Origin: an uncultured Oscillospiraceae bacterium
Lineage (GTDB): Bacteria; Bacillota; Clostridia; Oscillospirales; Oscillospiraceae
Assembly (NCBI GenBank): GCA_947599875.1
Contig: CANQFV010000001.1
Coordinates: 124,001-188,000, forward strand
Direction of reading: 5' to 3'
DNA: 64,000 nucleotides
Of the stretch, positions 1 to 64,000 are shown one piece after another. The number at the start of each line of letters is the position of its first letter. Within the stretch, counting starts at the first letter, position 1. The notes beneath the pieces are model-generated. The model was not told the origin of the DNA. It did not search any database and saw only the letters and a list, made by a program, of their open reading frames with translations. Made by a program: the position numbers and the translations under genes.

Positions 1-1
1 G

Positions 2-1255
2 ATCTTGTCGGACATGTCCTCCGGAAGGCCCATGTCCCGCCTTGTCCAGGGGGACGTAGGCTCCGGCAAGACGATGGTTGCGGCGGCCGCCGCCTACGCC
101 GTGGCGATGAATGGCCGCCAGGCGGCGTTTATGGCCCCCACGGAGATTTTGGCTGAGCAGCACTACAAATCCCTGGGCGAGCTTTTGGCGCCCCTGGGCA
201 TCCGCGTGGGCCTTCTCACGGCGGGCATGGGCGCCAAGGCCCGGCGGGAGACTCAGGAGCAGCTGCGCTCCGGGGAGGTCGGCCTTGTCATCGGCACCCA
301 CGCCCTCATCTCCCAGAGCGTGGAGTTTTCAGACCTCGCCCTCATCATCGCCGACGAGCAGCACCGCTTCGGCGTACAGCAGCGGGCGGCCCTGACGGAC
401 AAGGGGGACACCCCCCACGTCCTCGTCATGTCCGCCACTCCCATCCCCAGGACCCTGGCGCTCATCGTCTACGGGGATCTGGACGTGTCCGTCATCAACG
501 AGCTTCCCCCGGGGCGGCAGAAGGTGGACACCTTCCTGGTGGGCGAGAGTATGCGCCAGCGCATCTACAACTTTATCCGCCGCCTTGTGGGGGAGGGCCG
601 CCAGGTGTTCATCGTCTGCCCGGCGGTGGAGGAGACGGAGGAACAGCCGGACGGCCTGAAATCCGTGAAGGAGTACGCCCGGGAGCTTCAGGAGAAGATT
701 TTCCCCGACCTGCGCGTGGCCCTTGTCCACGGGAAGCTGAGGGCCAAGGAGAAGAATGAGGTCATGGGATCCTTCGCCGCCGGGGACATCGACATCCTCG
801 TGGCCACCACGGTAATCGAGGTGGGCGTAGACGTGCCCAACGCGGCCCTGATGGTGGTGGAGAACGCCGACCGGTTCGGCCTCTCCCAGCTCCACCAGCT
901 GCGGGGCAGGGTGGGCCGCGGACAGCACAAATCCTACTGCGTCCTCTTTGAGGGGGCCGGCGGGGACACGGCCACCCAGCGCCTGCGCGCCCTGTGCCGG
1001 ACGAACGACGGCTTTAAGCTGGCGGAGGCGGATCTGGCCATTCGCGGCCCGGGGGATTTCTTCGGATCCCGGCAGAGCGGCCTTCCCGATATGCAGATCG
1101 CAAGCTTCATCTCTGACATGGAGATGCTGAAAACGGCCCAGACCGCCGCCACGGAGCTTCTGGCCGCCGATCCGGAGCTTTCCCTGCCGGAGAACGCCGT
1201 CCTCCGGGAGAGCGTGGACAGGCTCCTGGAGAAGAACAAGGGGACGATGAATTAA
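2..1255 (+). CDS. recG: ATP-dependent DNA helicase RecG (5' end outside the window)
   Basis: This is the C-terminal 417 residues of RecG, the branched-DNA translocase that remodels stalled forks and Holliday junctions; the family is usually about 680 residues. The frame is open to the window edge, so the N-terminal wedge domain is missing from view. Visible helicase motifs in order are Walker A GDVGSGKT, the RecG-specific DEQHRFG version of the DEAD box, SATPIPRT (motif III), VIEVGVDVP (motif V) and QLRGRVGRG (motif VI). The DEQHRFG and GRVGRG motifs separate it from Mfd and PriA. The next gene starts one base after the stop codon, so the two are probably co-transcribed. Confidence 0.97.
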   Translation: MLSDMSSGRPMSRLVQGDVGSGKTMVAAAAAYAVAMNGRQAAFMAPTEILAEQHYKSLGELLAPLGIRVGLLTAGMGAKARRETQEQLRSGEVGLVIGTHALISQSVEFSDLALIIADEQHRFGVQQRAALTDKGDTPHVLVMSATPIPRTLALIVYGDLDVSVINELPPGRQKVDTFLVGESMRQRIYNFIRRLVGEGRQVFIVCPAVEETEEQPDGLKSVKEYARELQEKIFPDLRVALVHGKLRAKEKNEVMGSFAAGDIDILVATTVIEVGVDVPNAALMVVENADRFGLSQLHQLRGRVGRGQHKSYCVLFEGAGGDTATQRLRALCRTNDGFKLAEADLAIRGPGDFFGSRQSGLPDMQIASFISDMEMLKTAQTAATELLAADPELSLPENAVLRESVDRLLEKNKGTMN

Positions 1256-1256
1256 A

Positions 1257-2042
1257 ATGGAACGGCTTCCTGAGACAATAGAGAAGATCCTGCGCGGCGC
1301 TCCCTACGAGACGGACAGCATCGGCATGTCCGGTGCGGAAATACGCCTCTACCCGGAGGCGGTTCTGAAGATCTCCCGGGACGACGAGGCCGCCCGCCGG
1401 GAGGCGGACATCTTAACCTGGCTTCACGGCAAGCTCCCGGCGCCGGAGGTCCTGGCCTGCCAGCGGGAGGGCGGGCGGCAATACCTGCTGATGACGCGCC
1501 TGAGGGGGAAGATGCTGTGCGACAGTCGGGTGATCACGGACGCTGAGAGCGCGGCCCGGCTCCTGGCCCAGGCCCTGGAGATGGTAAGCGCCGTAGATAT
1601 TTCCCACTGCCCGTGTAGGGCCGACCTGGACACCGAGCTTGCCATCGCCCGGGCGCATGTGGAGCGGGGAGAGGTGGACGTGGAGAACACCGACCCCGCC
1701 ACCTTCGGCCCCGGGGGCTTCCGGAACCCCCAGCACCTGCTTATGTGGCTGGAGGAGAACCGCCCGCCGGAGGATGCGCGCTTTACCCACGGCGACATGT
1801 GCCTTCCCAATATCCTGACGGAGAACGGCAGGATCACCGGCTTTTTAGATCTGGGCGGCGCGGGGATCGGCGACCCCTACCGGGACTACGCTATCGCCCG
1901 CCGGAGCCTCCACCACAACACCGACGGCCACCACGGCCACACAAGCCCCGGGTTCGACGCCGACACGCTTTTCAGATATCTCGGGCTTTCTCCGGATAGG
2001 GAAAAGATGAGGTATTTTGCGCTGTTGGATGAGCTGTTCTGA
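1257..2042 (+). CDS. APH(3')-like aminoglycoside phosphotransferase family kinase
   Basis: This 261-residue protein matches the usual length of APH(3') enzymes, which phosphorylate the 3'-hydroxyl of kanamycin-type aminoglycosides with ATP. The catalytic loop is HGDMCLPN, with Asp180 as the expected catalytic base and Asn185 as a metal ligand, followed by FLDLGGAGIGD with Asp198 as the DFG-type metal ligand. The C-terminus LLDELF resembles the acidic tail that binds drug in APH(3'). The start follows one base after recG, which gives translational coupling. Similar kinases also act on other small molecules, so resistance is inferred from the APH(3')-like motifs and not shown. There are no mobile genes beside it, but a large repeat element follows. 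Confidence 0.8.
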   Translation: MERLPETIEKILRGAPYETDSIGMSGAEIRLYPEAVLKISRDDEAARREADILTWLHGKLPAPEVLACQREGGRQYLLMTRLRGKMLCDSRVITDAESAARLLAQALEMVSAVDISHCPCRADLDTELAIARAHVERGEVDVENTDPATFGPGGFRNPQHLLMWLEENRPPEDARFTHGDMCLPNILTENGRITGFLDLGGAGIGDPYRDYAIARRSLHHNTDGHHGHTSPGFDADTLFRYLGLSPDREKMRYFALLDELF

Positions 2043-2174
2043 CCCCCGGTTACGGACTCCTCTGATGGGGATCCCCCGGGCAGTGCACAGACGTAGCCTG
2101 CAACGTCCCCGGGAAGCCGGTGTGTGTAGATCCCCCATGTACTGTTTCCCAGCCCCCGATAAAGGCGGGACTGA

Positions 2175-2221
2175 GGGACGGTTCTTTTGTACCACCGCAG
2201 GTGTGACAAAAGAACCGTCCC
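2175..2221. repeat. Inverted pair of GGGACGGTTCTTTTGT (REP-like unit)
   Basis: GGGACGGTTCTTTTGT at 2175-2190 faces its reverse complement at 2206-2221, with a short spacer containing CCACC and GTGTGAC. The same core recurs in inverted pairs near 9.2, 9.3, 9.4, 16.6-16.9, 21.9 and 22.3 kb. This architecture is like REPINs (paired REPs spread by IS200-like RAYT transposases). That link is inference, and no such transposase is in the window. The rest of the 2043-2274 gap holds no recognisable gene. Confidence 0.8.
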
Positions 2222-2274
2222 TCTGTAACGCCGGGTGAAAGCCTCCGTATAACGAAACACCCCCCGACCCGCAT

Positions 2275-2532
2275 CCCCCAATCCAAATATTTTTTCCGGC
2301 GGCATGTACGTCGGAAAAAATCCCTCTTGCCGCGCAAACGTGCGCCCTTGGGCGTGCGCTGCAGCGCGGCAGCAGAAAGACCCGGCGTGAATTCCTCAGA
2401 ATTCACGCCGGGTCTTTCGCACGTCCTTCTTGGGATTGAAAGCCCAAGGGGGTTTCAATCCAGCCTTCGTCCCCCTTGGCAGAAAAAGGATTTTGGGTTC
2501 TCGTCAGAGAACCCAAAATCCTTTTTCGCCAG
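2275..2532 (+). repeat. Four-hairpin element, copy A
   Basis: This copy sets the forward orientation. H1 is at 2290-2320: a T6 run, the arms CCGGCG/CGTCGG around a CATGTA centre, then an A6 run. H2 is at 2329-2370: GCCGCGC...GCGCGGC enclosing the GTGCGCCC-type inner hairpin. H3 is at 2375-2418: arms meeting in GAATTC-ctca-GAATTC. H4 is at 2483-2526: two perfect 20-nt arms meeting in GGTTCTC-gtca-GAGAACC. An extra weak hairpin (TTGAAAGCC...) lies between H3 and H4 at about 2438-2463. The element occupies the gap after the kinase gene. It ends about 70 bases before the next start codon. Confidence 0.9.
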
Positions 2533-2600
2533 ATGGCCCAGATGACTTTTTTCCTTTTCTCCCTCATATACTCTTGAAGACACGATCCGGGGGTGAGGAT

Positions 2601-3932
2601 ATGCAGGGGAAGAGACTTGCGGCCAATACGGCACTGACTACGCTGGCCGCGCTGTTTACGCAGGCACTGGGGCTGTGGTTCCAGTCCATGCTGGCCAAGC
2701 GCATGGGTGCGGCGGGGCTGGGCCTGATGGGCCTGATCACGTCCGTGGGGTCCCTGGCGGCAACCTTTGCCATATCCGGCATACGCTTTGCCTCCACAAG
2801 ACTTGTGGCGGAGGAGATGGGCCTTGGCCGGATGGGCCGGATCCCCCCGCTCATCCGCCGCTGCCTGCTCTACGCCCTTCTATGCGGGGGCCTGGCAGGC
2901 GGAGCTTTGCGGCTGTGCGCGGACAGCGTGGCCGCCCACCTTTTGGGGGATGTCCGGGCCGCCCTGGCCCTGAAGATCCTCTCCCTCGGGATGCCGTTCC
3001 TGTCCGCCGGGGCGGTGCTGGGGGGCTACTTCACCGGCACCTGCCGGGCGGGGATGGCCTTGGGCGGGCCGCTGAGCGAGGAGACCGTCCGCGTGGCCGT
3101 CACCTTTCTGATCCTCTCCTTAACGGGCAGCACGGATCCGCGCCTGACCTGCGCCGCCGCGGCGGCGGGCAGCGCATCCGGGGAGCTGGCGTCCTTTTTG
3201 GTGATGGCCATCCTCTACCTTGCGGACAAAAAGCGGCCCAGACCGGATCGGCCCTCCCCGCCGGGACAGCTGCGGCGCATCGTCACCGTGGCGGTGCCGC
3301 TGGCCTTCACCGCCTACGCCAGAGTCGCGGTAAAGACCCTCCAGCAGCTGCTGATCCCCCTTGGCCTCACAAAAAGCGGCGCCACGGCGGAGAAGGCGCT
3401 GGCCGGTTACGGCACGGTGCGGGGCATGGCCATGCCCGTGATCACCTTCCCGATGGTGCTTTTCTCCTCCGTGTCGGAGCTGATCGTCCCGGAGCTGACG
3501 GAGGAGCAGATGCGGGGGAACCTGGAGGGCATCCGCCACTGGGCCAGGGCGCTGCTGCGCTTTACGATGGGCCTGTCCACGGCGGCGGCGCTATTCGTGC
3601 TGTGTTTTTCCAAAAAATTAGGGGCCGTGCTGTTCTCCAGCGCCCCGGCGGGCAAATATATCGCCCTCCTGGCGCCCCTTATGCCGGTGATGTACCTGGA
3701 CAACGTGACGGACGGGATGCTCCGGGGCCTGGGGGAGCATATGTACACAATGGGCCTGAATTTGGTGGACTCCCTTGTCTCCACCACGGCCATGTGGTTC
3801 ATCCTGCCCCGGTTTGCCCTGGACGGGTATATCGCCATTTTGTACCTCTCGGAGATCTTCAACTTCATCCTGAGCATCAAGAGACTGGCGGATGTGACGG
3901 GGGAGAGACTCCCCGCCCGGGCAAATATGTAG
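2601..3932 (+). CDS. MATE/SpoVB-like polysaccharide flippase-type membrane protein
   Basis: The 443-residue protein is almost wholly hydrophobic, with about 12 to 14 predicted membrane segments, and resembles the MVF/MATE superfamily, in particular the SpoVB/YtgP-type lipid-linked sugar flippases of Firmicutes. The N-terminus KRLAANTALTTLAALFTQALGLWFQ and the mid-protein TVRGMAMPVITFP region fit that group. An open frame extends upstream into the repeat element, but ATG 2601 is preferred because GGGGTGAGG lies just upstream and the hydrophobic N-terminus starts there. A strong terminator follows directly. The transported substrate cannot be read from the sequence; a role in cortex or cell-wall precursor export is inferred from the family. 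Confidence 0.75.
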   Translation: MQGKRLAANTALTTLAALFTQALGLWFQSMLAKRMGAAGLGLMGLITSVGSLAATFAISGIRFASTRLVAEEMGLGRMGRIPPLIRRCLLYALLCGGLAGGALRLCADSVAAHLLGDVRAALALKILSLGMPFLSAGAVLGGYFTGTCRAGMALGGPLSEETVRVAVTFLILSLTGSTDPRLTCAAAAAGSASGELASFLVMAILYLADKKRPRPDRPSPPGQLRRIVTVAVPLAFTAYARVAVKTLQQLLIPLGLTKSGATAEKALAGYGTVRGMAMPVITFPMVLFSSVSELIVPELTEEQMRGNLEGIRHWARALLRFTMGLSTAAALFVLCFSKKLGAVLFSSAPAGKYIALLAPLMPVMYLDNVTDGMLRGLGEHMYTMGLNLVDSLVSTTAMWFILPRFALDGYIAILYLSEIFNFILSIKRLADVTGERLPARANM

Positions 3933-3958
3933 CGGAGGGTTCGCCCTCCGCTTTTTTG
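3931..3958 (+). terminator. Intrinsic terminator
   Basis: AGCGGAGGG-ttcg-CCCTCCGCT followed by a T-run. It begins inside the stop codon of the flippase gene and also faces the 3' end of the convergent DUF378 gene, so it may serve both. Confidence 0.9.
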
Positions 3959-4171
3959 TCAGGAATTTTCCTTGGATTCGATTCTGTCGCGGAAAAGCAG
4001 GGAGATGCACCACAGCGCCGAAAGGGCCACCAGGGTGTACACCACACGGCTGATCGAGGCCGTCTGTCCGCCAAAGAGGTACGCGACAAGATCAAATTTG
4101 AAGATGCCCACAAGCCCCCAGTTCAGTCCACCGATAATCAGGAGGACAAGGGCGATCCTATCCATAATCAT
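3959..4171 (-). CDS. DUF378 family small membrane protein
   Basis: This 70-residue protein has two hydrophobic segments (about residues 5-25 and 38-60). It carries the DUF378 hallmark LLIIGGLNWGLVGI followed by a phenylalanine-rich short loop and a second helix with a charged C-terminal tail (FRDRIESKENS). AGGAGG sits nine bases before ATG 4171, which fixes the start. The family (YuzA-like) has no established function. It is a single-gene unit convergent with the flippase and divergent from the dipeptidase gene. Confidence 0.85.
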   Translation of the reverse strand: MIMDRIALVLLIIGGLNWGLVGIFKFDLVAYLFGGQTASISRVVYTLVALSALWCISLLFRDRIESKENS

Positions 4172-4254
4172 AGCGTGAAGCCTCCTTTTTTGTTGCGCTG
4201 TTAATATAACCGGAGGTCTTCCTTTTTATGCGCGGATTTTTTCTTGCAGAGAAA

Positions 4255-4283
4255 TTGCATTCAGCGCCAATATGCAGTATAAT
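4255..4283 (+). promoter_or_regulatory. SigA-type promoter for the dipeptidase gene
   Basis: TTGCAT at 4255-4260 and a perfect TATAAT at 4278-4283 are separated by 17 bases. Transcription would begin about 25 bases before the dipeptidase start codon. Confidence 0.75.
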
Positions 4284-4315
4284 ATCTTGCGAAAAAAATG
4301 AACGGGAGGATCTGT

Positions 4316-5290
4316 ATGAGGATCGTTGACCTTCACTGCGACACCATAGAACAGCTGTATGAGGGGCGCAGCCTGGACGGGCTGGAAAATTCTCACATCA
4401 ACTTGGAGAAGCTCCGGCAGGGGGAGACCCTGGCCCAGTGCTTCGCCATTTTTGTGCCCACCCACGACGCCGCCGCCCGCCACGGGATCCGGGAGGACGC
4501 CTTCGGGTATTTTCAGCGGGCGTATGACGCCTACAGGCGGGAACTGACCGTCTGCGCCGAAAAACTGGCCCCGGCCCTGACCGTGGCGGACATCTTGAAA
4601 AACGAGTCCCAGGGCAAGGTCAGCGCCATCCTGACGGTGGAGGACGGCGTCACTCTGGACGGGAAGATCGAGAACGTGGACGAGTACGGCAAAAAGGGCG
4701 TGCGCATGGTGGCGCTCACCTGGAACTATGAAAACTCCCTGGGCTACCCCCAGAGCGCCGACCCGGAGAAGCACGCCCTGGGTCTGAAGCCCTTCGGGAA
4801 GGACTGCGTGCGCCGGATGAACGAGCTGGGCATCGCCGTGGACGTGTCCCATTTGAGCGAGGGGGGCTTCTGGGACGTGGCCCGGACAAGCACAAAGCCC
4901 TTTATCGCCTCCCACTCCTGCTGCCGGGCGCTGTGCGACATCGGCCGGAACCTGACGGATCAGCAGCTCAGGGCCGTGGCGGAGTCCGGCGGCGTGGTGG
5001 GCCTGAATTACTGCAACGTCTTCCTCCACCCGGTGGCGGACAGGGAGGACAGATTCACCGCCATATCGGAGCTTCTGCGCCACCTGACCCACATGATCGA
5101 CGTGGCGGGGACGGATAGCGTGGCCCTGGGCTCGGATTATGACGGCATCGGCTCCGTCCTGGAGTGGGGCGACGTCTCCGGCCAGCAGAAGCTGGTTCAG
5201 GCCATCGTGAGCCGGTTCGGCTTTGACACGGCGGAGAAGATCACCCACAAAAACGCCCTGCGCGCCTTCCGGGACATCTGGGGCGCCTGA
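4316..5290 (+). CDS. Peptidase M19 (membrane/renal dipeptidase family)
   Basis: The 324-residue protein is a binuclear zinc dipeptidase of family M19, which cleaves a range of dipeptides. Metal-site motifs are visible: VDLHCDT at the N-terminus (His7 and Asp9), LTVEDG (bridging Glu), VDVSHLSEGG and IASHSCCRAL (His ligands), and GSDYDGI near the C-terminus. An earlier in-frame ATG exists at 4298, but GGGAGG precedes ATG 4316 at normal spacing and the HxD motif sits at its family position from there. There is no signal peptide, so the bacterial enzyme is probably cytoplasmic. It is transcribed alone from its own promoter. Confidence 0.92.
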   Translation: MRIVDLHCDTIEQLYEGRSLDGLENSHINLEKLRQGETLAQCFAIFVPTHDAAARHGIREDAFGYFQRAYDAYRRELTVCAEKLAPALTVADILKNESQGKVSAILTVEDGVTLDGKIENVDEYGKKGVRMVALTWNYENSLGYPQSADPEKHALGLKPFGKDCVRRMNELGIAVDVSHLSEGGFWDVARTSTKPFIASHSCCRALCDIGRNLTDQQLRAVAESGGVVGLNYCNVFLHPVADREDRFTAISELLRHLTHMIDVAGTDSVALGSDYDGIGSVLEWGDVSGQQKLVQAIVSRFGFDTAEKITHKNALRAFRDIWGA

Positions 5291-5293
5291 GGG

Positions 5294-6538
5294 TCACACC
5301 CGCAGGCCCCGGTCTGCCATGCGGGAGAGGATCGCCGCCGCCTCCGCCCGGGTGAGGGGATCGCGGGGCCGGAATTTCCCGCCGGAGCCGTTGAGAATGC
5401 CGGAGGCGGCCAGCTTTTCAACGCCGGCCGCCTCAGCGCCGGAGACATCCGGGAAGGACACCTGCCGGGTGAAGCTTACTGCCTCCTTCGGCAGGACACG
5501 GGCCATCAGCGCGGCAAACTGCCCGCGGGTGATAAGCTCGTGGGGACTTGCGAAATCCGTGTTGATCCCCCATAGCCCCAGATACGCGCAATACGGGGCG
5601 TACCAGGGCCCCTGGCCGGTGAAATTATACCCGTCGGCGTAGTAGAGGGACAGGAACCTGGCCGCCATCGTCACCGCCTCCCGGACGGTGAGCTGTCCGG
5701 CGGGGGAGAAGGCCGTGTCCTCCGTCCCCGTCATCAGCCCAAGCTCGTAGACCGCCGCCACGTTTTTGGCGTACCAGGCGGAATACGGCACATCCCGGAA
5801 GCACCCGGTATAGGCCCTGGAGCGAGTAAAATACCCCACGGGGTCCGTGACGGCGGGGGCGTCCGCCCCGGACAGGCCGTCGAGGTACTCCCGAGTGGGC
5901 TGTACCGCGAAGCTCACCTTGTACCCCCGGTTTGTCAGGGACGCGGCGTTAAAGGCGTCCCAGCTCCTGCTCACCACCCGGATGAGACCGCGCCCGTCCC
6001 CGTTCCCCTCCAGATAGGTGAGGGTGGAGGCGTCGTAGCCCAGGATGATGATGGAGTGTCCGTAGTTGGAGTTATAGGAGCCGTCGGCGTTCTTTGTGGT
6101 GCGCAGCAGCGCCCCGCAGCAGATCCCCGCGGCGGCAAACTGGCTGTAGGACACGGCCGGGCAAGGCCCCAGCACCCGCCGGGAATTGCGCCACCCGCCC
6201 TCGCCGTGGAAGGGGACATCCCCAAACAGCGTGGCGTAGACGGCGTTGGCGTATATGTAGCAGGTGGAGCCGGAGTACACCTTGCCGCCGGCGTCCCGGA
6301 TATACAGGGTCTTTCCCGGGGGCACGTCCCGGGATCCGAGCCTTGCCGGTGCGCGGCTGGTACACGCAGGGTCGGTGAAGAGGTCGATCTCCCCGGAAAA
6401 TACCCGGTCAAGCCCCTGGGCCAGCCCGGGCGTGCCGGTGAAGTCCGCCCCCTGTGGGACATAGGCGCCCTGCGCCCCGGGGCGGGGGAGGAGCAGGGAG
6501 AGACACAGGATCAGTGCCGGGAGCATCGCTTTTTTCAT
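5294..6538 (-). CDS. Secreted SLH-domain protein with a C39-like papain-fold core
   Basis: The 414-residue protein starts with a typical signal peptide (MKKAMLPALILCLSLLLP). The middle carries a cysteine-peptidase-like pattern: Cys in STCYIYANAV, His in NYGHSIIILGYD, then LEGNGDGRG, as in C39-like proteins of Clostridia. The C-terminal third has S-layer homology modules (FRDVPYSAWYAKNVAAVYELGLMTG-type; a second set near the end with FPDVSG and PLTRAEAAAILSRM). SLH domains bind pyruvylated secondary wall polymers, so the protein should be displayed on the cell wall. AGGAGG precedes ATG 6538. Peptidase activity is inferred from the Cys/His spacing only; it could be a non-catalytic amidase-like fold. 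Confidence 0.78.
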   Translation of the reverse strand: MKKAMLPALILCLSLLLPRPGAQGAYVPQGADFTGTPGLAQGLDRVFSGEIDLFTDPACTSRAPARLGSRDVPPGKTLYIRDAGGKVYSGSTCYIYANAVYATLFGDVPFHGEGGWRNSRRVLGPCPAVSYSQFAAAGICCGALLRTTKNADGSYNSNYGHSIIILGYDASTLTYLEGNGDGRGLIRVVSRSWDAFNAASLTNRGYKVSFAVQPTREYLDGLSGADAPAVTDPVGYFTRSRAYTGCFRDVPYSAWYAKNVAAVYELGLMTGTEDTAFSPAGQLTVREAVTMAARFLSLYYADGYNFTGQGPWYAPYCAYLGLWGINTDFASPHELITRGQFAALMARVLPKEAVSFTRQVSFPDVSGAEAAGVEKLAASGILNGSGGKFRPRDPLTRAEAAAILSRMADRGLRV

Positions 6539-6576
6539 GGGGAACCTCCTGCAAAAATGGGGCTTTGGTTGACATA

Positions 6577-6605
6577 AATATAACATCCCCCGGGGAATTT
6601 ATCAA
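6577..6605 (-). promoter_or_regulatory. Promoter of the SLH-domain gene
   Basis: On the minus strand TTGATA (6605-6600) and TATATT (6582-6577) are separated by 17 bases. Two direct copies of TTGACATAAAT (plus strand, starting at 6569 and 6613) flank this promoter; their role is unknown. Confidence 0.6.
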
Positions 6606-6679
6606 CCCAATTTGACATAAATCCGAATATTACTATTTAATATAGCAAAATTTGCAGGAAATCTGTAATTGTTTGTAAT

Positions 6680-6708
6680 TTGCTTTTTCGACAAAAGATT
6701 GCTATAAT
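6680..6708 (+). promoter_or_regulatory. Promoter of the chromate-transporter operon
   Basis: TTGCTT at 6680-6685 and TATAAT at 6703-6708 have a 17-base spacer, about 50 bases before the first gene of the operon. Confidence 0.65.
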
Positions 6709-6759
6709 AGAAAAAGTCGGGCGGCGACAGTTTTTTCGCTGCCCGATGTGGAGGAAGGA

Positions 6760-7359
6760 ATGGAACTTCTCAAGCTGTTTTTCACCTTTGCCAAGGTGGG
6801 TGTCATGACCTTCGGCGGCGGGTATGCCATGCTCCCCATTCTCCAGCGGGAGATCGTGGAGAAGAACAAGTGGGCCACGGACGCGGAGCTTACGGACTAC
6901 TTCGCCATCGGCCAGTGTACCCCCGGGATCATCGCGGTGAACACCGCCACCTTTATCGGCCATAAGAAATGCGGCATCCCCGGCGGGATCATCGCCACCC
7001 TGGGCGTGGTCTTCCCCTCCATCGTCATCATCACGGTGATCGCCGCCTTCTTGTCCAACTTCGCGGACATCCCCCTGGTGCGCAACGCCCTGGCGGGGGT
7101 GAACGCCTGCGTCATCGCCCTCATCGCCTCCAGCGTCATCAAGCTCGGCAAGACGACGCTGAAGAATTCCCCCAGCGTCCTGATTTTTCTCTGTGTTCTG
7201 CTTTTGGCGTGCGTGGCGAATTTCGTCACCTTCCCCGCCGCCTGGTGGGGCAGGGCGCTGGATACCCTGATCTCCCCGGCTGTTCTCATTGTCTGTTCCG
7301 GCGTGGCGGGCGTCATTTTGTGGCTGCCCCGGAACGGGAGGGGAGGGAAGCGGCCGTGA
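6760..7359 (+). CDS. Chromate transporter, first CHR-domain subunit
   Basis: This 199-residue membrane protein consists of one CHR domain: FTFAKVGVMTFGGGYAMLP at the N-terminus, then QCTPGIIAVNTATFIG. It is half the size of two-domain ChrA proteins and is paired with the next gene, as in the short-chain CHR systems of Bacillus, where two proteins together export chromate. ATG 6760 is preferred over GTG 6748 because GGAGG lies five bases upstream of it. CHR proteins also occur in organisms with no known chromate exposure, so the natural substrate (an oxyanion such as sulfate or chromate) is uncertain. Confidence 0.88.
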   Translation: MELLKLFFTFAKVGVMTFGGGYAMLPILQREIVEKNKWATDAELTDYFAIGQCTPGIIAVNTATFIGHKKCGIPGGIIATLGVVFPSIVIITVIAAFLSNFADIPLVRNALAGVNACVIALIASSVIKLGKTTLKNSPSVLIFLCVLLLACVANFVTFPAAWWGRALDTLISPAVLIVCSGVAGVILWLPRNGRGGKRP

Positions 7360-7949
7360 TCTACCTTCGCCTGATCTACGAATTTTTCAAGACCGGCCTG
7401 TTCTCCGTGGGCGGGGGCCTGGCCACCATCCCGTTTTTGCGGGACATGGGCGCCTCCACCGGCTGGTTTACGGACGCCGACCTCACCACCATGATCGCCG
7501 TCAGCGAATCCACCCCCGGGCCGATGGGCGTGAATATGGCGACGTATGTGGGCTACCACATCGCCGGCATCCCCGGCGCGGTTCTGGCCACCCTGGGGCT
7601 TATCGCCCCGTCCATCATCGTCATCCTGATCATCGCCGGCTTTTTAGCCAGGTTCCGGGAGTCCAAGCTTGTGGACTCCGCCTTCAAGGGGCTTCGCCCC
7701 GCCTCCACGGCGCTGATCTGCGCCGCCGGGCTGAGCGTGGCGAAAAACGTGCTTCTCCACACCGCCGTATTGGGTGAGGGGGAGGGCCTGGGCCGTGTCC
7801 TCACGGGACTTTTCAACTGGAAGGCCGTGGCTCTGGCCGCCGCCGTCTTTGTCTGTATGCGGGCAAAACCCTTAAAGAAGCTTCATCCCATCGTCTTTAT
7901 CGGCATTTCCGCCGTGATCGGCGCGGTCTTCCGCTTTGCGGGGGCGTGA
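7356..7949 (+). CDS. Chromate transporter, second CHR-domain subunit
   Basis: This 197-residue CHR-domain protein opens with LIYEFFKTGLFSVGGGLATIPFL and then SESTPGPMGVNMATYVGY, the same two motifs as its neighbour but diverged. Its GTG start overlaps the upstream stop (GTGA) and GGAGGG lies upstream, so the two subunits are translated in step. Both frames are complete with their own starts, which supports a natural two-protein transporter and not a frameshifted ChrA. It probably forms a heterodimer with antiparallel topology, as proposed for other short CHR pairs. Confidence 0.88.
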   Translation: MIYLRLIYEFFKTGLFSVGGGLATIPFLRDMGASTGWFTDADLTTMIAVSESTPGPMGVNMATYVGYHIAGIPGAVLATLGLIAPSIIVILIIAGFLARFRESKLVDSAFKGLRPASTALICAAGLSVAKNVLLHTAVLGEGEGLGRVLTGLFNWKAVALAAAVFVCMRAKPLKKLHPIVFIGISAVIGAVFRFAGA

Positions 7950-7996
7950 CGGTGCGGCGAGATCATCCCCGGACACCGGGGAAAGGAGGCAGCGCC

Positions 7997-8407
7997 ATGA
8001 ATGTGGCAGTGCGGTATTACACCAGATCCGGCAACACCAAAAAGCTGGCTGACGCCATCGCCCGGCGTTTGGGGACGCAGGCGGAGAGCGTGGAGAAGGG
8101 CCTTTTGGAGCGGGCGGACATCCTCTTCCTGGGCTGTTCGTATTACGCCTTTGACGTGGACGACGCCGTCAAGGAATTCATCCGGGAGAACAAGTGGAAC
8201 ATCGGCAGGATCGCCCTGTTCGGCACCTCCGCCATGATGCGGTCTGTGTATAAACCGGTGAAAAAGGTGTGCGACGAGGTGGGGGTCCAGCTTCTGACCG
8301 ACGAATTCCACTGCCGCGGCCAGTTCTGGAAGGCGCACCCCGGCCGCCCCAATGAGGAGGACTGCCGGAACGCCGCCGATTTTGCCGGTAAGGTCGCCGG
8401 CCTGTAA
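7997..8407 (+). CDS. Small flavodoxin-like protein
   Basis: The 136-residue protein begins with a beta strand followed by the FMN phosphate-binding loop TRSGNTKKLADAIA, typical of flavodoxins. LFLGCSYYAFDVDDAVKEFI and IALFGTSAMM correspond to the later strands around the isoalloxazine ring. AAAGGAGG precedes ATG 7997. It lies 47 bases after the CHR pair on the same strand and before ohrR, which suggests a redox or stress role. The electron partner is not identifiable. Confidence 0.82.
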   Translation: MNVAVRYYTRSGNTKKLADAIARRLGTQAESVEKGLLERADILFLGCSYYAFDVDDAVKEFIRENKWNIGRIALFGTSAMMRSVYKPVKKVCDEVGVQLLTDEFHCRGQFWKAHPGRPNEEDCRNAADFAGKVAGL

Positions 8408-8486
8408 ACGTCTGATCTCACGATTTTGGGAGCAAAGCCCCGATGGGGGTTCCAAATACACACGCGTATAACATATGGAGGAAAAC

Positions 8487-8930
8487 ATGGAAGACAAAAA
8501 ATACGAAGTTCTGAAGCTGGAGAACCAGCTGTGCTTCCCGCTGTACGCAAGCTCAAGGGAAGTCATCAAGCGCTACAAGCCCTTTCTTGACGAGATCAAC
8601 CTGACCTACACCCAGTACATCACCATGATGGTTCTGTGGGAGCGCCGCCAGGTCAACGTCAAGGAGCTTGGCGAATGTCTCCGCCTGGATTCCGGAACGC
8701 TCACCCCGCTTCTCAAGAAGATGGAGTCCAAGGGGCTTGTCACCCGCCAGCGCTCTGATAAGGACGAGCGGAATCTCATCGTCACCATCACGGAGAAGGG
8801 CCTGGCCCTCCGGGAAAAGGCGGTGGATATCCCCGCGAAGATCGCCTCCTGTACCGGCCTTAACCATGAGGAGGGCGTCACCCTCTACATGCTTCTTCAT
8901 AAGCTTATCGGCGAAAATACGGAAGAGTAA
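8487..8930 (+). CDS. ohrR: OhrR-type MarR family peroxide-sensing repressor
   Basis: This 147-residue winged-helix protein has the N-terminal LENQLCFPLYASSRE motif almost identical to OhrR of Bacillus subtilis, whose single cysteine (Cys15; here residue 16) is oxidised by organic hydroperoxides and releases the repressor from DNA. The recognition region LDSGTLTPLLKKMESKGLV and wing RSDKDERNLIVTIT also match OhrR. GGAGG precedes ATG 8487; an ATG 12 bases upstream is less well placed. No ohr gene is adjacent, so its target may be the flavodoxin region or lie elsewhere. A four-hairpin element begins three bases after the stop. Confidence 0.9.
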   Translation: MEDKKYEVLKLENQLCFPLYASSREVIKRYKPFLDEINLTYTQYITMMVLWERRQVNVKELGECLRLDSGTLTPLLKKMESKGLVTRQRSDKDERNLIVTITEKGLALREKAVDIPAKIASCTGLNHEEGVTLYMLLHKLIGENTEE

Positions 8931-8933
8931 TTA

Positions 8934-9150
8934 CTGGCGAAAAAGGATTTGGGGTTCTCTGACGAGAACCCCAAATCCTTTTTCTGCCAAGGGGAAACGT
9001 GCGGAAACACCCCATCGAATTCTGCGGAATTCGATGGGGTGTTTCCTGCTGCCGCGCTGTGCGACCAGTCTGCGGACTGGTCACTTGCGCGGCAAGAGGG
9101 ATTTTTTCCGACGTACATGCCGCCGGAAAAAATATTTGGATTAGGGGGAC
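8934..9150 (-). repeat. Four-hairpin element, copy B
   Basis: This copy is inverted relative to copy A. H4 is at 8940-8983 (20-nt arms around loop tgac). H3 is at 9003-9046 (arms GGAAACACCCCATC/GATGGGGTGTTTCC around GAATTC-tgcg-GAATTC). H2 is at 9051-9093, with the inner hairpin GACCAGTC-tgcg-GACTGGTC in place of the GTGCGCCC type. H1 is at 9102-9132, with the same arm version as copy A. H4 lies right after the ohrR stop and ends in a T5 run, so it could terminate ohrR. Confidence 0.9.
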
Positions 9151-9605
9151 GCGGGGCGGGGGATTTCCATCTCTTGAGGAGGTGGGACAAAGGGGACGGT
9201 TCTTCTGTCACATCGGAGCAAAGCGGAGATGGGACTAAAGAACCGTCCCCGTGTCACACCGGCTTCCCGGTGATGCACGACCAACCATCTGCCGTGCCCC
9301 ACAGGGGACGGTTCTTGTGAACCACCTCCGCTGCGCTGCGGTGTCCCACAAAAACCGTCCCCGTGAGGCAATGATAACGCTCTATCTTCGATACCTGAGG
9401 AGGCGGTTCAACAGGGACGGTTCTTCGTGGGGCACGGGGGACCTCACGCAATCGTGATTGCGTGGGGAGAGGCGGAGCGAAGTCTGCGAGTGAGCCGCGC
9501 CGCTTGCGGCGCGGGGAGCTATCGCGACTTTAAGCGACAACGATGACTCACAAAAACCGTCCCTTTGGGACGCCGGTTTCCCGTAGACGTCGCAGGCGTT
9601 TACGT
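9151..9605. repeat. Nest of REP-like pairs and a CACGCAAT hairpin element
   Basis: Three inverted pairs of GGGACGGTTCTT/AAGAACCGTCCC-type cores are seen at 9192-9250, 9304-9362 and 9414-9563. Inside the third lies a second family at 9446-9545: a CACGCAATCGTGATTGCGTG palindrome followed by a GC-rich stem (GCCGCGCC-gctt-GGCGCGGG type) and GCGACTTTAAGC. The segment 9180-9430 is nearly identical to 16608-16862, so one is a copy of the other. Open frames here are made of repeat sequence and are not genes. Confidence 0.85.
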
Positions 9606-9815
9606 CCCCCAATCCAAACATTTTTTGCGGGGCTTTGCCTCGCAAAAAATCCCTCTTGCCGCGCAAACGTGCGCCCTTGGGCGTGCGCTGCAGCGCGGCA
9701 GCAGGGAATATGCCCATGAATTCCGCAGAATTCATGGGCATATTCCCGCACGTCCCCCTTGGCAGAAGAAGGGTTTCGTGTTCTCTTCAGAGAACACGAA
9801 ACCCTTCTTCGCCAG
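9606..9815 (+). repeat. Four-hairpin element, copy C
   Basis: H1 is at 9621-9649 with a different arm version (GCGGGGC-ttt-GCCTCGC) between T6 and A6 runs. H2 is at 9658-9699 with the GTGCGCCC-type inner hairpin. H3 is at 9704-9747 (arms GGGAATATGCCCAT and complement around GAATTC-cgca-GAATTC). H4 is at 9765-9810 (21-nt arms around ttca). It points towards copy B, and its last base touches the stop codon of the convergent AEC gene. Confidence 0.9.
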
Positions 9816-9816
9816 C

Positions 9817-10755
9817 TTAGAACATTCCCATTGCTTTAAACGCCGCGATAAAGAGAAACACCGAAAGGATGCTCCCGGCGGTGGTGAGGGCCACGATCTC
9901 CCCGGCCAGGACGCCGTTGCCCCCCAGGGACTGGGCCATCGGCGCGGAGGCCACCGCGGTGGGGGAGGCGAACACCGCCAAAAGGGCCACAAGCGTCTCA
10001 TCCCGGAACCCCAGTGCCGCCATTATGCCCAGGCACACCACCGGCACCGCCACAAGGCGGCAGAAGACGGCGGCCAGGAGCCGGCCCTTGTGGCTCACCA
10101 TGCTCTTAAAGGACAGCATCCCGCCCAGAACAACCAGCGCCAGGGGGGAGGCGATATCCCCCAGGGTGTTCAGCGGCTCATAGAGCAGCCCCGGCAGCTT
10201 CAGCCCCGATAGATTCACCGCGGCCCCCAGGATCCCCGCGTCCACCAGGGGATTTTTGACGATCTGCCAGAGCAGCTTTTTCCAGCTGATGCGCCCGCCC
10301 CGCTGGATCTCAAAGACCACCACGGCCAGAATGTTGAAAAGCGGCACCACCAGCACCGCCAGGGCCGCCGTCACGGCCGTCCCCGCCTCCCCGGCCAGGG
10401 AATAGCTGATGACCGTGCCGAACAGCACATAGTTGCTCCGGGCGATGCCCTGGGCCACGGTGGGGATGTCCGGCCCCTGGGGAATGGTCTTCCGGCAGAC
10501 GAGCAGAGCCACGGCAAACGTGGCGGTGACAAGCGCTGCCGTCCAGAAAAACAGCTTCCCGTCCACGGCAGACCCCAGGTCGGCCCCGTAGATATCAAAA
10601 AACAGGGAGATTGGGATCATCACCTTGAAGATGAAGGAGTTCATCTCCAAAAGCGTCTCCCGCTTCAAAATCCCAAGTCCCCGCACCAAGCCCCCCACTG
10701 CCATATAGATCACCAGGGGCGCCACCACCTGAAAGGCGATTTGAAAATGTTCCAT
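9817..10755 (-). CDS. AEC family (auxin efflux carrier-type) permease
   Basis: This 312-residue membrane protein has about ten hydrophobic segments in two repeats, as in the AEC family of bile/auxin-type permeases that move small organic acids. Recognisable stretches are MNSFIFKVMIPISLFFDIY in the first repeat and LAVFASPTAVASAPMAQSLGG near the C-terminus, the conserved crossover region with its serine/proline cluster. The start at ATG 10755 lies two bases after the esterase stop codon, so it is translationally coupled to it. The upstream esterase hints at a carboxylic acid substrate released by hydrolysis, which is inference only. Confidence 0.85.
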   Translation of the reverse strand: MEHFQIAFQVVAPLVIYMAVGGLVRGLGILKRETLLEMNSFIFKVMIPISLFFDIYGADLGSAVDGKLFFWTAALVTATFAVALLVCRKTIPQGPDIPTVAQGIARSNYVLFGTVISYSLAGEAGTAVTAALAVLVVPLFNILAVVVFEIQRGGRISWKKLLWQIVKNPLVDAGILGAAVNLSGLKLPGLLYEPLNTLGDIASPLALVVLGGMLSFKSMVSHKGRLLAAVFCRLVAVPVVCLGIMAALGFRDETLVALLAVFASPTAVASAPMAQSLGGNGVLAGEIVALTTAGSILSVFLFIAAFKAMGMF

Positions 10756-10757
10756 AC

Positions 10758-11639
10758 TCAATTTCCAATAAAGCGCCGGAAAAAGGCGCACTCGTCGTCG
10801 TTGCAGATCTTGGCCGCCTGCGTCTTCACATCGCAGTGAAAGACGTGCCCCAGCCGCTCCACGCTGTCTCCGTAGAGATGAAGCTCAAAGGGCACGCAGG
10901 CCCGCGTCAGCCGCCGGGCCATCAGCAGGGCGTCCTCCTGAAGGAAATCCCCGGTGCTTGTCATCAAAAAGGTGGGCGGGAAATCGCCCGTCACATACCG
11001 GAGGGCGTCCACAAGGGCAAACTCCGCCTTTGTCCCGCCGCCGGGCAGGACTTCCCCCATAAGCCCGGCCGTGGGGGCGCCCTTGGGGCGTGCGTGGTGG
11101 TAGGCCCCGCAGTTCAGGGCCACGGCCCTGGGGGCAAAGCCGTCAGGCGGGGAGAAGGCGTACCTCCTGGCATACGCCGGGTTTGTGCAGAGCTGACAAA
11201 ACAGCGTCAGAATGTGCCCGCCTGCGGAGTCCCCCACGGCAAAGACGTGCCGGGGATCAAACCCGTAACGCTCCGCGTTGTCCAGTACCCAGCGGAAGAC
11301 AAGTACGGTATCCTCTAAGCTCGCGGGGAATTTTGCCTCCGGCGCCAGGCGGTAGGTGAAATTCACCACCGCAAAGCCCCGCAGGGCCAGATCCATACAG
11401 TAAAACTGGTAGGTCTCCTTTGTGCCGTAGACCCAGCCGCCCCCGTGGACGCTGACGATCACCGGCAGCGGCGCCGCCCCGGCCGCCCTCGGCCTATACA
11501 CGTCCAGGATCTCCATGCCGTCCGGCCCGTAGGGGATGTTGTCAAACCGGCGTATCCCCTCCGGCGTCGTAAGGCCCGCGTCCCGCCTATCGTCGCTGGC
11601 CTTGAAATCCCGGCGGATCTTGTCTGTCTCAGCGGACAT
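10758..11639 (-). CDS. Alpha/beta hydrolase, HSL-type carboxylesterase
   Basis: The 293-residue protein has the hormone-sensitive-lipase family signature VSVHGGGWVYG (oxyanion hole) and nucleophile elbow VGDSAGGHI. Candidate triad partners are in TSTGDFL (Asp) and RLGHVFHC (His). It lacks a signal peptide and should be a cytoplasmic esterase or deacetylase for short acyl esters. GGAGGGATAAGG precedes ATG 11639. It is the middle gene of a three-gene operon (YczE-like, esterase, AEC permease). Confidence 0.88.
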   Translation of the reverse strand: MSAETDKIRRDFKASDDRRDAGLTTPEGIRRFDNIPYGPDGMEILDVYRPRAAGAAPLPVIVSVHGGGWVYGTKETYQFYCMDLALRGFAVVNFTYRLAPEAKFPASLEDTVLVFRWVLDNAERYGFDPRHVFAVGDSAGGHILTLFCQLCTNPAYARRYAFSPPDGFAPRAVALNCGAYHHARPKGAPTAGLMGEVLPGGGTKAEFALVDALRYVTGDFPPTFLMTSTGDFLQEDALLMARRLTRACVPFELHLYGDSVERLGHVFHCDVKTQAAKICNDDECAFFRRFIGN

Positions 11640-11660
11640 CCTTATCCCTCCTTAAAATAG

Positions 11661-12338
11661 TCAACTGCGCGATTTTTCCTCCTGATCCCGGGAGAAGATG
11701 CCCCGCTCCAGCCTCCCCTGGACAAAGGCCACCACCGGCCCGCAAAAGAGGGCCACGGCCACGGTGACGATGCCCACGGATCCCCCCAGGGCAAAGCCCG
11801 CCGCCATAAAGCCCAGATCCCAGAGCATCCGCACCACCCGGAAGGACAGCTTTTTCGTGTGCCCCGCGATGATAAAGGGCGCGGCGTCGTAGGGGGAGGC
11901 GCCAAGGCCCGAACACATGTACACCGCCGCCCCGAACAGCAGCCCCGCCAGGCCCGGCAGCAGGAGAACGACCCGCACCGCCGTGTTCCCCAAAAATCCC
12001 CCGGGGAGGAAGCCGAAGACCCAGGTGAAGAAGTCGGATATGTACCCTAAGAAAAACATATTCCCCGCCGTGCCGAAGCCGATGCGCCCGGGCTCCGTAA
12101 ACAGTACCGCCGCAAAGGTGACCAGGTGGCACAGCACCTGGCTTGTGCCGAAGCTCAGCCTCGTGAGCCTGGACACCCCCTGGGTCAGGCAGGAGCAGGG
12201 ATCCACCCCCATGTCAATGGAGCGCAGGATCGCCAGCCCCAGCCCCTGGATCACCAGCCCCAGGCACATGACCGCAAGGCGCTTGCCAAAGGGGCGCGGC
12301 CGGGCAAAGCACTGCCTCAGATCGGGTTTTTTCCTCAT
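11661..12338 (-). CDS. YczE/YitT-like integral membrane protein
   Basis: The 225-residue protein has five or six membrane segments and the features of the YczE family: GLAILRSIDMGVDPCSCLTQG near the N-terminus and GLGASPYDAAPF in the second half, an internal repeat of the same G-DP motif. An open frame runs upstream, but GGGAGGCGG supports ATG 12338. YczE of Bacillus affects lipopeptide synthesis, and the molecular function of the family is unknown. First gene of the minus-strand operon. Confidence 0.78.
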   Translation of the reverse strand: MRKKPDLRQCFARPRPFGKRLAVMCLGLVIQGLGLAILRSIDMGVDPCSCLTQGVSRLTRLSFGTSQVLCHLVTFAAVLFTEPGRIGFGTAGNMFFLGYISDFFTWVFGFLPGGFLGNTAVRVVLLLPGLAGLLFGAAVYMCSGLGASPYDAAPFIIAGHTKKLSFRVVRMLWDLGFMAAGFALGGSVGIVTVAVALFCGPVVAFVQGRLERGIFSRDQEEKSRS

Positions 12339-12441
12339 GTTCCGCCTCCCGCGTTTTTCCGTATTTATCCCGCTTTCGCCCCTGCCAGAAGGGCGGGAGA
12401 AAAACGGCATAGAATTATTTTTTCAAAGCTGTTCTGCGCAT

Positions 12442-12470
12442 ATTATAGCATCCGCCGCCCGGTTTGAAAA
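12442..12470 (-). promoter_or_regulatory. Candidate promoter of the YczE-esterase-AEC operon
   Basis: On the minus strand TTTTCA (12470-12465) and a perfect TATAAT (12447-12442) are 17 bases apart, about 100 bases before the first gene. The -35 is poor. Confidence 0.5.
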
Positions 12471-12521
12471 GCTCTCACCGCCGATTCCCGGAAAAAAGAT
12501 GGATTTTTTCCGGGAGGGGGC

Positions 12522-12590
12522 TTGACAGCCAACCGTATTACTTGTATAATACGGTCAAGAGAACCGTGTTAGTTGACTAATACAGTTTGG
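12522..12590 (+). promoter_or_regulatory. SigA promoter and double operator of the YtrA-type operon
   Basis: TTGACA at 12522-12527 and TATAAT at 12545-12550 are 17 bases apart. A dyad CCGTATTA-N6-TAATACGG (12533-12554) covers the -10. A second, imperfect dyad CCGTGTTA-N6-TAATACAG (12564-12585) has the same 8-6-8 layout with its centre 31 bases downstream, about three helical turns. The downstream gene is a GntR/YtrA regulator, so autorepression through both sites is the natural reading. Confidence 0.85.
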
Positions 12591-12602
12591 AGCAGATGCA
12601 GG

Positions 12603-13007
12603 ATGGTAGATTTTAAAGATTTCCCCCTGAGGGGGGAGGGGCCGGTATATGTGCGCATCGTCCGGTACATCCGGGCCGGTGTGGCCGCCGGGACGATCCG
12701 GGACGGGGAGGAGATGCCTTCCCGCCGGGTGCTGTCGGCCCTGCTGGGGGTGAATCCCAACACGGTGCAGAAGGCCTACCGGATGCTGGAGGAGGAGGGC
12801 CTGATGGTCTCCCGCTCCGGGGCCAAGAGCTGTGCCCGCGCCACGCCGGAGCTTGTGGAGCAGGCCAAAAAGGCCCTCCAGGCCCAGGAGGTGGCCGGCG
12901 CCGTGGCGGCGCTTTTCCGGGGTGGCATGGGGAAGGACGAGGCATTGGAGCTGATCTCCCGCATGTGGGATGAGCTTTCGGAGTCGGAAGGGGGAGAGGA
13001 AGCGTGA
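12603..13007 (+). CDS. GntR family transcriptional regulator, YtrA subfamily
   Basis: The 134-residue protein has the GntR winged helix at residues about 10-75 (PVYVRIVRYIRAGVAAGTIRDGEEMPSRR then LGVNPNTVQKAYRMLEEEGL) and only a short C-terminal dimerisation tail, the layout of the YtrA subfamily. These repressors usually control an adjacent ABC transporter and respond to cell-wall-active antibiotics. ATG 12603 follows GGAG. The next gene starts within its stop codon (GTGA), and a double operator lies upstream. Confidence 0.9.
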   Translation: MVDFKDFPLRGEGPVYVRIVRYIRAGVAAGTIRDGEEMPSRRVLSALLGVNPNTVQKAYRMLEEEGLMVSRSGAKSCARATPELVEQAKKALQAQEVAGAVAALFRGGMGKDEALELISRMWDELSESEGGEEA

Positions 13008-13723
13008 AAAAGCATTTTTCCGTATTTGCCCTGTGGGCGCAGGGCGTATTCTGGCACGCCCTGGCCGTTATCGGCCTTATGGCGGCGGCGGAGCTGCTGG
13101 CTTTTTGGGTGGGACTTGGCAGGGTGGCGGACGGCGCGGTGAACAATTTTATCCAGCTCACGAAATTTTGCCGGTTATCCCTTATTTTCTCCGTGGCCCT
13201 GGGTGTGCTGACCGTGCGGCTTCTCATTGGCGTCCCCTCCGGAGAGCTTGCCCTGGGTAAGCTGGGGATCTCCGGGCGCTGGGCGGCCCTCTGGCAGGCG
13301 GCGGTGAATTTCGCCTGGCTTGTGATCCTGTGGGCATCCCAGGCGGCGCTTGTTCTTGTGGGCTTTGCCCTCTACGCCAAAACCGCGCCCCAGGCGGTAA
13401 ACGGCCAGAGCCTTGTGATAGCCGCCTACAACAGCCCCTTCCTCCACATGGTCTTTCCCCTGCGGGACGGCCTGGCCGCCGCCGTGGGGGTGAGCGCCCT
13501 GGCGGCCCTGGCTGTGACGCTGGCGCTGGACGCCCACAGGCTCCGCCTCCGCCGCCGCTTCCCCTTTTCCACCGGGATCATGGGAGCCCTTGCGATCCTG
13601 GAGTGGGCAGTGGGGAACCACGCCACGGCCCAGCTTTGGTGGTATCTGGCGGGCAACGCGGCGATTTTGACCGTCGCGGCCCTGGGCCTGTGCCTGGGCA
13701 GGGGGGAGGGGACGACCCGGTGA
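13004..13723 (+). CDS. Membrane protein of the YtrA-linked ABC operon
   Basis: This 239-residue protein has about six hydrophobic segments (from residue 8 onward) and no family motif that I recognise. Its GTG start overlaps the regulator stop, and its own stop overlaps the next start. From its place between a YtrA regulator and an ABC ATPase it is probably a permease subunit, comparable in position to YtrC/YtrD of Bacillus. That assignment rests on context. Confidence 0.7.
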   Translation: MKKHFSVFALWAQGVFWHALAVIGLMAAAELLAFWVGLGRVADGAVNNFIQLTKFCRLSLIFSVALGVLTVRLLIGVPSGELALGKLGISGRWAALWQAAVNFAWLVILWASQAALVLVGFALYAKTAPQAVNGQSLVIAAYNSPFLHMVFPLRDGLAAAVGVSALAALAVTLALDAHRLRLRRRFPFSTGIMGALAILEWAVGNHATAQLWWYLAGNAAILTVAALGLCLGRGEGTTR

Positions 13724-14202
13724 AAAAGATGGATCGCTCCCTGGGGCGCCTTGTCCCGCCGGGGATCTCCGCCGGCCGGGAGATCGTTGCAATGGCCGGT
13801 GGACTGCTGCTGGCCGTGATGCTCAGCCTCCGGGCGCCTTTGGAGACGGCCCTGCGCTTTCGGGAGCTTTCGGAGCTTTACCGCCTGGGGATCCCGGTGG
13901 AGCCGGACTGGGGCCAGGCCCACATCCTGCGGGCGATGACGGGTTTTCCCGTGCTGGCCCTTCTTCTGGCCGGGCTGGCCGTGTGGCACCTGGTCTACTT
14001 CCGCCTGGGTTCCCGGGCGGATTACCTGATGCGCCGCCTGCCGGACAGGCTGGAGCTTGCGCGCCGCTGCGCGGCCCTGCCCCTGGCGGGGATCGGGGCG
14101 GCCCTGGTCATATCGGCGCTTATCTACCTTGCCTGCCGGGCATACGACATGCACCGGCTCAATATGGCCCTCCGGCTCCTGCGGGAGCTTCGGGGGGAGT
14201 GA
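13720..14202 (+). CDS. Small membrane protein of the YtrA-linked ABC operon
   Basis: The 160-residue protein has three hydrophobic stretches (about residues 15-35, 70-95 and 120-145) separated by basic loops such as YLMRRLPDRLELARR. GTG 13720 overlaps the upstream stop and has GGGGGGAGGGG upstream; ATG 13729 is an alternative. No family motif is visible. It is probably the second, half-size permease subunit of the transporter, from context. Confidence 0.65.
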   Translation: MKKMDRSLGRLVPPGISAGREIVAMAGGLLLAVMLSLRAPLETALRFRELSELYRLGIPVEPDWGQAHILRAMTGFPVLALLLAGLAVWHLVYFRLGSRADYLMRRLPDRLELARRCAALPLAGIGAALVISALIYLACRAYDMHRLNMALRLLRELRGE

Positions 14203-14214
14203 GGAGGAAACGGT

Positions 14215-14961
14215 ATGCTTGAGATCAAAAACGTGTCCCTGCGCTACGGCACGAAAAAGGCCCTGGACGGCGTGACGGTGAGCTTTGCCCCCGGGCAGAT
14301 CGTGGGCCTGCTTGGGGAGAACGGGGCGGGGAAGACCTCCCTCCTCAAGGCGATCCTTGGCCTTCTCCCTTTCTCCGGGGAGGTGCTTTTGGACGGGGAG
14401 AGCGTCACCCGGAGGAACATCGCGAGGCTCAGCTTCGCCACCTGCGAACACTCCTTCTTCCCGTCCCTGACCCCCCGGGCGCACCGGGACTTTTACGCCC
14501 AGCATTTCCCCGGCTTTTTGGATCGGCGCTTTCAGGCGCTGATGGACTTTTTTGCCCTCCCGGACTCCCGGCCCGTCCGGGCCCTCTCCGCCGGGCAGAA
14601 AAATCAGTTTGAGGTGATCCTGGCCCTCTCCCAGGGGGCGGATTACATCCTGATGGACGAACCCTTCGCCGGGAACGACATCTTCAACCGGGAGGACTTT
14701 TACAAGGTACTCCTGGGGATTTTAGAGCCTGGCGAGACGGTGATCCTCTCCACCCACCTGATCCAGGAGATCAGGGACTTTGTGAGCCGCGCCGTCCTCA
14801 TCCGCGGGGGCCGGATCGTGGGGGATCTGGAGACGGACGAGCTGGAGGAATCCGGCACGGATCTGGTGGAGGCGGTGAAGGCCTCCTACGGCTACGAGCC
14901 GGATCGGGCGGCCAGGGCGCTGGACAGCCTCACCGGCCGCCAGGGGGAGGGTCAGTCATGA
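14215..14961 (+). CDS. ABC transporter ATP-binding protein (YtrB-like)
   Basis: The 248-residue ATPase shows Walker A GENGAGKT, a signature loop LSAGQKNQ (variant of LSGGQ), Walker B YILMDEPFAG and the H-loop STHLIQEI. The stretch between Walker A and signature includes ATCEHSFFPSLTPRAHRDFY, a short Q-loop region typical of YtrB-type exporters. It should energise the two small membrane proteins encoded just upstream. GAGGAAAC precedes ATG 14215, and the stop overlaps the next ATG. Confidence 0.93.
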   Translation: MLEIKNVSLRYGTKKALDGVTVSFAPGQIVGLLGENGAGKTSLLKAILGLLPFSGEVLLDGESVTRRNIARLSFATCEHSFFPSLTPRAHRDFYAQHFPGFLDRRFQALMDFFALPDSRPVRALSAGQKNQFEVILALSQGADYILMDEPFAGNDIFNREDFYKVLLGILEPGETVILSTHLIQEIRDFVSRAVLIRGGRIVGDLETDELEESGTDLVEAVKASYGYEPDRAARALDSLTGRQGEGQS

Positions 14962-16385
14962 AAAAGACCGTCACTGTTTTCCTCATTCTCATTGCCCTGT
15001 CCCTGTGCCTCCTTGCCGGGGCCGGCGCGGCTCTGGAGCGCCGCACAGACCGGGTGGAGGTCACGGAACACACCATCCTGGGGGACATCTCCGCCGCCCG
15101 GGGCCTGACGGTGAAGCTGCGATGCTTAAATGGGAACCTTGTCTGGGACACCGCCCTCACCCTGGGGGAGGGCCGGCCCGTTTCCCAATGCACCTTCCAC
15201 CGGGACGGCGTTGCGATGGATGTGCGGGAGCTGATGATGCCGCCCTTCGCCAAGATGGAGATCCGCCCGCTCCAGACCCACTCCATCCGTGGCCGGGTGG
15301 ACAATTTTCAACAGATCCGGGACGTGTTTCCCTACGAGGTGGCCGTGGAGGCCTGGAAGGCCCTGTGCGCCACACAGCCCGGGGAGCGGAGGATCCAGGT
15401 TCTCCGCCTTGCTGACATTATGGACACCTACTCTTGGAGCCTGACGGCCCGGCGGCAGTCGTATCTCCTCACCGGTCAGGCGGACAGCGCCGGGTGTGAG
15501 AGACTGGATCAGCTCTTCCAGGTGCCCGTGGACTCCCGGGTCTTTGTCCGAATCCTCAGCGAGCGGGCCGCCGACGGCTCCGTCATCCGCCTTGAGGTGG
15601 AGCCGTCCCCAGGCCCCGCCGGCGTCACCGTGGAGCCGGCCGGCTCCGGCATCCCCGCCGCCCCCGGCATCGACGCCTCTCTGCCCTTTGAGCGTTCCGT
15701 CCCCTGTGTCCTCTCCCGGCAGGGTATCTACGTCTTCCCCTCCCTCCGGAATGAGGCGGGCCAGGAGCTGATATACTGCCGGCAGGGATCCGGCATCTAC
15801 TTCATCCCCTTCCTGGGCGGGGAGGGGGAGACGGGCGGCGAGACGCCCGACGCTGCGTCCACCCGCCTTGTATACGCCGCATCTGGGGAGGCTGTGTGGC
15901 TGAGCTGTGACGCGCAGTCGGAGAACCTCACCCTGATCACCGCCCAGGACGGCGCCCTGAGCGCCGCACTGGTGGACGGCCTCACCGGCAGGCCCCTGTC
16001 CGTCTTTCCCCTGATGGAGCTGACAGCCCCGGTTTTGGAGGTGATCGAGCGCGGGGAACTCACCCTTGTCGTCCTGGAGGACGGGAGCTTTTCCCTGCTG
16101 GAGCGCGGTGAGGACTCCATGAAAACGTCCCTCACCGGCCGTTTTGCCCCGGAGGTCATGGAAAACGGCGCCCTCTTTGACCGGGATCGCGCCTCCCTGG
16201 CCTTCGACGGGGAGAGAATGGCCCTGGCGGTGCAGGGGGAGGGCCTGCTCCTTGTCCAGGACGCGGAGGGCACAAAATACCTGGCCAGCTTCACCTTCTC
16301 CCCCCTGACGGACGGCTACCCCAGGGGCATATCAGGCTACCCGGATCTCAACGACCGCCAGGCCATGAAGGTGCTGTTCTCCTGA
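14958..16385 (+). CDS. Secreted or membrane-anchored protein of the ABC operon, function unknown
   Basis: The 475-residue protein has an N-terminal hydrophobic segment (residues 5-24) and is otherwise hydrophilic and beta-rich. The C-terminal half has recurring short segments of the type LVYAASGEAVWLS, LTLITAQDGALSAALVDGLTG and LTLVVLEDGSFSLLERG, suggestive of beta-propeller blades. No cysteine follows the signal region in lipobox position, so an uncleaved anchor is likely. Its ATG overlaps the ATPase stop. In ytr-like operons an extracytoplasmic partner is common, so it may sense or deliver the transporter substrate. Confidence 0.6.
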   Translation: MKKTVTVFLILIALSLCLLAGAGAALERRTDRVEVTEHTILGDISAARGLTVKLRCLNGNLVWDTALTLGEGRPVSQCTFHRDGVAMDVRELMMPPFAKMEIRPLQTHSIRGRVDNFQQIRDVFPYEVAVEAWKALCATQPGERRIQVLRLADIMDTYSWSLTARRQSYLLTGQADSAGCERLDQLFQVPVDSRVFVRILSERAADGSVIRLEVEPSPGPAGVTVEPAGSGIPAAPGIDASLPFERSVPCVLSRQGIYVFPSLRNEAGQELIYCRQGSGIYFIPFLGGEGETGGETPDAASTRLVYAASGEAVWLSCDAQSENLTLITAQDGALSAALVDGLTGRPLSVFPLMELTAPVLEVIERGELTLVVLEDGSFSLLERGEDSMKTSLTGRFAPEVMENGALFDRDRASLAFDGERMALAVQGEGLLLVQDAEGTKYLASFTFSPLTDGYPRGISGYPDLNDRQAMKVLFS

Positions 16386-16940
16386 CAAGGGAGAAATCTA
16401 TAAATGGTGGATCACAGAAACGAAAAACCGGTGTGACACGGGGACGGTTCCTTTCGCCGTCGCAAAAGCCGCTTAACCTGGCCGTCACGCGAGCGTGACG
16501 GCCAGGCGCGGGCTTTGCTCCTCCCCCCACGCAATTGTGATTGCGTGGGGCCCCGTGACAAAAACTTTCCCTCAGTCCCGCCTTTCACGAAGGAACTTCC
16601 CGTCTTTTGAGGAGGTGGGACAGCGGGGACGGTTTCTTTGTACCACCAGTGCGCACACTGGTGTGACTAAGGAACCGTCCCCGTGTCACACCGGCTCCCC
16701 GGTGATGCACGACGAACCATCTGCCGTGCCCCACAGGGGACGGTTCTTGTGAACCACCTCCGCTGCGCTGCGGTGTCCCACAAAAACCGTCCCCGTGAGG
16801 CAATGAACCCACCCAGTTATCGATTTCTGAGGAGGCGGTTCAACAGGGACGGTTCTTCGTGGGGCACAAATGTGACTCACAAGAACCGTCCCTTTGGGAC
16901 GCCGGCTTCCCGTAGACGTCGCAGGCCCCGCCCCGCACCC
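16386..16940. repeat. Nest of REP-like pairs and a CACGCAAT hairpin element
   Basis: From left to right: a single GGGGACGGTTCC core at about 16440, joined to the CACGCAAT-type hairpin element up to about 16560 (palindromic GGCCGTCACG-cga-GCGTGACGGCC, then CACGCAATTGTGATTGCGTG). Inverted GGGACGGTTCTT pairs follow at 16625-16682, 16736-16794 and 16846-16892. The stretch 16608-16862 nearly duplicates 9180-9430. No gene is visible in the block. Confidence 0.85.
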
Positions 16941-17213
16941 CCCATCCAAACATTTTTTCCAAGGACATGTGCCTTGGAAAAAATCCCTCTTGCCGCGCAA
17001 GTGACCAGTCCGCAGACTGGTCGCACAGCGCGGCAGCAGGGGATATGACCATGAATTCTGCAGAATTCATGGTCATGTCCCCGCACGTCCCCCTTGGCAT
17101 TGAAAGGCCGCAGGGGCTTACCACCAGGGTAGGGAAGGCGCGGAAAGCCCCCGCGCCAGAAGATCCCCGTGGCCTTTCAAGCCAACTTAAACCCCTGCGG
17201 CCTTTCAAGCCAG
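16941..17213 (+). repeat. Four-hairpin element, copy D (H4 replaced)
   Basis: H1 is at 16953-16983 (arms CCAAGG/CCTTGG). H2 is at 16992-17034 with the GACCAGTC inner hairpin. H3 is at 17039-17082 (arms with one G-T wobble around GAATTC-tgca-GAATTC). H4 is absent. In its place a 17-nt inverted repeat TTGAAAGGCCGCAGGGG (17100-17116, complement at 17192-17208) encloses about 75 bases. A similar GAAAGGCCG...CGGCCTTCC unit is inserted in copy E. Confidence 0.88.
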
Positions 17214-17233
17214 CTAACCCCCGCCCCTCCTGC

Positions 17234-17262
17234 TTGACTTTTCCCCAGGATAAGAGTAAACT
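17234..17262 (+). promoter_or_regulatory. Promoter of the hydrolase gene
   Basis: TTGACT at 17234-17239 and TAAACT at 17257-17262 with a 17-base spacer, immediately downstream of the repeat block and 65 bases before the start codon. Confidence 0.55.
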
Positions 17263-17327
17263 GAACCTGATTTGCGCAGGCCCCGCCCGGGCCGCCTGCC
17301 AAGAGATCACGACACGGATGGGACGGG

Positions 17328-18323
17328 ATGCGTATGCCCCGGTGGCTGAAGATCCTTTTGATCACGGCGTTGTCGCTTCTTGCGGCACTGCTGGTGGTTC
17401 TCCTTCTGGCGGGGAACTTCCTGTTTGAATTTGCCCTGTACCCCGACGGAGTCTTCACCATGAGCGACCTCTTTGCCCGTGGGAACGTGGCCGGGACCGG
17501 CGACGGGCCGGATACGCCCCTGACGGACGAGGTGCGGCAGTGGCAGGAATACGCCGCGGATGCCGCCGACTGGTTTGACGCCCAGGGGGAGCAGGTGGAG
17601 CTTTTGGCGGAGGACGGCTCTGTGCGCCGGGGGCGGATGTTCACCCGGCAGGAGCATAAATGCGCCATTCTCTTCCACGGCTACGCAGGGGCGTCCTGGC
17701 AGATGGCCCCCTACGCCCGGATGTTTTACGACATGGGCTTCACCGTCCTGACCCCGGACGCCCTGGCCCACGGGGACAGCGACGGGAAATACATCGGCAT
17801 GGGCTGGCTGGAGCGGAGTGACGTTCTGGGCTGGATCCGCCTCCTCACGGACGAGGACCCGCAGGCGCGCATCGTCCTCTTTGGCGTGTCGATGGGCGGC
17901 GCCGCCGTTATGATGGCCGCCGGGGAGGAGCTGCCCGAAAACGTGAAGTGCATCGTGGAGGACTGCGGCTATTCCTCCGTTTGGAAGGAATTCGGCCTCC
18001 AGCTGAAGAATATCTTTCATATGCCCACCTTCCCGCTGCTGAACACCGCCTCCCTGTTCTCCAAGCTCCGGGCGGGCTACTCCTTCGGGGAGGCCAGCGC
18101 CGTGGAGCAGCTCGGCCGCGCCCGTGTCCCCATGCTCTTCATCCACGGGGAGGAGGACACCTTCGTCCCCTATGAGATGCTGGACACCGTGTATAACGCC
18201 TGTGCAAGCCCGGTGAAGGAGAAGCTCACCGTGCCCGGCGCCGGCCACGGCGCCGCCGTGGGGACGAATCCGGTCCTCTACTGGAACACGGTGATCAACT
18301 TTGTCCAGCGATTTGTGGAGTGA
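17328..18323 (+). CDS. Membrane-anchored alpha/beta hydrolase
   Basis: The 331-residue protein has an N-terminal membrane anchor (residues 7-33) followed by an alpha/beta hydrolase domain: ILFHGYAG (oxyanion region), nucleophile elbow FGVSMGGAAVM, Asp in IHGEEDTFVPY and His in PGAGHGAAV. It resembles the YqkD/BAAT-like exported hydrolases of Firmicutes. The catalytic domain should face outside. The upstream repeat block separates it from the ABC operon. The substrate is unknown. Confidence 0.85.
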   Translation: MRMPRWLKILLITALSLLAALLVVLLLAGNFLFEFALYPDGVFTMSDLFARGNVAGTGDGPDTPLTDEVRQWQEYAADAADWFDAQGEQVELLAEDGSVRRGRMFTRQEHKCAILFHGYAGASWQMAPYARMFYDMGFTVLTPDALAHGDSDGKYIGMGWLERSDVLGWIRLLTDEDPQARIVLFGVSMGGAAVMMAAGEELPENVKCIVEDCGYSSVWKEFGLQLKNIFHMPTFPLLNTASLFSKLRAGYSFGEASAVEQLGRARVPMLFIHGEEDTFVPYEMLDTVYNACASPVKEKLTVPGAGHGAAVGTNPVLYWNTVINFVQRFVE

Positions 18324-18331
18324 GGTTTGTT

Positions 18332-19012
18332 ATGAAAGCCGTACTATTTGATTTTGATTACACCCTGGGCGACTCCACCGAGGGCATCATCGCCTGCCTG
18401 AGCTACGGGCTGGAGAAGCTGGGCTTCCCCGCCGCCGGCAGGGAGGAGATGCGAAAGACCATTGGCCTCAGCCTTGGCCCCTCCCTGTACCGCCTCACCG
18501 GCTGTGACGATGAGGCCACGGCCCGGGAGTTTACCCGCCTTTTCATGGAGAAGGCCGACGAAGTGATGGTGGACGCCGCCCGGTTCCTCCCCGGGGCCGT
18601 GGAGCTTCTGCGGGATCTGAAGTCCGCGGGGGTGAAAACCGCCATCGTCACCACAAAGGCCGCCTACCGCATCCGCGCCATTTTGCAAAAGCAGGGGATA
18701 CCGGAGCTTGTGGACGTGGTGGTGGGCTCCGACCGGGTGACACAGGAAAAACCCCACCCGGAGCCGGCGCTTCTGGCCCTGCGGGAGCTGGGCGCCGCCG
18801 CCGGGGAGGCCCTCTATGTGGGGGACAGCGTGGTGGACGCCCGGTGCGCCCAGGCCGCCGGCATCGCCTTTGTGGGCGTCTTGAACGGCACCACCACCCG
18901 GGAGGAGCTGGAGGCGTACCCCCACCTTACCGTGACCCGGGATCTGATCGACCTGGATGGATTTCTATTTAAGGAGTGGGATCGATTATGCCCAGAAGCA
19001 GCAATATCGTAA
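18332..19012 (+). CDS. HAD-superfamily phosphatase (phosphoglycolate phosphatase-like)
   Basis: The 226-residue protein starts MKAVLFDFDYTLGDS, HAD motif I with nucleophile and acid/base aspartates. Motif II is in AIVTTKAA, the motif III lysine in VTQEKPHPEP and motif IV in YVGDSVVDARCA. The helical cap insertion after motif I places it in the phosphoglycolate phosphatase/beta-phosphoglucomutase-like subgroup. ATG 18332 is preferred over GTG 18320, since motif I then lies at the usual position. Its 3' end overlaps the CDF gene by 25 bases. Confidence 0.88.
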   Translation: MKAVLFDFDYTLGDSTEGIIACLSYGLEKLGFPAAGREEMRKTIGLSLGPSLYRLTGCDDEATAREFTRLFMEKADEVMVDAARFLPGAVELLRDLKSAGVKTAIVTTKAAYRIRAILQKQGIPELVDVVVGSDRVTQEKPHPEPALLALRELGAAAGEALYVGDSVVDARCAQAAGIAFVGVLNGTTTREELEAYPHLTVTRDLIDLDGFLFKEWDRLCPEAAIS

Positions 19013-20091
19013 AGGTCAGCGCCGTGGGGATCGCCGTCAACATCGTCCTTGTGATCTTCAAAGCCGCGGTGGGCTTCGTCACCGGCTCCATCGCCATCAT
19101 CATGGACGCGGTGAACAACCTGTCCGACGCGCTCTCCTCCATCATCACCATCGTGGGGACAAAGCTCGCCACCCGTGAGCCGGACAAGAAGCACCCATAC
19201 GGCCACGGCCAGATCGAGTACATCACCAGCGTCACGGTGTCCGTCATCGTCCTCCTGGCCGGCATCACGGCCTTTGAGGAGTCCTTAAAGAAGATCCTCC
19301 ACCCGGAGAGGGCCGTCTACACCGTGCCGGCGCTTATCATCATCGCCGTGGCCGTGGCCGTAAAATATGTGCTGGGCCGGTATGTAAGATCCCGTGGCCG
19401 CGCCCTGAATTCCGACGCCCTTGTGGCCTCCGGCACGGACGCCATGTTTGACGCCCTCATCTCCCTGGGCACCCTCATCGCCGCCCTGGTCTCCGTCGGC
19501 TTCCACATCAATATCGAGGGCTGGGTCGGCGCCGCCATCAGCATCGTCATGCTCAAGACCGGCACCCAGCTGATGCTGGCGAGCCTTGGGGACATTATCG
19601 GCTCCCGGGTGGACAGCGAGCTGTCCCTGCGCCTGAAGGCGTTTATCTGCCAAAGCCCGGAGGTCTTGGGCGCCTACGACCTGTCCCTCCACCGCTACGG
19701 GCCGGAGCGGATCATTGGTTCCGTCCATGTGGAGCTTCCGGATCAGATGACCGCCAGACAGATCCACAGCCTGACCCGGAAGCTGGCCGAGGACGTGTAC
19801 GAGAGCTTCGGCATCCTCCTCACCGTGGGGATCTACGCCTCCAACACGGCGGACGGGATCTTCGCCAGGATGAAGGAGGATCTGAACGCCGTGATCCGGG
19901 CCTACCCCGACGTCCTCCAGATGCACGGCTTCTATGTGGATACGGAGAAAAACAGCGTGTCCTTTGACCTGATCATCGACTTTAAGTGTCCCGACCGCCT
20001 GGGCGTCCGGGACGAGATCGTCAGGAAGATCAGCGAAAAATACCCGGATTACACCTTCAGCGTCGTCCTGGACAACGATATCAGCGACTGA
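18988..20091 (+). CDS. Cation diffusion facilitator, probable manganese type
   Basis: The 367-residue protein has six membrane segments in the N-terminal 210 residues and a cytoplasmic ferredoxin-like domain after that, extended at the C-terminus compared with ZitB. The transport site reads NxxxD (Asn43/Asp47 in AVNNLSDAL) in TM2 and DxxxD (Asp150/Asp154 in TDAMFD) in TM5. That combination is associated with manganese-exporting CDF proteins and not with the HxxxD of zinc exporters. A loop motif KKHPYGHGQIEY is also typical. AAGGAG precedes ATG 18988, which lies inside the HAD gene. Mn specificity is inferred from the site residues. Confidence 0.9.
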   Translation: MPRSSNIVKVSAVGIAVNIVLVIFKAAVGFVTGSIAIIMDAVNNLSDALSSIITIVGTKLATREPDKKHPYGHGQIEYITSVTVSVIVLLAGITAFEESLKKILHPERAVYTVPALIIIAVAVAVKYVLGRYVRSRGRALNSDALVASGTDAMFDALISLGTLIAALVSVGFHINIEGWVGAAISIVMLKTGTQLMLASLGDIIGSRVDSELSLRLKAFICQSPEVLGAYDLSLHRYGPERIIGSVHVELPDQMTARQIHSLTRKLAEDVYESFGILLTVGIYASNTADGIFARMKEDLNAVIRAYPDVLQMHGFYVDTEKNSVSFDLIIDFKCPDRLGVRDEIVRKISEKYPDYTFSVVLDNDISD

Positions 20092-20117
20092 CGCCGGCTT
20101 TGAAAGGAGATTACATT

Positions 20118-20972
20118 ATGGTACGAATTGTCGTGGATTCCGGCTGCGATATGCCTCCCCAGGAGGCGCGGGAGCTGGGCGTTGAGCTGCTGCCCATCAC
20201 CGTAACCTTCGGGGACGAGGACTTTATCGACGGGGTGGATCTGTCCCCGAGGGGCTTTTATGAGAAGCTTATCGAGTCCGACCGGCTGCCCCACACCAGC
20301 CAGATCACCCCCTACACCTACGGGGAGACCTTCCGCCGCATCGTGGAGGCGGGGGATCAGGTTCTCTGCGTGACCATCGGCTCCGGTTTATCCGGCTCCT
20401 TCAACAACGCCGTGACGGCGGCGCAGGAATTCGGGGACAGCGTGGCAGTGGTGGACTCCCAGAACGTGAGCATCGGGGAGCTGCTCCTTGTGCGGCTGGC
20501 CGTCCGCCTGCGCGGCCAGGGCATGAGCGCCGCGAATATCGGGGAGAGCCTGAGGGCGCAGACGGGGCATGTGCGTGTGCTGGCCCTTTTGGATACGTTG
20601 GAGTATCTGAAAAAGGGCGGCCGCATCTCGCCCACCGTGGCGTTTGCCGGGGAGATGCTGTCCATCAAGCCCGTCGTCCAGGTGGTGGACGGCCAGGTTC
20701 AGCTGGTGGGGAAGGCCAGAGGCTCCAAAAACGGCGGCAACCTGCTGAGAAAGCTCATTGAAAAGACGGGCGGGGTGGATTTTGACATGCCCTACGCCAT
20801 CGGCTACACGGGCCTGTCCGACAGTATGCTGAAGAAGTACATGGAGGACAACGGCGACCTGTACGCCGGTCACGACCTGCCTGTCACCGCCATCGGCGCC
20901 GCTATCGGCACCCACGTCGGTCCCAACTGCATCGGCGTGGCCTTCTTCAGCCTGGAGGAGGGGAGAGCGTGA
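20118..20972 (+). CDS. DegV family fatty-acid-binding protein
   Basis: The 284-residue protein has the DegV fold signatures: RIVVDSGCDMPPQEARELG at the N-terminus, then TSQITPYTYGETF, TIGSGLSGSFNNA and VVDSQNVSIGE, with LDTLEYLKKGGRI in the middle. Family members bind a fatty acid and, as FakB, present it to the FakA kinase for phospholipid synthesis. No fakA is in the window. AAAGGAG precedes ATG 20118. The next gene overlaps its stop codon (GTGA), linking it to an acyl-CoA thioesterase. Confidence 0.92.
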   Translation: MVRIVVDSGCDMPPQEARELGVELLPITVTFGDEDFIDGVDLSPRGFYEKLIESDRLPHTSQITPYTYGETFRRIVEAGDQVLCVTIGSGLSGSFNNAVTAAQEFGDSVAVVDSQNVSIGELLLVRLAVRLRGQGMSAANIGESLRAQTGHVRVLALLDTLEYLKKGGRISPTVAFAGEMLSIKPVVQVVDGQVQLVGKARGSKNGGNLLRKLIEKTGGVDFDMPYAIGYTGLSDSMLKKYMEDNGDLYAGHDLPVTAIGAAIGTHVGPNCIGVAFFSLEEGRA

Positions 20973-21388
20973 GAGCGTACACAAGACGCGTCAATTACTA
21001 CGAGACGGACAAGATGGGCGTGGTCCACCACTCCAACTACATCCGCTATTTTGAGGAGGCCAGGACTTCCTTTATGGAGCAGGTGGGATACGACTACCCC
21101 CGGCTGGAGGCGGAGGGGATCGTCAGCCCCGTGACAGCCGTCTCCTGCACCTATAAAACGCCCCTGCGCTACGGGGATACGGCCACCGTGCAGGTCTATC
21201 TCACCGGAATGACCCGGGTGCGCTGCGCCTTCTCCTACCGGGTTTTGGACGGCCAGGGAAAGCTTGCGGCCACGGGGAACAGCCAGCATTGCTTCCTGGA
21301 CGGCGCGGGCCGCCCGGTGAATATCCAGAGGGAGAACCCGGAGTTCTACAACACCTTCTCGGGGGAGCTGGAACCGGAACCGAAATAA
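20969..21388 (+). CDS. Hotdog-fold acyl-CoA thioesterase (YbgC/4HBT-like)
   Basis: This 139-residue single hotdog domain carries the 4HBT signature VNYYETDKMGVVHHSNYIRYFEEAR, with the catalytic acidic residue in ETDKMG. It should hydrolyse acyl-CoA or acyl-ACP thioesters. The GTG start overlaps the DegV stop, so the two are co-translated. The pairing suggests handling of free fatty acids. The substrate range cannot be told from sequence. Confidence 0.88.
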   Translation: MRAYTRRVNYYETDKMGVVHHSNYIRYFEEARTSFMEQVGYDYPRLEAEGIVSPVTAVSCTYKTPLRYGDTATVQVYLTGMTRVRCAFSYRVLDGQGKLAATGNSQHCFLDGAGRPVNIQRENPEFYNTFSGELEPEPK

Positions 21389-21402
21389 AAAGAAAGTTTT
21401 TC

Positions 21403-21431
21403 TTGACAACCCGCCCCAACCTCACTATAAT
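21403..21431 (+). promoter_or_regulatory. tRNA promoter
   Basis: Consensus TTGACA at 21403-21408 and TATAAT at 21426-21431 with a 17-base spacer, ending 12 bases before the mature tRNA. Confidence 0.88.
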
Positions 21432-21443
21432 ATTCAAGTACGT

Positions 21444-21520
21444 CGGGGTGTGGCGAAGCTTGGTATCGCGCTTGGTTCGGGACCAAGAGGCCGCGGGTTC
21501 AAATCCCGCCACTCCGACCA
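21444..21520 (+). tRNA. tRNA-Pro (anticodon CGG)
   Basis: A 77-nt cloverleaf. The acceptor stem CGGGGTG pairs with CACTCCG (one G-T). The anticodon arm is CTTGG-TTCGGGA-CCAAG, giving anticodon CGG. The T arm is GCGGG-TTCAAAT-CCCGC, and the CCA end is encoded. It has its own strong promoter. The first hairpin of a repeat element begins within ten bases of the CCA and ends in a T-rich run, so it probably acts as the terminator. Confidence 0.96.
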
Positions 21521-21524
21521 GAGA

Positions 21525-21886
21525 CTGGCGAAAAAGGGTTAAGGGTTCTCTTTAGAGAACCCTTAACTCTTTTTCTGCCAAGGGGGACGGAGGCTGGCAT
21601 GAAAGGCCGAAGAGCTTTGCTGGCGGGGGTAGATTTACGCACCTTTCCGAGCTTTTGCGTAACCCCTGCGGCCTTCCAATGCCAAAGGGAACGAGAGCTG
21701 GGTTGAAAGCCCTTTGGGCTTTCAATCCCAAGGGGAAACGTGCGAGCCCCCCGGCGTGAATTTAAGCGGAATTCACGCCGGGGGTTTCTGCTGCCGCGCA
21801 AGCGCACGCCCAAGGGCGCACGCTTGCGCGGCAAGAGGGATTTTTTCCAAGGCACATGTCCTTGGAAAAAATATTTTGATTGGGGG
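21525..21886 (-). repeat. Four-hairpin element, copy E (enlarged)
   Basis: H4 is at 21531-21574 (20-nt arms, one G-T wobble, loop ttta). About 130 extra bases with a GAAAGGCCG...CGGCCTTCC unit and a TTGAAAGCCC hairpin (21703-21725) follow. H3 is at 21746-21784 (CCCCCGGCGTGAATT core). H2 is at 21793-21832, whose inner part is paired almost throughout (GCCGCGCAAGCG.../...CGCTTGCGCGGC), a longer version of the GTGCGCCC type. H1 is at 21841-21871 with the CCAAGG arm version. It directly follows tRNA-Pro. Confidence 0.88.
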
Positions 21887-22974
21887 ATGCGTCACCGGGA
21901 AGCCGGTGTGACGCGGGGACGGTTCTTTAGTCCCACCTGCGGTGTGACAAAAGAACCGTCCCCGCTGTCCCACCTCCTCAAATGAAAGAAAAAAGAGCGT
22001 TTCCATTCATTCAATCTGTAGGGGCCGATGACCTCATCGGCCCGGGTGGGTTGGGAGACAAAGCGGTTGCGTTAAGACGGAAAGCTTTAAATTTGCCGTA
22101 GGGGCCGCCATTGCCTCACGGGGACGGTTCTTTTCGTTGTCGCGAAAGCCGCTTAACCTCGCCGCGAAGCCTGCGTGACGGCTCAGGCGCGGGCTTTGCT
22201 CCTCCTCTCCCCACGCAATCACGATTGCGTGGGGCCCCTGTGAAAAAAACGTCCCTCAAGTCCCGCCTTTTACGGGGGAACATCCCGTCTTCTGAGGAGG
22301 TGGGACAGCGGGGACGGTTCTTTCGTCACATCGGAGCAAAGCGGAGATGGGACTAAAGAACCGTCCCCGTGTCACACCGGCTTCCCTGTGATGCACGACC
22401 CCGTCTTTCCCGTCCCCTTTGTTCCACCTCCTCAAAGGGACGAAAAAGGGCGATACCCCCAATTCAATATGTACGGGCCGCCGCCCACGGCGGCCCGCGT
22501 CGTTTGAGCTGCGTTGAATCGTTAATTGGTGGTAATCGAAACACGGGCCGACGAGGTCGTCGGCCCCTACATACAAATGTCGTTGATTCGGACAATGATG
22601 CAAAATCGAGGGGCGGGCCACCAAGAAAGGCGGTCCCTACAGTCTGTAAGAGCCCCCCTGTAGGGGCCGATGACCTCATCGGCCCGGGTGGGTTGGGAGA
22701 CAGAGCGGTTGCGTTAAGATGGAAAACTTTAAAATTTGCCGTAGGGGCCGCCGCCCACGGCGGCCCGTGTCGCGATGATTGAGGGCCGCCATTGCCTCAC
22801 GGGGAGGGGGCCCCACGCAATCGTGATTGCGTGGGGAGAGGAGGAGCAAAGCCCGCGCCTGAGCCGTCACGCTGGCGTGGCGGCGAGGTTAAGCGGCTTT
22901 CGCGACGACGAAAAGAACCGTCCCTCTGTAACGCCGGGTGAAAGCCCCAATCAACAAAAAATCCCCGACCCGCA
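21887..22974. repeat. Composite repeat block (REP-like pairs, CACGCAAT elements, TAGGGGCCG hairpins)
   Basis: REP-like inverted pairs lie at 21915-21963 and 22310-22368. CACGCAAT-type hairpin elements lie at 22120-22240 and, inverted, at 22800-22926. TAGGGGCCGATGA...TCATCGGCCC units with the same 80-base tail (GGTGGGTTGGGAGACA...) are at 22018-22105 and 22660-22772. Shorter hairpins of the GGGCCGNCG type lie at 22471-22502, 22543-22572 and 22613-22640. The block is bounded by copies E and F, whose H4 ends face outward. No plausible gene is present. Confidence 0.82.
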
Positions 22975-23188
22975 TCCCTCAATTCCAATATTTTTTCCAA
23001 GGACATGTGCCTTGGAAATAATCCCTTATGCCGCGCAAGTGACCAGTCCGCAGACTGGTCGCACAGCGCGGCAGCAGAAAGACCCATCGTGAATTCCGCA
23101 GAATTCACGATGGGTCTTTCGCACGTTCCCCTTGGCAGAAAAAGGCCGTGAAGGTTCTCGTAAGAGAACCTTCACGGCCTTTTTCGCC
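22975..23188 (+). repeat. Four-hairpin element, copy F
   Basis: H1 is at 22991-23021 (CCAAGG arms). H2 is at 23030-23072 (GACCAGTC inner hairpin). H3 is at 23077-23120 (GAAAGACCCATCGT arms around GAATTC-cgca-GAATTC). H4 is at 23139-23184 (21-nt perfect arms around gtaa). The H1-H2 linker is the CCCTTATG form, shared with copies G and H. It ends a few bases from the stop of the convergent lipoprotein gene. Confidence 0.9.
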
Positions 23189-23192
23189 AGCC

Positions 23193-23654
23193 TTAATGTA
23201 TTCCCCCCACGGCGTCCGGCAGCCGTTCGGGGTCGCCCACCGCCAGAAGGACGGTGTTGCCCACCCGGTCGATGACGGCGGCCTCCAGACTTGGCACGGC
23301 GGCAGGGGAGTAGGATCGGGCATTTTCCAGCAGGCTCTCCACCCGCGTGCGGCATGCCTCCTCGGCCTTGATGGCGGAGGCCTCGTCCTTCATCACAAAT
23401 ACCGTGACCTCGTCGGCGCTGACGGCCGTATTGGCGGCCAGGCTTCCGGCGCAGGCCAGAACGCTGTCCGGATCCAGCCCGTAGAGGGAGATCAGGGCGG
23501 CGCTGTCAACCGTGAACATATCCCCGGAAAACACTCCGGTTTCCAATAGCGCCTCCACGTCGGAGATATCGTAGGGGGTGGACACGATCTTCCCGCATCC
23601 GGACAGGAACACGGCCACGGAGAGGATAATGGCCGCCGCTGACAGTACTCTCAT
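23193..23654 (-). CDS. DUF4358 family lipoprotein
   Basis: The 153-residue protein starts with a lipoprotein signal peptide ending in LSGC (MRVLSAAAIILSVAVFLSGCGK), so it should be lipid-anchored outside the membrane. The rest matches DUF4358: an acidic start (DISDVEALLETG), LYGLDPDSVLACAGSLAANTAVSADEVTVF, and KAEEACRTRVESLLENARSYSP. ATG 23654 lies one base after the SGNH hydrolase stop, so the two are co-translated. The function is unknown. The pairing with an SGNH hydrolase suggests a shared role at the cell surface. Confidence 0.82.
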   Translation of the reverse strand: MRVLSAAAIILSVAVFLSGCGKIVSTPYDISDVEALLETGVFSGDMFTVDSAALISLYGLDPDSVLACAGSLAANTAVSADEVTVFVMKDEASAIKAEEACRTRVESLLENARSYSPAAVPSLEAAVIDRVGNTVLLAVGDPERLPDAVGGIH

Positions 23655-23655
23655 G

Positions 23656-24822
23656 TTATTCGTCCTCGCTTCCTTGATTTCTGGCGGAGAAATACGCCTC
23701 CGGATCCAAAACGTGCGTGCGCAGGTAATCCGCCCACCTGCCGTAGCCCTTTGAGGTGAAGTGTACCCCATCTGCGGTCAGCTCACTGGGGAGTTGTCCG
23801 TCCGGCCCCCGGTAGACGCTGGCCGTATCCAGCAGGGCGACGCGCTTCTCCTTTGCCAGCCTTACGATGACCTCATTGAAGTTGTCCACATACTCCGTGC
23901 GCTCCCACTCGTTGCCGTACTCCTCGGCCTTCTCGTCGTTGATGGGCGGCATGGTCTGGAGGTAGATGACGGCGTTGGGCTGAGCGGCGATGATGCTGTC
24001 CAGCAGAATTCCCAGGCCCCGCTCGTATTCCTTCGGCGTGTACCCCAGCTCGTTGATGCCCAGCATCAGGTACACGGCGCTGTAGCTCTTTTCCGCCAGC
24101 GTCCCCACCAGCGAGACCTCTTTCCCGTTCACCGTGAAATATTTCCGGTTCTCATCCACGGCGCGAAAGACGTTCATCCCCCGCTTCCAGTAGAAATCCC
24201 CGTTGTGCAGCCCGCTGAACAGCTGTAATCCCTCGGTGCGGGAGTCCCCTAAAAAGACGGCGTTATCAAAGAAGGTGTCGTCCACCCGTTCACTCTCCGG
24301 TACGGCCTTCCCGAACTCATAGACGGTCTTGCCGGACGTGCCGATCTCCTCAGGCGGCGTGTAGGGCGTCTGCTCCTGAGCCGGCGTCTGCTCCTGCTTT
24401 GTGGAGGAATCGGGATCCTCCGGCTTCGTCCCGTCCTCCGCCGGGGGCTGATTTGCGGTTGGATCCTGCCCCTCCTGGGGATTTTGCTCCACAGGCTCCT
24501 GCTCATCGGGCTTCTGCTCCTGGGGCGGCTCCTCATCTGTTTTTTGCTCCTCGCCCGGGTTTTGCTCCGGGGAGGGATCCGCTTTATCCGGCCCCTCCGG
24601 GGCGGAGGGTGTGCCGGAGCCGTCGTCCGGCGGCTGAGTGTCCTCCGGGGACAGGGCGGATACCTGCGGCGACAGCCGGTCTTTCAAATACAGCGCCCCC
24701 AATAAAAGCGTCGCCCCAATGGCCGCCGTCAGCAGGACGTCAAAAACCGTCCGAATGACCCTCCAGACGGAGCTTACATGCCCCCGCCGCTGTCTGTCGT
24801 TACCCCGCTCCCTGTCCAACAT
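23656..24822 (-). CDS. Membrane-anchored SGNH/GDSL hydrolase with Pro/Glu-rich linker
   Basis: The 388-residue protein has a basic cytoplasmic N-terminus and one membrane helix (about residues 24-46). About 110 residues of low-complexity Pro/Glu/Gln linker follow (repeats of the EQNPGEEQKTDEEPPQEQ kind). The C-terminal domain is of the SGNH type: block I FLGDSRTEGL, LMLGINELGY and DGVHFTSKGY with the catalytic Asp/His pair. Such proteins commonly act on acetylated wall polymers or glycans, placed away from the membrane by the linker. GGGAGGCGG precedes ATG 24822. The linker is likely length-variable between strains. Confidence 0.87.
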   Translation of the reverse strand: MLDRERGNDRQRRGHVSSVWRVIRTVFDVLLTAAIGATLLLGALYLKDRLSPQVSALSPEDTQPPDDGSGTPSAPEGPDKADPSPEQNPGEEQKTDEEPPQEQKPDEQEPVEQNPQEGQDPTANQPPAEDGTKPEDPDSSTKQEQTPAQEQTPYTPPEEIGTSGKTVYEFGKAVPESERVDDTFFDNAVFLGDSRTEGLQLFSGLHNGDFYWKRGMNVFRAVDENRKYFTVNGKEVSLVGTLAEKSYSAVYLMLGINELGYTPKEYERGLGILLDSIIAAQPNAVIYLQTMPPINDEKAEEYGNEWERTEYVDNFNEVIVRLAKEKRVALLDTASVYRGPDGQLPSELTADGVHFTSKGYGRWADYLRTHVLDPEAYFSARNQGSEDE

Positions 24823-24914
24823 GGCCGCCTCCCGCGTTTGTCTTTGATGTTAATAAAACACCTGAAAACGGCAAAACCTTACATGAAAATTTCTTTTTCT
24901 CCAAAAAAGACGAA

Positions 24915-25027
24915 ACTGGCATTGGACGGCTGCCTTCCGATGCCAATTGGATGCGTGCGGAAATGTGGGCGTGAATTTGAACGGAATTCACGCCCACACG
25001 TCCTGCAAAAAATTGAATTGGGGGATA
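24915..25027 (-). repeat. Decayed four-hairpin element
   Basis: A remnant in the inverted orientation. A CTGGCATTGG...CCGATGCCAA pair stands where H4 would be. An intact H3 follows at 24965-24997 (GTGGGCGTGAATT and its complement), then GCAAAAAATTGAATTGGGGGATA matching the outer half of H1. H2 is deleted. It lies seven bases downstream of the trpA stop. The rest of the 24823-25033 gap shows only the upstream region of the SGNH gene. Confidence 0.7.
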
Positions 25028-25033
25028 ACTGCC

Positions 25034-25804
25034 CTATCTCAGCGCGTCCTTCATAGCCTTGACCGCCTCGCCCACATATTTTGGCGCGTCGGCGCCGTAC
25101 TGCTCAAAAAGCCGCACAAGGGCGGAGCCAACAATGGCCCCGTCGGAGAGGGCCGCCATACTCCGTGCCTGCTCCGGCGTGGAGATGCCAAAGCCGATGG
25201 CGCAGGGGACGCGGGTGTTCTCCCGGATGACCTTCACGATGGACGCAAGGTCGGTGGTGATCTGGCTTCTCATCCCCGTGACCCCCAGGGAGGACACCAG
25301 GTAGATAAAGCCTTCCGCCTCCCGGGCGATCATAGCGACGCGATTTTCCGAGGTTGGCGCGATCAGTGAGATCAGATCCACCCCGTATTCCCGGCAAACC
25401 GGGGCAAATTCCCCCTTCTCCTCAAAGGGCAGATCCGGCAGGATCAGCCCGTCGATGCCCGTCTCCCGGCAGGCGGCCATGAACCGCTGCGCCCCGTAGG
25501 AGAAGACCACATTGGCGTATGTCATAAACACCAGCGGCACCGTCACGTCCCGGCGCAGCTCCCGCACAAGCTGAAAGATCTTATCCGTGGTGACGCCCCC
25601 GCGCAGGGCGCGGAGATTGGCGCTCTGGATCACCGGCCCCTCGGCGGTGGGATCGGAGAAGGGGATCCCCAGCTCGATAAGATCCGCCCCGGCGTTGGCG
25701 CAGGCCCGGACGGCCCTGGCCGTGGTTTCCAGATCCGGATCCCCGCAGGTGACAAAGGGGATAAAGGCCTTCCCGTTTTGAAAGGCCCGGGCCGTATTAC
25801 TCAT
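25034..25804 (-). CDS. trpA: Tryptophan synthase alpha chain
   Basis: The 256-residue TIM-barrel subunit cleaves indole-3-glycerol phosphate to indole and glyceraldehyde 3-phosphate. The general acid Glu49 of E. coli TrpA corresponds to Glu44 in [10 protein letters not shown]. The second catalytic residue, Asp60, is replaced by Glu55 ([10 protein letters not shown]). The phosphate-binding loop near the C-terminus is present ([19 protein letters not shown]). The start overlaps trpB by eight bases, and it is the last gene of the operon. The Asp-to-Glu change is conservative, and the enzyme is probably active. Confidence 0.96.
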
Positions 25805-26978
25805 GGAGATCCTCCCCTCTGTACCGGGCGATGGCGGCGCAGTCCTTGTCGCCCCGGCCCGAGATGGTGATGACGATGATCTTGTCCCGGTCCATCTCCG
25901 GAGCCAGCCTCATAGCGTGGGCCACGGCGTGGGCCGACTCGATGGCGGGGATGATCCCCTCCGTCCTTGCCAGGTACTCAAAGGCGTTGACCGCCTCCTC
26001 GTCGGTGACGGGCACATACTCGGCCCTGCCCGTGTCGTGGAGCCAGGCATGCTCCGGCCCGATGCCGGGGTAGTCGAGCCCCGCGGAGATGGAGTACACC
26101 GGCGCTATCTGCCCAAACTCGTCCTGGCAGAAGTAGCTCTTCATGCCGTGGAAGATCCCCAGCCGCCCCGTGGCGATGGTGGCCGCCGTCTCAAAGCTGT
26201 CCACGCCCCGGCCCGCGGCCTCACAGCCGATGAGGCGCACGGACTTGTCCTCAATGAAATGATAAAAGCTCCCGATGGCGTTGCTCCCGCCGCCCACGCA
26301 GGCCAGAACGGCGTCAGGAAGCCGCCCCTCGAGCTTGGCAAGCTGTGACTTGATCTCCTTGGAGATCACCGCCTGGAAATCCCGGACGATGGTGGGGAAG
26401 GGGTGCGGCCCCATGACGGAGCCGAGGCAGTAGTGGGTGTCGGCGATCCGCCGTGTCCACTCCCGCATAGCCTCGGACACGGCGTCCTTCAGCGTGGCCG
26501 TGCCGGTGGTGACGGGGATGACCTCCGCCCCCAAGAGGCGCATCCGGTAGACATTCAGCGCCTGACGGCGGGTGTCCTCCTCGCCCATAAAGACAACGCA
26601 CTCCATGCCCATCAGCGCCGCCGCCGTGGCCGTGGCCACGCCGTGCTGTCCCGCGCCCGTCTCGGCGATGAGCCGTGTCTTGCCCATCTTCCTGGCCAGC
26701 AGCGCCTGGCCCAGAACATTGTTGATCTTGTGCGCGCCGGTGTGGTTCAGATCCTCCCGCTTGAGATAGATCCTGGCGCCCCCCAGATCCCGTGTCATTT
26801 TCTCCGCAAAGTACAGCCGTGACGGTCTGCCCGCGTACTCGTTCAGCAGATACGTCAGCTCCCGGTTGAATTCCGGGTCGTCCTTATAGTGGTTATAAGC
26901 CTGTTCCAGCTCGATAACGGCGTTCATCAGCGTCTCAGGGATGTACTGACCGCCGTGGATTCCAAAGCGTCCGGCCAT
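25797..26978 (-). CDS. trpB: Tryptophan synthase beta chain
   Basis: The 393-residue PLP enzyme condenses indole with serine. The Schiff-base lysine is Lys84 in [11 protein letters not shown]. The PLP phosphate loop is [10 protein letters not shown], and the indole channel and monovalent cation region ([20 protein letters not shown]) are intact. Its length equals the TrpB1 type that pairs with TrpA, not the longer TrpB2. It follows trpF by four bases. Confidence 0.98.
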
Positions 26979-26982
26979 AAGC

Positions 26983-27588
26983 TCACTCCTTTCTGACGGC
27001 CCCCACGGCCGCCATGATTTTATCCCGGTCCTTCACCCGGTTCGTCTCCACGCCGGAGCTGAGGTCCACACCCCAGGGGTGAAGCGCCCCCACAGCCAGG
27101 GGGATGCTCTCCGGCGTCAGTCCCCCTGCCAGGATGAAGGGCCGGCGGAAGGCGGCCAGGATCGACCAGTCAAAGCTCCGGCCGGTGCCCTGTCCGTTGT
27201 CCAGCAGCACAAGATCGGCCGGGGAGGCCTCCGCCGCCGCAAGATCGGCCTCCCTCTTGACGGAATACGCCTTCCACACCGTCAGCCCCGGGGCGGCGCG
27301 CCGGAGCCTCTCCATGTACGCCTCGTCCTCGCCCCCGTGGAGCTGGGCGACCTTGATGACGCCGGAGAAGTACAGATCAGCCACGGTGTCAATGTCCTCG
27401 TCCACAAAGACCCCCACCGGCACGATGCCGTGGAGGAGCCGGAGCCTCAGCTCGTAGGCCCTCTCCGGCGTCAGACTCCTGTGGCTTTTGGGAAAGTCGA
27501 TGACAAACCCCGCGTAGTCCGGCCTTGCCTCGTTGACAAAGCCGATGTCCTCCCGGCGGTAAAGGCCGCAGATCTTGATTTTTGTCAT
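26983..27588 (-). CDS. trpF: Phosphoribosylanthranilate isomerase
   Basis: The 201-residue TIM barrel begins [13 protein letters not shown] with the catalytic cysteine in ICGL. The catalytic aspartate lies in [14 protein letters not shown] (usually LLD...GGTG), and the phosphate site in [11 protein letters not shown] and GVDLSSGVE. It catalyses the Amadori rearrangement of PRA to CdRP. Its ATG overlaps the trpC stop by four bases. Confidence 0.96.
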
Positions 27589-28376
27589 ACCGCCGCCTCC
27601 CGCATCCGCCGGAGAAACGCCCCCTTGTCCGGGGCGCGCATCAGCGCCTCGCCCACCAGCACCGCGTCGGCGCCGATGGAGCGCAGGACCCCGGCGTCCT
27701 CCGGGGACCTGACGCCGCTCTCCGCCACATATACCCTGTCCGGCGGGATGAGATCACGCAGCCGCGCCGCGTTGGAGAAGTCCACGGAGAAGTCCTTCAG
27801 ATTCCGGTTGTTGACGCCGATGATCCCGGCCCCGGCCGTGACGGCGGAGCGGACCTCCGCCTCGTCGTGGGCCTCCACCAGGGCGGCCAGGCCCAGACTG
27901 TCGCAGATGCCCAGAAAAGCCGCCAGGGTCTTGGTGTCCAGCAGGGCGCAGATGAGCAGTACGGCGTTGGCCCCCATGATCTTCGCCTCGTAGATCTGGT
28001 AGGGATCCACCGTAAAGTCCTTGCGGAGCATGGGGATGTCCACGCGCCCCCGGATCTCCCGGAAGATCTGATCCGACCCCAAAAACCACTTGGGCTCCGT
28101 AAGGCACGATATGGCGTCCGCCCCGGCGTCCTCATACGCCCCGGCGATGTCCAGATAGGGGAAATGGGGGGCGATAAGCCCCTTGGAGGGGGAGGCCCGC
28201 TTCACCTCACAGATGAAGCTGAGTCCCGGCCTTTTCAGCGCCTCCCGGAAGGCCTCTCCCCGCGCCGCGCCGCCGCGCAGAGCCATCTCCCGCATCACGT
28301 CAACACAGCACTCTTCACTTTTCTCCGCCACGCGAAGCCGGGCGTGAGCGGCAATTTCCTGGAGAATATCCATCAT
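27585..28376 (-). CDS. trpC: Indole-3-glycerol phosphate synthase
   Basis: The 263-residue enzyme closes the indole ring from CdRP. Conserved motifs are [14 protein letters not shown] (catalytic Glu and Lys), [10 protein letters not shown] (Lys), [27 protein letters not shown] and [11 protein letters not shown] (catalytic Glu). It is a separate protein and not fused to TrpF. The start overlaps the trpD stop (ATGA). Confidence 0.98.
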
Positions 28377-29395
28377 TCCGGCCTGTTGGAGACCTCAATG
28401 AGCCTCTCCAGCGTCTTGGCGGCGTCGCCGGAATCGATGATCACGGCGGCCTGCTCCACGCCCTGGGCCCAGGTCTTTGTCACGCCCCCGATGTAGAGCG
28501 CCGCCCCGGCGTTGAGCAGTACGGCGTCCCGCTTGGGGCCGCGCTCGCCCGCCAATATGGCCCGGGTGATGGCGGCGTTCTCCTCCGGGGAGCCGCCCAC
28601 CAGCTGGCTCTTCTGGCACCGGGCAAGGCCGAAGTCCTCCGGGGTGACGACGTAGTTTTTGTACCACCCGTCCTTAAACTCGCACACCGTCGTGGGGGAG
28701 GACAGGGAGATCTCGTCCAGCTTATCCTGGCCGTAGACCACCATGCCGCGCCGGACGCCCAGGGAGATCAGCACCTGGGCCAGCGGCTGCACCAGATATT
28801 CGTCGTACACGCCCAGAAGCTGCATCCTGGGGCTTCCCGGGTTTGTCAGCGGACCTAAGATGTTGAACACGGTGCGGAAGCCCAGCTCCCGGCGTATGGC
28901 CCCCACATATTTCATGGAGGTGTGGTATTTCTGGGCGAAGAAGAAGCACATGCCCACCTCCCGCAGAAGCTCCAGGCACCTGGCGGGACTCTGGTCGATA
29001 TTCACCCCCAGGGCCTCCAGGCAGTCGGCGGTGCCGCACTTGGAGGAGGCGGCCCGGTTGCCGTGCTTGGCCACCTTCATGCCGCCGGCGGCGGCCACCA
29101 GGGCGCTTGTGGTGGAGATGTTGAAGCTGTGGGCGCCGTCCCCGCCGGTCCCCACGATCTCAAAGATATTCATCCCCGTGTTCACCTTCGTGGCGTGATC
29201 CCGCATGGCGGCGGCGCACCCGGCGATCTCCTCCGTCGTCTCGGCCCGTGTACTCTTGGTGGACAGGGCCGCCAGGAACGCTGCGTTTTGCGTGGGCGTG
29301 GTCTCCCCGCCCATGATCTCGTTCATCACGGCGTATGCCTCGTCATAGGTGAGGTCGCCCTTGTTGGCGATCTTCTCAATGGCCTCTTTTATCAT
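28373..29395 (-). CDS. trpD: Anthranilate phosphoribosyltransferase
   Basis: The 340-residue protein transfers the phosphoribosyl group of PRPP to anthranilate. The PRPP loop [17 protein letters not shown] is typical, followed by [15 protein letters not shown] and the anthranilate site [30 protein letters not shown] precedes ATG 29395; the open frame upstream of it is not needed. It is not fused to TrpG, unlike the enterobacterial enzyme. It lies 40 bases after trpG. Confidence 0.97.
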
Positions 29396-29435
29396 AGTGA
29401 TTCCTCCTTGTTCGGGATTGATAGACAAAATGGAT

Positions 29436-30020
29436 TTATGCAGGCTCCCCCGGGAGAGGGGAGAGGAAATTCCGGATCATCCGCTTCCCCTCCGGTGTCA
29501 TGATGGACTCCGGGTGGAACTGGACGCCGAAAACGGGAAAGCTTGTGTGCTGTACGGCCATGATCTCCCCCTCCCGCGCCCTGGCCGTCACACGCAGGCA
29601 GGCGGGGATGGTGGCGGGGTCGGCCGCCAGGGAGTGGTACCGGGCCACGGGGGAGACCTGCGGGCACCCGGCGAACAGGGGGCAGTCCGTGTCAAATACG
29701 GTCTCGGACTGCTTTCCGTGCATGAGGCGCCTGGCGTAGGTCACTGTGGCCCCGTAGGCCGCGCAGATGGCCTGGTGCCCCAGGCACACCCCCAGGATGG
29801 GGATCCTCGCCCCCAGGGCCTGCACCACCTCAATGATGTTCCCCGCGTCCTCCGGCCGCCCGGGGCCGGGGGAGAGGAGGATCCGCGCCGGGGCGAGGGA
29901 GGCGATCTCCTCCACCGTCATCTGGTCGTTGCGGATGACCCGGATGTCCGGGTCCACCTCCCCCACAAACTGGTAGAGGTTGTAGGAGAAGCTGTCGTAG
30001 TTGTCGATCAGCAGGATCAT
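29436..30020 (-). CDS. trpG: Anthranilate synthase glutamine amidotransferase subunit
   Basis: The 194-residue class I amidotransferase begins [18 protein letters not shown], with [13 protein letters not shown], the nucleophile loop GVCLGHQAI and the His/Glu pair in [13 protein letters not shown]. It supplies ammonia to TrpE and could also serve PabB, since TrpG and PabA are hard to tell apart; the operon decides for TrpG. Its ATG overlaps the trpE stop (ATGA). Confidence 0.96.
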
Positions 30021-31483
30021 AACGCCGCCTCCTGCGCCATTTCCAGCGCCTTCAGGGATGCCCTCGCCTTGTTCAGGCACTCTGCGTACTCCTTCTCCGG
30101 CACGGAGTCGGCCACGATCCCGGCCCCGGAGCGGACAAAGACCCTGCCGTTTTTCTTGTACGCGATGCGTATGGCGATGCAGGTGTCCATATTCCCGGTA
30201 AAGTCGATATATCCGATGGCCCCGCCGTAGATGCCCCTCTTGTTGTTCTCCAGCTCCCCGATGAGCTGGCAGGCCCGGATCTTCGGCGCGCCGGACAGGG
30301 TCCCGGCGGGGAGGACGGCCTCGATGGCGTCCAGAGCGTCCCTGTCCTCCCGGATGATCCCCCGGACAGTGGAGCCGATGTGCATCACATGGGAGTATCG
30401 CTCAATGGAGTGGAGCTTCTCCACCTCAACGGTGCCGAAGCGGCTCACCTTTCCCAGGTCGTTGCGCCCCAGGTCCACCAGCATGTTGTGTTCGGCAAGC
30501 TCCTTCTCGTCGGCCAGAAGCTCCGCCTCCAGCTCCGCGTCCTCCTGCTCCGTGCCGCCCCTGGGGCGCGTCCCGGCCAGGGGGAAGGTGTGGAGGACGC
30601 CGTTTTCCAGCTTTACCAGGGTCTCCGGCGACGCGCCGGCCACCTCCACGTCCGTCCCGGAGAAGTAGAACATGTAGGGGGAGGGGTTGATGGTGCGCAG
30701 CACCCGGTAGGTGTTCAGAAGGCTTCCCTCGAAGGGGGCGGACAGCCGGTTGGACAGGACGATCTGGAAGATGTCCCCCTCCCGGATGTGTCCCTTGGCC
30801 CGCTCCACCATGCCGCAAAACTCCTCCTTCGTAAAAAGGGGCGTGATGGGGCCGGTGAGCTTCCCGCCCGGCTCCGGGCTTCTTTTCCCCTCCCGCAGGA
30901 GGGCGGCGAGCCTCTCCAGCTCCCAGACGGCGCTCTCATACCCGGCCTCCGGGTCGTCTAAGGACATATTCACCATCAGGATCAGCTTCTGCCGCAGGTT
31001 GTCAAAGGCGATGACCCGGTCAAAGAGCATGAGATCCACATCTTTAAAGTCCTCGGTGTCCCGGCACTCCACCCGGACAGCCGGTTCGCTGTAGCCTAAG
31101 TAGTCGTAAGAGAAATACCCCACAAGCCCCCCGGTGAAGGAGGGGAGGTAGTCGAAGCGCGGACTTCTGTGGCGGGAGAGAAGCTGCCGAAGATACGCGG
31201 AGGGGTCGTCCGTCCGGATGCGCTCCGCCCCGGCGTGCAGCTCCCCGTTCCGGCAGGTGATCTCCAGCTTGGGATCAAAGCCCATAAAGGTGTACCGGCC
31301 CCACCGGTCGTCCGCAAGCGCCGACTCCAGCATATAGCAGTGGGTGGAGACGCCCTTTAAGATCCGCATGGTCTCGATGGGCGTGATAAAATCGGACAGG
31401 ATCTCACAGCTCACCGGGAGAATGTCGTACCGCCCCTGGGCGGCGATTGCCTTGACCGTCTCAAGGTCAGGTGAGAAGTTCAC
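30017..31483 (-). CDS. trpE: Anthranilate synthase component I
   Basis: The 488-residue protein uses chorismate and ammonia to make anthranilate. The catalytic half is clear: EGDIFQIVLSNRLSA, FPLAGTRPRGGT, NMLVDLGRNDLGKV, YSHVMHIGSTVRG and LPAGTLSGAPKIRA. The N-terminal part carries LESALADDRWGRYTF, the region of the LLES tryptophan feedback site, so product inhibition is expected. GTG 31483 is taken as start because GGGGG lies upstream and the alignment starts there; a TTG at 31528 has no ribosome site. A T-box leader precedes the gene. Confidence 0.96.
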   Translation of the reverse strand: MNFSPDLETVKAIAAQGRYDILPVSCEILSDFITPIETMRILKGVSTHCYMLESALADDRWGRYTFMGFDPKLEITCRNGELHAGAERIRTDDPSAYLRQLLSRHRSPRFDYLPSFTGGLVGYFSYDYLGYSEPAVRVECRDTEDFKDVDLMLFDRVIAFDNLRQKLILMVNMSLDDPEAGYESAVWELERLAALLREGKRSPEPGGKLTGPITPLFTKEEFCGMVERAKGHIREGDIFQIVLSNRLSAPFEGSLLNTYRVLRTINPSPYMFYFSGTDVEVAGASPETLVKLENGVLHTFPLAGTRPRGGTEQEDAELEAELLADEKELAEHNMLVDLGRNDLGKVSRFGTVEVEKLHSIERYSHVMHIGSTVRGIIREDRDALDAIEAVLPAGTLSGAPKIRACQLIGELENNKRGIYGGAIGYIDFTGNMDTCIAIRIAYKKNGRVFVRSGAGIVADSVPEKEYAECLNKARASLKALEMAQEAAL

Positions 31484-31537
31484 AAAAATGCCCCCTTTTT
31501 CGTTGATTTTCGGGTTTTCCGCTGACAAAGGGACAAA

Positions 31538-31578
31538 AGAAAAGTCCCCGACAGAACAAAACCCGATCTGTCAAGGAC
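31538..31578 (-). terminator. T-box leader terminator of the trp operon
   Basis: Minus-strand GTCCTTGACAGA (31578-31567) pairs with TCTGTCGGGGAC (31555-31544), then runs into TTTTCTTTT. This is the terminator that competes with the T-box antiterminator just upstream. Confidence 0.88.
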
Positions 31579-31826
31579 GAAAAGGCGTAAAGCCATCCGC
31601 GGTGCCACCTTGTTTTCACGGCAAAGCCGTGCCCTCACAGGGTACTTCCATACCCCAGGGCGTCTAACGTCCGCCCACACGTCGCGGCTAATAGGTGTCC
31701 CGTTCACCACGCCCTCCGCGGCCCATTTGACGGCCTGTTTCTCACCCGGATCCCAGCTGCCCGGATTCTCTGTGCAGGCGTGACCGCCGTTATTCCCGCT
31801 TCAACGGTTTAACCTTTTAAATTAGT
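31538..31826 (-). promoter_or_regulatory. T-box riboswitch, tRNA-Trp-sensing leader of trpEGDCFBA
   Basis: The minus strand contains the T-box core AAGGTGGCACCGCG at 31611-31598, followed by an intrinsic terminator. Upstream is a long leader with stem I features: CAGAGAA near 31760, the GGTGAGAAACAGGCC loop region and a GCGTGGTGAACGGG segment. UGG (Trp) codons fall in the expected specifier region, in AAATGGGCC or GCGTGGTGA; I could not fold it to decide which is used. Uncharged tRNA-Trp would stabilise the antiterminator and turn the operon on. Confidence 0.92.
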
Positions 31827-31830
31827 CCCT

Positions 31831-31859
31831 ATTTTATCATCCGCCGCCCCGCCTGTCAA
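31831..31859 (-). promoter_or_regulatory. Promoter of the trp operon
   Basis: Minus-strand TTGACA at 31859-31854 and TAAAAT at 31836-31831 with a 17-base spacer, directly ahead of the T-box leader. Confidence 0.85.
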
Positions 31860-31947
31860 GTTTTTTTCTCCGTTCCCGTGAAAAACCGTGAATAGGGCTT
31901 GGACAAGTGGAATAGATTGGAAGCAGAACACCTTGGGAGGCGGTCGA

Positions 31948-32922
31948 ATGGTATACGAGGGGCGCTCCACGTCGCGCAGAAGGAGCAGGCCGGGAAAAAA
32001 CAGGGGAAAAAGGGGCGGATTCCTGCTGAAGCTCGCCCTTTGGGCGCTGTTTCTCGCCCTGGGCGTGCGGGTATTCTTCCCAAAAACGGCGGAAAATTTC
32101 AAGAATAAGCTGGTGGGCCTCTTCGGCGCCGACTACGCCCAGGCCCTGCGCGTCTTCGGACAGGAGCTGGGGGACGGCGCGGGGTTGACGGACGCCGCCC
32201 GCCAGGCCGTGGCCGCGGCGTTCAAAACCGACCAAAAAGGGGACATACCCGTGAGCGCGGACGACAAAAACGGCGCACAGGACACCGAAAAGGAGACTGA
32301 AAACGGCTCCGAAGGGGCGGAAAAACCCGAAAATCCCGAGGGGGAAGGGGATAATGACAACCCCGGAGGGCCAGGAACCGGCGAAAATGCCGGGGGCGCG
32401 GGGACCGGGGATAATACCGATAAAGACCCGCAAACCCTGGACGCGGTGGCCGTTTTTCAGCAGGAACAGGCAAAAATCACCCAGGAAAGTCCTCCCGCCA
32501 ACGTATCCTTTGAAAAACCGGAGCTGAATTTGACCCTCACCGTCCCCGTGGAGGGGAGTGTCACCTCCGGCTTCGGCTACAGGGACCACCCGGTGGACGG
32601 GGAGCTGCGCTTCCACTACGGCGTGGACATCGGCGCCCAGGCCGGGGAGGCGGTGCGCGCCTGCGCCCCGGGCACCGTCACGGCAGTGGGGGAGAGTACC
32701 ACCTACGGCCTGTATGTCATTCTTCGCCACCAGGGCGGGGCCGAGTCCATCTACGCACACCTCTCTAAGATCTCTGTGACCGGGGGACAGGCGCTGGAGG
32801 CCGGGGAGACCCTGGGCCTTGTGGGCGACAGCGGCAACGCCACAAGTCCCTGCCTCCACTGGGAACTGATCGTGGGCGGAAATTATGTCAACCCGGAGTT
32901 TTACCTGGACATCTCCAACTGA
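31948..32922 (+). CDS. SpoIVFA-like membrane protein with a degenerate M23 (LytM) domain
   Basis: The 324-residue protein has a basic N-terminus, one membrane helix (about residues 27-45), a long acidic Gly/Glu/Asn-rich linker and a C-terminal M23 domain. The HxxxD zinc motif is present (FHYGVDIGA), as is IYAHLS. In the final HxH motif the first histidine is replaced by cysteine (SPCLHWEL), so peptidase activity is doubtful. The next gene is a SpoIVFB-like M50 protease. In Bacillus, SpoIVFA is a non-catalytic LytM-domain partner that holds SpoIVFB inactive until the forespore signals. GGGAGGCGG precedes ATG 31948. Confidence 0.8.
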   Translation: MVYEGRSTSRRRSRPGKNRGKRGGFLLKLALWALFLALGVRVFFPKTAENFKNKLVGLFGADYAQALRVFGQELGDGAGLTDAARQAVAAAFKTDQKGDIPVSADDKNGAQDTEKETENGSEGAEKPENPEGEGDNDNPGGPGTGENAGGAGTGDNTDKDPQTLDAVAVFQQEQAKITQESPPANVSFEKPELNLTLTVPVEGSVTSGFGYRDHPVDGELRFHYGVDIGAQAGEAVRACAPGTVTAVGESTTYGLYVILRHQGGAESIYAHLSKISVTGGQALEAGETLGLVGDSGNATSPCLHWELIVGGNYVNPEFYLDISN

Positions 32923-33050
32923 TTAACATAATATCTCAAGTTTACATAACGCAAATTTTCTGATAACCCCACCAAGTTAACATAAATAGCGAACATTATG
33001 AACAAATTAGTTAACATAACACAAGAATCCGACGGTTTAGTTACCATAAC
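32921..33050 (+). repeat. Five direct copies of a GTTAACATAA-type 10-mer
   Basis: ATTAACATAA (from 32922), TTTACATAAC (32941), GTTAACATAA (32976), GTTAACATAA (33010) and GTTACCATAA (33040) run in the same direction between and into the spoIVFA/spoIVFB-like genes, in a region much richer in A/T than its surroundings. The last two lie in the coding start of the M50 gene and encode LVNIT and LVTIT. A protein-binding array is possible; no known regulator is matched. Confidence 0.65.
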
Positions 33051-33621
33051 GCCCGGCTTTCTCCTGCTCTTGACGGCTACGGCGGTGCTGGGCGGCCTGC
33101 GGATGACCGCCGCCACGCTCCTGGCCGCGGCGGTTCACGAGGCGGGGCACCTCTTAGCGATCCGCCTTCTGGGCGGGAGGATCGTCTCCGTTGGGCTGTA
33201 CGCCGGCGGGGCCGGGATCCGCTTTCGCGGGCCGCTGAGCTACACCGGGGACGCTGTGGCCGCGCTGTCCGGGCCGCTGGCGGGGGCCATGCTCACCGGC
33301 GCGGCGCTTTTTTTCTACGGCGGCGCGCCGGGTCCCTTTCTCTCCGATCTTGCGGCGGTGAGCGCCCTCTACACCCTGGTGAATCTGATCCCGGCCTCCC
33401 CTCTGGACGGCGGCCGGGCGGTTTTCGCCCTGGCGTCGGTGCTGTTTGGCCCCGTGAGGGCCGAGACACTTTCCCGGATCCTGGATATCCTCTGCTGCCT
33501 TGCGGCGGACGCCGCCGGGATTTGGGCGATTTTCTGCACCGGAGGCAATTTTTCACCCCTTTTCTTTGCCCTTTTTCTCCACTATAGCTGTTGCAAAGCC
33601 GGAATTTTTGGTGTAAAATAG
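32998..33621 (+). CDS. spoIVFB: SpoIVFB-like site-2 protease (M50)
   Basis: The 207-residue membrane protein has the zinc motif AAVHEAGHLLAIRLLGG and the distal aspartate motif NLIPASPLDGGRAVFA, as in SpoIVFB, the intramembrane protease that activates pro-sigma-K in the mother cell. It lacks the C-terminal CBS domain of the Bacillus protein. It is paired with a SpoIVFA-like gene upstream and precedes the TIGR03960/TIGR03936 pair, a common clostridial arrangement. ATG 32998 has no obvious ribosome site, so the start is less certain, although the sequence before the first membrane helix fits. Confidence 0.82.
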   Translation: MNKLVNITQESDGLVTITPGFLLLLTATAVLGGLRMTAATLLAAAVHEAGHLLAIRLLGGRIVSVGLYAGGAGIRFRGPLSYTGDAVAALSGPLAGAMLTGAALFFYGGAPGPFLSDLAAVSALYTLVNLIPASPLDGGRAVFALASVLFGPVRAETLSRILDILCCLAADAAGIWAIFCTGGNFSPLFFALFLHYSCCKAGIFGVK

Positions 33622-33657
33622 GATTTACGAATTTTATGCTTTTCGGGCGGGAAAACC

Positions 33658-35493
33658 ATGAACATTGAGACGGAGCGCGTTCTATCGCGGGTGCAGAAGC
33701 CTGCGCGGTACACAGGCGGGGAATACAACGAGATCGTGAAGGACAAGTCCTCGGTGGACGTCCGGGTGGCCTTCTGCTTTCCGGATACCTACGAGATCGG
33801 CATGTCCAACCTGGGCCTCCAGATTTTATACGGCGCCATGAACGCCCAGAGCTGGATCTGGTGCGAGCGGTGCTTCGCCCCCTGGGGGGATATGGAGGAG
33901 GAGCTGCGGCGGGCCTCCATCCCGCTTTACGCCCTGGAGAGCGGCGACAGCATCGGGGAATTTGACGCCGTGGCCTTCTCCCTGGGCTATGAGATGGCCT
34001 ATACCTCCGTCCTCAACATGCTGGATCTGGGGGGAATCCCCGTGAGGAGCGCCGACAGGCCCTCCCTCACGCCCCTGGTCTTTGCCGGGGGGACAAGCTG
34101 TATAAACCCTGAGCCGATGGCGGATTTTGTTGACCTCTTCGTCTTGGGAGAGGGGGAGGAGCTGGACATCGAGGTCCTGGCCCTCCTGCGCCGGGCCAAG
34201 CGCGAGGGCTGGGACAAGCGCCGCTTTCTTCAGGCTGCGGCGGGGATCCCCGGCGTCTATGTGCCGTCCCTCTATGAGCCGGTATACAACGCCGACGGGA
34301 CGCTGAAAGAGGTGATAACCGCCCCCGGCGCGCCGGAACGGGTGAAAAAACGGATCATTGAGGATCTGGACACCGCCTTTTATCCCACCCGCGCCATCGT
34401 CCCCTCCACCGAGATCGTCCACGACCGGGTGGTGCTGGAGGTGATGCGCGGCTGTGTCCGGGGCTGCCGCTTCTGCCAGGCGGGCTTTGCCTACCGGCCG
34501 GTGAGACGCCACAGCACCGAATTTTTGCTGGACACGGCCCGGGCGGCGCTGGAGAATTCCGGCTACGAGGAGATCACCCTCTCCAGCCTCTCCACCAGCG
34601 ATTTCAAGGGCCTCCCGGAGTTGGCGGACGGCCTGCTGTCCTGGTGTGAGCCGCGAAAGATCAGTCTGTCCCTGCCGTCCCTGCGGGCGGACAACTTCTC
34701 CATGTCCCTGATGGAGCGCGTGCAGAAGGTGCGCAAATCCGGCCTGACCTTCGCGCCGGAGGCGGGGAGCCAGAGGCTCCGGGATGTGATTAACAAGAAC
34801 GTGACGGAGGAGGATCTGCTCCGCTCCTGCCGCGTGGCCTTTGAGGGCGGCTGGAACTCCCTGAAGCTCTACTTCATGCTGGGCCTGCCCACGGAGACGG
34901 ACGAGGACGTCACCGCCATCGCCCGGCTTGCCGGGAAAGTCCTGGACACCTGGCGGCAGTACGCCGCCAACAAGTCCCGGGGCATCCGGATCACCGTCAG
35001 CACCTCCATGTTTGTGCCAAAGCCCCACACGCCCTTCCAGTGGGAGGCCCAGGTGGGCATCGAGGAATATCTGCGCCGGGTGAAGCTTTTGAAGGCCGGC
35101 ATCACCTCCAAATCCATCACCTATAACTGGCACGAGCCGCACGTCAGCTTTGTGGAGGCGGCCCTCTCCCGGGGGGACCGGCGCATGGGCGCCGTCATCG
35201 AGCAGGTCTGGCGGAGCGGCGGGCGGCTGGACTCCTGGAGCGAATATTTTGACTTCCACCGGTGGATGGAGGCCTTCCGCGTGTGCGGGCTTGACCCGGA
35301 ATTCTACGTCAGCCGCGTCCGGGGGGAGGGGGAGCTTTTCCCCTGGGATGTGGTGGATCTGGGTGTGACAAAGAGCTACCTTGCCCGGGAGCGCCGGGCG
35401 GCCTACCAGGGCGCCGTCACCCCGGACTGCCGGGTGAAGTGCATGGGATGCGGGGCCAACTGCCTTTTGGAGAGGAGGGCCTGCGATGAATAG
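33658..35493 (+). CDS. TIGR03960 family B12-binding-type radical SAM protein
   Basis: The 611-residue protein has an N-terminal Rossmann-like domain (CFPDTYEIGMSNLGLQILYGAMN) and a radical SAM core with CxxxCxxC in MRGCVRGCRFCQAGFAYRP. Later come LPSLRADNFS and a Cys-rich C-terminus (CRVKCMGCGANCLLE) that could hold a second cluster. The family is found with TIGR03936 next to RNase G/rplU-type or sporulation genes in Firmicutes. A tRNA or rRNA modification role is suspected, but no reaction is established. It overlaps the next gene by eight bases. Confidence 0.9.
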   Translation: MNIETERVLSRVQKPARYTGGEYNEIVKDKSSVDVRVAFCFPDTYEIGMSNLGLQILYGAMNAQSWIWCERCFAPWGDMEEELRRASIPLYALESGDSIGEFDAVAFSLGYEMAYTSVLNMLDLGGIPVRSADRPSLTPLVFAGGTSCINPEPMADFVDLFVLGEGEELDIEVLALLRRAKREGWDKRRFLQAAAGIPGVYVPSLYEPVYNADGTLKEVITAPGAPERVKKRIIEDLDTAFYPTRAIVPSTEIVHDRVVLEVMRGCVRGCRFCQAGFAYRPVRRHSTEFLLDTARAALENSGYEEITLSSLSTSDFKGLPELADGLLSWCEPRKISLSLPSLRADNFSMSLMERVQKVRKSGLTFAPEAGSQRLRDVINKNVTEEDLLRSCRVAFEGGWNSLKLYFMLGLPTETDEDVTAIARLAGKVLDTWRQYAANKSRGIRITVSTSMFVPKPHTPFQWEAQVGIEEYLRRVKLLKAGITSKSITYNWHEPHVSFVEAALSRGDRRMGAVIEQVWRSGGRLDSWSEYFDFHRWMEAFRVCGLDPEFYVSRVRGEGELFPWDVVDLGVTKSYLARERRAAYQGAVTPDCRVKCMGCGANCLLERRACDE

Positions 35494-36133
35494 ACTCCTA
35501 TTTGAAAAGGTGGGCCGGGCCAAGTTCATCTCCCACCTGGATCTCATGCGCACCATGCAGAGGATCTTTATCCGGGCCGGAGTGGAGATCCGGCACACGG
35601 AGGGCTTCAACCCCCACCCCTATATGAATTTTGCCCTGCCGCTCCCCGTGGGGACGGAGAGCGTCTGCGAGCTTATGGACTTTGACCTGACAGGGCAGGA
35701 GCCCCTGCCGGGCATCCCGGAGCGGCTCAACGCCGTCAGCCCCCAGGGCATCCGGGTTCTGGATTGTTACGAGGCGTCCAGAAAATTTAAAGAGATAAAA
35801 TGGCTTGACATCAGCGCCGTAATGTTTTACGATAAGGAAATTCCGGGGGCCGATCAGGTCCAGGCACTCATCACGGGGCCGGAGCTTATTATGGAGAAGC
35901 GAACGAAGCGCTCCTCGGCCGTGGTGGATGTGCGGCCGCTGATCCACTCTGCCGCCGTACTTCCCACGGAGGGCGGCCTTGCCCTTCGGGCCAGGCTCGC
36001 CGCGGGGGAGCAGTCCCTGACGCCGGCGCAGCTCATTTCCGCCATCGCCGGCAACGCCCCGGCTTTTGCCCCCGATCACGTCTCCTTCAGGCGCGAGGCG
36101 CTTTACGATTCCGATCATGTCCTTTTCAGATAG
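35486..36133 (+). CDS. TIGR03936 family (DUF2344) protein
   Basis: The 215-residue protein starts LLFEKVGRAKFISHLDLMRTMQRIFIRAGVEI and contains EGFNPHPYMNFALPLPVGTES, the hallmark of DUF2344/TIGR03936, which is either fused to or encoded directly after the TIGR03960 radical SAM protein. The eight-base overlap shows co-translation, so the two proteins probably act as one enzyme system. Function unknown. Confidence 0.9.
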   Translation: MNRLLFEKVGRAKFISHLDLMRTMQRIFIRAGVEIRHTEGFNPHPYMNFALPLPVGTESVCELMDFDLTGQEPLPGIPERLNAVSPQGIRVLDCYEASRKFKEIKWLDISAVMFYDKEIPGADQVQALITGPELIMEKRTKRSSAVVDVRPLIHSAAVLPTEGGLALRARLAAGEQSLTPAQLISAIAGNAPAFAPDHVSFRREALYDSDHVLFR

Positions 36134-36151
36134 AGAAATGGAGGTCTTATT

Positions 36152-37132
36152 ATGAATCCAAAGGTACACAGAATAGGTGTTCTCACCTCCGGCGGCGACG
36201 CGCCGGGGATGAACTCGGCCATCCGCGCCGTCGTCCGCACCGCCCACAGCATGGGGATCGAGTGCATCGGCGTTCGCCGCGGCTATCACGGGCTGATCAC
36301 CGGGGATATGGAGCCGCTGTCGCCCCTGGATGTCTCCGGGATCACCAGTCTTGGCGGCACGATCCTGTATACTGCCCGCAGCGCGGAATTCCGCACGCCG
36401 GAGGGGGTGCAGAGGGCCGCGGATATCTGCCGTTTCCGGGGCATTGACGGCCTTGTGTGCGTGGGCGGCGACGGCACCTTCAGAGGGGCGCTGGAGCTTT
36501 CCAAGTACGGCATCAGCGTGTGCGGCATCCCCGCCACCATCGACAACGACATCGCCTGCACGAGCTACACCATCGGCTTTGACACGGCCTGCAACACGGC
36601 TATCGAGTGCATCGACAAGCTCAACGACACCATGAAGTCCCATGAGCGCTGCTCCGTGGTGGAGGTCATGGGCAACCGGGCCGGCTATCTGGCCCTGTAT
36701 GTGGGCCTGGCCGTTGGCGCCACGGCGGTGCTTGTGCCGGAGAAGCCCATCGACTACAAGCGGGACGTGATACTGCCCATCCGCGAGGGACAGCTCCACG
36801 GCCGCACCAATTACGCGGTCATCGTGGCCGAGGGCGCTGCCCACGCCACGGATGTGGCCAAGGTCATCAATCAGGAGACGGGCATGGATACCCGCGCCAC
36901 CATCATCGGCCACGTCCAAAGGGGCGGGCGGCCCTCGGTGCGCGACCGTGTGCTGGCCGCGGACTTCGGCTACAACGCGGTGCAGGTGCTGGCCGACGGC
37001 ATGACCAACAAGGTCATCTGCTACGACGGGCAGAAGATGTTCCCGCTGGACATTGTGGAGGCGCTCCAGATGAAGAAGGAGCTGGGCGAACACAATTACA
37101 GCATGATGAACACCCTCCGGTCCGGCGTGTAA
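36152..37132 (+). CDS. pfkA: 6-phosphofructokinase (ATP type)
   Basis: The 326-residue enzyme commits fructose 6-phosphate to glycolysis. N-terminal LTSGGDAPGMN binds nucleotide. The GGDGTFRGA motif (residues 105-113) has glycine after the aspartate, as in ATP-dependent enzymes, whereas PPi-dependent enzymes have GGDD. The catalytic loop is PATIDND with Asp131; the usual residue before TIDND is Gly (ATP) or Lys (PPi), and here it is Ala. GHVQRGGRPSVRDR is the C-terminal effector/substrate region. It follows TIGR03936 with GGAGG before the start. Confidence 0.95.
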   Translation: MNPKVHRIGVLTSGGDAPGMNSAIRAVVRTAHSMGIECIGVRRGYHGLITGDMEPLSPLDVSGITSLGGTILYTARSAEFRTPEGVQRAADICRFRGIDGLVCVGGDGTFRGALELSKYGISVCGIPATIDNDIACTSYTIGFDTACNTAIECIDKLNDTMKSHERCSVVEVMGNRAGYLALYVGLAVGATAVLVPEKPIDYKRDVILPIREGQLHGRTNYAVIVAEGAAHATDVAKVINQETGMDTRATIIGHVQRGGRPSVRDRVLAADFGYNAVQVLADGMTNKVICYDGQKMFPLDIVEALQMKKELGEHNYSMMNTLRSGV

Positions 37133-37171
37133 GAAATTTCGGAAAAATTCCGGAAAAATGAAAAATTCTTC

Positions 37172-37200
37172 TTGCATTCTCCCGGGAGTTATGATATGAT
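37172..37200 (+). promoter_or_regulatory. Promoter of the rplS operon
   Basis: TTGCAT at 37172-37177 and TATGAT at 37195-37200 with a 17-base spacer, 93 bases ahead of rplS. Confidence 0.7.
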
Positions 37201-37207
37201 ATCAGAG

Positions 37208-37285
37208 CTTTTGCGGGCATAGCCTGCTCATCGGGACGGTCCTATGCCGTTGATCGCGGTACGAACGTCTATCAAGAGGGGAGGA
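37208..37285 (+). promoter_or_regulatory. Candidate L19 leader structure upstream of rplS
   Basis: The untranslated region contains GGGCATAG and CTATGCC arms (about 37217-37250) around GGGACGGTC, then GCGGTACGAACG. A structured L19 autoregulatory leader is known in Firmicutes. This is a positional match with a visible hairpin, not an aligned family hit. Confidence 0.5.
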
Positions 37286-37293
37286 AAAGCACA

Positions 37294-37635
37294 ATGAATT
37301 TAGTCGAGACTCTGAATCAGCAGTACATGAAGCCGGAGCTTCCCACCATGAACGTGGGCGACACCGTCCGTGTTACCGTCCGTGTCAAGGAGGGCAACAG
37401 GGAGCGCACGCAGGCTTTTGAAGGTACGATCATCGCGAAAAAGCACGGCGGCATCAACGAGACCATCACCGTCCGCCGCATCTCCTACAACGTGGGCTGT
37501 GAGAAGGTCTTCCCGGTACATTCCCCCAGCATCGTGTCCGTGGAGACAGTCCGCCGCGGCAAGGTACGCAGGGCGAAGCTCTATTACCTGAGAGACCGTG
37601 TGGGCAAGAACGCCAAGGTCAAGGAGAGAATCTGA
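37294..37635 (+). CDS. rplS: 50S ribosomal protein L19
   Basis: The 113-residue protein has the full L19 sequence: [32 protein letters not shown], then the signature region [23 protein letters not shown] and the basic C-terminus [12 protein letters not shown]19 lies at the 30S/50S interface. AGAGGGGAGG precedes the start. It is followed by a terminator and then lepB, rbgA and rnhB, an order also seen around rplS in other Firmicutes. Confidence 0.98.
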
Positions 37636-37640
37636 CACAC

Positions 37641-37668
37641 AAAAAAAGGGGCGTCGGCCCCTTTTTTT
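37641..37668 (+). terminator. Intrinsic terminator after rplS
   Basis: A7GGGGC-gtcg-GCCCCT7: twelve perfectly paired bases with a T7 tail (and A7 on the other side, so it can work in both directions). Confidence 0.95.
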
Positions 37669-37719
37669 GCTATGTTTGCTGTCACTTTCGGAGTAACCGT
37701 TGGAAAGGGGATGGGCGGT

Positions 37720-38328
37720 ATGGACGAGAAGCAGGAGAGAGAATATTCCCGGAAAAAGGAGAAGTCCGGCGGCAAAATGGAGCTGTACGACTGGATCCAG
37801 TGCGTCGTGGGCGCCCTTGTGCTGGGGATCCTGATCTTTATGTTCGGGATCCGTGTGGTGAATGTCAAGGGCAGCTCCATGTGGCCCACGCTCCACACCG
37901 AGGACAAGATTCTGACCACCAACTTTTTCTATAACCCGAAGCCGGGGGACGTGGTGGTGGTTCAGACGGACTCCTACGGCCCGGACCCCCTGGTGAAGCG
38001 GGTCATCGCCGTGGAGGGCCAGACGGTGGATATCGACTTTGAAAAGGGCATCGTCTATGTGGACGGCGTGGCCCTGGATGAGCCGTATATCAACGAGGCC
38101 ACCAACGTCCGGGACGAGTTCCCCGGGGAGGTCACGGTGCCGGAGGGGTGTATGTTCCTCATGGGGGACAACCGCAACCGCTCCACGGACAGCCGCCACG
38201 CCTCCATCGGCATGGTGGATGAGCGGTGCGTCATCGGCAAGGTGCTGATGGTGGTGGTGCCCTCGGACAGGGACGAGAACAAGAATCTGATCCCCCGGGA
38301 TTACTCGCGCATTGGGAGTATTTACTGA
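37720..38328 (+). CDS. lepB: Signal peptidase I
   Basis: The 202-residue protein has a charged N-terminus, a single membrane helix (about residues 24-46) and the catalytic Ser53 in GSSMWPT with the general base Lys93 in LVKRVIAVEGQ. Box D (MGDNRNRSTDSRH) follows. One membrane helix is the usual clostridial form. ATG 37720 is preferred because AAAGGGG lies nine bases upstream; ATG 37711 is too close to it. It removes signal peptides of secreted proteins such as the SLH protein in this window. Confidence 0.95.
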   Translation: MDEKQEREYSRKKEKSGGKMELYDWIQCVVGALVLGILIFMFGIRVVNVKGSSMWPTLHTEDKILTTNFFYNPKPGDVVVVQTDSYGPDPLVKRVIAVEGQTVDIDFEKGIVYVDGVALDEPYINEATNVRDEFPGEVTVPEGCMFLMGDNRNRSTDSRHASIGMVDERCVIGKVLMVVVPSDRDENKNLIPRDYSRIGSIY

Positions 38329-39215
38329 TGGACGGAGAGCTGACGATCCAGTGGTTTCCCGGCCACATGGCCAAGGCCCGGAGGATGATCCGGGAGGACA
38401 GCGCCCTGGTGGACGCCGTCTGTGAGATCATAGACGCCCGCATCCCGGCCTCCAGCCGGAATCCGGAGCTTCCGGAGCTGACGGCGGGGAAGCCGCGGAT
38501 GGTGATTTTGAACCGGGTGGACGAGGCCGACCCCGCGGCTACGGCCCGCTGGCGGGCCGTCATCGCCCGGGAGGGGTGTCCTGTTTTGGAGACGGACTGC
38601 AAGTCCGGCCGGGGCGTCAACGCCTTCACCGGGGCGGTGCGCAGCCTCCTGCGGGAGCGGATCGCTCTGTACGAGTCCCGGGGCCAGGGGGGAAAGCCCC
38701 TGCGGGTCATGGTGGCGGGCATCCCCAACGTGGGGAAGTCCTCCTTCATCAACCGGGTGGCCCGGAGACGGGCGGCCGAGGCCGGGGACAGGCCCGGCGT
38801 CACCCGGGGAAAGCAGTGGATCAACGCGGGAAACGGCGTGGAGCTGCTGGATACGCCGGGGCTGCTGTGGCCCAGATTTGAGGACAAGGCCGTGGGGGAG
38901 AATCTGGCCTTCACCGGCGCCGTCCGGGATGAGATCTTAGATGCCGAGGCCCTGGGGGCCAGGCTGATGACGCGCCTTGCCGCCCTCTATCCGGACAGGC
39001 TCCTCCAGCGCTACAAGCTGACGGATGTGGAGACCAAGACCGGGGATCAGATGCTTGCGGAGGCCGCCAGACGCCGGGGATTTCTCGTCTCCGGCGGCGA
39101 GGTGGACACGGAGCGGATGGCCAAGGTGTTTTTGGATGAGTTCCGGGGCGGGAAGCTGGGCCGGATCACTCTGGAGACGGCCGGGGAGGCGGAGAATGGA
39201 TCTTTGGGAGATTGA
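38328..39215 (+). CDS. rbgA: Ribosome biogenesis GTPase RbgA (YlqF)
   Basis: The 295-residue circularly permuted GTPase shows WFPGHMAKA at the N-terminus, G4 (LNRVDEAD, with Arg in the usual Lys place), G5 near ETDCKSG, then G1 [10 protein letters not shown]2 in RPGVTRGKQ and G3 DTPGLL. It acts late in 50S assembly. Its ATG overlaps the lepB stop by one base, and its 3' end overlaps rnhB by 20 bases. The order rplS-rbgA-rnhB is conserved in Bacillus. Confidence 0.96.
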
Positions 39216-39792
39216 GCGGGGACTGCTGGCCCGGGGCATCACGCCCATCGCCGGCGTGGACGAGGCGGGGAGAGGCCCCCTGGCGGGGCCTGTGTACGCC
39301 GCCGCCGTGATTTTGCCGGAGGGGCTGGAGATCCCGGGGCTGGACGACTCCAAAAAGCTCACCCCCAAAAAGCGGGAGGCCCTTTTCGACGTGATCACCG
39401 AGAAGGCCCTGAGCTACGCCGTGGCCTTTGCCGACAACGAGGAGATCGACAGGCTGAACATCTTAAACGCCACGTTCCTGGCGATGAACCGGGCCATCGC
39501 GGGCCTCTCCGTGACGCCCGGCATCTCCATCATCGACGGGAACAGGAACGGGGGGATCCTCACTCCCAGTGTCGCCATTGTGGGCGGGGACGGGAAGAGC
39601 GCCAACGTGGCCGCCGCCTCCATCCTTGCCAAGGTGACGAGAGACCGGGTGATGACGCGGCTCTCCGAGACTTACCCGGGCTACGGCTTTGAAAAGCACA
39701 AGGGCTACGGGACGAAGGAGCATTACGCCGCCATAAGGAGGCTGGGGCCGTCGGAGATCCACCGGCGGACGTTTTTGAGGAAGATGCATTGA
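39196..39792 (+). CDS. rnhB: Ribonuclease HII
   Basis: The 198-residue enzyme removes ribonucleotides from DNA. The DEDD acidic residues are visible in [18 protein letters not shown] (Asp and Glu) and in SIIDGNRNG, and the conserved [13 protein letters not shown] follows. The start ATG 39196 lies inside rbgA, after GGAGG. The C-terminus [19 protein letters not shown] is typical. Confidence 0.97.
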
Positions 39793-40157
39793 ACACAAAG
39801 CTCCTTGGCCGCTGGGGCGAGGCCGCGGCGGCGGATTATTTGAGAAAGAAGGGCTACTCCGTCACGGCCAGCGGCTACCGCACGAGGCTGGGGGAGATAG
39901 ACCTGATCTGCGAGAACCGGAAGAGCATCGTTTTCGTGGAGGTCAAGACGAGAAAGGACGACAGCTTTGCCCAGGCAAAGGAATTTGTGACGGGGGCCAA
40001 GCAGTCCAGGATCATAGCCGCCGCCAAGATGTATCTGGCGGGGCACGGGACGGCCAAGCAGCCGCGCTTTGACGTGGTGGAGGTGTACGCCCCCCAGGGG
40101 ACGGACACGGTGTGTCCCCGGATCAATCACATTGAGAGCGCCTTCACCGGCAGGTGA
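39789..40157 (+). CDS. YraN/UPF0102 family nuclease-like protein
   Basis: The 122-residue protein has the UPF0102 pattern: [19 protein letters not shown], then [26 protein letters not shown] (the PD-(D/E)xK-like core E...GEIDLI...FVEVK) and RFDVVEV. It starts with TTG overlapping the rnhB stop. The family sits beside rnhB in many bacteria. Biochemical function is not established. Confidence 0.9.
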
Positions 40158-40178
40158 GGGGGCGGAACGGAGAGCTAT

Positions 40179-41666
40179 ATGCACTACGAGAGTACAAGAG
40201 ATTCCGAAAGACGCGTAACGCCCGCCGGGGCCATCCTTATGGGCCTCAGCGAGGACGGGGGCCTCTTTGTGCCGGAGGTCATTCCCACCCTGCCGGAGGG
40301 GGCCTTGTCGGAGCTTCGGGAGATGAATTACCGGCAGAGGGCCGTGTATGTGATGCGCCTGTTCCTGCCGGATTACTCCGTGGCGGAGCTGACGGACACC
40401 GTCAGCCGCGCCTACAGCCCCGGGGGATTTGACACCCCGGCCATCGCGCCGGTGAAGATGCTGGACCGGAACACCGGCTTTTTGGAGCTGTGGCACGGGC
40501 CCACCTGCGCCTTTAAGGACATGGCCCTCCAGGTGTTGCCCAGGCTCCTCACCTCCGCCGCGGCGAAGAACGGGGAGAAGAGGCAGATCTGCATCCTGGT
40601 GGCCACATCCGGCGACACGGGCAAGGCGGCGCTGGAGGGATTTGCCAACGTGGAGGGGACGAGGATTTTAGTCTTTTACCCCAGGGACGGCGTGTCCCAC
40701 ATCCAGAAGCTCCAGATGACAAGTCAGGAGGGGCGCAACGTAGGGGTCTGTGCCGTCAACGGGAATTTTGACGACGCCCAGACGACGGTGAAGGAGATCT
40801 TCTCCGACCCCGGTCTCCGGGAGGAGCTTTCCCGGAGAGGGTGGATGCTCTCCTCCGCCAACTCCATCAACTGGGGCCGGCTTTTGCCCCAGATCGTCTA
40901 CTATGTCTCCGCCTACTGCGATCTGTTAAACGCCGGGGACATCCGGGAGGGGGAGAGGGTGAACTTCTGCGTCCCCACCGGGAATTTCGGGGATATCCTG
41001 GCCGGGTACTACGCCAGGCGGATGGGCGTCCCCATCAACAGGCTGATCTGCGCCTCCAACAAAAACGACGTCCTCACCGACTTTTTGCATACCGGCGTCT
41101 ACGATAAGAACAGGGATTTCTACACCACCGTGTCCCCGTCTATGGATATCCTGGTCTCCAGCAACTTAGAGAGGCTCCTGTACGAGCTGTCCGGCCGGAA
41201 TGACCGGGAGACGGCGGGGTATATGGCCTCGCTGAAGGAGCAGGGGCGCTATCAGGTGTCCCGGGGGATCCGGGAGGGCCTGGACAGCCTCTTCGCCGCG
41301 GGGAGCTGCGACGATCAGGAGACCAAGGCCGTCATCGCCAGGACGTACGCCAACGGCGGGTATCTCATCGACACCCACACCGCCGTGGCCTACGGGGTGC
41401 TGGAGAAGTACCGGCGCGAGACGGGGGACGACACCCTGGCCGTCGTCGTGTCCACGGCGTCGCCCTATAAATTCTGCGGGGCGGTGCTGGAGGCCCTTGG
41501 GGAGAGGCCCGAGACGGCGGGGCCGGAGCTGATCGGCCGGCTGGAGCAGGTCTCCGGCGTGCCGGCGCCCCGGCCGCTGAAGGCCCTTTTGGGCAAGAGC
41601 GTCCGGTTTGACCGGAGCTTTGACAGGGAGCAGCTCCCCGGCGTGGTGCGGGACTTCCTGGCCTGA
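40179..41666 (+). CDS. thrC: Threonine synthase
   Basis: The 495-residue PLP enzyme converts O-phosphohomoserine to threonine. The Schiff-base lysine is in HGPTCAFKDMALQ, and the PLP phosphate loop in ATSGDTGKAALEGF; VNFCVPTGNFGDILAGYYA is typical of the long (fungal/E. coli-like) subgroup. The N-terminal YESTRD start is usual for the family. GGAACGGAGAG precedes ATG 40179. No hom or thrB is adjacent. Confidence 0.97.
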   Translation: MHYESTRDSERRVTPAGAILMGLSEDGGLFVPEVIPTLPEGALSELREMNYRQRAVYVMRLFLPDYSVAELTDTVSRAYSPGGFDTPAIAPVKMLDRNTGFLELWHGPTCAFKDMALQVLPRLLTSAAAKNGEKRQICILVATSGDTGKAALEGFANVEGTRILVFYPRDGVSHIQKLQMTSQEGRNVGVCAVNGNFDDAQTTVKEIFSDPGLREELSRRGWMLSSANSINWGRLLPQIVYYVSAYCDLLNAGDIREGERVNFCVPTGNFGDILAGYYARRMGVPINRLICASNKNDVLTDFLHTGVYDKNRDFYTTVSPSMDILVSSNLERLLYELSGRNDRETAGYMASLKEQGRYQVSRGIREGLDSLFAAGSCDDQETKAVIARTYANGGYLIDTHTAVAYGVLEKYRRETGDDTLAVVVSTASPYKFCGAVLEALGERPETAGPELIGRLEQVSGVPAPRPLKALLGKSVRFDRSFDREQLPGVVRDFLA

Positions 41667-41739
41667 GGGAGGGCTGCTGCCCCTCGCGGGCTTTTCCGCA
41701 GGAGGGTGGATTTATGTAAACCGGGCTGACGCCCGGCGC

Positions 41740-41922
41740 TCAGACCCCTGCGCGGGGTTCAAAGGTTCCGCAGAAGGTCTCTGCCTTTCTCAGGGCACTG
41801 CGGTTCTCCACATTGATGGACTGGGCGTGGCAGTAGCCGTCCTTGCCGTGGTAGGCGCAGCCGGTCACGTCACAGCCCACGCAGCTGAGCTTCTGGCCGA
41901 GGGATTTATTTTCGTCGCTCAT
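41740..41922 (-). CDS. DUF1540 family small cysteine-rich protein
   Basis: The 60-residue protein has the DUF1540 layout C-x2-C-x4-C...C...C: LSCVGCDVTGCAYHGKDGYCHAQSINVEN and ETFCGTFEP. The cysteines probably bind a metal. Many clostridial copies are associated with sporulation, but no function is known. AAGGAG lies before ATG 41922. Confidence 0.85.
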   Translation of the reverse strand: MSDENKSLGQKLSCVGCDVTGCAYHGKDGYCHAQSINVENRSALRKAETFCGTFEPRAGV

Positions 41923-41998
41923 ATCCTTGCTCCTTCGCTTTGGTTTGCCCCCTTAGTATGGGCAAAACGGCGGTGATTATTCCGAGAGGAGGCACAAG

Positions 41999-42685
41999 AT
42001 GCTCTGGACAATCGGCGATCTGCACCTGGCCTTCGGAACGGACAAGCCTATGGATGTGTTCGGGCCGGAGTGGGCCGGACATGAGGAGAAGCTCCTGCGG
42101 GGGTTTTCCCGGGTGGGGCCGGAGGATGTGACGGTCATCTGCGGGGATCTGACCTGGGGAATGGATATGGACGGCTGTGTGGAGGACTTCCGGTTTATCG
42201 ACGCCCTCCCCGGCAGGAAGATCATTTTGAAGGGCAACCACGATTTTTGGTGGTCCACGGCCTCCGCCGCCAAGCGTTTTTTTGATGAAAACGGGTTTTC
42301 CACCATCGACATCCTCCACAACAACTGCTTTTTCTACGGGGACGCGGCCCTCTGCGGCACCAGGGGCTGGATGTGCCCCGGGGAGAACGGCTCGCCCCAC
42401 GACAAAAAGATCATGGCCCGCGAGGTGGGGCGGTTGGAGGCCAGTTTGAAAGCGGCGGGCGGCGCCGGGCGGAAGATCGTCTTTCTCCACTACCCCCCCA
42501 TCTACGGGAAATTTTACTCCGGGGAGCTGGTGGACGTCATGGTGCGCTGGGGTGTGGGCGAGTGCTATTACGGCCACCTCCACGGCCCGGGGAGGGCGGC
42601 GGCCTTCCAGGGGGAGGACCGGGGGATCCGGTATAAGCTCATTTCCGCCGATAATCTGAACTTTTCCCCCCTGAAAATTATGTGA
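41999..42685 (+). CDS. Calcineurin-like metallophosphoesterase
   Basis: The 228-residue protein has the five metallophosphoesterase blocks: IGDLHL, CGDLTWG, KGNHDFWW, FLHYPP and YGHLHG. These bind two metals in the active site. It resembles the short YmdB-unrelated phosphohydrolases of Firmicutes whose substrate is unknown. GAGAGGAGG precedes ATG 41999. It stands alone, upstream of the tig promoter. Confidence 0.9.
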   Translation: MLWTIGDLHLAFGTDKPMDVFGPEWAGHEEKLLRGFSRVGPEDVTVICGDLTWGMDMDGCVEDFRFIDALPGRKIILKGNHDFWWSTASAAKRFFDENGFSTIDILHNNCFFYGDAALCGTRGWMCPGENGSPHDKKIMAREVGRLEASLKAAGGAGRKIVFLHYPPIYGKFYSGELVDVMVRWGVGECYYGHLHGPGRAAAFQGEDRGIRYKLISADNLNFSPLKIM

Positions 42686-42719
42686 TAGGCCAAAATTTAA
42701 CGGCAACGCCAAAAAAGGT

Positions 42720-42747
42720 TTGCAAATCCGGGAATCTCTGTTATAAT
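42720..42747 (+). promoter_or_regulatory. Promoter of tig
   Basis: TTGCAA at 42720-42725 and TATAAT at 42742-42747 with a 16-base spacer. Confidence 0.7.
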
Positions 42748-42812
42748 AAGCGAGATGCCCCGCATTTTAATTCTTTGCCATGACATTTTATGGCATGCAG
42801 GAGGAAACAAAC

Positions 42813-44126
42813 GTGAACGTCAAGGAATTTGAGAGAAAAGAGAAGAACGCCGCTGAGCTGTCGGTCTCGGTCACGCCGGAGGAATTTGAGAGTGCCGTGC
42901 AGAGGGCCTACATCAAGTACCGCGGCAGCATCCAGATCCCCGGTTTCCGCAAGGGCAAGGCCCCCAGGAAGATCATCGAGAACATCTACGGTTCCGACAT
43001 CTTCTACGAGGAGGCCGTGGACGACATCGCCCCCAAGGCGCTGGAGGCCGGAAAGCAGGAGAAGGAGCTTTACACCGTGGGAAAGCCCACCGTGCTGGAC
43101 GTGGACTATGAAGAGGACAAGTCCGTCACCATCAAATTCCTGATATACCTGTATCCCGAGATCACCGTTGAAAATTACAAGGGCCTGACCGCGCCCAAGA
43201 TGCCCGTCCGCGTCACCAAGAAGGACGTGGAGCGGGAGATCCAGCAGGTGCGCGAGCGCAACGCCCGCCTGGAGTCCGTGGACCGCCCGGCGGAGAACGG
43301 GGACATCCTGAACATCGACTTTGAGGGCGTCATCGACGGCGCCGCCTTTGAAGGCGGCAAGGGTGAGGGCCAGGATCTGGAGCTTGGCTCCGGCATGTTC
43401 GTCCCCGGCTTTGAGGAGCAGCTTATCGGCGCCAAGGCCGGCGACCAGGTGGACGTGAAGATCACCTTCCCGGAGAACTATACCCCGGATCTGGCCTCCA
43501 AGAGCGCCGTCTTCCATGTGAAGGTCAACGAGGTGAAGGAGAAGATCCTTCCGGAGCTGGACGACGAGTTTGCCAAGGACGTGTCCGAGTACGACACGCT
43601 GGAGGAGTACACCGCCAGCGTCAGGGAGGAGCTGTCCGAGCATAAGCACATGGAGTCCGACAAGGGCTTCAGCGAGCTGATCTTCAGCCGCCTGGCCGAC
43701 TCCATCCAGGGGGACATCCCCGACGCGATGTTGGAGGAAGAGGTTGACAAGATGTACAGCGACTTCCGCTACAGGCTCTCCTCCCAGGGCATGGATCCGG
43801 ACCGGTATATGGAGATGGTGGACATGGACGAGGAGAGCATCCGGGACGAGATGCTGGATGCGGCCGAGCAGCGCATCCGCACGGATCTGGCTCTGGAGTA
43901 CATCGCCAAGAAGGAAAATCTTCAGGTCACCGAGAAGGATATCGAGGAGGAGTATCAGAGGATGAGCGAGGAGTTCGACCGGGCGATAGACGAAGTGAAG
44001 CGGGTCGTTCCCCTGGATGTGGTGAAGACCAATATCAAGATGAACAAGGCGCGGCAGCTTGTTATGATGTACGCCGTTCCCGAGAAGAAGGAGAAGAAAT
44101 CCGACAAGGGAGAGGACGCGGAGTAA
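42813..44126 (+). CDS. tig: Trigger factor (ribosome-associated prolyl isomerase chaperone)
   Basis: The 437-residue chaperone has the N-terminal ribosome-binding signature GFRKGKAPRKIIE, the FKBP-type domain (NGDILNIDFEGVIDGAAFEGGKGEGQDLELGSGMFVPGFE region) and a long helical C-terminal domain. The start is GTG 42813, since AGGAGG lies eight bases before it and the family begins with a short strand there; an upstream ATG (42780) would add residues that do not align. It heads the tig-clpP-clpX block. The C-terminal tail is Lys/Glu-rich. Confidence 0.97.
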   Translation: MNVKEFERKEKNAAELSVSVTPEEFESAVQRAYIKYRGSIQIPGFRKGKAPRKIIENIYGSDIFYEEAVDDIAPKALEAGKQEKELYTVGKPTVLDVDYEEDKSVTIKFLIYLYPEITVENYKGLTAPKMPVRVTKKDVEREIQQVRERNARLESVDRPAENGDILNIDFEGVIDGAAFEGGKGEGQDLELGSGMFVPGFEEQLIGAKAGDQVDVKITFPENYTPDLASKSAVFHVKVNEVKEKILPELDDEFAKDVSEYDTLEEYTASVREELSEHKHMESDKGFSELIFSRLADSIQGDIPDAMLEEEVDKMYSDFRYRLSSQGMDPDRYMEMVDMDEESIRDEMLDAAEQRIRTDLALEYIAKKENLQVTEKDIEEEYQRMSEEFDRAIDEVKRVVPLDVVKTNIKMNKARQLVMMYAVPEKKEKKSDKGEDAE

Positions 44127-44188
44127 ACGGAATATCTCCCGCCGGAAGTGGTTAAAGTTTAGGTATCATGCACGCAGGAGGGTTTTTT

Positions 44189-44770
44189 ATGAGCTTAGTA
44201 CCGTATGTAGTGGAGCAGACGTCCAGGGGCGAGCGGAGCTATGACATCTTCTCGCGCCTGCTCAACGACCGCATCGTTTTTCTGGGCGAGGAGGTGAACG
44301 ACACCACGGCCAGTCTCGTGGTGGCCCAGTTCCTCTTCCTGGAGGCCCAGGATCCGGACAAGGACATCCAGTTCTATATCAATTCCCCCGGCGGTTCCAT
44401 TACCGCGGGAATGGCCATCTATGACACCATGCAGTATATCAAGTGCGACGTTTCCACCATCGCCATCGGCATGGCCGCCAGCATGGCCGCGTTCCTGCTC
44501 AGCTCCGGCGCCAAGGGAAAGCGCCTGGCGCTGCCCAACACCGAGATCATGATCCATCAGCCCTCCGCCGGCACCCAGGGGCAGGTCACGGATATGGCCA
44601 TCCACCTGCGGCGGATCGAGAAGATCAAGGATCGGATGAACGCCATTCTGGCGGAGAACACCGGCAAGAGCGTGGAGGTGGTCCGGGAGGCCTGCGAGCG
44701 GGACAACTTCATGTCCGCCCAGGAGGCCCTGGATTTCGGCATCATCGACAAGGTCATCACCAAGCGCTGA
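44189..44770 (+). CDS. clpP: ATP-dependent Clp protease proteolytic subunit
   Basis: The 193-residue serine peptidase has the catalytic serine in [16 protein letters not shown] and histidine in [10 protein letters not shown], with the aspartate in the C-terminal [14 protein letters not shown] region. [14 protein letters not shown] lines the chamber. The N-terminus [19 protein letters not shown] matches the mature form of other ClpPs. AGGAGGG precedes ATG 44189. It works with ClpX encoded next. Confidence 0.98.
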
Positions 44771-44795
44771 GCAAATCGTCTGAAAGGACACCGCA

Positions 44796-46091
44796 ATGGC
44801 AAACAAAGAGGAAAGATCATCCCGGTGCGATTTCTGCGGCCGGCCCCAGAGCCAGGTCCACAGACTTTTCACCGGGCAGTACGCCAACATCTGCGACGAC
44901 TGCGTGGAGCTGTGCGAGCAGCTCCTGCGGGACGAGCGGGACGAGGACAGCTATGAGGAGGAGTACCTCCCCCAGGAGGATGTCTCCCCCTACGAGATGG
45001 CCAGGAAGCTGCCAAAGCCCGTGCAGATCAAGGAGTACCTGGACGAGTACATCATCGGCCAGGACAGGGCGAAGACGGCGCTGGCCGTGGCCGTCTACAA
45101 CCACTATAAGCGGATCTTCTGCGCCACGGGCAACGAGACGGAGATCCAGAAGAGCAACATCCTTCTGGTGGGGCCGACCGGCTCCGGCAAGACCATGTTC
45201 GCCCAGACCCTGGCCAGGATCCTGGAGGTCCCCTTCGCCATCGCCGACGCCACCACCCTCACGGAGGCCGGCTATGTGGGCGACGACGTGGAGAACATCC
45301 TTCTGCGGCTGCTCCAGGCGGCGGATTTCAACGTGCCGCTGGCGGAGCGGGGGATCATCTACATCGACGAGATCGACAAGATTGCCCGCAAGAGCGAGAA
45401 CACCTCCATCACCCGGGACGTGTCCGGCGAGGGGGTCCAGCAGGCGCTGCTGAAGATCCTGGAGGGCACCGTTGCCAACGTGCCGCCCCAGGGGGGACGG
45501 AAGCACCCCCACCAGGATTTTATCAGCATCGACACCACAAACATCCTGTTCATCTGCGGCGGGGCCTTTGACGGCATCGACAAGATCATCGAACACCGCC
45601 TGGATAAGAAGTCTATGGGCTTTGGCGCGGAGATCAAGGCGAAGAGCGAGAAGGACATCGGCGACGCGCTGGAGAATATCCAGTCCCACGACCTTTTGAA
45701 GTACGGCATTATCCCGGAGCTGATCGGCCGTATGCCGGTTCTTGTGCCCATGCGTCAGCTCACCCGGGACGACCTGGTGCGCATCCTCAAGGAGCCGAGA
45801 AATGCCCTCACCCGCCAGTATAAGGCGCTGATGAGCTACGACAGGGTGAATCTTGAGTTTGACGACGCCGCCCTGGAGGCCATCGCCGACAAGGCCATCG
45901 CTATGGAGATCGGCGCCCGCGGCCTGCGCAGCGTTGTGGAGGGGATCCTGACCGACATCATGTTCGAGATACCCTCTGAGGAGCGGGTGGAGAAGGTCAT
46001 CGTCACCCGGGAGTGCGTCACGGACGGGGCGCGCCCCACCATCCTCCGGCGCCAGCGCCCCCAGATCGACCCCGACGCGGTCAGCGTGTGA
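44796..46091 (+). CDS. clpX: ATP-dependent Clp protease ATP-binding subunit ClpX
   Basis: The 431-residue unfoldase has the N-terminal C4 zinc finger (CDFCGRPQ...CDDCVELC), Walker A GPTGSGKT, Walker [14 protein letters not shown], the pore loop GYVGDDVE and the ClpP-docking IGF-type loop region (KSMGFGAEI). AAAGGA precedes the start. It delivers tagged substrates to ClpP. Confidence 0.98.
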
Positions 46092-46120
46092 CGCGCCGGC
46101 CATGTAACCAGTAAAATTAA

Positions 46121-46178
46121 GGCCTGCGACCGCGCTGCGGCGCCCGGAGGGCGCACGGAGAGCGGCAGCGGGCCTTTT
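46121..46178 (+). terminator. Imperfect terminator-like hairpin after clpX
   Basis: AAGGCCTGC and CGCTGC arms near 46120-46140 pair with GCAGCGGGCCTT at 46164-46177, followed by TTCCC. Termination strength is unclear. Confidence 0.45.
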
Positions 46179-46213
46179 CCCGATAAGAGCGGGATTTTTC
46201 CCGTGATCCGTCT

Positions 46214-46241
46214 GTCAAAAAAGACCGCGTGCTTTTTTGAC
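46214..46241 (+). promoter_or_regulatory. Perfect 10-bp inverted repeat upstream of lon
   Basis: GTCAAAAAAG-accgcgtg-CTTTTTTGAC, 32 bases before the lon start codon. It may be the end of a clpX terminator (T-rich arm) or an operator for a heat-shock or stress regulator of lon. It resembles a CtsR site (AGGTCAAA direct repeats) only in the GTCAAA half. Confidence 0.6.
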
Positions 46242-46272
46242 TTTTCCTTAATTGAGGTTTAGAGGTTTATCT

Positions 46273-48681
46273 ATGTCTGAAGAGCTGATTGAAAATTTGA
46301 TCCCGGAGGAGATGCCCCTGCTGGCGCTCCGGGGCGTGGCCGTTTTTCCGGAGATGTCCGTGAGCTTCGATGTGGAGAGGGACCGGAGCGTTGCGGCTCT
46401 TGATCGGGCCTCCGACGGGGACAGGCGGGTCTTCGCCGTCCTCCAGCGCGATCCGCTGAAGGAGTACCCGGAGAGGGAGGATCTCTACAGCGTGGGGGTC
46501 GTGTGCCTGGTGAAGCAGCTTTTGCGCACCCAGGGCGGCAGTGTCCGGGTGATGGTGGAGGGGCAGTACAGGGCCAAGCTCATGGGCCTCTCCGACAGGG
46601 GGCCGTACCACGAGGCGGCCGTCATGCGCCGGGAGGACGCCCCCCAGCGGGTCAGTGCCAGATCCGAGGCGCTGCTGCGCAGCACCCTGTCCCTCTATGA
46701 GAAGTACCTGAGCTTTTACGGGGCGTCCGCCCCGGAGGCGGTGATCTCCCTGGCCGTCCGGGACAGCGTGGGGTACGCCGCGGATTATCTGGCCCAGAAC
46801 GCCGCCTTCGATTACACCCGCAAGCAGGAGATCCTGGAGCTGCGGGACGGGGTGAAGCGGCTCAACGCCGTGGCGGAGATCTTAAACCACGAGATCTCCG
46901 TTTTGGAGGTGGAGCAGGAGATCACCAGGAAGCTCCACGAGCAGCTGGCCGGGACACAGCGGGAGCATATCATGCGGGAGCATCTGCGGGTCCTCCAGGC
47001 GGAGCTGGGGGACGACGACGAGTCCGAGATCGAGGAGTACCGCTACCGCATCGAGAAGCTGGCCCTGGACGGGGAGATCACCGAGAAGCTGATGCGGGAG
47101 ACGGACAGGCTGGCCAAACAGCCCTACGGCTCGGCGGAGGCGTCGGTCATCCGCAATTACCTGGACGCGGTTCTGGAGCTGCCCTGGCACAGATCCACCA
47201 GGGAGCGGCTGGATCTGGACGCCGCCAGGCGCGCCCTTGACCGGGACCACTTCGGCCTGGACAAGGTGAAGGAGAGGATCCTGGAGTTTTTAGCCGTCAG
47301 GAAGATGACCCCGGATATCCGGGGCGGGATCCTGTGCCTGGTGGGGCCTCCGGGAGTGGGGAAGACGAGCGTGGCGATCTCCATCGCCGGCGCTATGAAC
47401 CGCAAGCTTGTGCGCATGAGCCTGGGGGGCGTCCACGACGAGGCGGACATCCGCGGCCACAGGAAGACGTATATCGGCGCTATGCCCGGGCGGATCATGG
47501 CCGCTATGACCGAGGCGGGCACCAACAACCCCCTGATGCTGTTGGACGAGATCGACAAGCTTGGCTCCGACTACCGGGGCGACCCGGCCAGCGCCCTTTT
47601 GGAGGCGCTGGATCCGGAGCAGAACGCCTCCTTCCGCGATCATTTTCTGGAGATTCCCTTTGATCTCAGTAACGTGATGTTTATCACCACGGCCAACACC
47701 GTGGACACCATACCCCGGCCGCTGCTGGACCGGATGGAGGTCATCGAGCTGACCAGCTACACCGACGAGGAGAAGCTGCGCATCGCCGCCGACCATCTCC
47801 TGCCCAAGCAGCGCAAGAAGCACGGGCTGAACGCCAGGACGCTGAAGATCGGGGACGACGCCATCCGGGACATCATTACCGGCTACACCAGGGAGTCCGG
47901 CGTCCGGGAGCTGGAGCGGGAGCTGGCCGCCGTGTGCCGGAAGGCGGATATGCTCATCGCCTCCGGCCGGGGGAAGAGCCTGACCGTCACAAGCGCCAAG
48001 CTGCCGGAGCTTTTAGGCCCCAGGAAGTATAAGCCGGAGAATCTGGCCGGACGCGACCGGGTGGGCGTTGTCAACGGCCTTGCCTGGACCCAGGTGGGCG
48101 GAGAGATCCTGGAGGTGGAGTGCGCCTGCCTGGAGGGGACGGGAAAGATCGAGCTTACCGGGAACCTGGGGGCCGTTATGAAGGAGTCCGCCCAGGCGGC
48201 GGTGAGCTACACCCGCTCCAGATGCGGCGCCCTGGGGATCGATAAGGAGTTTTATAAAAACCGGGACATCCACATCCACTTCCCGGAGGGGGCCGTACCC
48301 AAGGACGGGCCCAGCGCCGGGATCACCATCGCCTGTGCCCTGATCTCCGCCCTCACGGGGCTGAGCGTCCGGCGGGACGTGGCGATGACCGGGGAGATCA
48401 CCATCACCGGGCGCGTCCTGCCCATCGGGGGACTGCGGGAGAAGACGATGGCGGCCCTGCGCTACGGGGCCAAGACCGTCATCATCCCGGAGGACAACAG
48501 GCCGGATCTGGAGGAGATCGACCAGACCGTCCGGCGGAGCCTGAACTTTGTGACGGCGTCCTCGGTGGACGACGTACTGGCCGCCGCCCTGATCTTCCCG
48601 GAGGGGGAGAGGCCGGAGCTTGCGGCCCGGCCGCCGCTGAGGGCCAGAAAATCCGCCCCGGCGGTGAGAGACGGCAGGTGA
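46273..48681 (+). CDS. lon: ATP-dependent protease Lon
   Basis: The 802-residue protease has an N-terminal substrate-binding domain ([22 protein letters not shown]), the AAA module with [32 protein letters not shown] and sensor motifs, and the catalytic Ser in [12 protein letters not shown] with the Lys further on. Length is normal for LonA. The C-terminal tail is basic and short. ATG 46273 follows GAGG. It lies between clpX and ysxC, a common order. Confidence 0.98.
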
Positions 48682-48685
48682 GCGT

Positions 48686-49270
48686 ATGGACTTTCGGAAG
48701 ACGGAGTTTATCAAATCGGCGGTGAAGCCCGGGGATTTCATCCGGGACGGACGGCCCCAGGTGGCCTTCGCCGGCCGGTCTAACGTGGGGAAGTCCTCGG
48801 TCATCAACTCCCTTGTCCAGCGGAAAAACTTCGCCCGGGTCGGCTCCCAGCCGGGGAAGACAAGCCAGATCAACTACTTTTTGACGGAGGGGAAGTTCTA
48901 CATCGTGGATCTCCCCGGCTACGGGTACGCCGCCGTCTCCAAGGCCGAGCGGGACAGGTGGGGACAGCTGATGGAGGCGTATTTCGCCTCGGGGCTTGTG
49001 TCCCTTGGCGTGCAGATCGTGGACGCCCGCCACAAGCCCACGGCCGACGACGTCACCATGATGAACTGGTTTAAAAGCGCGGCCTGCGACGTGATCGTGG
49101 TGGCCAACAAGACGGACAAGTGCAAAAAAAGCGAGCTGCCCGGCAATATCGCCAGGATCCGGGAGACGCTGGATATCTCCCAGGACACGCCGCTCCTTTA
49201 CTACTCCGCCGTCACAGGGACGGAGCGAGAGGCGCTGGCGTTGGCTCTTGATTGCGCGCTGGATCTGTGA
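48686..49270 (+). CDS. ysxC: Ribosome biogenesis GTP-binding protein YsxC/EngB
   Basis: The 194-residue GTPase has G1 AGRSNVGKSS, G2 with QPGKTSQ, G3 VDLPGYG, G4 ANKTDKC and G5 YYSAVTG. It is needed for 50S subunit maturation. It starts four bases after lon. The gene order clpX-lon-engB is common in Firmicutes. Confidence 0.97.
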   Translation: MDFRKTEFIKSAVKPGDFIRDGRPQVAFAGRSNVGKSSVINSLVQRKNFARVGSQPGKTSQINYFLTEGKFYIVDLPGYGYAAVSKAERDRWGQLMEAYFASGLVSLGVQIVDARHKPTADDVTMMNWFKSAACDVIVVANKTDKCKKSELPGNIARIRETLDISQDTPLLYYSAVTGTEREALALALDCALDL

Positions 49271-49282
49271 TATACTGGTACT

Positions 49283-49963
49283 ATGCTGAACATATGGAAT
49301 AATCTGGACTGGTCTATCCTGACGGACGCTTTGATGTCCGCCGTCCCCGTACTCATCTGCATCACCCTGCACGAGTGCGCCCACGGCCTGGCGGCCCTGA
49401 AGCTGGGGGACACAACGGCCAGGGATATGGGGCGGCTGAGCCTCAATCCGATCAAGCATTTTGACCTGATGGGGTTCATTATGATGGCGTTTCTGGGCTT
49501 TGGGTGGGCCAAGCCCGTGCCCATCGACATGCGCCGCTTCCAAAATCCCAAGCGGGATATGGCAATCTCCGCCGCCGCGGGGCCGCTTTGCAACCTGGCC
49601 ATCACGGTGGTGTGTTTGTTCCTCTACGGGGCGCTGACGCCCCTGCTCTCCGGGCGGGGGAGCGCGGCCGCGCTCGTCTATGGAACCGTGGTGCGGACGG
49701 CGTATCTCAGCCTCGCCTTCGCCGTATTCAACTTCATCCCCATCCCGCCGCTGGACGGCTCCAAGGTGCTTTTTTCCGTGATCTCGGAGCAGGCCTATGA
49801 GAAGCTGATGCACTATGAGCGGTACGGTATGCTCCTGCTCGTGGCGCTGGTGGTGACGGGGGTCCTGTCCGGGCCGCTGAATACGGCGGTGAATTTCCTC
49901 TTTGACAAGCTGTGGATCGTGGCCCAGTGGGGGCTTGATTTTATCTCTTTCTTTTTCAGGTGA
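49283..49963 (+). CDS. M50 site-2 protease family membrane protein
   Basis: The 226-residue protein has the zinc motif ITLHECAHGLAALKLGD and the second motif FNFIPIPPLDGSKVL, with about five membrane segments. It belongs to the Rv1735/YwhC-like site-2 protease group (no PDZ domain) commonly found just upstream of scpA in Firmicutes. The substrate is unknown. It lies four bases from scpA. Confidence 0.92.
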   Translation: MLNIWNNLDWSILTDALMSAVPVLICITLHECAHGLAALKLGDTTARDMGRLSLNPIKHFDLMGFIMMAFLGFGWAKPVPIDMRRFQNPKRDMAISAAAGPLCNLAITVVCLFLYGALTPLLSGRGSAAALVYGTVVRTAYLSLAFAVFNFIPIPPLDGSKVLFSVISEQAYEKLMHYERYGMLLLVALVVTGVLSGPLNTAVNFLFDKLWIVAQWGLDFISFFFR

Positions 49964-49966
49964 CGC

Positions 49967-50722
49967 ATGGAAAATCCCACCTTTCATCTGGAGGGCGTGG
50001 TACACGCACGCGAGGACATGGAGGATTTTGAGGGGCCTCTGACCCTGATCCTCCAGCTCCTCTCCAAAAACAAAATTGAGATCCAGGATATTCGCATCGC
50101 GGAGCTTCTGGATCAGTACCTGGCCTGGATGGACGAGATGAAGGCTATGGATCTGGAGATCGCCAGCGAGTTTGTCCAGATGGCCTCTTACCTTGTGTAC
50201 ATCAAGGCCCGGATGCTCCTGTCCGCCGGGGAGGAGACAGACGAGCTGGAGGAGCTGATCGGCTCCCTCCAGCGCCTCCAGGGCCGGGAGCTGATGGAGC
50301 GGCTCCGGAAGATCACGCCGGAGCTGGCCCAGATGTACACCCGGGGCGCGGGGACGATGGTAAAGCCCCCGGAGACTCTCCCGGTGGACAAGAGCTACCG
50401 CTACAGCCACGAAAAGTCGGAGCTGACCGGCGCGATGGTGCGGGTTCTCACCCGGGAGGACGCCGCACAGGTCTATGAGAACGCCTCGGCCTTCCGCTTC
50501 CCTGCGCGGATCGTCTATTCGGTGACGGAGAAGTCCTCGGAGCTGGTGGCCCGGCTTCACAAGCTCGGCCCCGTGACGATCCAGCGGATCTTCTCCGAGT
50601 GCGAGAGCCGCACGGAGCTGGTGGCCACCTTTATCGCCCTGCTGGAGCTTTGCCGGGAGGGGAACATCACCATTGAGGACAGCGAGGGCGGGACGATGAT
50701 CGCCCCCTCCGACGGGAAATGA
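49967..50722 (+). CDS. scpA: Segregation and condensation protein A
   Basis: The 251-residue kleisin subunit of the SMC condensin has the typical N-terminus FHLEGVVHAREDMEDFEGPLTLILQLLSKNKIEIQDI and ASYLVYIKARMLLS, with a C-terminal winged helix that contacts the SMC head. It is co-transcribed with scpB seven bases downstream. Confidence 0.97.
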   Translation: MENPTFHLEGVVHAREDMEDFEGPLTLILQLLSKNKIEIQDIRIAELLDQYLAWMDEMKAMDLEIASEFVQMASYLVYIKARMLLSAGEETDELEELIGSLQRLQGRELMERLRKITPELAQMYTRGAGTMVKPPETLPVDKSYRYSHEKSELTGAMVRVLTREDAAQVYENASAFRFPARIVYSVTEKSSELVARLHKLGPVTIQRIFSECESRTELVATFIALLELCREGNITIEDSEGGTMIAPSDGK

Positions 50723-50729
50723 GGCGCTG

Positions 50730-51344
50730 ATGGAATACTCTGAATTGGAACCGGTGATCGAGGGCATACTCTTTGCCTCGGGGGAGGCCGTGAGCGTCCA
50801 GCGCCTGTCCGCCGTGCTGGCAAGGCCGGAGGAGGACATTGTGGAGGCCGCGGAGTCCCTGGCGGGGAGGCTCCTCTACGACAAGCGGGGCATACGCCTT
50901 GTGAAGCTGGACGGGGCCTTGCAGCTCTGCTCCGCCCCGGAATACGGGGACATCATCCGCATCGCCCTGGAGAGCAGGAAGCCCCCCAAGCTCACCCAGA
51001 CGGCCCTGGAGGTGCTGGCCATCACGGCGTATTTCCAGCCGGTGACACGGGCATATATCGACCAGCTGCGGGGAACGGACTCCAGCTATACCGTGGGCGT
51101 GCTTACGGAGCGGGGCCTCATCGAGCCGTGCGGCACCCTGGACGCCCCGGGGCGGCCCACGCTTTTCAGGACGACCGGCAGCTTTCTCCGGGTCTTTGGG
51201 ATCTCCTCCCTGGACGAGCTTCCGGAGCTGCCCCCCTCCGACGGGGAGGACCCGGAGCAGCTGCGGATCGAGGGGGCCATCGAGAACCTGAGATCCGCTG
51301 ATGGGGAGAGCGGGAAAGACACGGACGCCGAAACGGCGCAGTAA
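50730..51344 (+). CDS. scpB: Segregation and condensation protein B
   Basis: The 204-residue protein is made of two winged helices: EPVIEGILFASGEAVSVQRLS and ALEVLAITAYFQPVTRAYIDQLRGTDSSYTVGVLTERGLIEPCG, then GRPTLFRTTGSFLRVFGISSLDELPELP. It dimerises and binds ScpA. The C-terminal tail is acidic. Confidence 0.97.
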   Translation: MEYSELEPVIEGILFASGEAVSVQRLSAVLARPEEDIVEAAESLAGRLLYDKRGIRLVKLDGALQLCSAPEYGDIIRIALESRKPPKLTQTALEVLAITAYFQPVTRAYIDQLRGTDSSYTVGVLTERGLIEPCGTLDAPGRPTLFRTTGSFLRVFGISSLDELPELPPSDGEDPEQLRIEGAIENLRSADGESGKDTDAETAQ

Positions 51345-51365
51345 AAAAAGAGGGCAGGTGAGACG

Positions 51366-52067
51366 GTGTTCACGATTTTAGCCTTGATCCCGGTCATAGT
51401 CGTGCTGATTTGCGGCAAAATAAAGGCGGCGCTTATTGTCCTGGCCGTCACACTGGCCGTGGATATCGTCATCGCGCTTGTGCGCGTCGGGGCGCACCTG
51501 ACGCTGGAAAAGGGCGTGTTCGGGCTGAAGATCATCGCAGGGCCGGTGAAGCTGAAGCTGCTCCCGGCGGATAAGGACAAGCCCAAGGAGCCGAAAAAAA
51601 CCAAGAAAGAGAAGGCGGAGGAGCCGGAGGAGGAAAAGGAGGAGCCGGAGAAGGAAAAATCCGGCATCCATGTGACGCTGGAGCTTGTCACCACCGTGCT
51701 GAAGGCGGTGGGGGAGCTTTTGGGCCGGTTCCGGCGGAAGATCACCGTCGATTCCCTGACCATCCACTACACGGCGGCTTCCCCGGATCCCTATAACACC
51801 GCCATGACCTTCGCCTACGCCAGCGCCGGAGTCAATGCGCTGATGCCGGTGATCCACAACATTTTTACCGTGAAAAAAAGCGACGTAGGCGCCGCCGTCA
51901 CCTTCGATGCGCAGGAGGCGGACGTCTATGTGGACGCCAGGCTCACCCTGGCCGTCTGGGAAGTTATTTACATTGTGCTGGCGGTCTGGCCCGTCATCCG
52001 GGTCATCCTGGCACAGCTGCTAAAAAAAGGAAAGGTGGACAATCATGGACAAGCATCCGATCAATGA
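51366..52067 (+). CDS. DUF2953 domain protein
   Basis: The 233-residue protein has one or two N-terminal membrane helices, a long Lys/Glu-rich charged stretch (about residues 60-100) and a DUF2953 region (FRRKITVDSLTIHYTAASPDPYNTAMTFAYASAGVNALMPVI). It starts with GTG and overlaps ytfJ by 23 bases. DUF2953 (YtfI-like) is typically found with YtfJ and has a suspected sporulation link. Confidence 0.85.
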   Translation: MFTILALIPVIVVLICGKIKAALIVLAVTLAVDIVIALVRVGAHLTLEKGVFGLKIIAGPVKLKLLPADKDKPKEPKKTKKEKAEEPEEEKEEPEKEKSGIHVTLELVTTVLKAVGELLGRFRRKITVDSLTIHYTAASPDPYNTAMTFAYASAGVNALMPVIHNIFTVKKSDVGAAVTFDAQEADVYVDARLTLAVWEVIYIVLAVWPVIRVILAQLLKKGKVDNHGQASDQ

Positions 52068-52479
52068 CCTCATGGGCACCGTAATGGAAAAGCTCCGCAA
52101 TATCGCGGACGTGAGTACCGTCATCGGCGAGAGCATCACCACGCCCGACGGCATCACCATCATCCCCGTGTCCCGGGTGAGCATGGGCTTCGGCTCCGGC
52201 GGCTCGGACTTTACCGGCAAGCACCAGAAGGACGGCGCGGCCAACCCCTTCGGCGGCGGCTGCGGCGGCGGTGTGAAGATCGACCCCATCGCCTTTGTCA
52301 TCATCAAGGACGGCTCCGTCAGGGTCATGACCATCGAGCCTCCCGCCTCCAACACCTTTGACCGGCTGGTGGACGGCGCCCCGGAGCTGGTGGACAAGAT
52401 CTCCGCCATGATGGATAAGAAAAAGGCGGAGAAGGCGGAGAAGTCCGGGGAGGCCCTTCCCGAGACGGACGGGGAATAA
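52045..52479 (+). CDS. ytfJ: Sporulation protein YtfJ (GerW family)
   Basis: The 144-residue protein has the family core IPVSRVSMGFGSGGSDF, the glycine-rich NPFGGGCGGGVKIDPIAFVII and a charged C-terminus. In Bacillus, YtfJ (GerW) is made in the forespore and is needed for lysozyme-linked germination. It follows the DUF2953 protein, as in other spore formers. Confidence 0.93.
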   Translation: MDKHPINDLMGTVMEKLRNIADVSTVIGESITTPDGITIIPVSRVSMGFGSGGSDFTGKHQKDGAANPFGGGCGGGVKIDPIAFVIIKDGSVRVMTIEPPASNTFDRLVDGAPELVDKISAMMDKKKAEKAEKSGEALPETDGE

Positions 52480-52502
52480 TCGCTTTTTCGATAAGCATAC
52501 TA

Positions 52503-52532
52503 TCCTTCACGGGGACTTGTCCCCATGAAGGA
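52503..52532 (+). promoter_or_regulatory. Hairpin overlapping the ribosome binding site of the carboxypeptidase gene
   Basis: TCCTTCA-c-GGGGAC-tt-GTCCCC-a-TGAAGGA. The right arm contains the AAGGA of the AAGGAGG Shine-Dalgarno eight bases before ATG 52541. When folded it would hide the ribosome site. It has no T-run, so a terminator is less likely. Confidence 0.7.
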
Positions 52533-52540
52533 GGCTTATC

Positions 52541-53659
52541 ATGCGCAAAAAACAGGTAACGGCCGCCGCCATTATTCTTCTGGCGGCGTTTACCGTTTTC
52601 AAGGCCGCCGCCGCGGAACCGGAGGTCTCCGTCTCCGCCGTGTCGGCTGTGGTATACGAGCCGGTGACGAAGACGGTGCTATTTGAGAAGGATGCGGACA
52701 GGCAGATGCTCATCGCCAGCACCACAAAGCTGATGACGGCGCTGGTGGCCCTGGAGCGGTGCGGTCTGGAGGACAAGGTGATCATCCCCCCGGAGAGCGT
52801 GGGGGTGGAGGGGTCCTCCCTGTACCTGAAGGCCGGGGAGGAGATGACTCTGGAGGAGCTTCTCTACGGCATGATGCTGGAATCCGGCAACGACGCCGCC
52901 GTGGCCGTGGCTGTTCACGCCGCGGGTTCGGTGGAGGCTTTTGTGGAGCTGATGAACGACCGTGCGGCCGCCCTGGGGCTGGAGAACACCCATTTTGCCA
53001 ACCCCCACGGCCTCAACGCCCAGGATCACTACTCCAGCGCCCGGGATCTGGCGGTGATCATGGCCGAGGCGATGGACAACCCCCTCTTTGCCCGGATCGC
53101 CTCAACAAAGACCGTGACCTTCGGGGACAGGACGTATAAAAACCACAATAAGCTGATGTGGAGCTACCGGGGGATGGTGGCCGGAAAGACGGGCTACACC
53201 AAGAAGGCGGGGCGGACGCTGGTGACGTATGCCAAGAGGGGCTCCACCGGCCTTATCTGCGTCACCCTCAACGCCCCGGACGACTGGGACGACCAGTGCA
53301 GGCTCTACGATATGGCTTTTGACCGGTGGGAGCTGATAAAGGCTGTCCACGCCGGGGAGGAGCTGGCCCGTGTGCCGGTGATCGCCGGAACGGCGCCGGA
53401 CGTGGGCCTTGTGGCCTCGGAGGATATTGACCTGCTGGTGCCCCGGGGGACGCGGGCGCGGACGGTTGCGTCCGCCCCCGCATTTCTCTATGCCCCCGTC
53501 ACCTACGGGAGCATGGCGGGATCCGCCGTTGTGACGGCGGAGGGCCAGGAGCGGGAGACGCCGCTTTTGTGCGGCGGGGACGCGGCGGTGGACGACGGCG
53601 CCCGCCTCCACGGGCTGTCGCGGCTCCGGGCCCTTTTGTCCCTGTGGGCTGACCGGTAA
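52541..53659 (+). CDS. D-alanyl-D-alanine carboxypeptidase (DacF/DacB type, S11)
   Basis: The 372-residue penicillin-binding protein trims the pentapeptide of peptidoglycan. A signal peptide ends near residue 25. The active site is Ser60-Thr-Thr-Lys63 (ASTTKLMT), SGN at 115-117 and KTG at 216-218. Unlike most DacA/DacF proteins it lacks an obvious C-terminal amphipathic membrane anchor; the tail is LRALLSLWADR. Downstream of ytfJ, a role in spore cortex or vegetative wall is possible. A hairpin overlaps its ribosome site. Confidence 0.93.
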   Translation: MRKKQVTAAAIILLAAFTVFKAAAAEPEVSVSAVSAVVYEPVTKTVLFEKDADRQMLIASTTKLMTALVALERCGLEDKVIIPPESVGVEGSSLYLKAGEEMTLEELLYGMMLESGNDAAVAVAVHAAGSVEAFVELMNDRAAALGLENTHFANPHGLNAQDHYSSARDLAVIMAEAMDNPLFARIASTKTVTFGDRTYKNHNKLMWSYRGMVAGKTGYTKKAGRTLVTYAKRGSTGLICVTLNAPDDWDDQCRLYDMAFDRWELIKAVHAGEELARVPVIAGTAPDVGLVASEDIDLLVPRGTRARTVASAPAFLYAPVTYGSMAGSAVVTAEGQERETPLLCGGDAAVDDGARLHGLSRLRALLSLWADR

Positions 53660-53671
53660 CTTTTACCTGTG

Positions 53672-53695
53672 GGGAAAGCCCTGGAGGGCTTTCCC
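53672..53695 (+). terminator. Hairpin after the carboxypeptidase gene
   Basis: GGGAAAGCCC-tgga-GGGCTTTCCC, ten perfectly paired bases but a poor T-tail (GTTAT). Confidence 0.6.
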
Positions 53696-53749
53696 GTTAT
53701 CTAATCAAAAGACTGCGATCCGCAAATCCGATTCCGGCGGGGGAGAGAC

Positions 53750-54454
53750 ATGACCGAGAGAATCCAAAAAATCATGGCGGCCCGGGCGGGGCTTTCCCGC
53801 AGAGCCGCCGAGGAGCTGATCCGGGAGAGGCTTGTCACGGTAAACGGCGCGACGGCCCATTTGGGGGACAGGGCCGACCCGGACAGTGACCTGATCCTCC
53901 TGCGCGGCCGGCCCCTGCCGGAGACGGAGCGGAAGGTTTACATCATGCTGAATAAGCCGGTGGGCTACGTCACCACCATGAGCGATGAGCGGGGGCGGAA
54001 GACCGTGGCCTCCCTGGTGGAGGACATCCCCGTCAGGGTCTACCCCGTGGGGCGGCTGGATATCAACTCCGACGGGCTGCTGATCATGACAAACGACGGG
54101 GAGCTGACGAACCGGCTCACCCACCCGTCCTTTGAGAAGGAGAAGATCTACCGGGTCTATGTGACCGGGGACGCCGAGGCGGGGGTAAAGCGCCTGCTGG
54201 AGCCGATGGAGCTGGACGGGGAACCCATCCGGCGGCCAAGGGTGCGCCTTATTGGGGAGAGGGACGGGGTCTCCTGCCTTGAGATCACCATCCACCAGGG
54301 GAAGAACCGGCAGGTGCGCCGGATGTGCCGGATCGCCGGGCTGGAGGTTCGCCGCCTCACCCGCGTGGGGGAGGGCCCCCTGCGCCTGGGGGATCTGAAA
54401 AAGGGGTGCTGGCGGGAGCTGACACCGGAGGAGGTTCATGCCCTGCGGCAGTGA
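53750..54454 (+). CDS. rluB: Pseudouridine synthase RluB
   Basis: The 234-residue protein has an N-terminal S4 RNA-binding domain (ERIQKIMAARAGLSRRAAEELIRE) and the catalytic motif VGRLDINSDGLLIMTNDG with the nucleophilic aspartate, then EKIYRVYV and QGKNRQVRRM. It modifies 23S rRNA (position 2605 region in E. coli). In Clostridia it is commonly the last gene of the scpAB cluster. Confidence 0.95.
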   Translation: MTERIQKIMAARAGLSRRAAEELIRERLVTVNGATAHLGDRADPDSDLILLRGRPLPETERKVYIMLNKPVGYVTTMSDERGRKTVASLVEDIPVRVYPVGRLDINSDGLLIMTNDGELTNRLTHPSFEKEKIYRVYVTGDAEAGVKRLLEPMELDGEPIRRPRVRLIGERDGVSCLEITIHQGKNRQVRRMCRIAGLEVRRLTRVGEGPLRLGDLKKGCWRELTPEEVHALRQ

Positions 54455-54501
54455 TTTTGCAGGAATTCAGGCAAAAAGCTTCAAAATTTTCAAAAGAACC
54501 C

Positions 54502-54529
54502 TTGCATTTTGTCCGAAATGAAATATAAT
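54502..54529 (+). promoter_or_regulatory. Promoter of the RpiR-family regulator gene
   Basis: TTGCAT at 54502-54507 and TATAAT at 54524-54529 with a 16-base spacer. Confidence 0.7.
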
Positions 54530-54605
54530 ATTCATTATCTGCGGCCCGGATTGGGGATAGACCGCTTTCCCCATTTCAAAACCGGCGCCGCGTGGAGGAA
54601 AAGTC

Positions 54606-55469
54606 ATGGGTAAGGATGTTTTGACGGCGATTCGCGAATTGGAACCCACCTTTTCAAAGGGGCAGAGGCGGATATCCGATTACATCACCGAAAATTATGA
54701 CAAGGCCGCGTTTATGACGGCGGGCAGGCTGGGGCAGGCGGCCGGCGTGTCCGAGTCCACCGTCGTCCGCTTCGCGGCGGATCTGGGGTACGAGGGTTAC
54801 CCGGAGATGCGCCAAGCCATGCAGGAGCTGGTGAAGAACCGGCTCACCACCGTACAGCGCATCGAGGTGGCCCGGGACATGCTCTCCGGCCCCAATATCC
54901 CCGAGGCGGTGCTGAACGCCGATATGTCCAAGATCCGCCACACCCTGGAGGATCTTGACCGGGAGGAATTCCGGCGGGCCGCCGCGGAGATCAGCAGGGC
55001 CAGATCCATCTATATCGTGGGCGTGCGCTCCTCGGCGGTGCTGTCCAGCTTTATGGGGTTTTACTTAAATCAGCTCTTTCCCGATGTGCGGGTCATCTCC
55101 CAGAGCGCCTTTTCCGAGATCTACGAGCAGATCCTCCACATCGGCCAGGGGGACGTGCTTGTGGCCATTTCCTTCCCCCGGTACTCCCGGCGCACCATTA
55201 TGGCGATGGGCTACGCCAGGGACAAGGGGGCCAGGGTCATCGGCATCACGGACTCGGAGTCCAGCCTTGTGGCACAGCTGGCCCACATCAAGCTGTACGC
55301 CAGGAGCGACATGATCTCTTTCCTGGACTCCCTGGTGGCGCCCCTGAGCCTGATCAACGCCCTGGTGGTGGCGGTGGCGGAACACTCCGAAAAGGATCTG
55401 GAGGGCACCTTCGCCAAGCTTGAGAATATCTGGAACGAGTTTGACGTCTATGAGAAATACGAGCAGTGA
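54606..55469 (+). CDS. MurR/RpiR family transcriptional regulator
   Basis: The 287-residue protein has an N-terminal HTH_6 domain (FSKGQRRISDYITENYDKAAFMTAGRLGQAAGVSESTVVRFA) and a C-terminal SIS sugar-isomerase-like domain (YIVGVRSSAVLSSFMGFYL and GDVLVAISFPRYSRRTI). SIS domains sense phosphosugars. The next gene starts inside it (overlap 20 bases), so it is the first gene of the HI0933-like/cmk/plsC/ispH operon. What it senses cannot be told here. Confidence 0.92.
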   Translation: MGKDVLTAIRELEPTFSKGQRRISDYITENYDKAAFMTAGRLGQAAGVSESTVVRFAADLGYEGYPEMRQAMQELVKNRLTTVQRIEVARDMLSGPNIPEAVLNADMSKIRHTLEDLDREEFRRAAAEISRARSIYIVGVRSSAVLSSFMGFYLNQLFPDVRVISQSAFSEIYEQILHIGQGDVLVAISFPRYSRRTIMAMGYARDKGARVIGITDSESSLVAQLAHIKLYARSDMISFLDSLVAPLSLINALVVAVAEHSEKDLEGTFAKLENIWNEFDVYEKYEQ

Positions 55470-56709
55470 CCTGATCGTGGTGGGCGCCGGGGCCGCCGGT
55501 ATGATGGCCGCGGGGACTGCCGCCCGGGCGGGGGCCAGAGTCACCGTCTTGGAGAAAACGGAACACACCGGCCGGAAGCTGGGCATCACCGGCAAGGGCC
55601 GGTGCAACGTGACAAACCGCTGCTCCGTCCGGGAGGCCGTGGCAAACATCCCGGGGAACGGGAAGTTCCTCTACAGCGCCCTCACCGCCTTCCCGCCGGA
55701 GAGTACGATGGCGTTTTTTGAGTCCCTGGGCGTTCCGCTGAAGGTGGAGCGGGGGAACCGGGTGTTCCCCCAGTCCGACAGGGCGGGGGACATTGTGGAC
55801 GCGCTCCGGCGCTTCTGCCGGAGGAGCGGCGCCGTCCTCCAACGGGCGCGGGCGGAGAAGCTCCTCACGGAGGGCGGGCGCGTTTCCGGCGTCCGGACGG
55901 ACAGGGGGGATTATTTCGCCAAATCCGTGATCCTGGCCACGGGAGGGCTGAGCTACCCGGTCACCGGCTCCGACGGGGACGGCTACAGGATGGCCGCCGA
56001 TGTGGGCCACAACGTGATACCGCCCCGGGGCTCCCTGATCCCGCTGGAATCCCCGGACGAGTTCTGCCGCCAGATGGCCGGCTTCTCCCCCAAGAACGTG
56101 GCAGTCCGGGTGGTGGACGGCCGGGGGAAGCGGGTTTTCCAGGACATGGGGGAGATGCTGTTCACCCACTTTGGCGTCTCCGGGCCGCTTGTCCTGTCGG
56201 CCTCGGCCCACATGCGGGATTTTGAGAAGAGCCGGTACACCATGTACATTGACCTGAAGCCCGCCCTTGACCGGGAGACCCTGGACAGGCGGATCCTTCG
56301 GGACTTTGAGAAATACAAAAACAGAAATTTTGAAAATGCCCTCACCGATCTTGCCGGGAAGAGCATGATCCCCGTGCTTGTCCGGCTCTCCGGCATCGAT
56401 CCGGAGCGGAAGGTCAACTCCGTCACCCGGGAGGAGCGGCTGGCCCTTGTGGAGCTTTTTAAGGCGTTTCCCGTGAGGATCAGCGGCCCGCGGCCGGTGG
56501 AGGAGGCCATTGTCACCTCCGGCGGCGTTGACGTGAAGCAGGTGGATCCCAGGACGATGGAGTCCCAGCTCCTGCCGGGGCTGTATTTCGCCGGGGAGAT
56601 CCTGGACGCCGACGGCTACACCGGCGGGTTCAACCTCCAGATCGCCTGGTCAACGGCCCATATGGCCGCGTTGAGCGCGGGGGAGCATTTGAAAAAGGAG
56701 ACCGTATGA
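55450..56709 (+). CDS. HI0933-like FAD/NAD(P)-dependent flavoprotein
   Basis: The 419-residue protein has the FAD-binding dinucleotide fold LIVVGAGAAGMMAAGTAARAGARVTVLEK, TGRKLGITGKGRCNVTN typical of the HI0933/YhiN family, ILATGGLSYPVTGSDGDG and a C-terminal FAGEILDADGYTGGFNLQIAWSTA. The redox substrate is unknown. It starts inside the regulator gene and overlaps cmk by four bases. Confidence 0.93.
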   Translation: MRNTSSDLIVVGAGAAGMMAAGTAARAGARVTVLEKTEHTGRKLGITGKGRCNVTNRCSVREAVANIPGNGKFLYSALTAFPPESTMAFFESLGVPLKVERGNRVFPQSDRAGDIVDALRRFCRRSGAVLQRARAEKLLTEGGRVSGVRTDRGDYFAKSVILATGGLSYPVTGSDGDGYRMAADVGHNVIPPRGSLIPLESPDEFCRQMAGFSPKNVAVRVVDGRGKRVFQDMGEMLFTHFGVSGPLVLSASAHMRDFEKSRYTMYIDLKPALDRETLDRRILRDFEKYKNRNFENALTDLAGKSMIPVLVRLSGIDPERKVNSVTREERLALVELFKAFPVRISGPRPVEEAIVTSGGVDVKQVDPRTMESQLLPGLYFAGEILDADGYTGGFNLQIAWSTAHMAALSAGEHLKKETV

Positions 56710-57389
56710 ACCACATTTCCATTGCCATTGACGGCCCCTCCGGCGCGGGAAAATCCACCCTCGCCCGGATGACGGCCAGGCACTTCGGCTTTCTCTATGT
56801 GGATACCGGGGCGCTCTACCGCACGGTGGGGCTTTACGTCCTGCGCCGGGGCGGGGACACAAAGGACCCCCGGGCCGTGGAGCCGCTGCTGCCGGAGATC
56901 CGGGTGGAGCTGAAATACGACGGCGCCGGGATCCAGCGGATGATCCTGAACGGGGAGGACGTGTCCGACGATATTCGCCTGCCGGAGGTCTCTATGGCGG
57001 CGTCGGATGTGTCCGCCATACCGGCTGTCAGGGCCTTTCTGCTGGAGACACAGCGCTCTCTGGCCCGGCGGTATGACGTGATCATGGACGGGCGGGACAT
57101 CGGCACCGTTGTCCTGCCGGACGCGCAGGTGAAGATCTTCCTCACCGCCTCGGCGCAGGAGCGGGCCAGGCGCCGGTTCCTGGAGCTTCAGGCCAAGGGG
57201 GTGGAGACGGACTACGACAGCGTCCTCCGGGATATTGAGCTGCGGGATAAAAACGACTCCGGGCGGGCCATCGCCCCCCTGCGGCCGGCGGACGACGCCG
57301 TGATGCTGGACACCACGGAGCATGATCTGGAGGCCAGCTTCCGCCTTGTGTGCGGTATTATAGAGGAGAGACGGCGCGATGGACGGTAA
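56706..57389 (+). CDS. cmk: Cytidylate kinase
   Basis: The 227-residue enzyme phosphorylates CMP and dCMP. It has the P-loop IDGPSGAGKST, YVDTGALYRTV, the CMP site MDGRDIGTVVLPDA and RDKNDSGRAIAPL. Its ATG overlaps the upstream stop (ATGA). Followed by plsC and ispH-S1, the conserved clostridial order. Confidence 0.98.
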   Translation: MNHISIAIDGPSGAGKSTLARMTARHFGFLYVDTGALYRTVGLYVLRRGGDTKDPRAVEPLLPEIRVELKYDGAGIQRMILNGEDVSDDIRLPEVSMAASDVSAIPAVRAFLLETQRSLARRYDVIMDGRDIGTVVLPDAQVKIFLTASAQERARRRFLELQAKGVETDYDSVLRDIELRDKNDSGRAIAPLRPADDAVMLDTTEHDLEASFRLVCGIIEERRRDGR

Positions 57390-57987
57390 GTTTTTCCTGT
57401 ACCGGGTACTTCGTGCCCTTGTGATGGTCTTTTACGGGGTCTTCAAGCCCTTCCGGATCGTGAACCGGGAGAACATCCCGGAGGGGGCCGCCGTGATCTG
57501 CGCCAATCACACGGGGTTTACGGATCCCTTTTATATGGCCTTTGCCGTGCCGCCCAAATATCACCTGTGCCTGATGGCCAAGCAGGAGCTGTTTCGCTTC
57601 AAGCCCCTGGGGTGGATCTTGCGGGGCATCGGAACCTTCCCGGTGGACCGGGAACACGCGGACGTCAACGCCATGAAAAACGCCCTGACCGTCTTAAAGT
57701 CCGGCAAAAAGCTGGGCATCTTCCCGGAGGGAACGCGCACCCACGCCGACGGGGAGGTGAGCCCCAAGGCCGGGGCAGTCCGCTTAGCTGAGAAGACCGG
57801 CGCGCCGTTAGTTCCCATGTTCATCCCCCGGAAGAAGCGGCTTTTCCGGCGGAACACCGTGGTGGTGGGCAAGCCCGTCTACCTGGATCGGGCCGTGAAG
57901 CGCTCCCGGGAGGAGCTGGAGCGGATCGCCGATGATCTTATGGATAAGATCGCCGCGTTGGGGCATAATACCTTGGTGAAGGGATGA
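57379..57987 (+). CDS. plsC: 1-acyl-sn-glycerol-3-phosphate acyltransferase
   Basis: The 202-residue membrane-associated acyltransferase has the catalytic NHTGFTD (HxxxxD) motif and the glycerol-phosphate motif IFPEGTRTH. It makes phosphatidic acid. It overlaps cmk by 11 bases and ispH by four. Confidence 0.95.
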   Translation: MDGKFFLYRVLRALVMVFYGVFKPFRIVNRENIPEGAAVICANHTGFTDPFYMAFAVPPKYHLCLMAKQELFRFKPLGWILRGIGTFPVDREHADVNAMKNALTVLKSGKKLGIFPEGTRTHADGEVSPKAGAVRLAEKTGAPLVPMFIPRKKRLFRRNTVVVGKPVYLDRAVKRSREELERIADDLMDKIAALGHNTLVKG

Positions 57988-60119
57988 GTCAGGTGGAGAT
58001 CGAGCTTGCCAAAACAGCCGGCTTCTGCTTCGGCGTGCGCAGGGCCGTGAAAATGGCCGGGGAGGCCGCCAGGCAGTACGGCGGCTGCGCCTGCCTGGGG
58101 CCGCTGATCCACAACAACGACGTGGTGCGCCGCCTGGAGGAGCAGGGGGTCAGGACGGTTAAGTCCGTGTCCCAGCTTGTCCCGGGGGAGCCGGTGATCA
58201 TCCGCAGTCACGGCGTGGGGCCGGAGGTGTACCGGCAGATCCAGGCCCTGGGCTGTCCCGTGATCGACGCCACATGTCCCGAGGTGGCCAGGATCCACGC
58301 CCTTGTGGAGGAGAAGTCCCGGCAAGGCAGGGCGATCGTGGTCATCGGCCAGAGGGGCCACCCGGAGATCGAGGCCCTGGCCGGCTGGTGCGACGGCTGT
58401 ACCGTGCTGGAAAACCCGGAGGAGACGGAAAAATGGCTCCGGGAACACCCGGAAACGGCCGAAATACCCCTTACCGTGGTCTCTCAGACCACCGGCGAAC
58501 AAAAAAATTTTGAAAATAGTGTTAAACTTATAAAAAAACAGTGTACAAATGGCGAAATATTTGATACAATATGCGGTACGACGTCAAGTCGGCAGCGTGA
58601 GGCCCGGGAAATTGCCTCCCGAAGCGATGTGATGATCGTAATAGGCGGACGGCACAGCGCCAACACGGCCAAGCTTGCCCAGGTCTGCGCCGGGGAATGT
58701 GACCGGGTGCTTCTCATCGAGAACGCACGGGAGCTTGATCCGGCGGAGCTTGCGGGGGCGAAAACCGTGGGGGTGACAGCCGGCGCCTCCACACCAGAGT
58801 GGATAATTAAGGAGGTCAACAGGAAGATGTGTGACGAGAACAAGACTGTGGAGACAGTCGAAGAAAACAACGCGGCGGAGGCCGTAAACGAGACCGTGGA
58901 GACCCCGGCGGAGCCGGCTGCGGAGACTAAGACCGAGGCGACTGAGGCGGAAGCCTCTTTCGAGGAGCTGCTTGAGCGTTCCATCAAGACCTTACATACG
59001 GGTGAGAAGGTCCGTGGTGTGATCGCGTCCATTACGCCTACCGAGATATCCGTAGATCTTGGCACCAAGCAGTCCGGATATATTCCCCTTTCCGAGTTCA
59101 CCGATGAGCCGGGTGTCAATGTGGCCGACATCATCAAGGCCGGCGACGAGATCGAGGCGTATGTTATGCGCGTCAACGACGTCGAGGGCACGGTCATGCT
59201 GTCCAAGAAGCGTCTTGACAGCGTGAAAAATTGGGACAGCATCGTGGACGCCCGCGCCTCCCACGCCGTGGTGGAGGGCACCGTGGTGGAGGAGAACAAG
59301 GGCGGCGTTGTGGTCAACGTGAAGGGCGTGCGGGTGTTCGTCCCCGCCTCCCAGTCCGGCCTTCCCAAGGACGCGCCCATGACCGAGCTGCTCAAGCGCA
59401 AGGTGAAGCTGATGATCCGCGAGGTCAACCAGCCCCGCAAGCGCGTGGTTGGCTCCATCCGCGACGTGACCGTCAGCGAGCGCCGCGCCAAGGCCGAGGC
59501 CACCTGGAACGAGATCGAGGTGGGCAAGCGGTATCACGGCGTGGTCAAGTCCCTCACCAGCTACGGTGCTTTTGTGGACATCGGCGGCGTGGACGGCATG
59601 GTGCATGTGTCCGAGCTTTCCTGGAAGCGCATCCATCAGCCCTCTGAGGTTCTGTCCGTGGGCGACGAGATCGACGTCTACGTCATCTCCTTTGACAAGG
59701 AGACGAAGAAGATCTCCCTGGGCTACAAGGATCCCAACGAGAACCCCTGGGTCAAGTTCACCAGCACCTATTCCGTGGGCTCCGTGGCCAGCGTGCGTAT
59801 CGTGAAGCTCATGACCTTCGGTGCCTTTGCCGAGATCGTCCCCGGTGTTGACGGACTGATCCACATCTCCCAGATCGCTGACCGGCGTATCGGCAAGCCC
59901 GAGGACGTCCTCAGCGAGGGCCAGATCGTGGACGCCAAGATCACCAACATCGACAACGAGAACAAGAAGGTCTCCCTGTCCATCCGCGCCCTCAGCGAGC
60001 ATCCCGCCCCCGCGCCGGAGCCTAAGGCCGTAAAGCCCGTGGAGGACGAGGACGATGGCCCCGTGGTCGTCTACGACACCGAGAATCCCCCCGCGCCCGA
60101 GGATCTCCCCGAGGAGTAA
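57984..60119 (+). CDS. ispH: IspH (HMBPP reductase) fused to ribosomal protein S1-like domains
   Basis: The 711-residue fusion starts with a complete IspH (about residues 1-285), the last enzyme of the MEP isoprenoid pathway. The three cysteines for the 4Fe-4S cluster are Cys15 (GFCFGV), Cys98 (ATCPEV) and Cys197 (ICGTTSSRQ), with Glu128 in HPEIE. After an acidic linker (about 288-325) come four S1 RNA-binding repeats, for example GEKVRGVIASITPTEISVDLG and GKRYHGVVKSLTSYGAFVDIGG. The reading frame is continuous. This fusion occurs across Clostridia. The fourth S1 repeat is followed by an acidic tail. Confidence 0.97.
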   Translation: MSQVEIELAKTAGFCFGVRRAVKMAGEAARQYGGCACLGPLIHNNDVVRRLEEQGVRTVKSVSQLVPGEPVIIRSHGVGPEVYRQIQALGCPVIDATCPEVARIHALVEEKSRQGRAIVVIGQRGHPEIEALAGWCDGCTVLENPEETEKWLREHPETAEIPLTVVSQTTGEQKNFENSVKLIKKQCTNGEIFDTICGTTSSRQREAREIASRSDVMIVIGGRHSANTAKLAQVCAGECDRVLLIENARELDPAELAGAKTVGVTAGASTPEWIIKEVNRKMCDENKTVETVEENNAAEAVNETVETPAEPAAETKTEATEAEASFEELLERSIKTLHTGEKVRGVIASITPTEISVDLGTKQSGYIPLSEFTDEPGVNVADIIKAGDEIEAYVMRVNDVEGTVMLSKKRLDSVKNWDSIVDARASHAVVEGTVVEENKGGVVVNVKGVRVFVPASQSGLPKDAPMTELLKRKVKLMIREVNQPRKRVVGSIRDVTVSERRAKAEATWNEIEVGKRYHGVVKSLTSYGAFVDIGGVDGMVHVSELSWKRIHQPSEVLSVGDEIDVYVISFDKETKKISLGYKDPNENPWVKFTSTYSVGSVASVRIVKLMTFGAFAEIVPGVDGLIHISQIADRRIGKPEDVLSEGQIVDAKITNIDNENKKVSLSIRALSEHPAPAPEPKAVKPVEDEDDGPVVVYDTENPPAPEDLPEE

Positions 60120-60172
60120 AAAATTTGCTGCCGGAAAGCCTCAAGGACTTTTCCCCGCAAACACAAGGAGAG

Positions 60173-60208
60173 AAAAATCTCTGAATTCTTCTGAATTCAG
60201 AGATTTTT
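60173..60208 (+). terminator. Solo GAATTC hairpin, terminator-like, after ispH-S1
   Basis: A perfect 16-nt pair, AAAAATCTCTGAATTC-ttct-GAATTCAGAGATTTTT, 53 bases after the stop. Its core GAATTC-N4-GAATTC is that of hairpin H3 of the four-hairpin element, and it is the only solo copy seen. The T5 end fits a terminator. Confidence 0.8.
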
Positions 60209-60228
60209 CAGTTTATCAAATAACTCAA

Positions 60229-60435
60229 TCAATTTCAATATTTTTTGCGGGGCTTTGCCTCGCAAAAAATCCCTTATGCCGCGCAAACGTGCGCCCTTGG
60301 GCGTGCGCTGCAGCGCGGCAGCAGGGAACCCCGGCGTGAATTTCGCAAAATTCACGCCGGAGTTCCCGCACGCATCCCCTTGGCAGGAAAAGGACATTGG
60401 GTTCTCGTCTGAGAACCCAATGTCCTTTTCCGCCA
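60229..60435 (+). repeat. Four-hairpin element, copy G
   Basis: H1 is at 60241-60269 (GCGGGGC arms, as copy C). H2 is at 60278-60319 (GTGCGCCC inner hairpin). H3 is at 60324-60367 (core GAATTtcgcAAATTC-like, arms CCCCGGCGT). H4 is at 60386-60431 (21-nt perfect arms around gtct). It separates ispH-S1 from the ispD promoter. Confidence 0.9.
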
Positions 60436-60464
60436 GTCTGTGTTTGGAGAGAGCGGGGAAAGGC

Positions 60465-60493
60465 TTGACAAACGCCTCGGGGGAGAATATGCT
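60465..60493 (+). promoter_or_regulatory. Promoter of ispDF
   Basis: TTGACA at 60465-60470 and TATGCT at 60488-60493 with a 17-base spacer, starting 30 bases after the repeat element. Confidence 0.65.
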
Positions 60494-60579
60494 AAAAGGC
60501 GGCGGGGTGCTGCTCCGCCGTCACACATCAAGGGTCTACTTTCTGATAAAAACGCGTATACTTTGCGGGAGGTGGAAGA

Positions 60580-61326
60580 ATGGGAGTCAAGAGGATCATG
60601 GCCAAGGCCGTAAAACGGGCCGTGACGTGGAATGAGCTTCCCTTCGGCACGGCCATTGTGGCCGCCGCCGGTTCGTCCAGCCGTATGGAGGGGGAGGACA
60701 AGCTCTTTGCCCAGCTCGGGGGGATCCCGGTGATCGCCAGGACGCTCCGGGAGCTGGAGGCGTCCCCGAACATCCAGGAGATCATTGTCGTCACGCGGGA
60801 GGAGTCCATCATCCCCGTGGCCGACCTGTGCGCCGAATTTGAGATCACCAAGGCCACCAAGATCCTTGTGGGCGGGGCGGACAGGACGGAGAGCGTCCTC
60901 ATCGGCGTCCAGGAGGCCAGCCCCAAGGCCAGGTATATCGCCGTACACGACGGGGCCAGGCCCCTTGTCACCCAGGACGTGATCAAGGACGCCTTTTCCA
61001 AGGCCTATAAATTCCACGCCGCCTGTCCCGCTGTGCCCGTGACGGACACGGTCAAGCGCTCCGACAGGGGCTTTGTGGCGGAGACGCCGGACAGGAGGAC
61101 GCTGTTTGCCGTCCAGACCCCGCAGGTCTTCGAGGCGGACATTTTGAAGGCGGCGCTGTATAACGCCAAGAGCAAGGGGCTGGAGATCACCGACGACTGC
61201 GGCGCGGTGGAGGCCCTGGGGGTAAAGCCGGCGCTGAGCCAGGGGTCGTATGAGAATATCAAGATCACGCGCCCGGCTGATCTGACGGTGGCGGAGGCCA
61301 TTCTGGCCTCAAGGAGCGGCCTATGA
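60580..61326 (+). CDS. ispD: 2-C-methyl-D-erythritol 4-phosphate cytidylyltransferase
   Basis: The 248-residue enzyme adds CMP to MEP. Conserved parts are IVAAAGSSSRMEGEDKLFAQLGG (CTP site), GGADRTESVLIGV, VHDGARPLV, and TQTPQ-like VQTPQVFEADIL. GGGAGGTGG precedes ATG 60580. The N-terminus is about 20 residues longer than usual (MGVKRIMAKAVKRAVTWNELP), so ATG 60598 is a possible alternative. It overlaps ispF by four bases. Confidence 0.96.
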   Translation: MGVKRIMAKAVKRAVTWNELPFGTAIVAAAGSSSRMEGEDKLFAQLGGIPVIARTLRELEASPNIQEIIVVTREESIIPVADLCAEFEITKATKILVGGADRTESVLIGVQEASPKARYIAVHDGARPLVTQDVIKDAFSKAYKFHAACPAVPVTDTVKRSDRGFVAETPDRRTLFAVQTPQVFEADILKAALYNAKSKGLEITDDCGAVEALGVKPALSQGSYENIKITRPADLTVAEAILASRSGL

Positions 61327-61793
61327 GGATCGGGCACGGGTACGATGTGCATGTGCTGACCCCGGGGCGGAGGCTTGTGCTGTGCGGTGTGGAGATCCCC
61401 TGTGAGCTGGGGCTTTTGGGACACTCGGACGCCGACGCGGCCACCCACGCCCTGATGGACGCCCTCCTGGGCGCCGCGGGGCTGGGGGATATCGGCAAGC
61501 TCTTTCCCGACAGCGACGAGACATACCGGGACATCAGCAGCCTGAAGCTGCTGGACCGGGTCATGGATCTTCTGCATGACGCTATGCTTCAGGTGGGCAA
61601 CGCGGATATCACGATCGTGGCGCAAAAGCCCCGCCTTTCGGAATACACCCAGTCCATGCGCCAGTGTCTGGCCCAGCACCTGGAGGTGGGGCCGGAGCGG
61701 GTAAACGTGAAGGCCACCACGGAGGAGGGGCTGGGGCAGGTCAGTACCCTGGGCATCGCCGCCCACGCCGTGGTGCTTTTGGAGGAGCGCTGA
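61323..61793 (+). CDS. ispF: 2-C-methyl-D-erythritol 2,4-cyclodiphosphate synthase
   Basis: The 156-residue enzyme has the zinc motif GHGYDVH (Asp and His), LLGHSDADAATHALMDALLGA, GDIGKLFPDSD and KATTEEGLG. Together with IspD and IspH it covers three of the MEP steps, all within 4 kb. Confidence 0.98.
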   Translation: MRIGHGYDVHVLTPGRRLVLCGVEIPCELGLLGHSDADAATHALMDALLGAAGLGDIGKLFPDSDETYRDISSLKLLDRVMDLLHDAMLQVGNADITIVAQKPRLSEYTQSMRQCLAQHLEVGPERVNVKATTEEGLGQVSTLGIAAHAVVLLEER

Positions 61794-61821
61794 GGCCGCA
61801 CAAAAAAATAAACATTTCATC

Positions 61822-61876
61822 ACTCCCGGCATAGGATGTGTTGACCGCTTTTCGCGGTCGCCATATGTCCGGGAGT
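61822..61876 (+). promoter_or_regulatory. Two-tier hairpin between ispF and the DUF3343 gene
   Basis: The outer stem ACTCCCGGCATA (61822-61833) pairs with TATG-t-CCGGGAGT (61864-61876), with one bulged base. Inside is GACCGC-ttttc-GCGGTC (61843-61859), separated by an asymmetric internal loop (GGATGTGTT on one side, GCCA on the other). TCTCTTTG follows. It could be a terminator with a weak tail or a structured leader of the downstream pair. Confidence 0.6.
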
Positions 61877-61913
61877 TCTCTTTGTATATGACCACCGGAT
61901 GGGGAGGAGCTTT

Positions 61914-62165
61914 ATGGAAGTTTATCTCACTTGCCGGTCGCTGACTTACGCCCAGAGCGTGTCCCGCGCTCTCGGCGCGGTGAGTATCCGCAACATGATC
62001 GTCCGCACGCCGCAGAATATGTCCCGGGAGGGGTGCGGCTACGCGGTGAGGATAGGAAATTCAAGCCTGGACGCGGCCCTGGAGGCGCTGGACGCCCGAT
62101 ACCTTCCGCCCCGCAGGATCTACAGGGCAAGGCCCGGCGGGGGCTTTGAGGAGGTCGTCAGGTGA
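61914..62165 (+). CDS. DUF3343 family putative Se/S-carrier protein
   Basis: The 83-residue protein (VYLTCRSLTYAQSVSRALGAVSIRNMIVRTPQNMSREGCGYAVRIGNS) matches the short DUF3343 proteins, which have two conserved cysteines (here in LTCRS and EGCGYAV). They occur with cysteine desulfurases and selenium metabolism genes. A sulfur or selenium carrier role is an inference. GAGGAG precedes ATG 61914. It overlaps the next gene by four bases. Confidence 0.8.
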   Translation: MEVYLTCRSLTYAQSVSRALGAVSIRNMIVRTPQNMSREGCGYAVRIGNSSLDAALEALDARYLPPRRIYRARPGGGFEEVVR

Positions 62166-63325
62166 TCTATCTGGACAGCGCCGCCACCACTTTTTTAAAA
62201 CCGGCCTGCGTGGAGCAGGCTATGCGCCGCGCCCTCCACACCTGCTCCAGCCCAGGCCGGGGCGGGTACGAGAGCGCCATGACGGCGGCGGAGACCCTCT
62301 ATACCCTCCGGGAGAGGGCCGCGGATCTCTTTCATGTGCCGGAGCCGGAGCGTGTGACCGTGACCTTCAACGCCACGCACGGGCTGAATATCGCCATCCG
62401 CTCCCTGGCCGGGGCGGGATCCCGGGTGGTGGTCACGGGCTATGAGCATAACAGCGTCATCCGGCCGCTTACGGCCGTGGGGGCGGATGTGCGTGTGGCC
62501 GCCTCGCCCCTTTTTGACAGAGACGCGGCGGTGCGGGCCTTTAAGCTGGCCCTGGACGCCGGGGCGGACGCGGCGGTGGTGAACCACGTCTCCAACGTCT
62601 TCGGCTTTGAGCTGCCGGTATACGAGATCGCCTCCCTGTGCCGGAAGAGGGGCGTGCCGCTGATCGTGGACGCCTCCCAGTCGGCGGGGATACTGCCGGT
62701 GGATTACCGGGAGCTGGGGGCGGATTTTGTCGCCATGCCGGGGCACAAGGGGCTGTACGGCCCGCAGGGGACGGGACTGCTCCTCGTCTCCGGCAGGGCC
62801 GCGCCGCTTCTGGCCGGGGGCACCGGGTCGGACTCCAGAAGCCCGAGGATGCCGGACTTTCTCCCGGACAGGTTGGAGGCGGGCACCCACAACATGCCGG
62901 GGATCGCCGGTCTCTCGGCGGGAGTGGAGTTTGTCCGGAGGCTGGGGACGGAGAAGATCCGGAAAAGGGAGAGCGCCCTGATCTCCCGGCTCATCCGGGG
63001 ACTCTCCGCCGTGCCGGGGATCCGGGTCTTCGCCCCGCCGGAGGAGGGGAGGGGCGGCGTCGTCTCCTTCCAGCCGGATACGGTAGACCCCGAGGAGATC
63101 GGGCAGCGCCTGGGGGAGATGGGCTTTGCCGTGCGGGCGGGGCTTCACTGCTCGCCCCTGGCCCACGCCACGGCCGGGACCGTCCGCCGGGGCACCGTGC
63201 GGGTCAGCGTGTGCTATTTTAACGAGCCGGGGGAGATGGACGCCTTCACAGGGGCGGTGCTGAGTCTGTTGGAAAAGCCCTGCGGGCTTTTCCAACAAGG
63301 GGGAACGTGCGGGAAATCTCTCTGA
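62162..63325 (+). CDS. Class V aminotransferase, cysteine-desulfurase-like
   Basis: The 387-residue PLP enzyme has YLDSAATTFLKP at the N-terminus, the histidine of TGYEHNSVIRP, VDASQSAGILPVD, the PLP lysine in AMPGHKGLYGPQGTG and the active-site cysteine in RAGLHCSPLAH. This is the CsdA/SufS-type group II layout. With the DUF3343 carrier it may deliver sulfur or selenium. It starts with GTG over the upstream stop. The last residues (about 20, from LLEKPCGLFQQ) are encoded by the repeat element that follows, so the natural C-terminus has probably been altered by the insertion. Confidence 0.88.
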   Translation: MIYLDSAATTFLKPACVEQAMRRALHTCSSPGRGGYESAMTAAETLYTLRERAADLFHVPEPERVTVTFNATHGLNIAIRSLAGAGSRVVVTGYEHNSVIRPLTAVGADVRVAASPLFDRDAAVRAFKLALDAGADAAVVNHVSNVFGFELPVYEIASLCRKRGVPLIVDASQSAGILPVDYRELGADFVAMPGHKGLYGPQGTGLLLVSGRAAPLLAGGTGSDSRSPRMPDFLPDRLEAGTHNMPGIAGLSAGVEFVRRLGTEKIRKRESALISRLIRGLSAVPGIRVFAPPEEGRGGVVSFQPDTVDPEEIGQRLGEMGFAVRAGLHCSPLAHATAGTVRRGTVRVSVCYFNEPGEMDAFTGAVLSLLEKPCGLFQQGGTCGKSL

Positions 63326-63450
63326 ATTTTGCGAAATTCAGAGAGATTTCCCTGCCGCCGCGCTGTGCGACCAGTCTGCGGACTGGTCACTTGCGCGGCA
63401 TAAGGGATTTTTTGCAAGGCTATGTCCTTGCAAAAAATTTTTAAAATGGG
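63265..63450 (-). repeat. Four-hairpin element, copy H (overlaps the end of the aminotransferase gene)
   Basis: H4 is replaced by TTGGAAAAGCCC-tgc-GGGCTTTTCCAA (63269-63295). H3 is at 63311-63352 (GGGAAATCTCTCTGAATT arms). H2 is at 63357-63399 (GACCAGTC inner hairpin). H1 is at 63408-63437 (arms TTGCAAGG/CCTTGCAA, a fourth version). Its first 61 bases lie inside the reading frame of the aminotransferase. Confidence 0.88.
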
Positions 63451-63506
63451 GAAAAGACAGCGGGGAGCGCAGGGGAGAGGCTGGGGGGCGGAGGGCAAAA
63501 ATCGAC

Positions 63507-63535
63507 TTGCAATCATGGGTGAAATATGATATAAT
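63507..63535 (+). promoter_or_regulatory. Promoter of cdaA
   Basis: TTGCAA at 63507-63512 and TATAAT at 63530-63535 with a 17-base spacer, 58 bases before the start codon. Confidence 0.75.
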
Positions 63536-63592
63536 ATAAGCTTAGGAAAGTGTGGTAATCAACACCTGATCCAAAAGAAGGAGGCGCGGCCT

Positions 63593-64000
63593 ATGGACAC
63601 GATCAGACAGTTTTTGACCGTACTTCGGAATCTGCTTCAGACAGTGACCGTGTGGGATATTATCGATATCGCCTTTGTCGCCTTTCTGGTGTACAAGCTT
63701 ATAACCTTCTTTTCCAAGTCCAACTCCATGAACGTCATCAAGGGCATCCTCATCCTCCTGGCACTCATGCTGTTGACCACCGTGGCGCCCCTGCCCGTCA
63801 CGTCCTTCCTCCTGGGCAACGCCTTTGAGATGGGCATTATCATCATCATCGTCCTGTTCCAGCCGGAGATCCGGCGCATCCTGGAACAGGTGGGCGGAAG
63901 CATCAAGGACATCTTCGGCCACCCGGTGAAAACGAAGAACATAGAGAACGCCATCGCCCAGACGGTGCTGGCCTTCACCGATATGTCCAGATCCCGCACC
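63593..64000 (+). CDS. cdaA: Diadenylate cyclase CdaA, N-terminal part (cut by window end)
   Basis: The open frame from ATG 63593 runs to the window edge (136 residues seen; the family has about 270). Three hydrophobic helices (residues about 20-95) are followed by LFQPEIRRILEQVGG, the conserved junction before the DAC catalytic domain. The DGA/RHR catalytic motifs lie beyond the window. CdaA makes c-di-AMP, which controls potassium and wall homeostasis. GAAGGAGG precedes the start. Confidence 0.93.
   Translation, partial: MDTIRQFLTVLRNLLQTVTVWDIIDIAFVAFLVYKLITFFSKSNSMNVIKGILILLALMLLTTVAPLPVTSFLLGNAFEMGIIIIIVLFQPEIRRILEQVGGSIKDIFGHPVKTKNIENAIAQTVLAFTDMSRSRT

Follow-up and report, generated by a model that had tools for sequence, protein, structure and literature searches.

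A four-hairpin repeat of an uncultured Oscillospiraceae genus is probably a non-autonomous transposon of IS1182 type with exchanged hairpins

Results

The repeats described here, each formed by four hairpins in the order H1-H2-H3-H4, probably represent a MITE of about 205 nt, a non-autonomous transposon belonging to an IS1182-type insertion sequence (IS), with hairpins exchanged between the copies; the assignment is based on sequence comparison. The element contains no transposase gene, and its length is the median distance from the left end to the target repeat in 19 repeat-bearing copies. Comparison of the copies shows that each of H1–H4 is a module in which the tip and the base are conserved, while the paired arms vary.

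Ends, putative partner IS and target duplications

The terminal repeat CAG-N-YTGTCRAAAAA is common to the TGTC form of the element and the IS1182-type IS of the genus. The transposase of this IS matches the IS1182 equivalog NF033551 with the scores of 378.5 and 385.1 bits (cut-off 270), and by scoring above this cut-off the IS resembles the IS1182 family and IS1272. At five of 15 scanned IS loci, an IS of 1.50–1.51 kb has the two ends and, beyond them, a hairpin in duplicate, while at the other ten scanned loci the shared ends were not seen. A PF13751 match is present in 14 of the 34 genomes of the genus.

Both the element and the IS sit at stem-loops, and some copies are flanked on both sides by a duplicated whole stem-loop. 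Duplications of at least 15 nt were observed for 22 of 226 element copies, compared to 0.35 per shuffle, and the mean stem within the duplicated sequence is 9.4 bp, compared to 3.8 in shuffles. The frequency of duplications differs with the type of the end: 20 of 63 TGTC copies have them, and only 2 of 155 GCCAG/TGGC copies (Fisher test, 2e-10). The left end is intact in 46 copies; in 19 of these a direct repeat begins at the end, and 27 have none by the criterion used.

IS1272 targets inverted repeats of differing sequence, often just downstream of genes, and the model suggested for it is cruciform-dependent joining, with stem-loop replacement as pathway a and whole stem-loop duplication as pathway b; the new insertions reported for it replaced the stem-loop and yielded no duplication (PMC5678879). 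No MITE is described in the consulted parts of PMC5678879, whereas here we observe a putative MITE with whole-hairpin duplications. If structure-dependent transposition proceeds as proposed for IS1272, the IS1182 transposase would join the ends of the element to the target where the stem of an extruded hairpin has its feet. The TGTC-ended copies would then duplicate the target stem-loop, and the GCCAG-ended copies would replace it, so that H4 of the element becomes the 3' hairpin of the gene.

The initial annotation knew of no named element with this design. The Rfam and literature searches agree with that, but the ends and the targets place the element with IS1182-type transposons. Prokaryotic MITEs and the BOX, RUP and SPRITE repeats are similar in being about 200 nt long, rich in stem-loops, intergenic, clustered and nested, with terminator-like members; however, the consulted passages of the review mention neither duplication of whole hairpins nor modular arms that covary, and the term IS1182 has zero occurrences in it (PMC10969869).

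We assign very little weight to a REP/BIME- or REPIN-like repeat mobilised by a RAYT (Y1) transposase. Typical of REP and REPIN sequences is a GTAG or CGTC tag where the hairpin has its foot. The genome containing the window has one Y1 transposase gene and intergenic clusters with REP-like GGGACGGTTCTT repeats. Moreover, REPINs, as characterised in PMC3116915, are likewise small mobile hairpin DNAs with many copies, reported compensatory hairpin changes and free spacer sequence. However, REP doublets are tied there to RAYT (PMC3116915), whereas here there are four hairpins, inverted terminal repeats, hairpin targets, long duplications and an IS1182-type partner with common ends. The Y1 gene is flanked by GGGACGGTTCTT repeats and contains them, and the 1.4 kb read there include no four-hairpin element; this gene was rejected as the partner, since it is linked to another repeat.

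Copies in the window

The window, that is, the whole analysed stretch of 64 kb, contains the eight copies listed in the initial annotation, and all eight, when read, have the order H1-H2-H3-H4. A ninth, more diverged copy, missing from that list, was found on the minus strand at 24915–25110 (50.3 bits, E 6.1e-10). Eight of the nine copies are of the GCCAG-end form.

The first copy (2275–2532, plus strand) consists of H1 at 2290–2320, H2 at 2327–2371, H3 at 2375–2418 and H4, of the TGGC type, at 2477–2531; an additional hairpin is seen by eye between H3 and H4, at about 2420–2465. In the second one (8934–9150, minus strand), H4 occupies 8935–8989, starting 4 nt past the stop codon of a plus-strand open reading frame (8475–8930), and is followed by H3 (9003–9046), H2 (9050–9095) and H1 (9102–9132). 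The third copy (9606–9815, plus strand) has H1 at 9621–9649, H2 at 9656–9700, H3 at 9704–9747 and H4 at 9760–9814, the latter ending 2 nt from the stop codon of a minus-strand frame (9817–10791).

The fourth copy (16941–17213, plus strand) features H1 at 16953–16983, H2 at 16990–17035, H3 at 17039–17082 and an H4 at 17095–17184 with inserted sequence in its loop. The fifth (21525–21886, minus strand) starts with H4 at 21526–21580, 5 nt past a tRNA-Pro gene (21444–21520), and one or more inserted modules separate it from H3 (21748–21784), H2 (21792–21834) and H1 (21841–21871). Thus additional hairpins or insertions between H3 and H4 or within H4 are present in the copies starting at 2275, 16941 and 21525. 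In the sixth copy (22975–23190, plus strand), H1 was placed by eye at about 22991–23021, H2 is at 23028–23073, H3 at 23077–23120, and H4, at 23133–23189, ends 3 nt from the stop codon of a minus-strand frame (23193–23771).

The added copy, seventh in order, has H4 at 24917–24945, H3 with one mismatch at 24959–25003 and H1 at 25079–25110. The eighth (60229–60437, plus strand) has H1 at 60241–60269, H2 at 60276–60320, H3 at 60324–60367 and H4 at 60381–60435; a remnant of the left terminal repeat, AGTTTATCAAATAACTCAA, is seen by eye at about 60210–60228. The last one (63265–63450, minus strand) has H4 at 63267–63297, H3 at 63311–63352, H2 at 63356–63401 and H1 at 63408–63437. Its H4 is of the TGTT type (TGTTGG...CCAACA), and hence the GTTCTC-N4-GAGAAC tip, initially assigned to every H4, does not extend to this copy. 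The tip is peculiar to the genome of the window, being present in 40 of its 103 copies for which H4 could be read and the two flanks were available, and in none of 123 copies from other genomes.

At none of the nine copies was the left end found intact or a duplicated hairpin seen, and this genome has no PF13751 match; hence the membership of the window copies rests on the homology of H1–H3, not on the ends. Across the genome, the duplication was found for one of 103 copies. Most of its copies have a different left flank, with about 60 conserved nucleotides beyond H1, often adjoining GGGACGGTTCTT repeats, and at ilvC there is a nested insertion into H4 of an older copy.

Distribution

The same genome contains 156 matches to the H3 core. 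The search of related genomes, suggested as a check in the initial annotation, demonstrated the H1–H4 order across one uncultured Oscillospiraceae genus of gut bacteria, in many species. In the R1 search, at least 23 of the 34 genomes of the genus had matches (the scored candidates being capped at about 106 per genome), and none of the 18 listed genomes from other genera of the family did, under filters stricter than those within the genus. The exact 20-nt left end is present in 21 of the 34 genomes, all among the 23 R1-positive ones, with zero matches for the reversed-pattern control. In a scan of genome_contigs, uncultured Oscillospiraceae MAGs with the name Lapin are the source of 91 of 92 stretches among the matches listed. 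The remaining one is a cyanobacterial pattern match (L296), which was taken as chance and left out of the counts; weak order-level matches in one more genome (G070; 33 bits, both strands, one place) were also ascribed to chance.

Position relative to genes

In 101 of 183 copies, an open frame has its stop codon at most 7 nt from H4, compared to 5 of 197 in the control 300 nt away. The fraction is 91 of 155 for the TGGC (GCCAG-end) type and 12 of 63 for TGTC. This suggests that the GCCAG-end form replaces the gene's own stem-loop.

The location of H4 directly behind stop codons could also point to a structured RNA, a 3' UTR element serving in the transcript as a terminator, stabiliser or regulator, with the pairing selected at each locus, and the element is indeed retained across species at several orthologous sites. 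We consider this explanation quite improbable. H2, H3 or both have been lost at orthologous sites (ilvC in G001 and G002; glmS in G002, G046 and G019), and Rfam at the gathering threshold yields a single tRNA match in the window and none for the element. The terminator scan of 8400–10000 found four hairpins with a T tail, 2.0 being expected, and did not mark H4 as one.

Pairing and covariation

Folded as single-stranded DNA, the copy at 9606–9815 has the energy of −84 kcal/mol, compared to −31.6 (s.d. 3.3) over 200 shuffles. In 35 sequences, 99.0% of the cells pair, compared to 81.0% after shuffling and 38–62% with the arms slid by 1–3 columns; these percentages call, at the least, for caution, as the same 35 sequences supplied the drawn structure. 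With the fold far below the shuffles and the pairing counts far above the controls, chance is excluded. The paired change of arms, claimed initially from the window copies, is borne out by strong covariation in H3 and H4: 26 of 44 pairs vary on both arms, and 264 cells with both arms changed were observed, compared to 70 after shuffling.

The statement that the arms pair perfectly or with one G-T was slightly too strong. Among 87 distinct H3 hairpins of the genome, 42 have perfect Watson–Crick pairing across 18 bp, and 45 contain at least one other pair; the latter pairs are 26 G.T, 27 A.C and 14 other ones. This strand symmetry does not agree with a structured RNA; outside this genome, in its favour, G.T exceeds A.C (47 vs 25 and 21 vs 7, both p 0.013, the second set coming from a covariance-model search, which favours G.T).

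The symmetry is expected without selection on one RNA, and hence is in line with palindrome correction, in which template switching at the hairpin copies one arm onto the other with no selection involved, the change being mutation plus correction. Three further observations are in its favour. Firstly, the pairing is not simply decaying: it is perfect in 153 of 268 copies that lost the left end and in 17 of 45 that kept it, in a set formed mostly by copies of this one genome. (The better pairing of copies without intact ends also disfavours a scheme in which selection acts only when the element transposes and the copies then decay neutrally.) Secondly, paired transversions occur between near-identical copies; thus, a single T:A to G:C replacement separates L489 from L504, with no differences in 81 positions of H1-H2. 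Thirdly, transitions account for 25 of 46 single-step allele pairs, compared to 125 of 164 single-arm mismatches (own-genome and pattern loci). However, the symmetry fails beyond this genome (the same 47 vs 25). An unpaired T.G persists in all four of the exact GGGAAATTGCGCGTG copies read, which come from two species, and also in five of eight GGGCAATTTTCTCTG copies of G047, and at glmS four species (G000, G005, G012, G044) retain an imperfect H3. At ilvC, moreover, the differences between whole alleles are explained, as the same alleles occur at other places in the respective genome. Hence we regard palindrome correction as unlikely to be the explanation.

Probable exchange of hairpins

At the site 3' of ilvC in two sister species (G011 and G047), 57 of 60 flank columns are identical, but the H3 arms are different, and each of the two arm alleles recurs at other loci of its own genome. 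Differing arms under shared flanks, with the same alleles elsewhere in each genome, suggest that whole hairpins have been exchanged between copies. Only this site, where the flanks agree, is used in the argument; 14 shared gene sites were not taken as orthologous, since genomes with more than 100 copies each should share some sites by chance. As the alleles occur at other loci, there is no need to assume simple hypermutation confined to H3.

The H3 arm difference per base pair is 0.39, 0.36, 0.40 and 0.46 at the H1-H2 divergence of 0.7, 3.5, 8.0 and 14.0%, respectively (219 elements, the pairs not being independent). Thus the H3 arms of copies with near-identical H1-H2 are no more alike than those of distant copies. 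The H4 type in the genome of the window is independent of the types of H1, H2 and H3. There is a weak linkage between the types of H1 and H2 and between those of H1 and H3 (2 and 4 of 500 shuffles, respectively, reach the observed value), and therefore the exchange is not free.

Selection for the fold and arm-to-arm copying, the two explanations offered initially, are thus not enough, as the ilvC data point to whole-hairpin exchange. The initial annotation held that identical arms elsewhere would mean simple duplication; this is seen in part, as 10 of 18 pattern matches in G011 share one arm sequence. Judging by these comparisons, the arm differences probably arise largely by whole-hairpin exchange between copies, plus slower paired substitutions. 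Ectopic recombination (gene conversion) may swap entire hairpins, so that the pairing stays intact, and new arm alleles would come from the paired substitutions.

Discussion

Tentatively, and as a possible rather than probable scheme, one transposon family may show both predicted outcomes of structure-dependent transposition, with the terminal hairpin deciding between them. The GCCAG form would be a harmless terminator-swapping parasite, and the inner hairpins would form an allele pool recombining as units in each genome.

The element would provide many natural cases in which an IS1182-type system duplicates an entire stem-loop, a pathway that the IS1272 work only drew, and the presence of a duplicating form beside a replacement-like one makes the mechanism testable. 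Further, when a dispersed repeat covaries strongly, this is not necessarily a sign of a functional RNA, as hairpin exchange together with hairpin-dependent mobility can yield such covariation. Finally, the element explains a substantial proportion of the hairpins found between genes in the genus.

Covariation and copies of the element

The initial annotation had named eight stretches of the window as carrying the order H1-H2-H3-H4, and inspection of their sequences bears this out for all eight. A covariance model (R1), built from 35 H3 or H3-H4 stretches of the own genome, recovered the eight copies and added a ninth (24915-25110, minus strand). In the own genome, matches to the H3 core pattern number 80 on one strand and 76 on the other, with none in the control. 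The suggested change of both arms with pairing retained held in the covariation test, both sides changing in 26 of 44 pairs. Covariation among the 35 sequences is genuine and strong, since 264 cells covary as against 69.9 (s.d. 6.6) in shuffled alignments, and the number falls to 35-51 in every slid control.

Distribution

The expected presence in related genomes was confirmed: among the assemblies compared, which are draft MAGs, R1 matches 23 of the 34 genomes of the genus, many of them with at least dozens of copies, scoring being limited to about 106 candidates per genome; G014 is counted among the 23 on one weak match. The order-wide search, with stricter filters, matched three of 245 genomes, namely the own genome, its congener G015 and G070, the last by a weak pair of overlapping hits taken as chance; with these filters, the 18 genomes listed for the family's other genera had no matches. 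Scanning the species collection with the pattern gave at least 92 stretches, and of those listed 91 come from uncultured Oscillospiraceae MAGs named Lapin and one from a cyanobacterium. Lapin is French for rabbit, and we read the name as indicating the rabbit gut as habitat.

Flanks and neighbouring repeats

Beyond H1, the left end of most copies in the own genome is derived: some 60 nt on the upstream side (ACGCCGGGTCAAGGCCTCCGGTCAACGGACAATCCCCCGTCCCGC...) are kept in most of them, for example at loci L001, L002 and L003, and this flank was not seen in other species. Another small module, consisting of TTGAAAGGCCGCAGGGG...CCCCTGCGGCCTTTCAA plus inserted sequence, lies within or next to H4 (window 17095-17184, 21581-21700, and many H4 loops of the own genome). 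Clusters of a second dispersed repeat, inverted pairs of GGGACGGTTCTTTTGT, adjoin the elements (window 2164-2250, 9167-9585, 16599-16926, 21888-21991, 22117-22400 and 22806-22946). The sole Y1 (RAYT-like) transposase gene of the own genome (locus L076) has GGGACGGTTCTTTTGT repeats on both sides and one pair within its reading frame.

Probable exchange of hairpins and upkeep of pairing

Two genomes of the genus, G011 and G047, have few arm alleles among 18 (ten identical) and 13 pattern matches, respectively. Their ilvC copies have flanks identical in 57 of 60 columns, H2 plus H1 in 62 of 87, and unrelated H3 arms; each allele, or its one-base length variant, recurs at other loci in these genomes. 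Among 219 full elements, the fraction of differing positions in the H3 arms is 0.36-0.46, at an H1-H2 divergence of 0.7% as well as of 14%, the pairs not being independent. The H4 type in the own genome varies independently of the types of H1, H2 and H3, and H1-H2 and H1-H3 types are weakly linked. The recurring ilvC alleles, the indifference of H3 to H1-H2 divergence and the unlinked H4 types argue that modules transfer among copies, the simplest route of which would be ectopic gene conversion. Besides exchange, new arm alleles appear to originate in place; in G011, T:A has become G:C at one pair between copies that are nearly identical, their H1-H2 differing at 0 of 81 positions.

Mismatches in the own genome are 26 G.T and 27 A.C, an evenness that speaks against selection on one RNA strand. 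Other genomes have a G.T excess at pattern loci (47 vs 25), and 21 G.T vs 7 A.C at model-found loci, a biased set. The left end of the element is CAG-N-TTGTCAAAAAACTC; pairing is perfect in 153 of 268 copies without an intact left end vs 17 of 45 with it. This better pairing favours maintenance of the arms within resident copies, through conversion or through copying of one arm onto the other, but unpaired alleles likewise persist in several copies and species. Degraded copies without H2 or H3 exist, which argues against selection acting strongly locus by locus.

Ends, target duplication and a probable IS1182-type partner

The exact 20-nt left end is found in 21 of the 34 genus genomes, all 21 being R1-positive. 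A direct repeat of at least 15 nt at both ends is present in 22 of 226 copies, as compared to 0.35 expected from swapped flanks; the duplicated sequences vary among copies, yet form hairpins (mean 9.4 paired bases vs 3.8 shuffled). At ilvC of the own genome an element is nested within the H4 of an older copy and is flanked left and right by GGCCGCAAAGCGGCC. For 46 left-end copies with sufficient flanks, the repeat begins at the end in 19 (median distance 205 nt); the other 27 have none by the criterion used, and in many a hairpin adjoins the end, as judged by eye.

DDE_Tnp_1_6 genes occur in 14 of the 34 genus genomes (13 above the cut-off), and this search found none in the own genome. Five of 15 scanned DDE_Tnp_1_6 loci hold a complete IS of 1.50-1.51 kb with CAG-YYTGTCAAAAAA ends and the duplicated hairpin outside; two transposases of these five score 378.5 and 385.1 bits with the IS1182 equivalog (cut-off 270). 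The common ends, hairpin duplications and IS1182-level transposase scores together mark the element as a predicted MITE of an IS1182-type IS, and H1-H3 homology makes the window copies putative members of this family.

Locus L424 carries a further insertion, bearing a CAGTCTGTCGAA end (about 1970-2050), on the opposite side of the duplicated hairpin adjoining the complete IS, that is, two insertions at one target hairpin. The simple palindrome GGGCGGGTTYNNAACCCGCCC recurs 3' of genes across the genus (L327, L330, L331, L338 and other ilvC 3' ends) and is the IS target in L426.

Two forms of the element

Among the 63 copies with TGTC-type H4, 20 show the duplication, 32 have a hairpin immediately outside H4 and 12 lie no more than 7 nt from a stop codon. 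For the TGGC type, whose right end is GCCAG, the respective counts are 2, 2 and 91 of 155; eight of the nine window copies have this form. Of 26 readable ilvC 3' ends, ten have the element immediately 3' of the stop, and 15 of the remaining 16 have, by eye, a simple stem-loop. Replacement of a stem-loop is reported for IS1272, and duplication of the whole stem-loop is drawn as its pathway b, in PMC5678879. The TGGC/GCCAG form matches the former and fits a stem-loop replaced by the element; the TGTC form matches the latter and fits a stem-loop duplicated as a whole. One transposase would be responsible for both outcomes, replacement and duplication.
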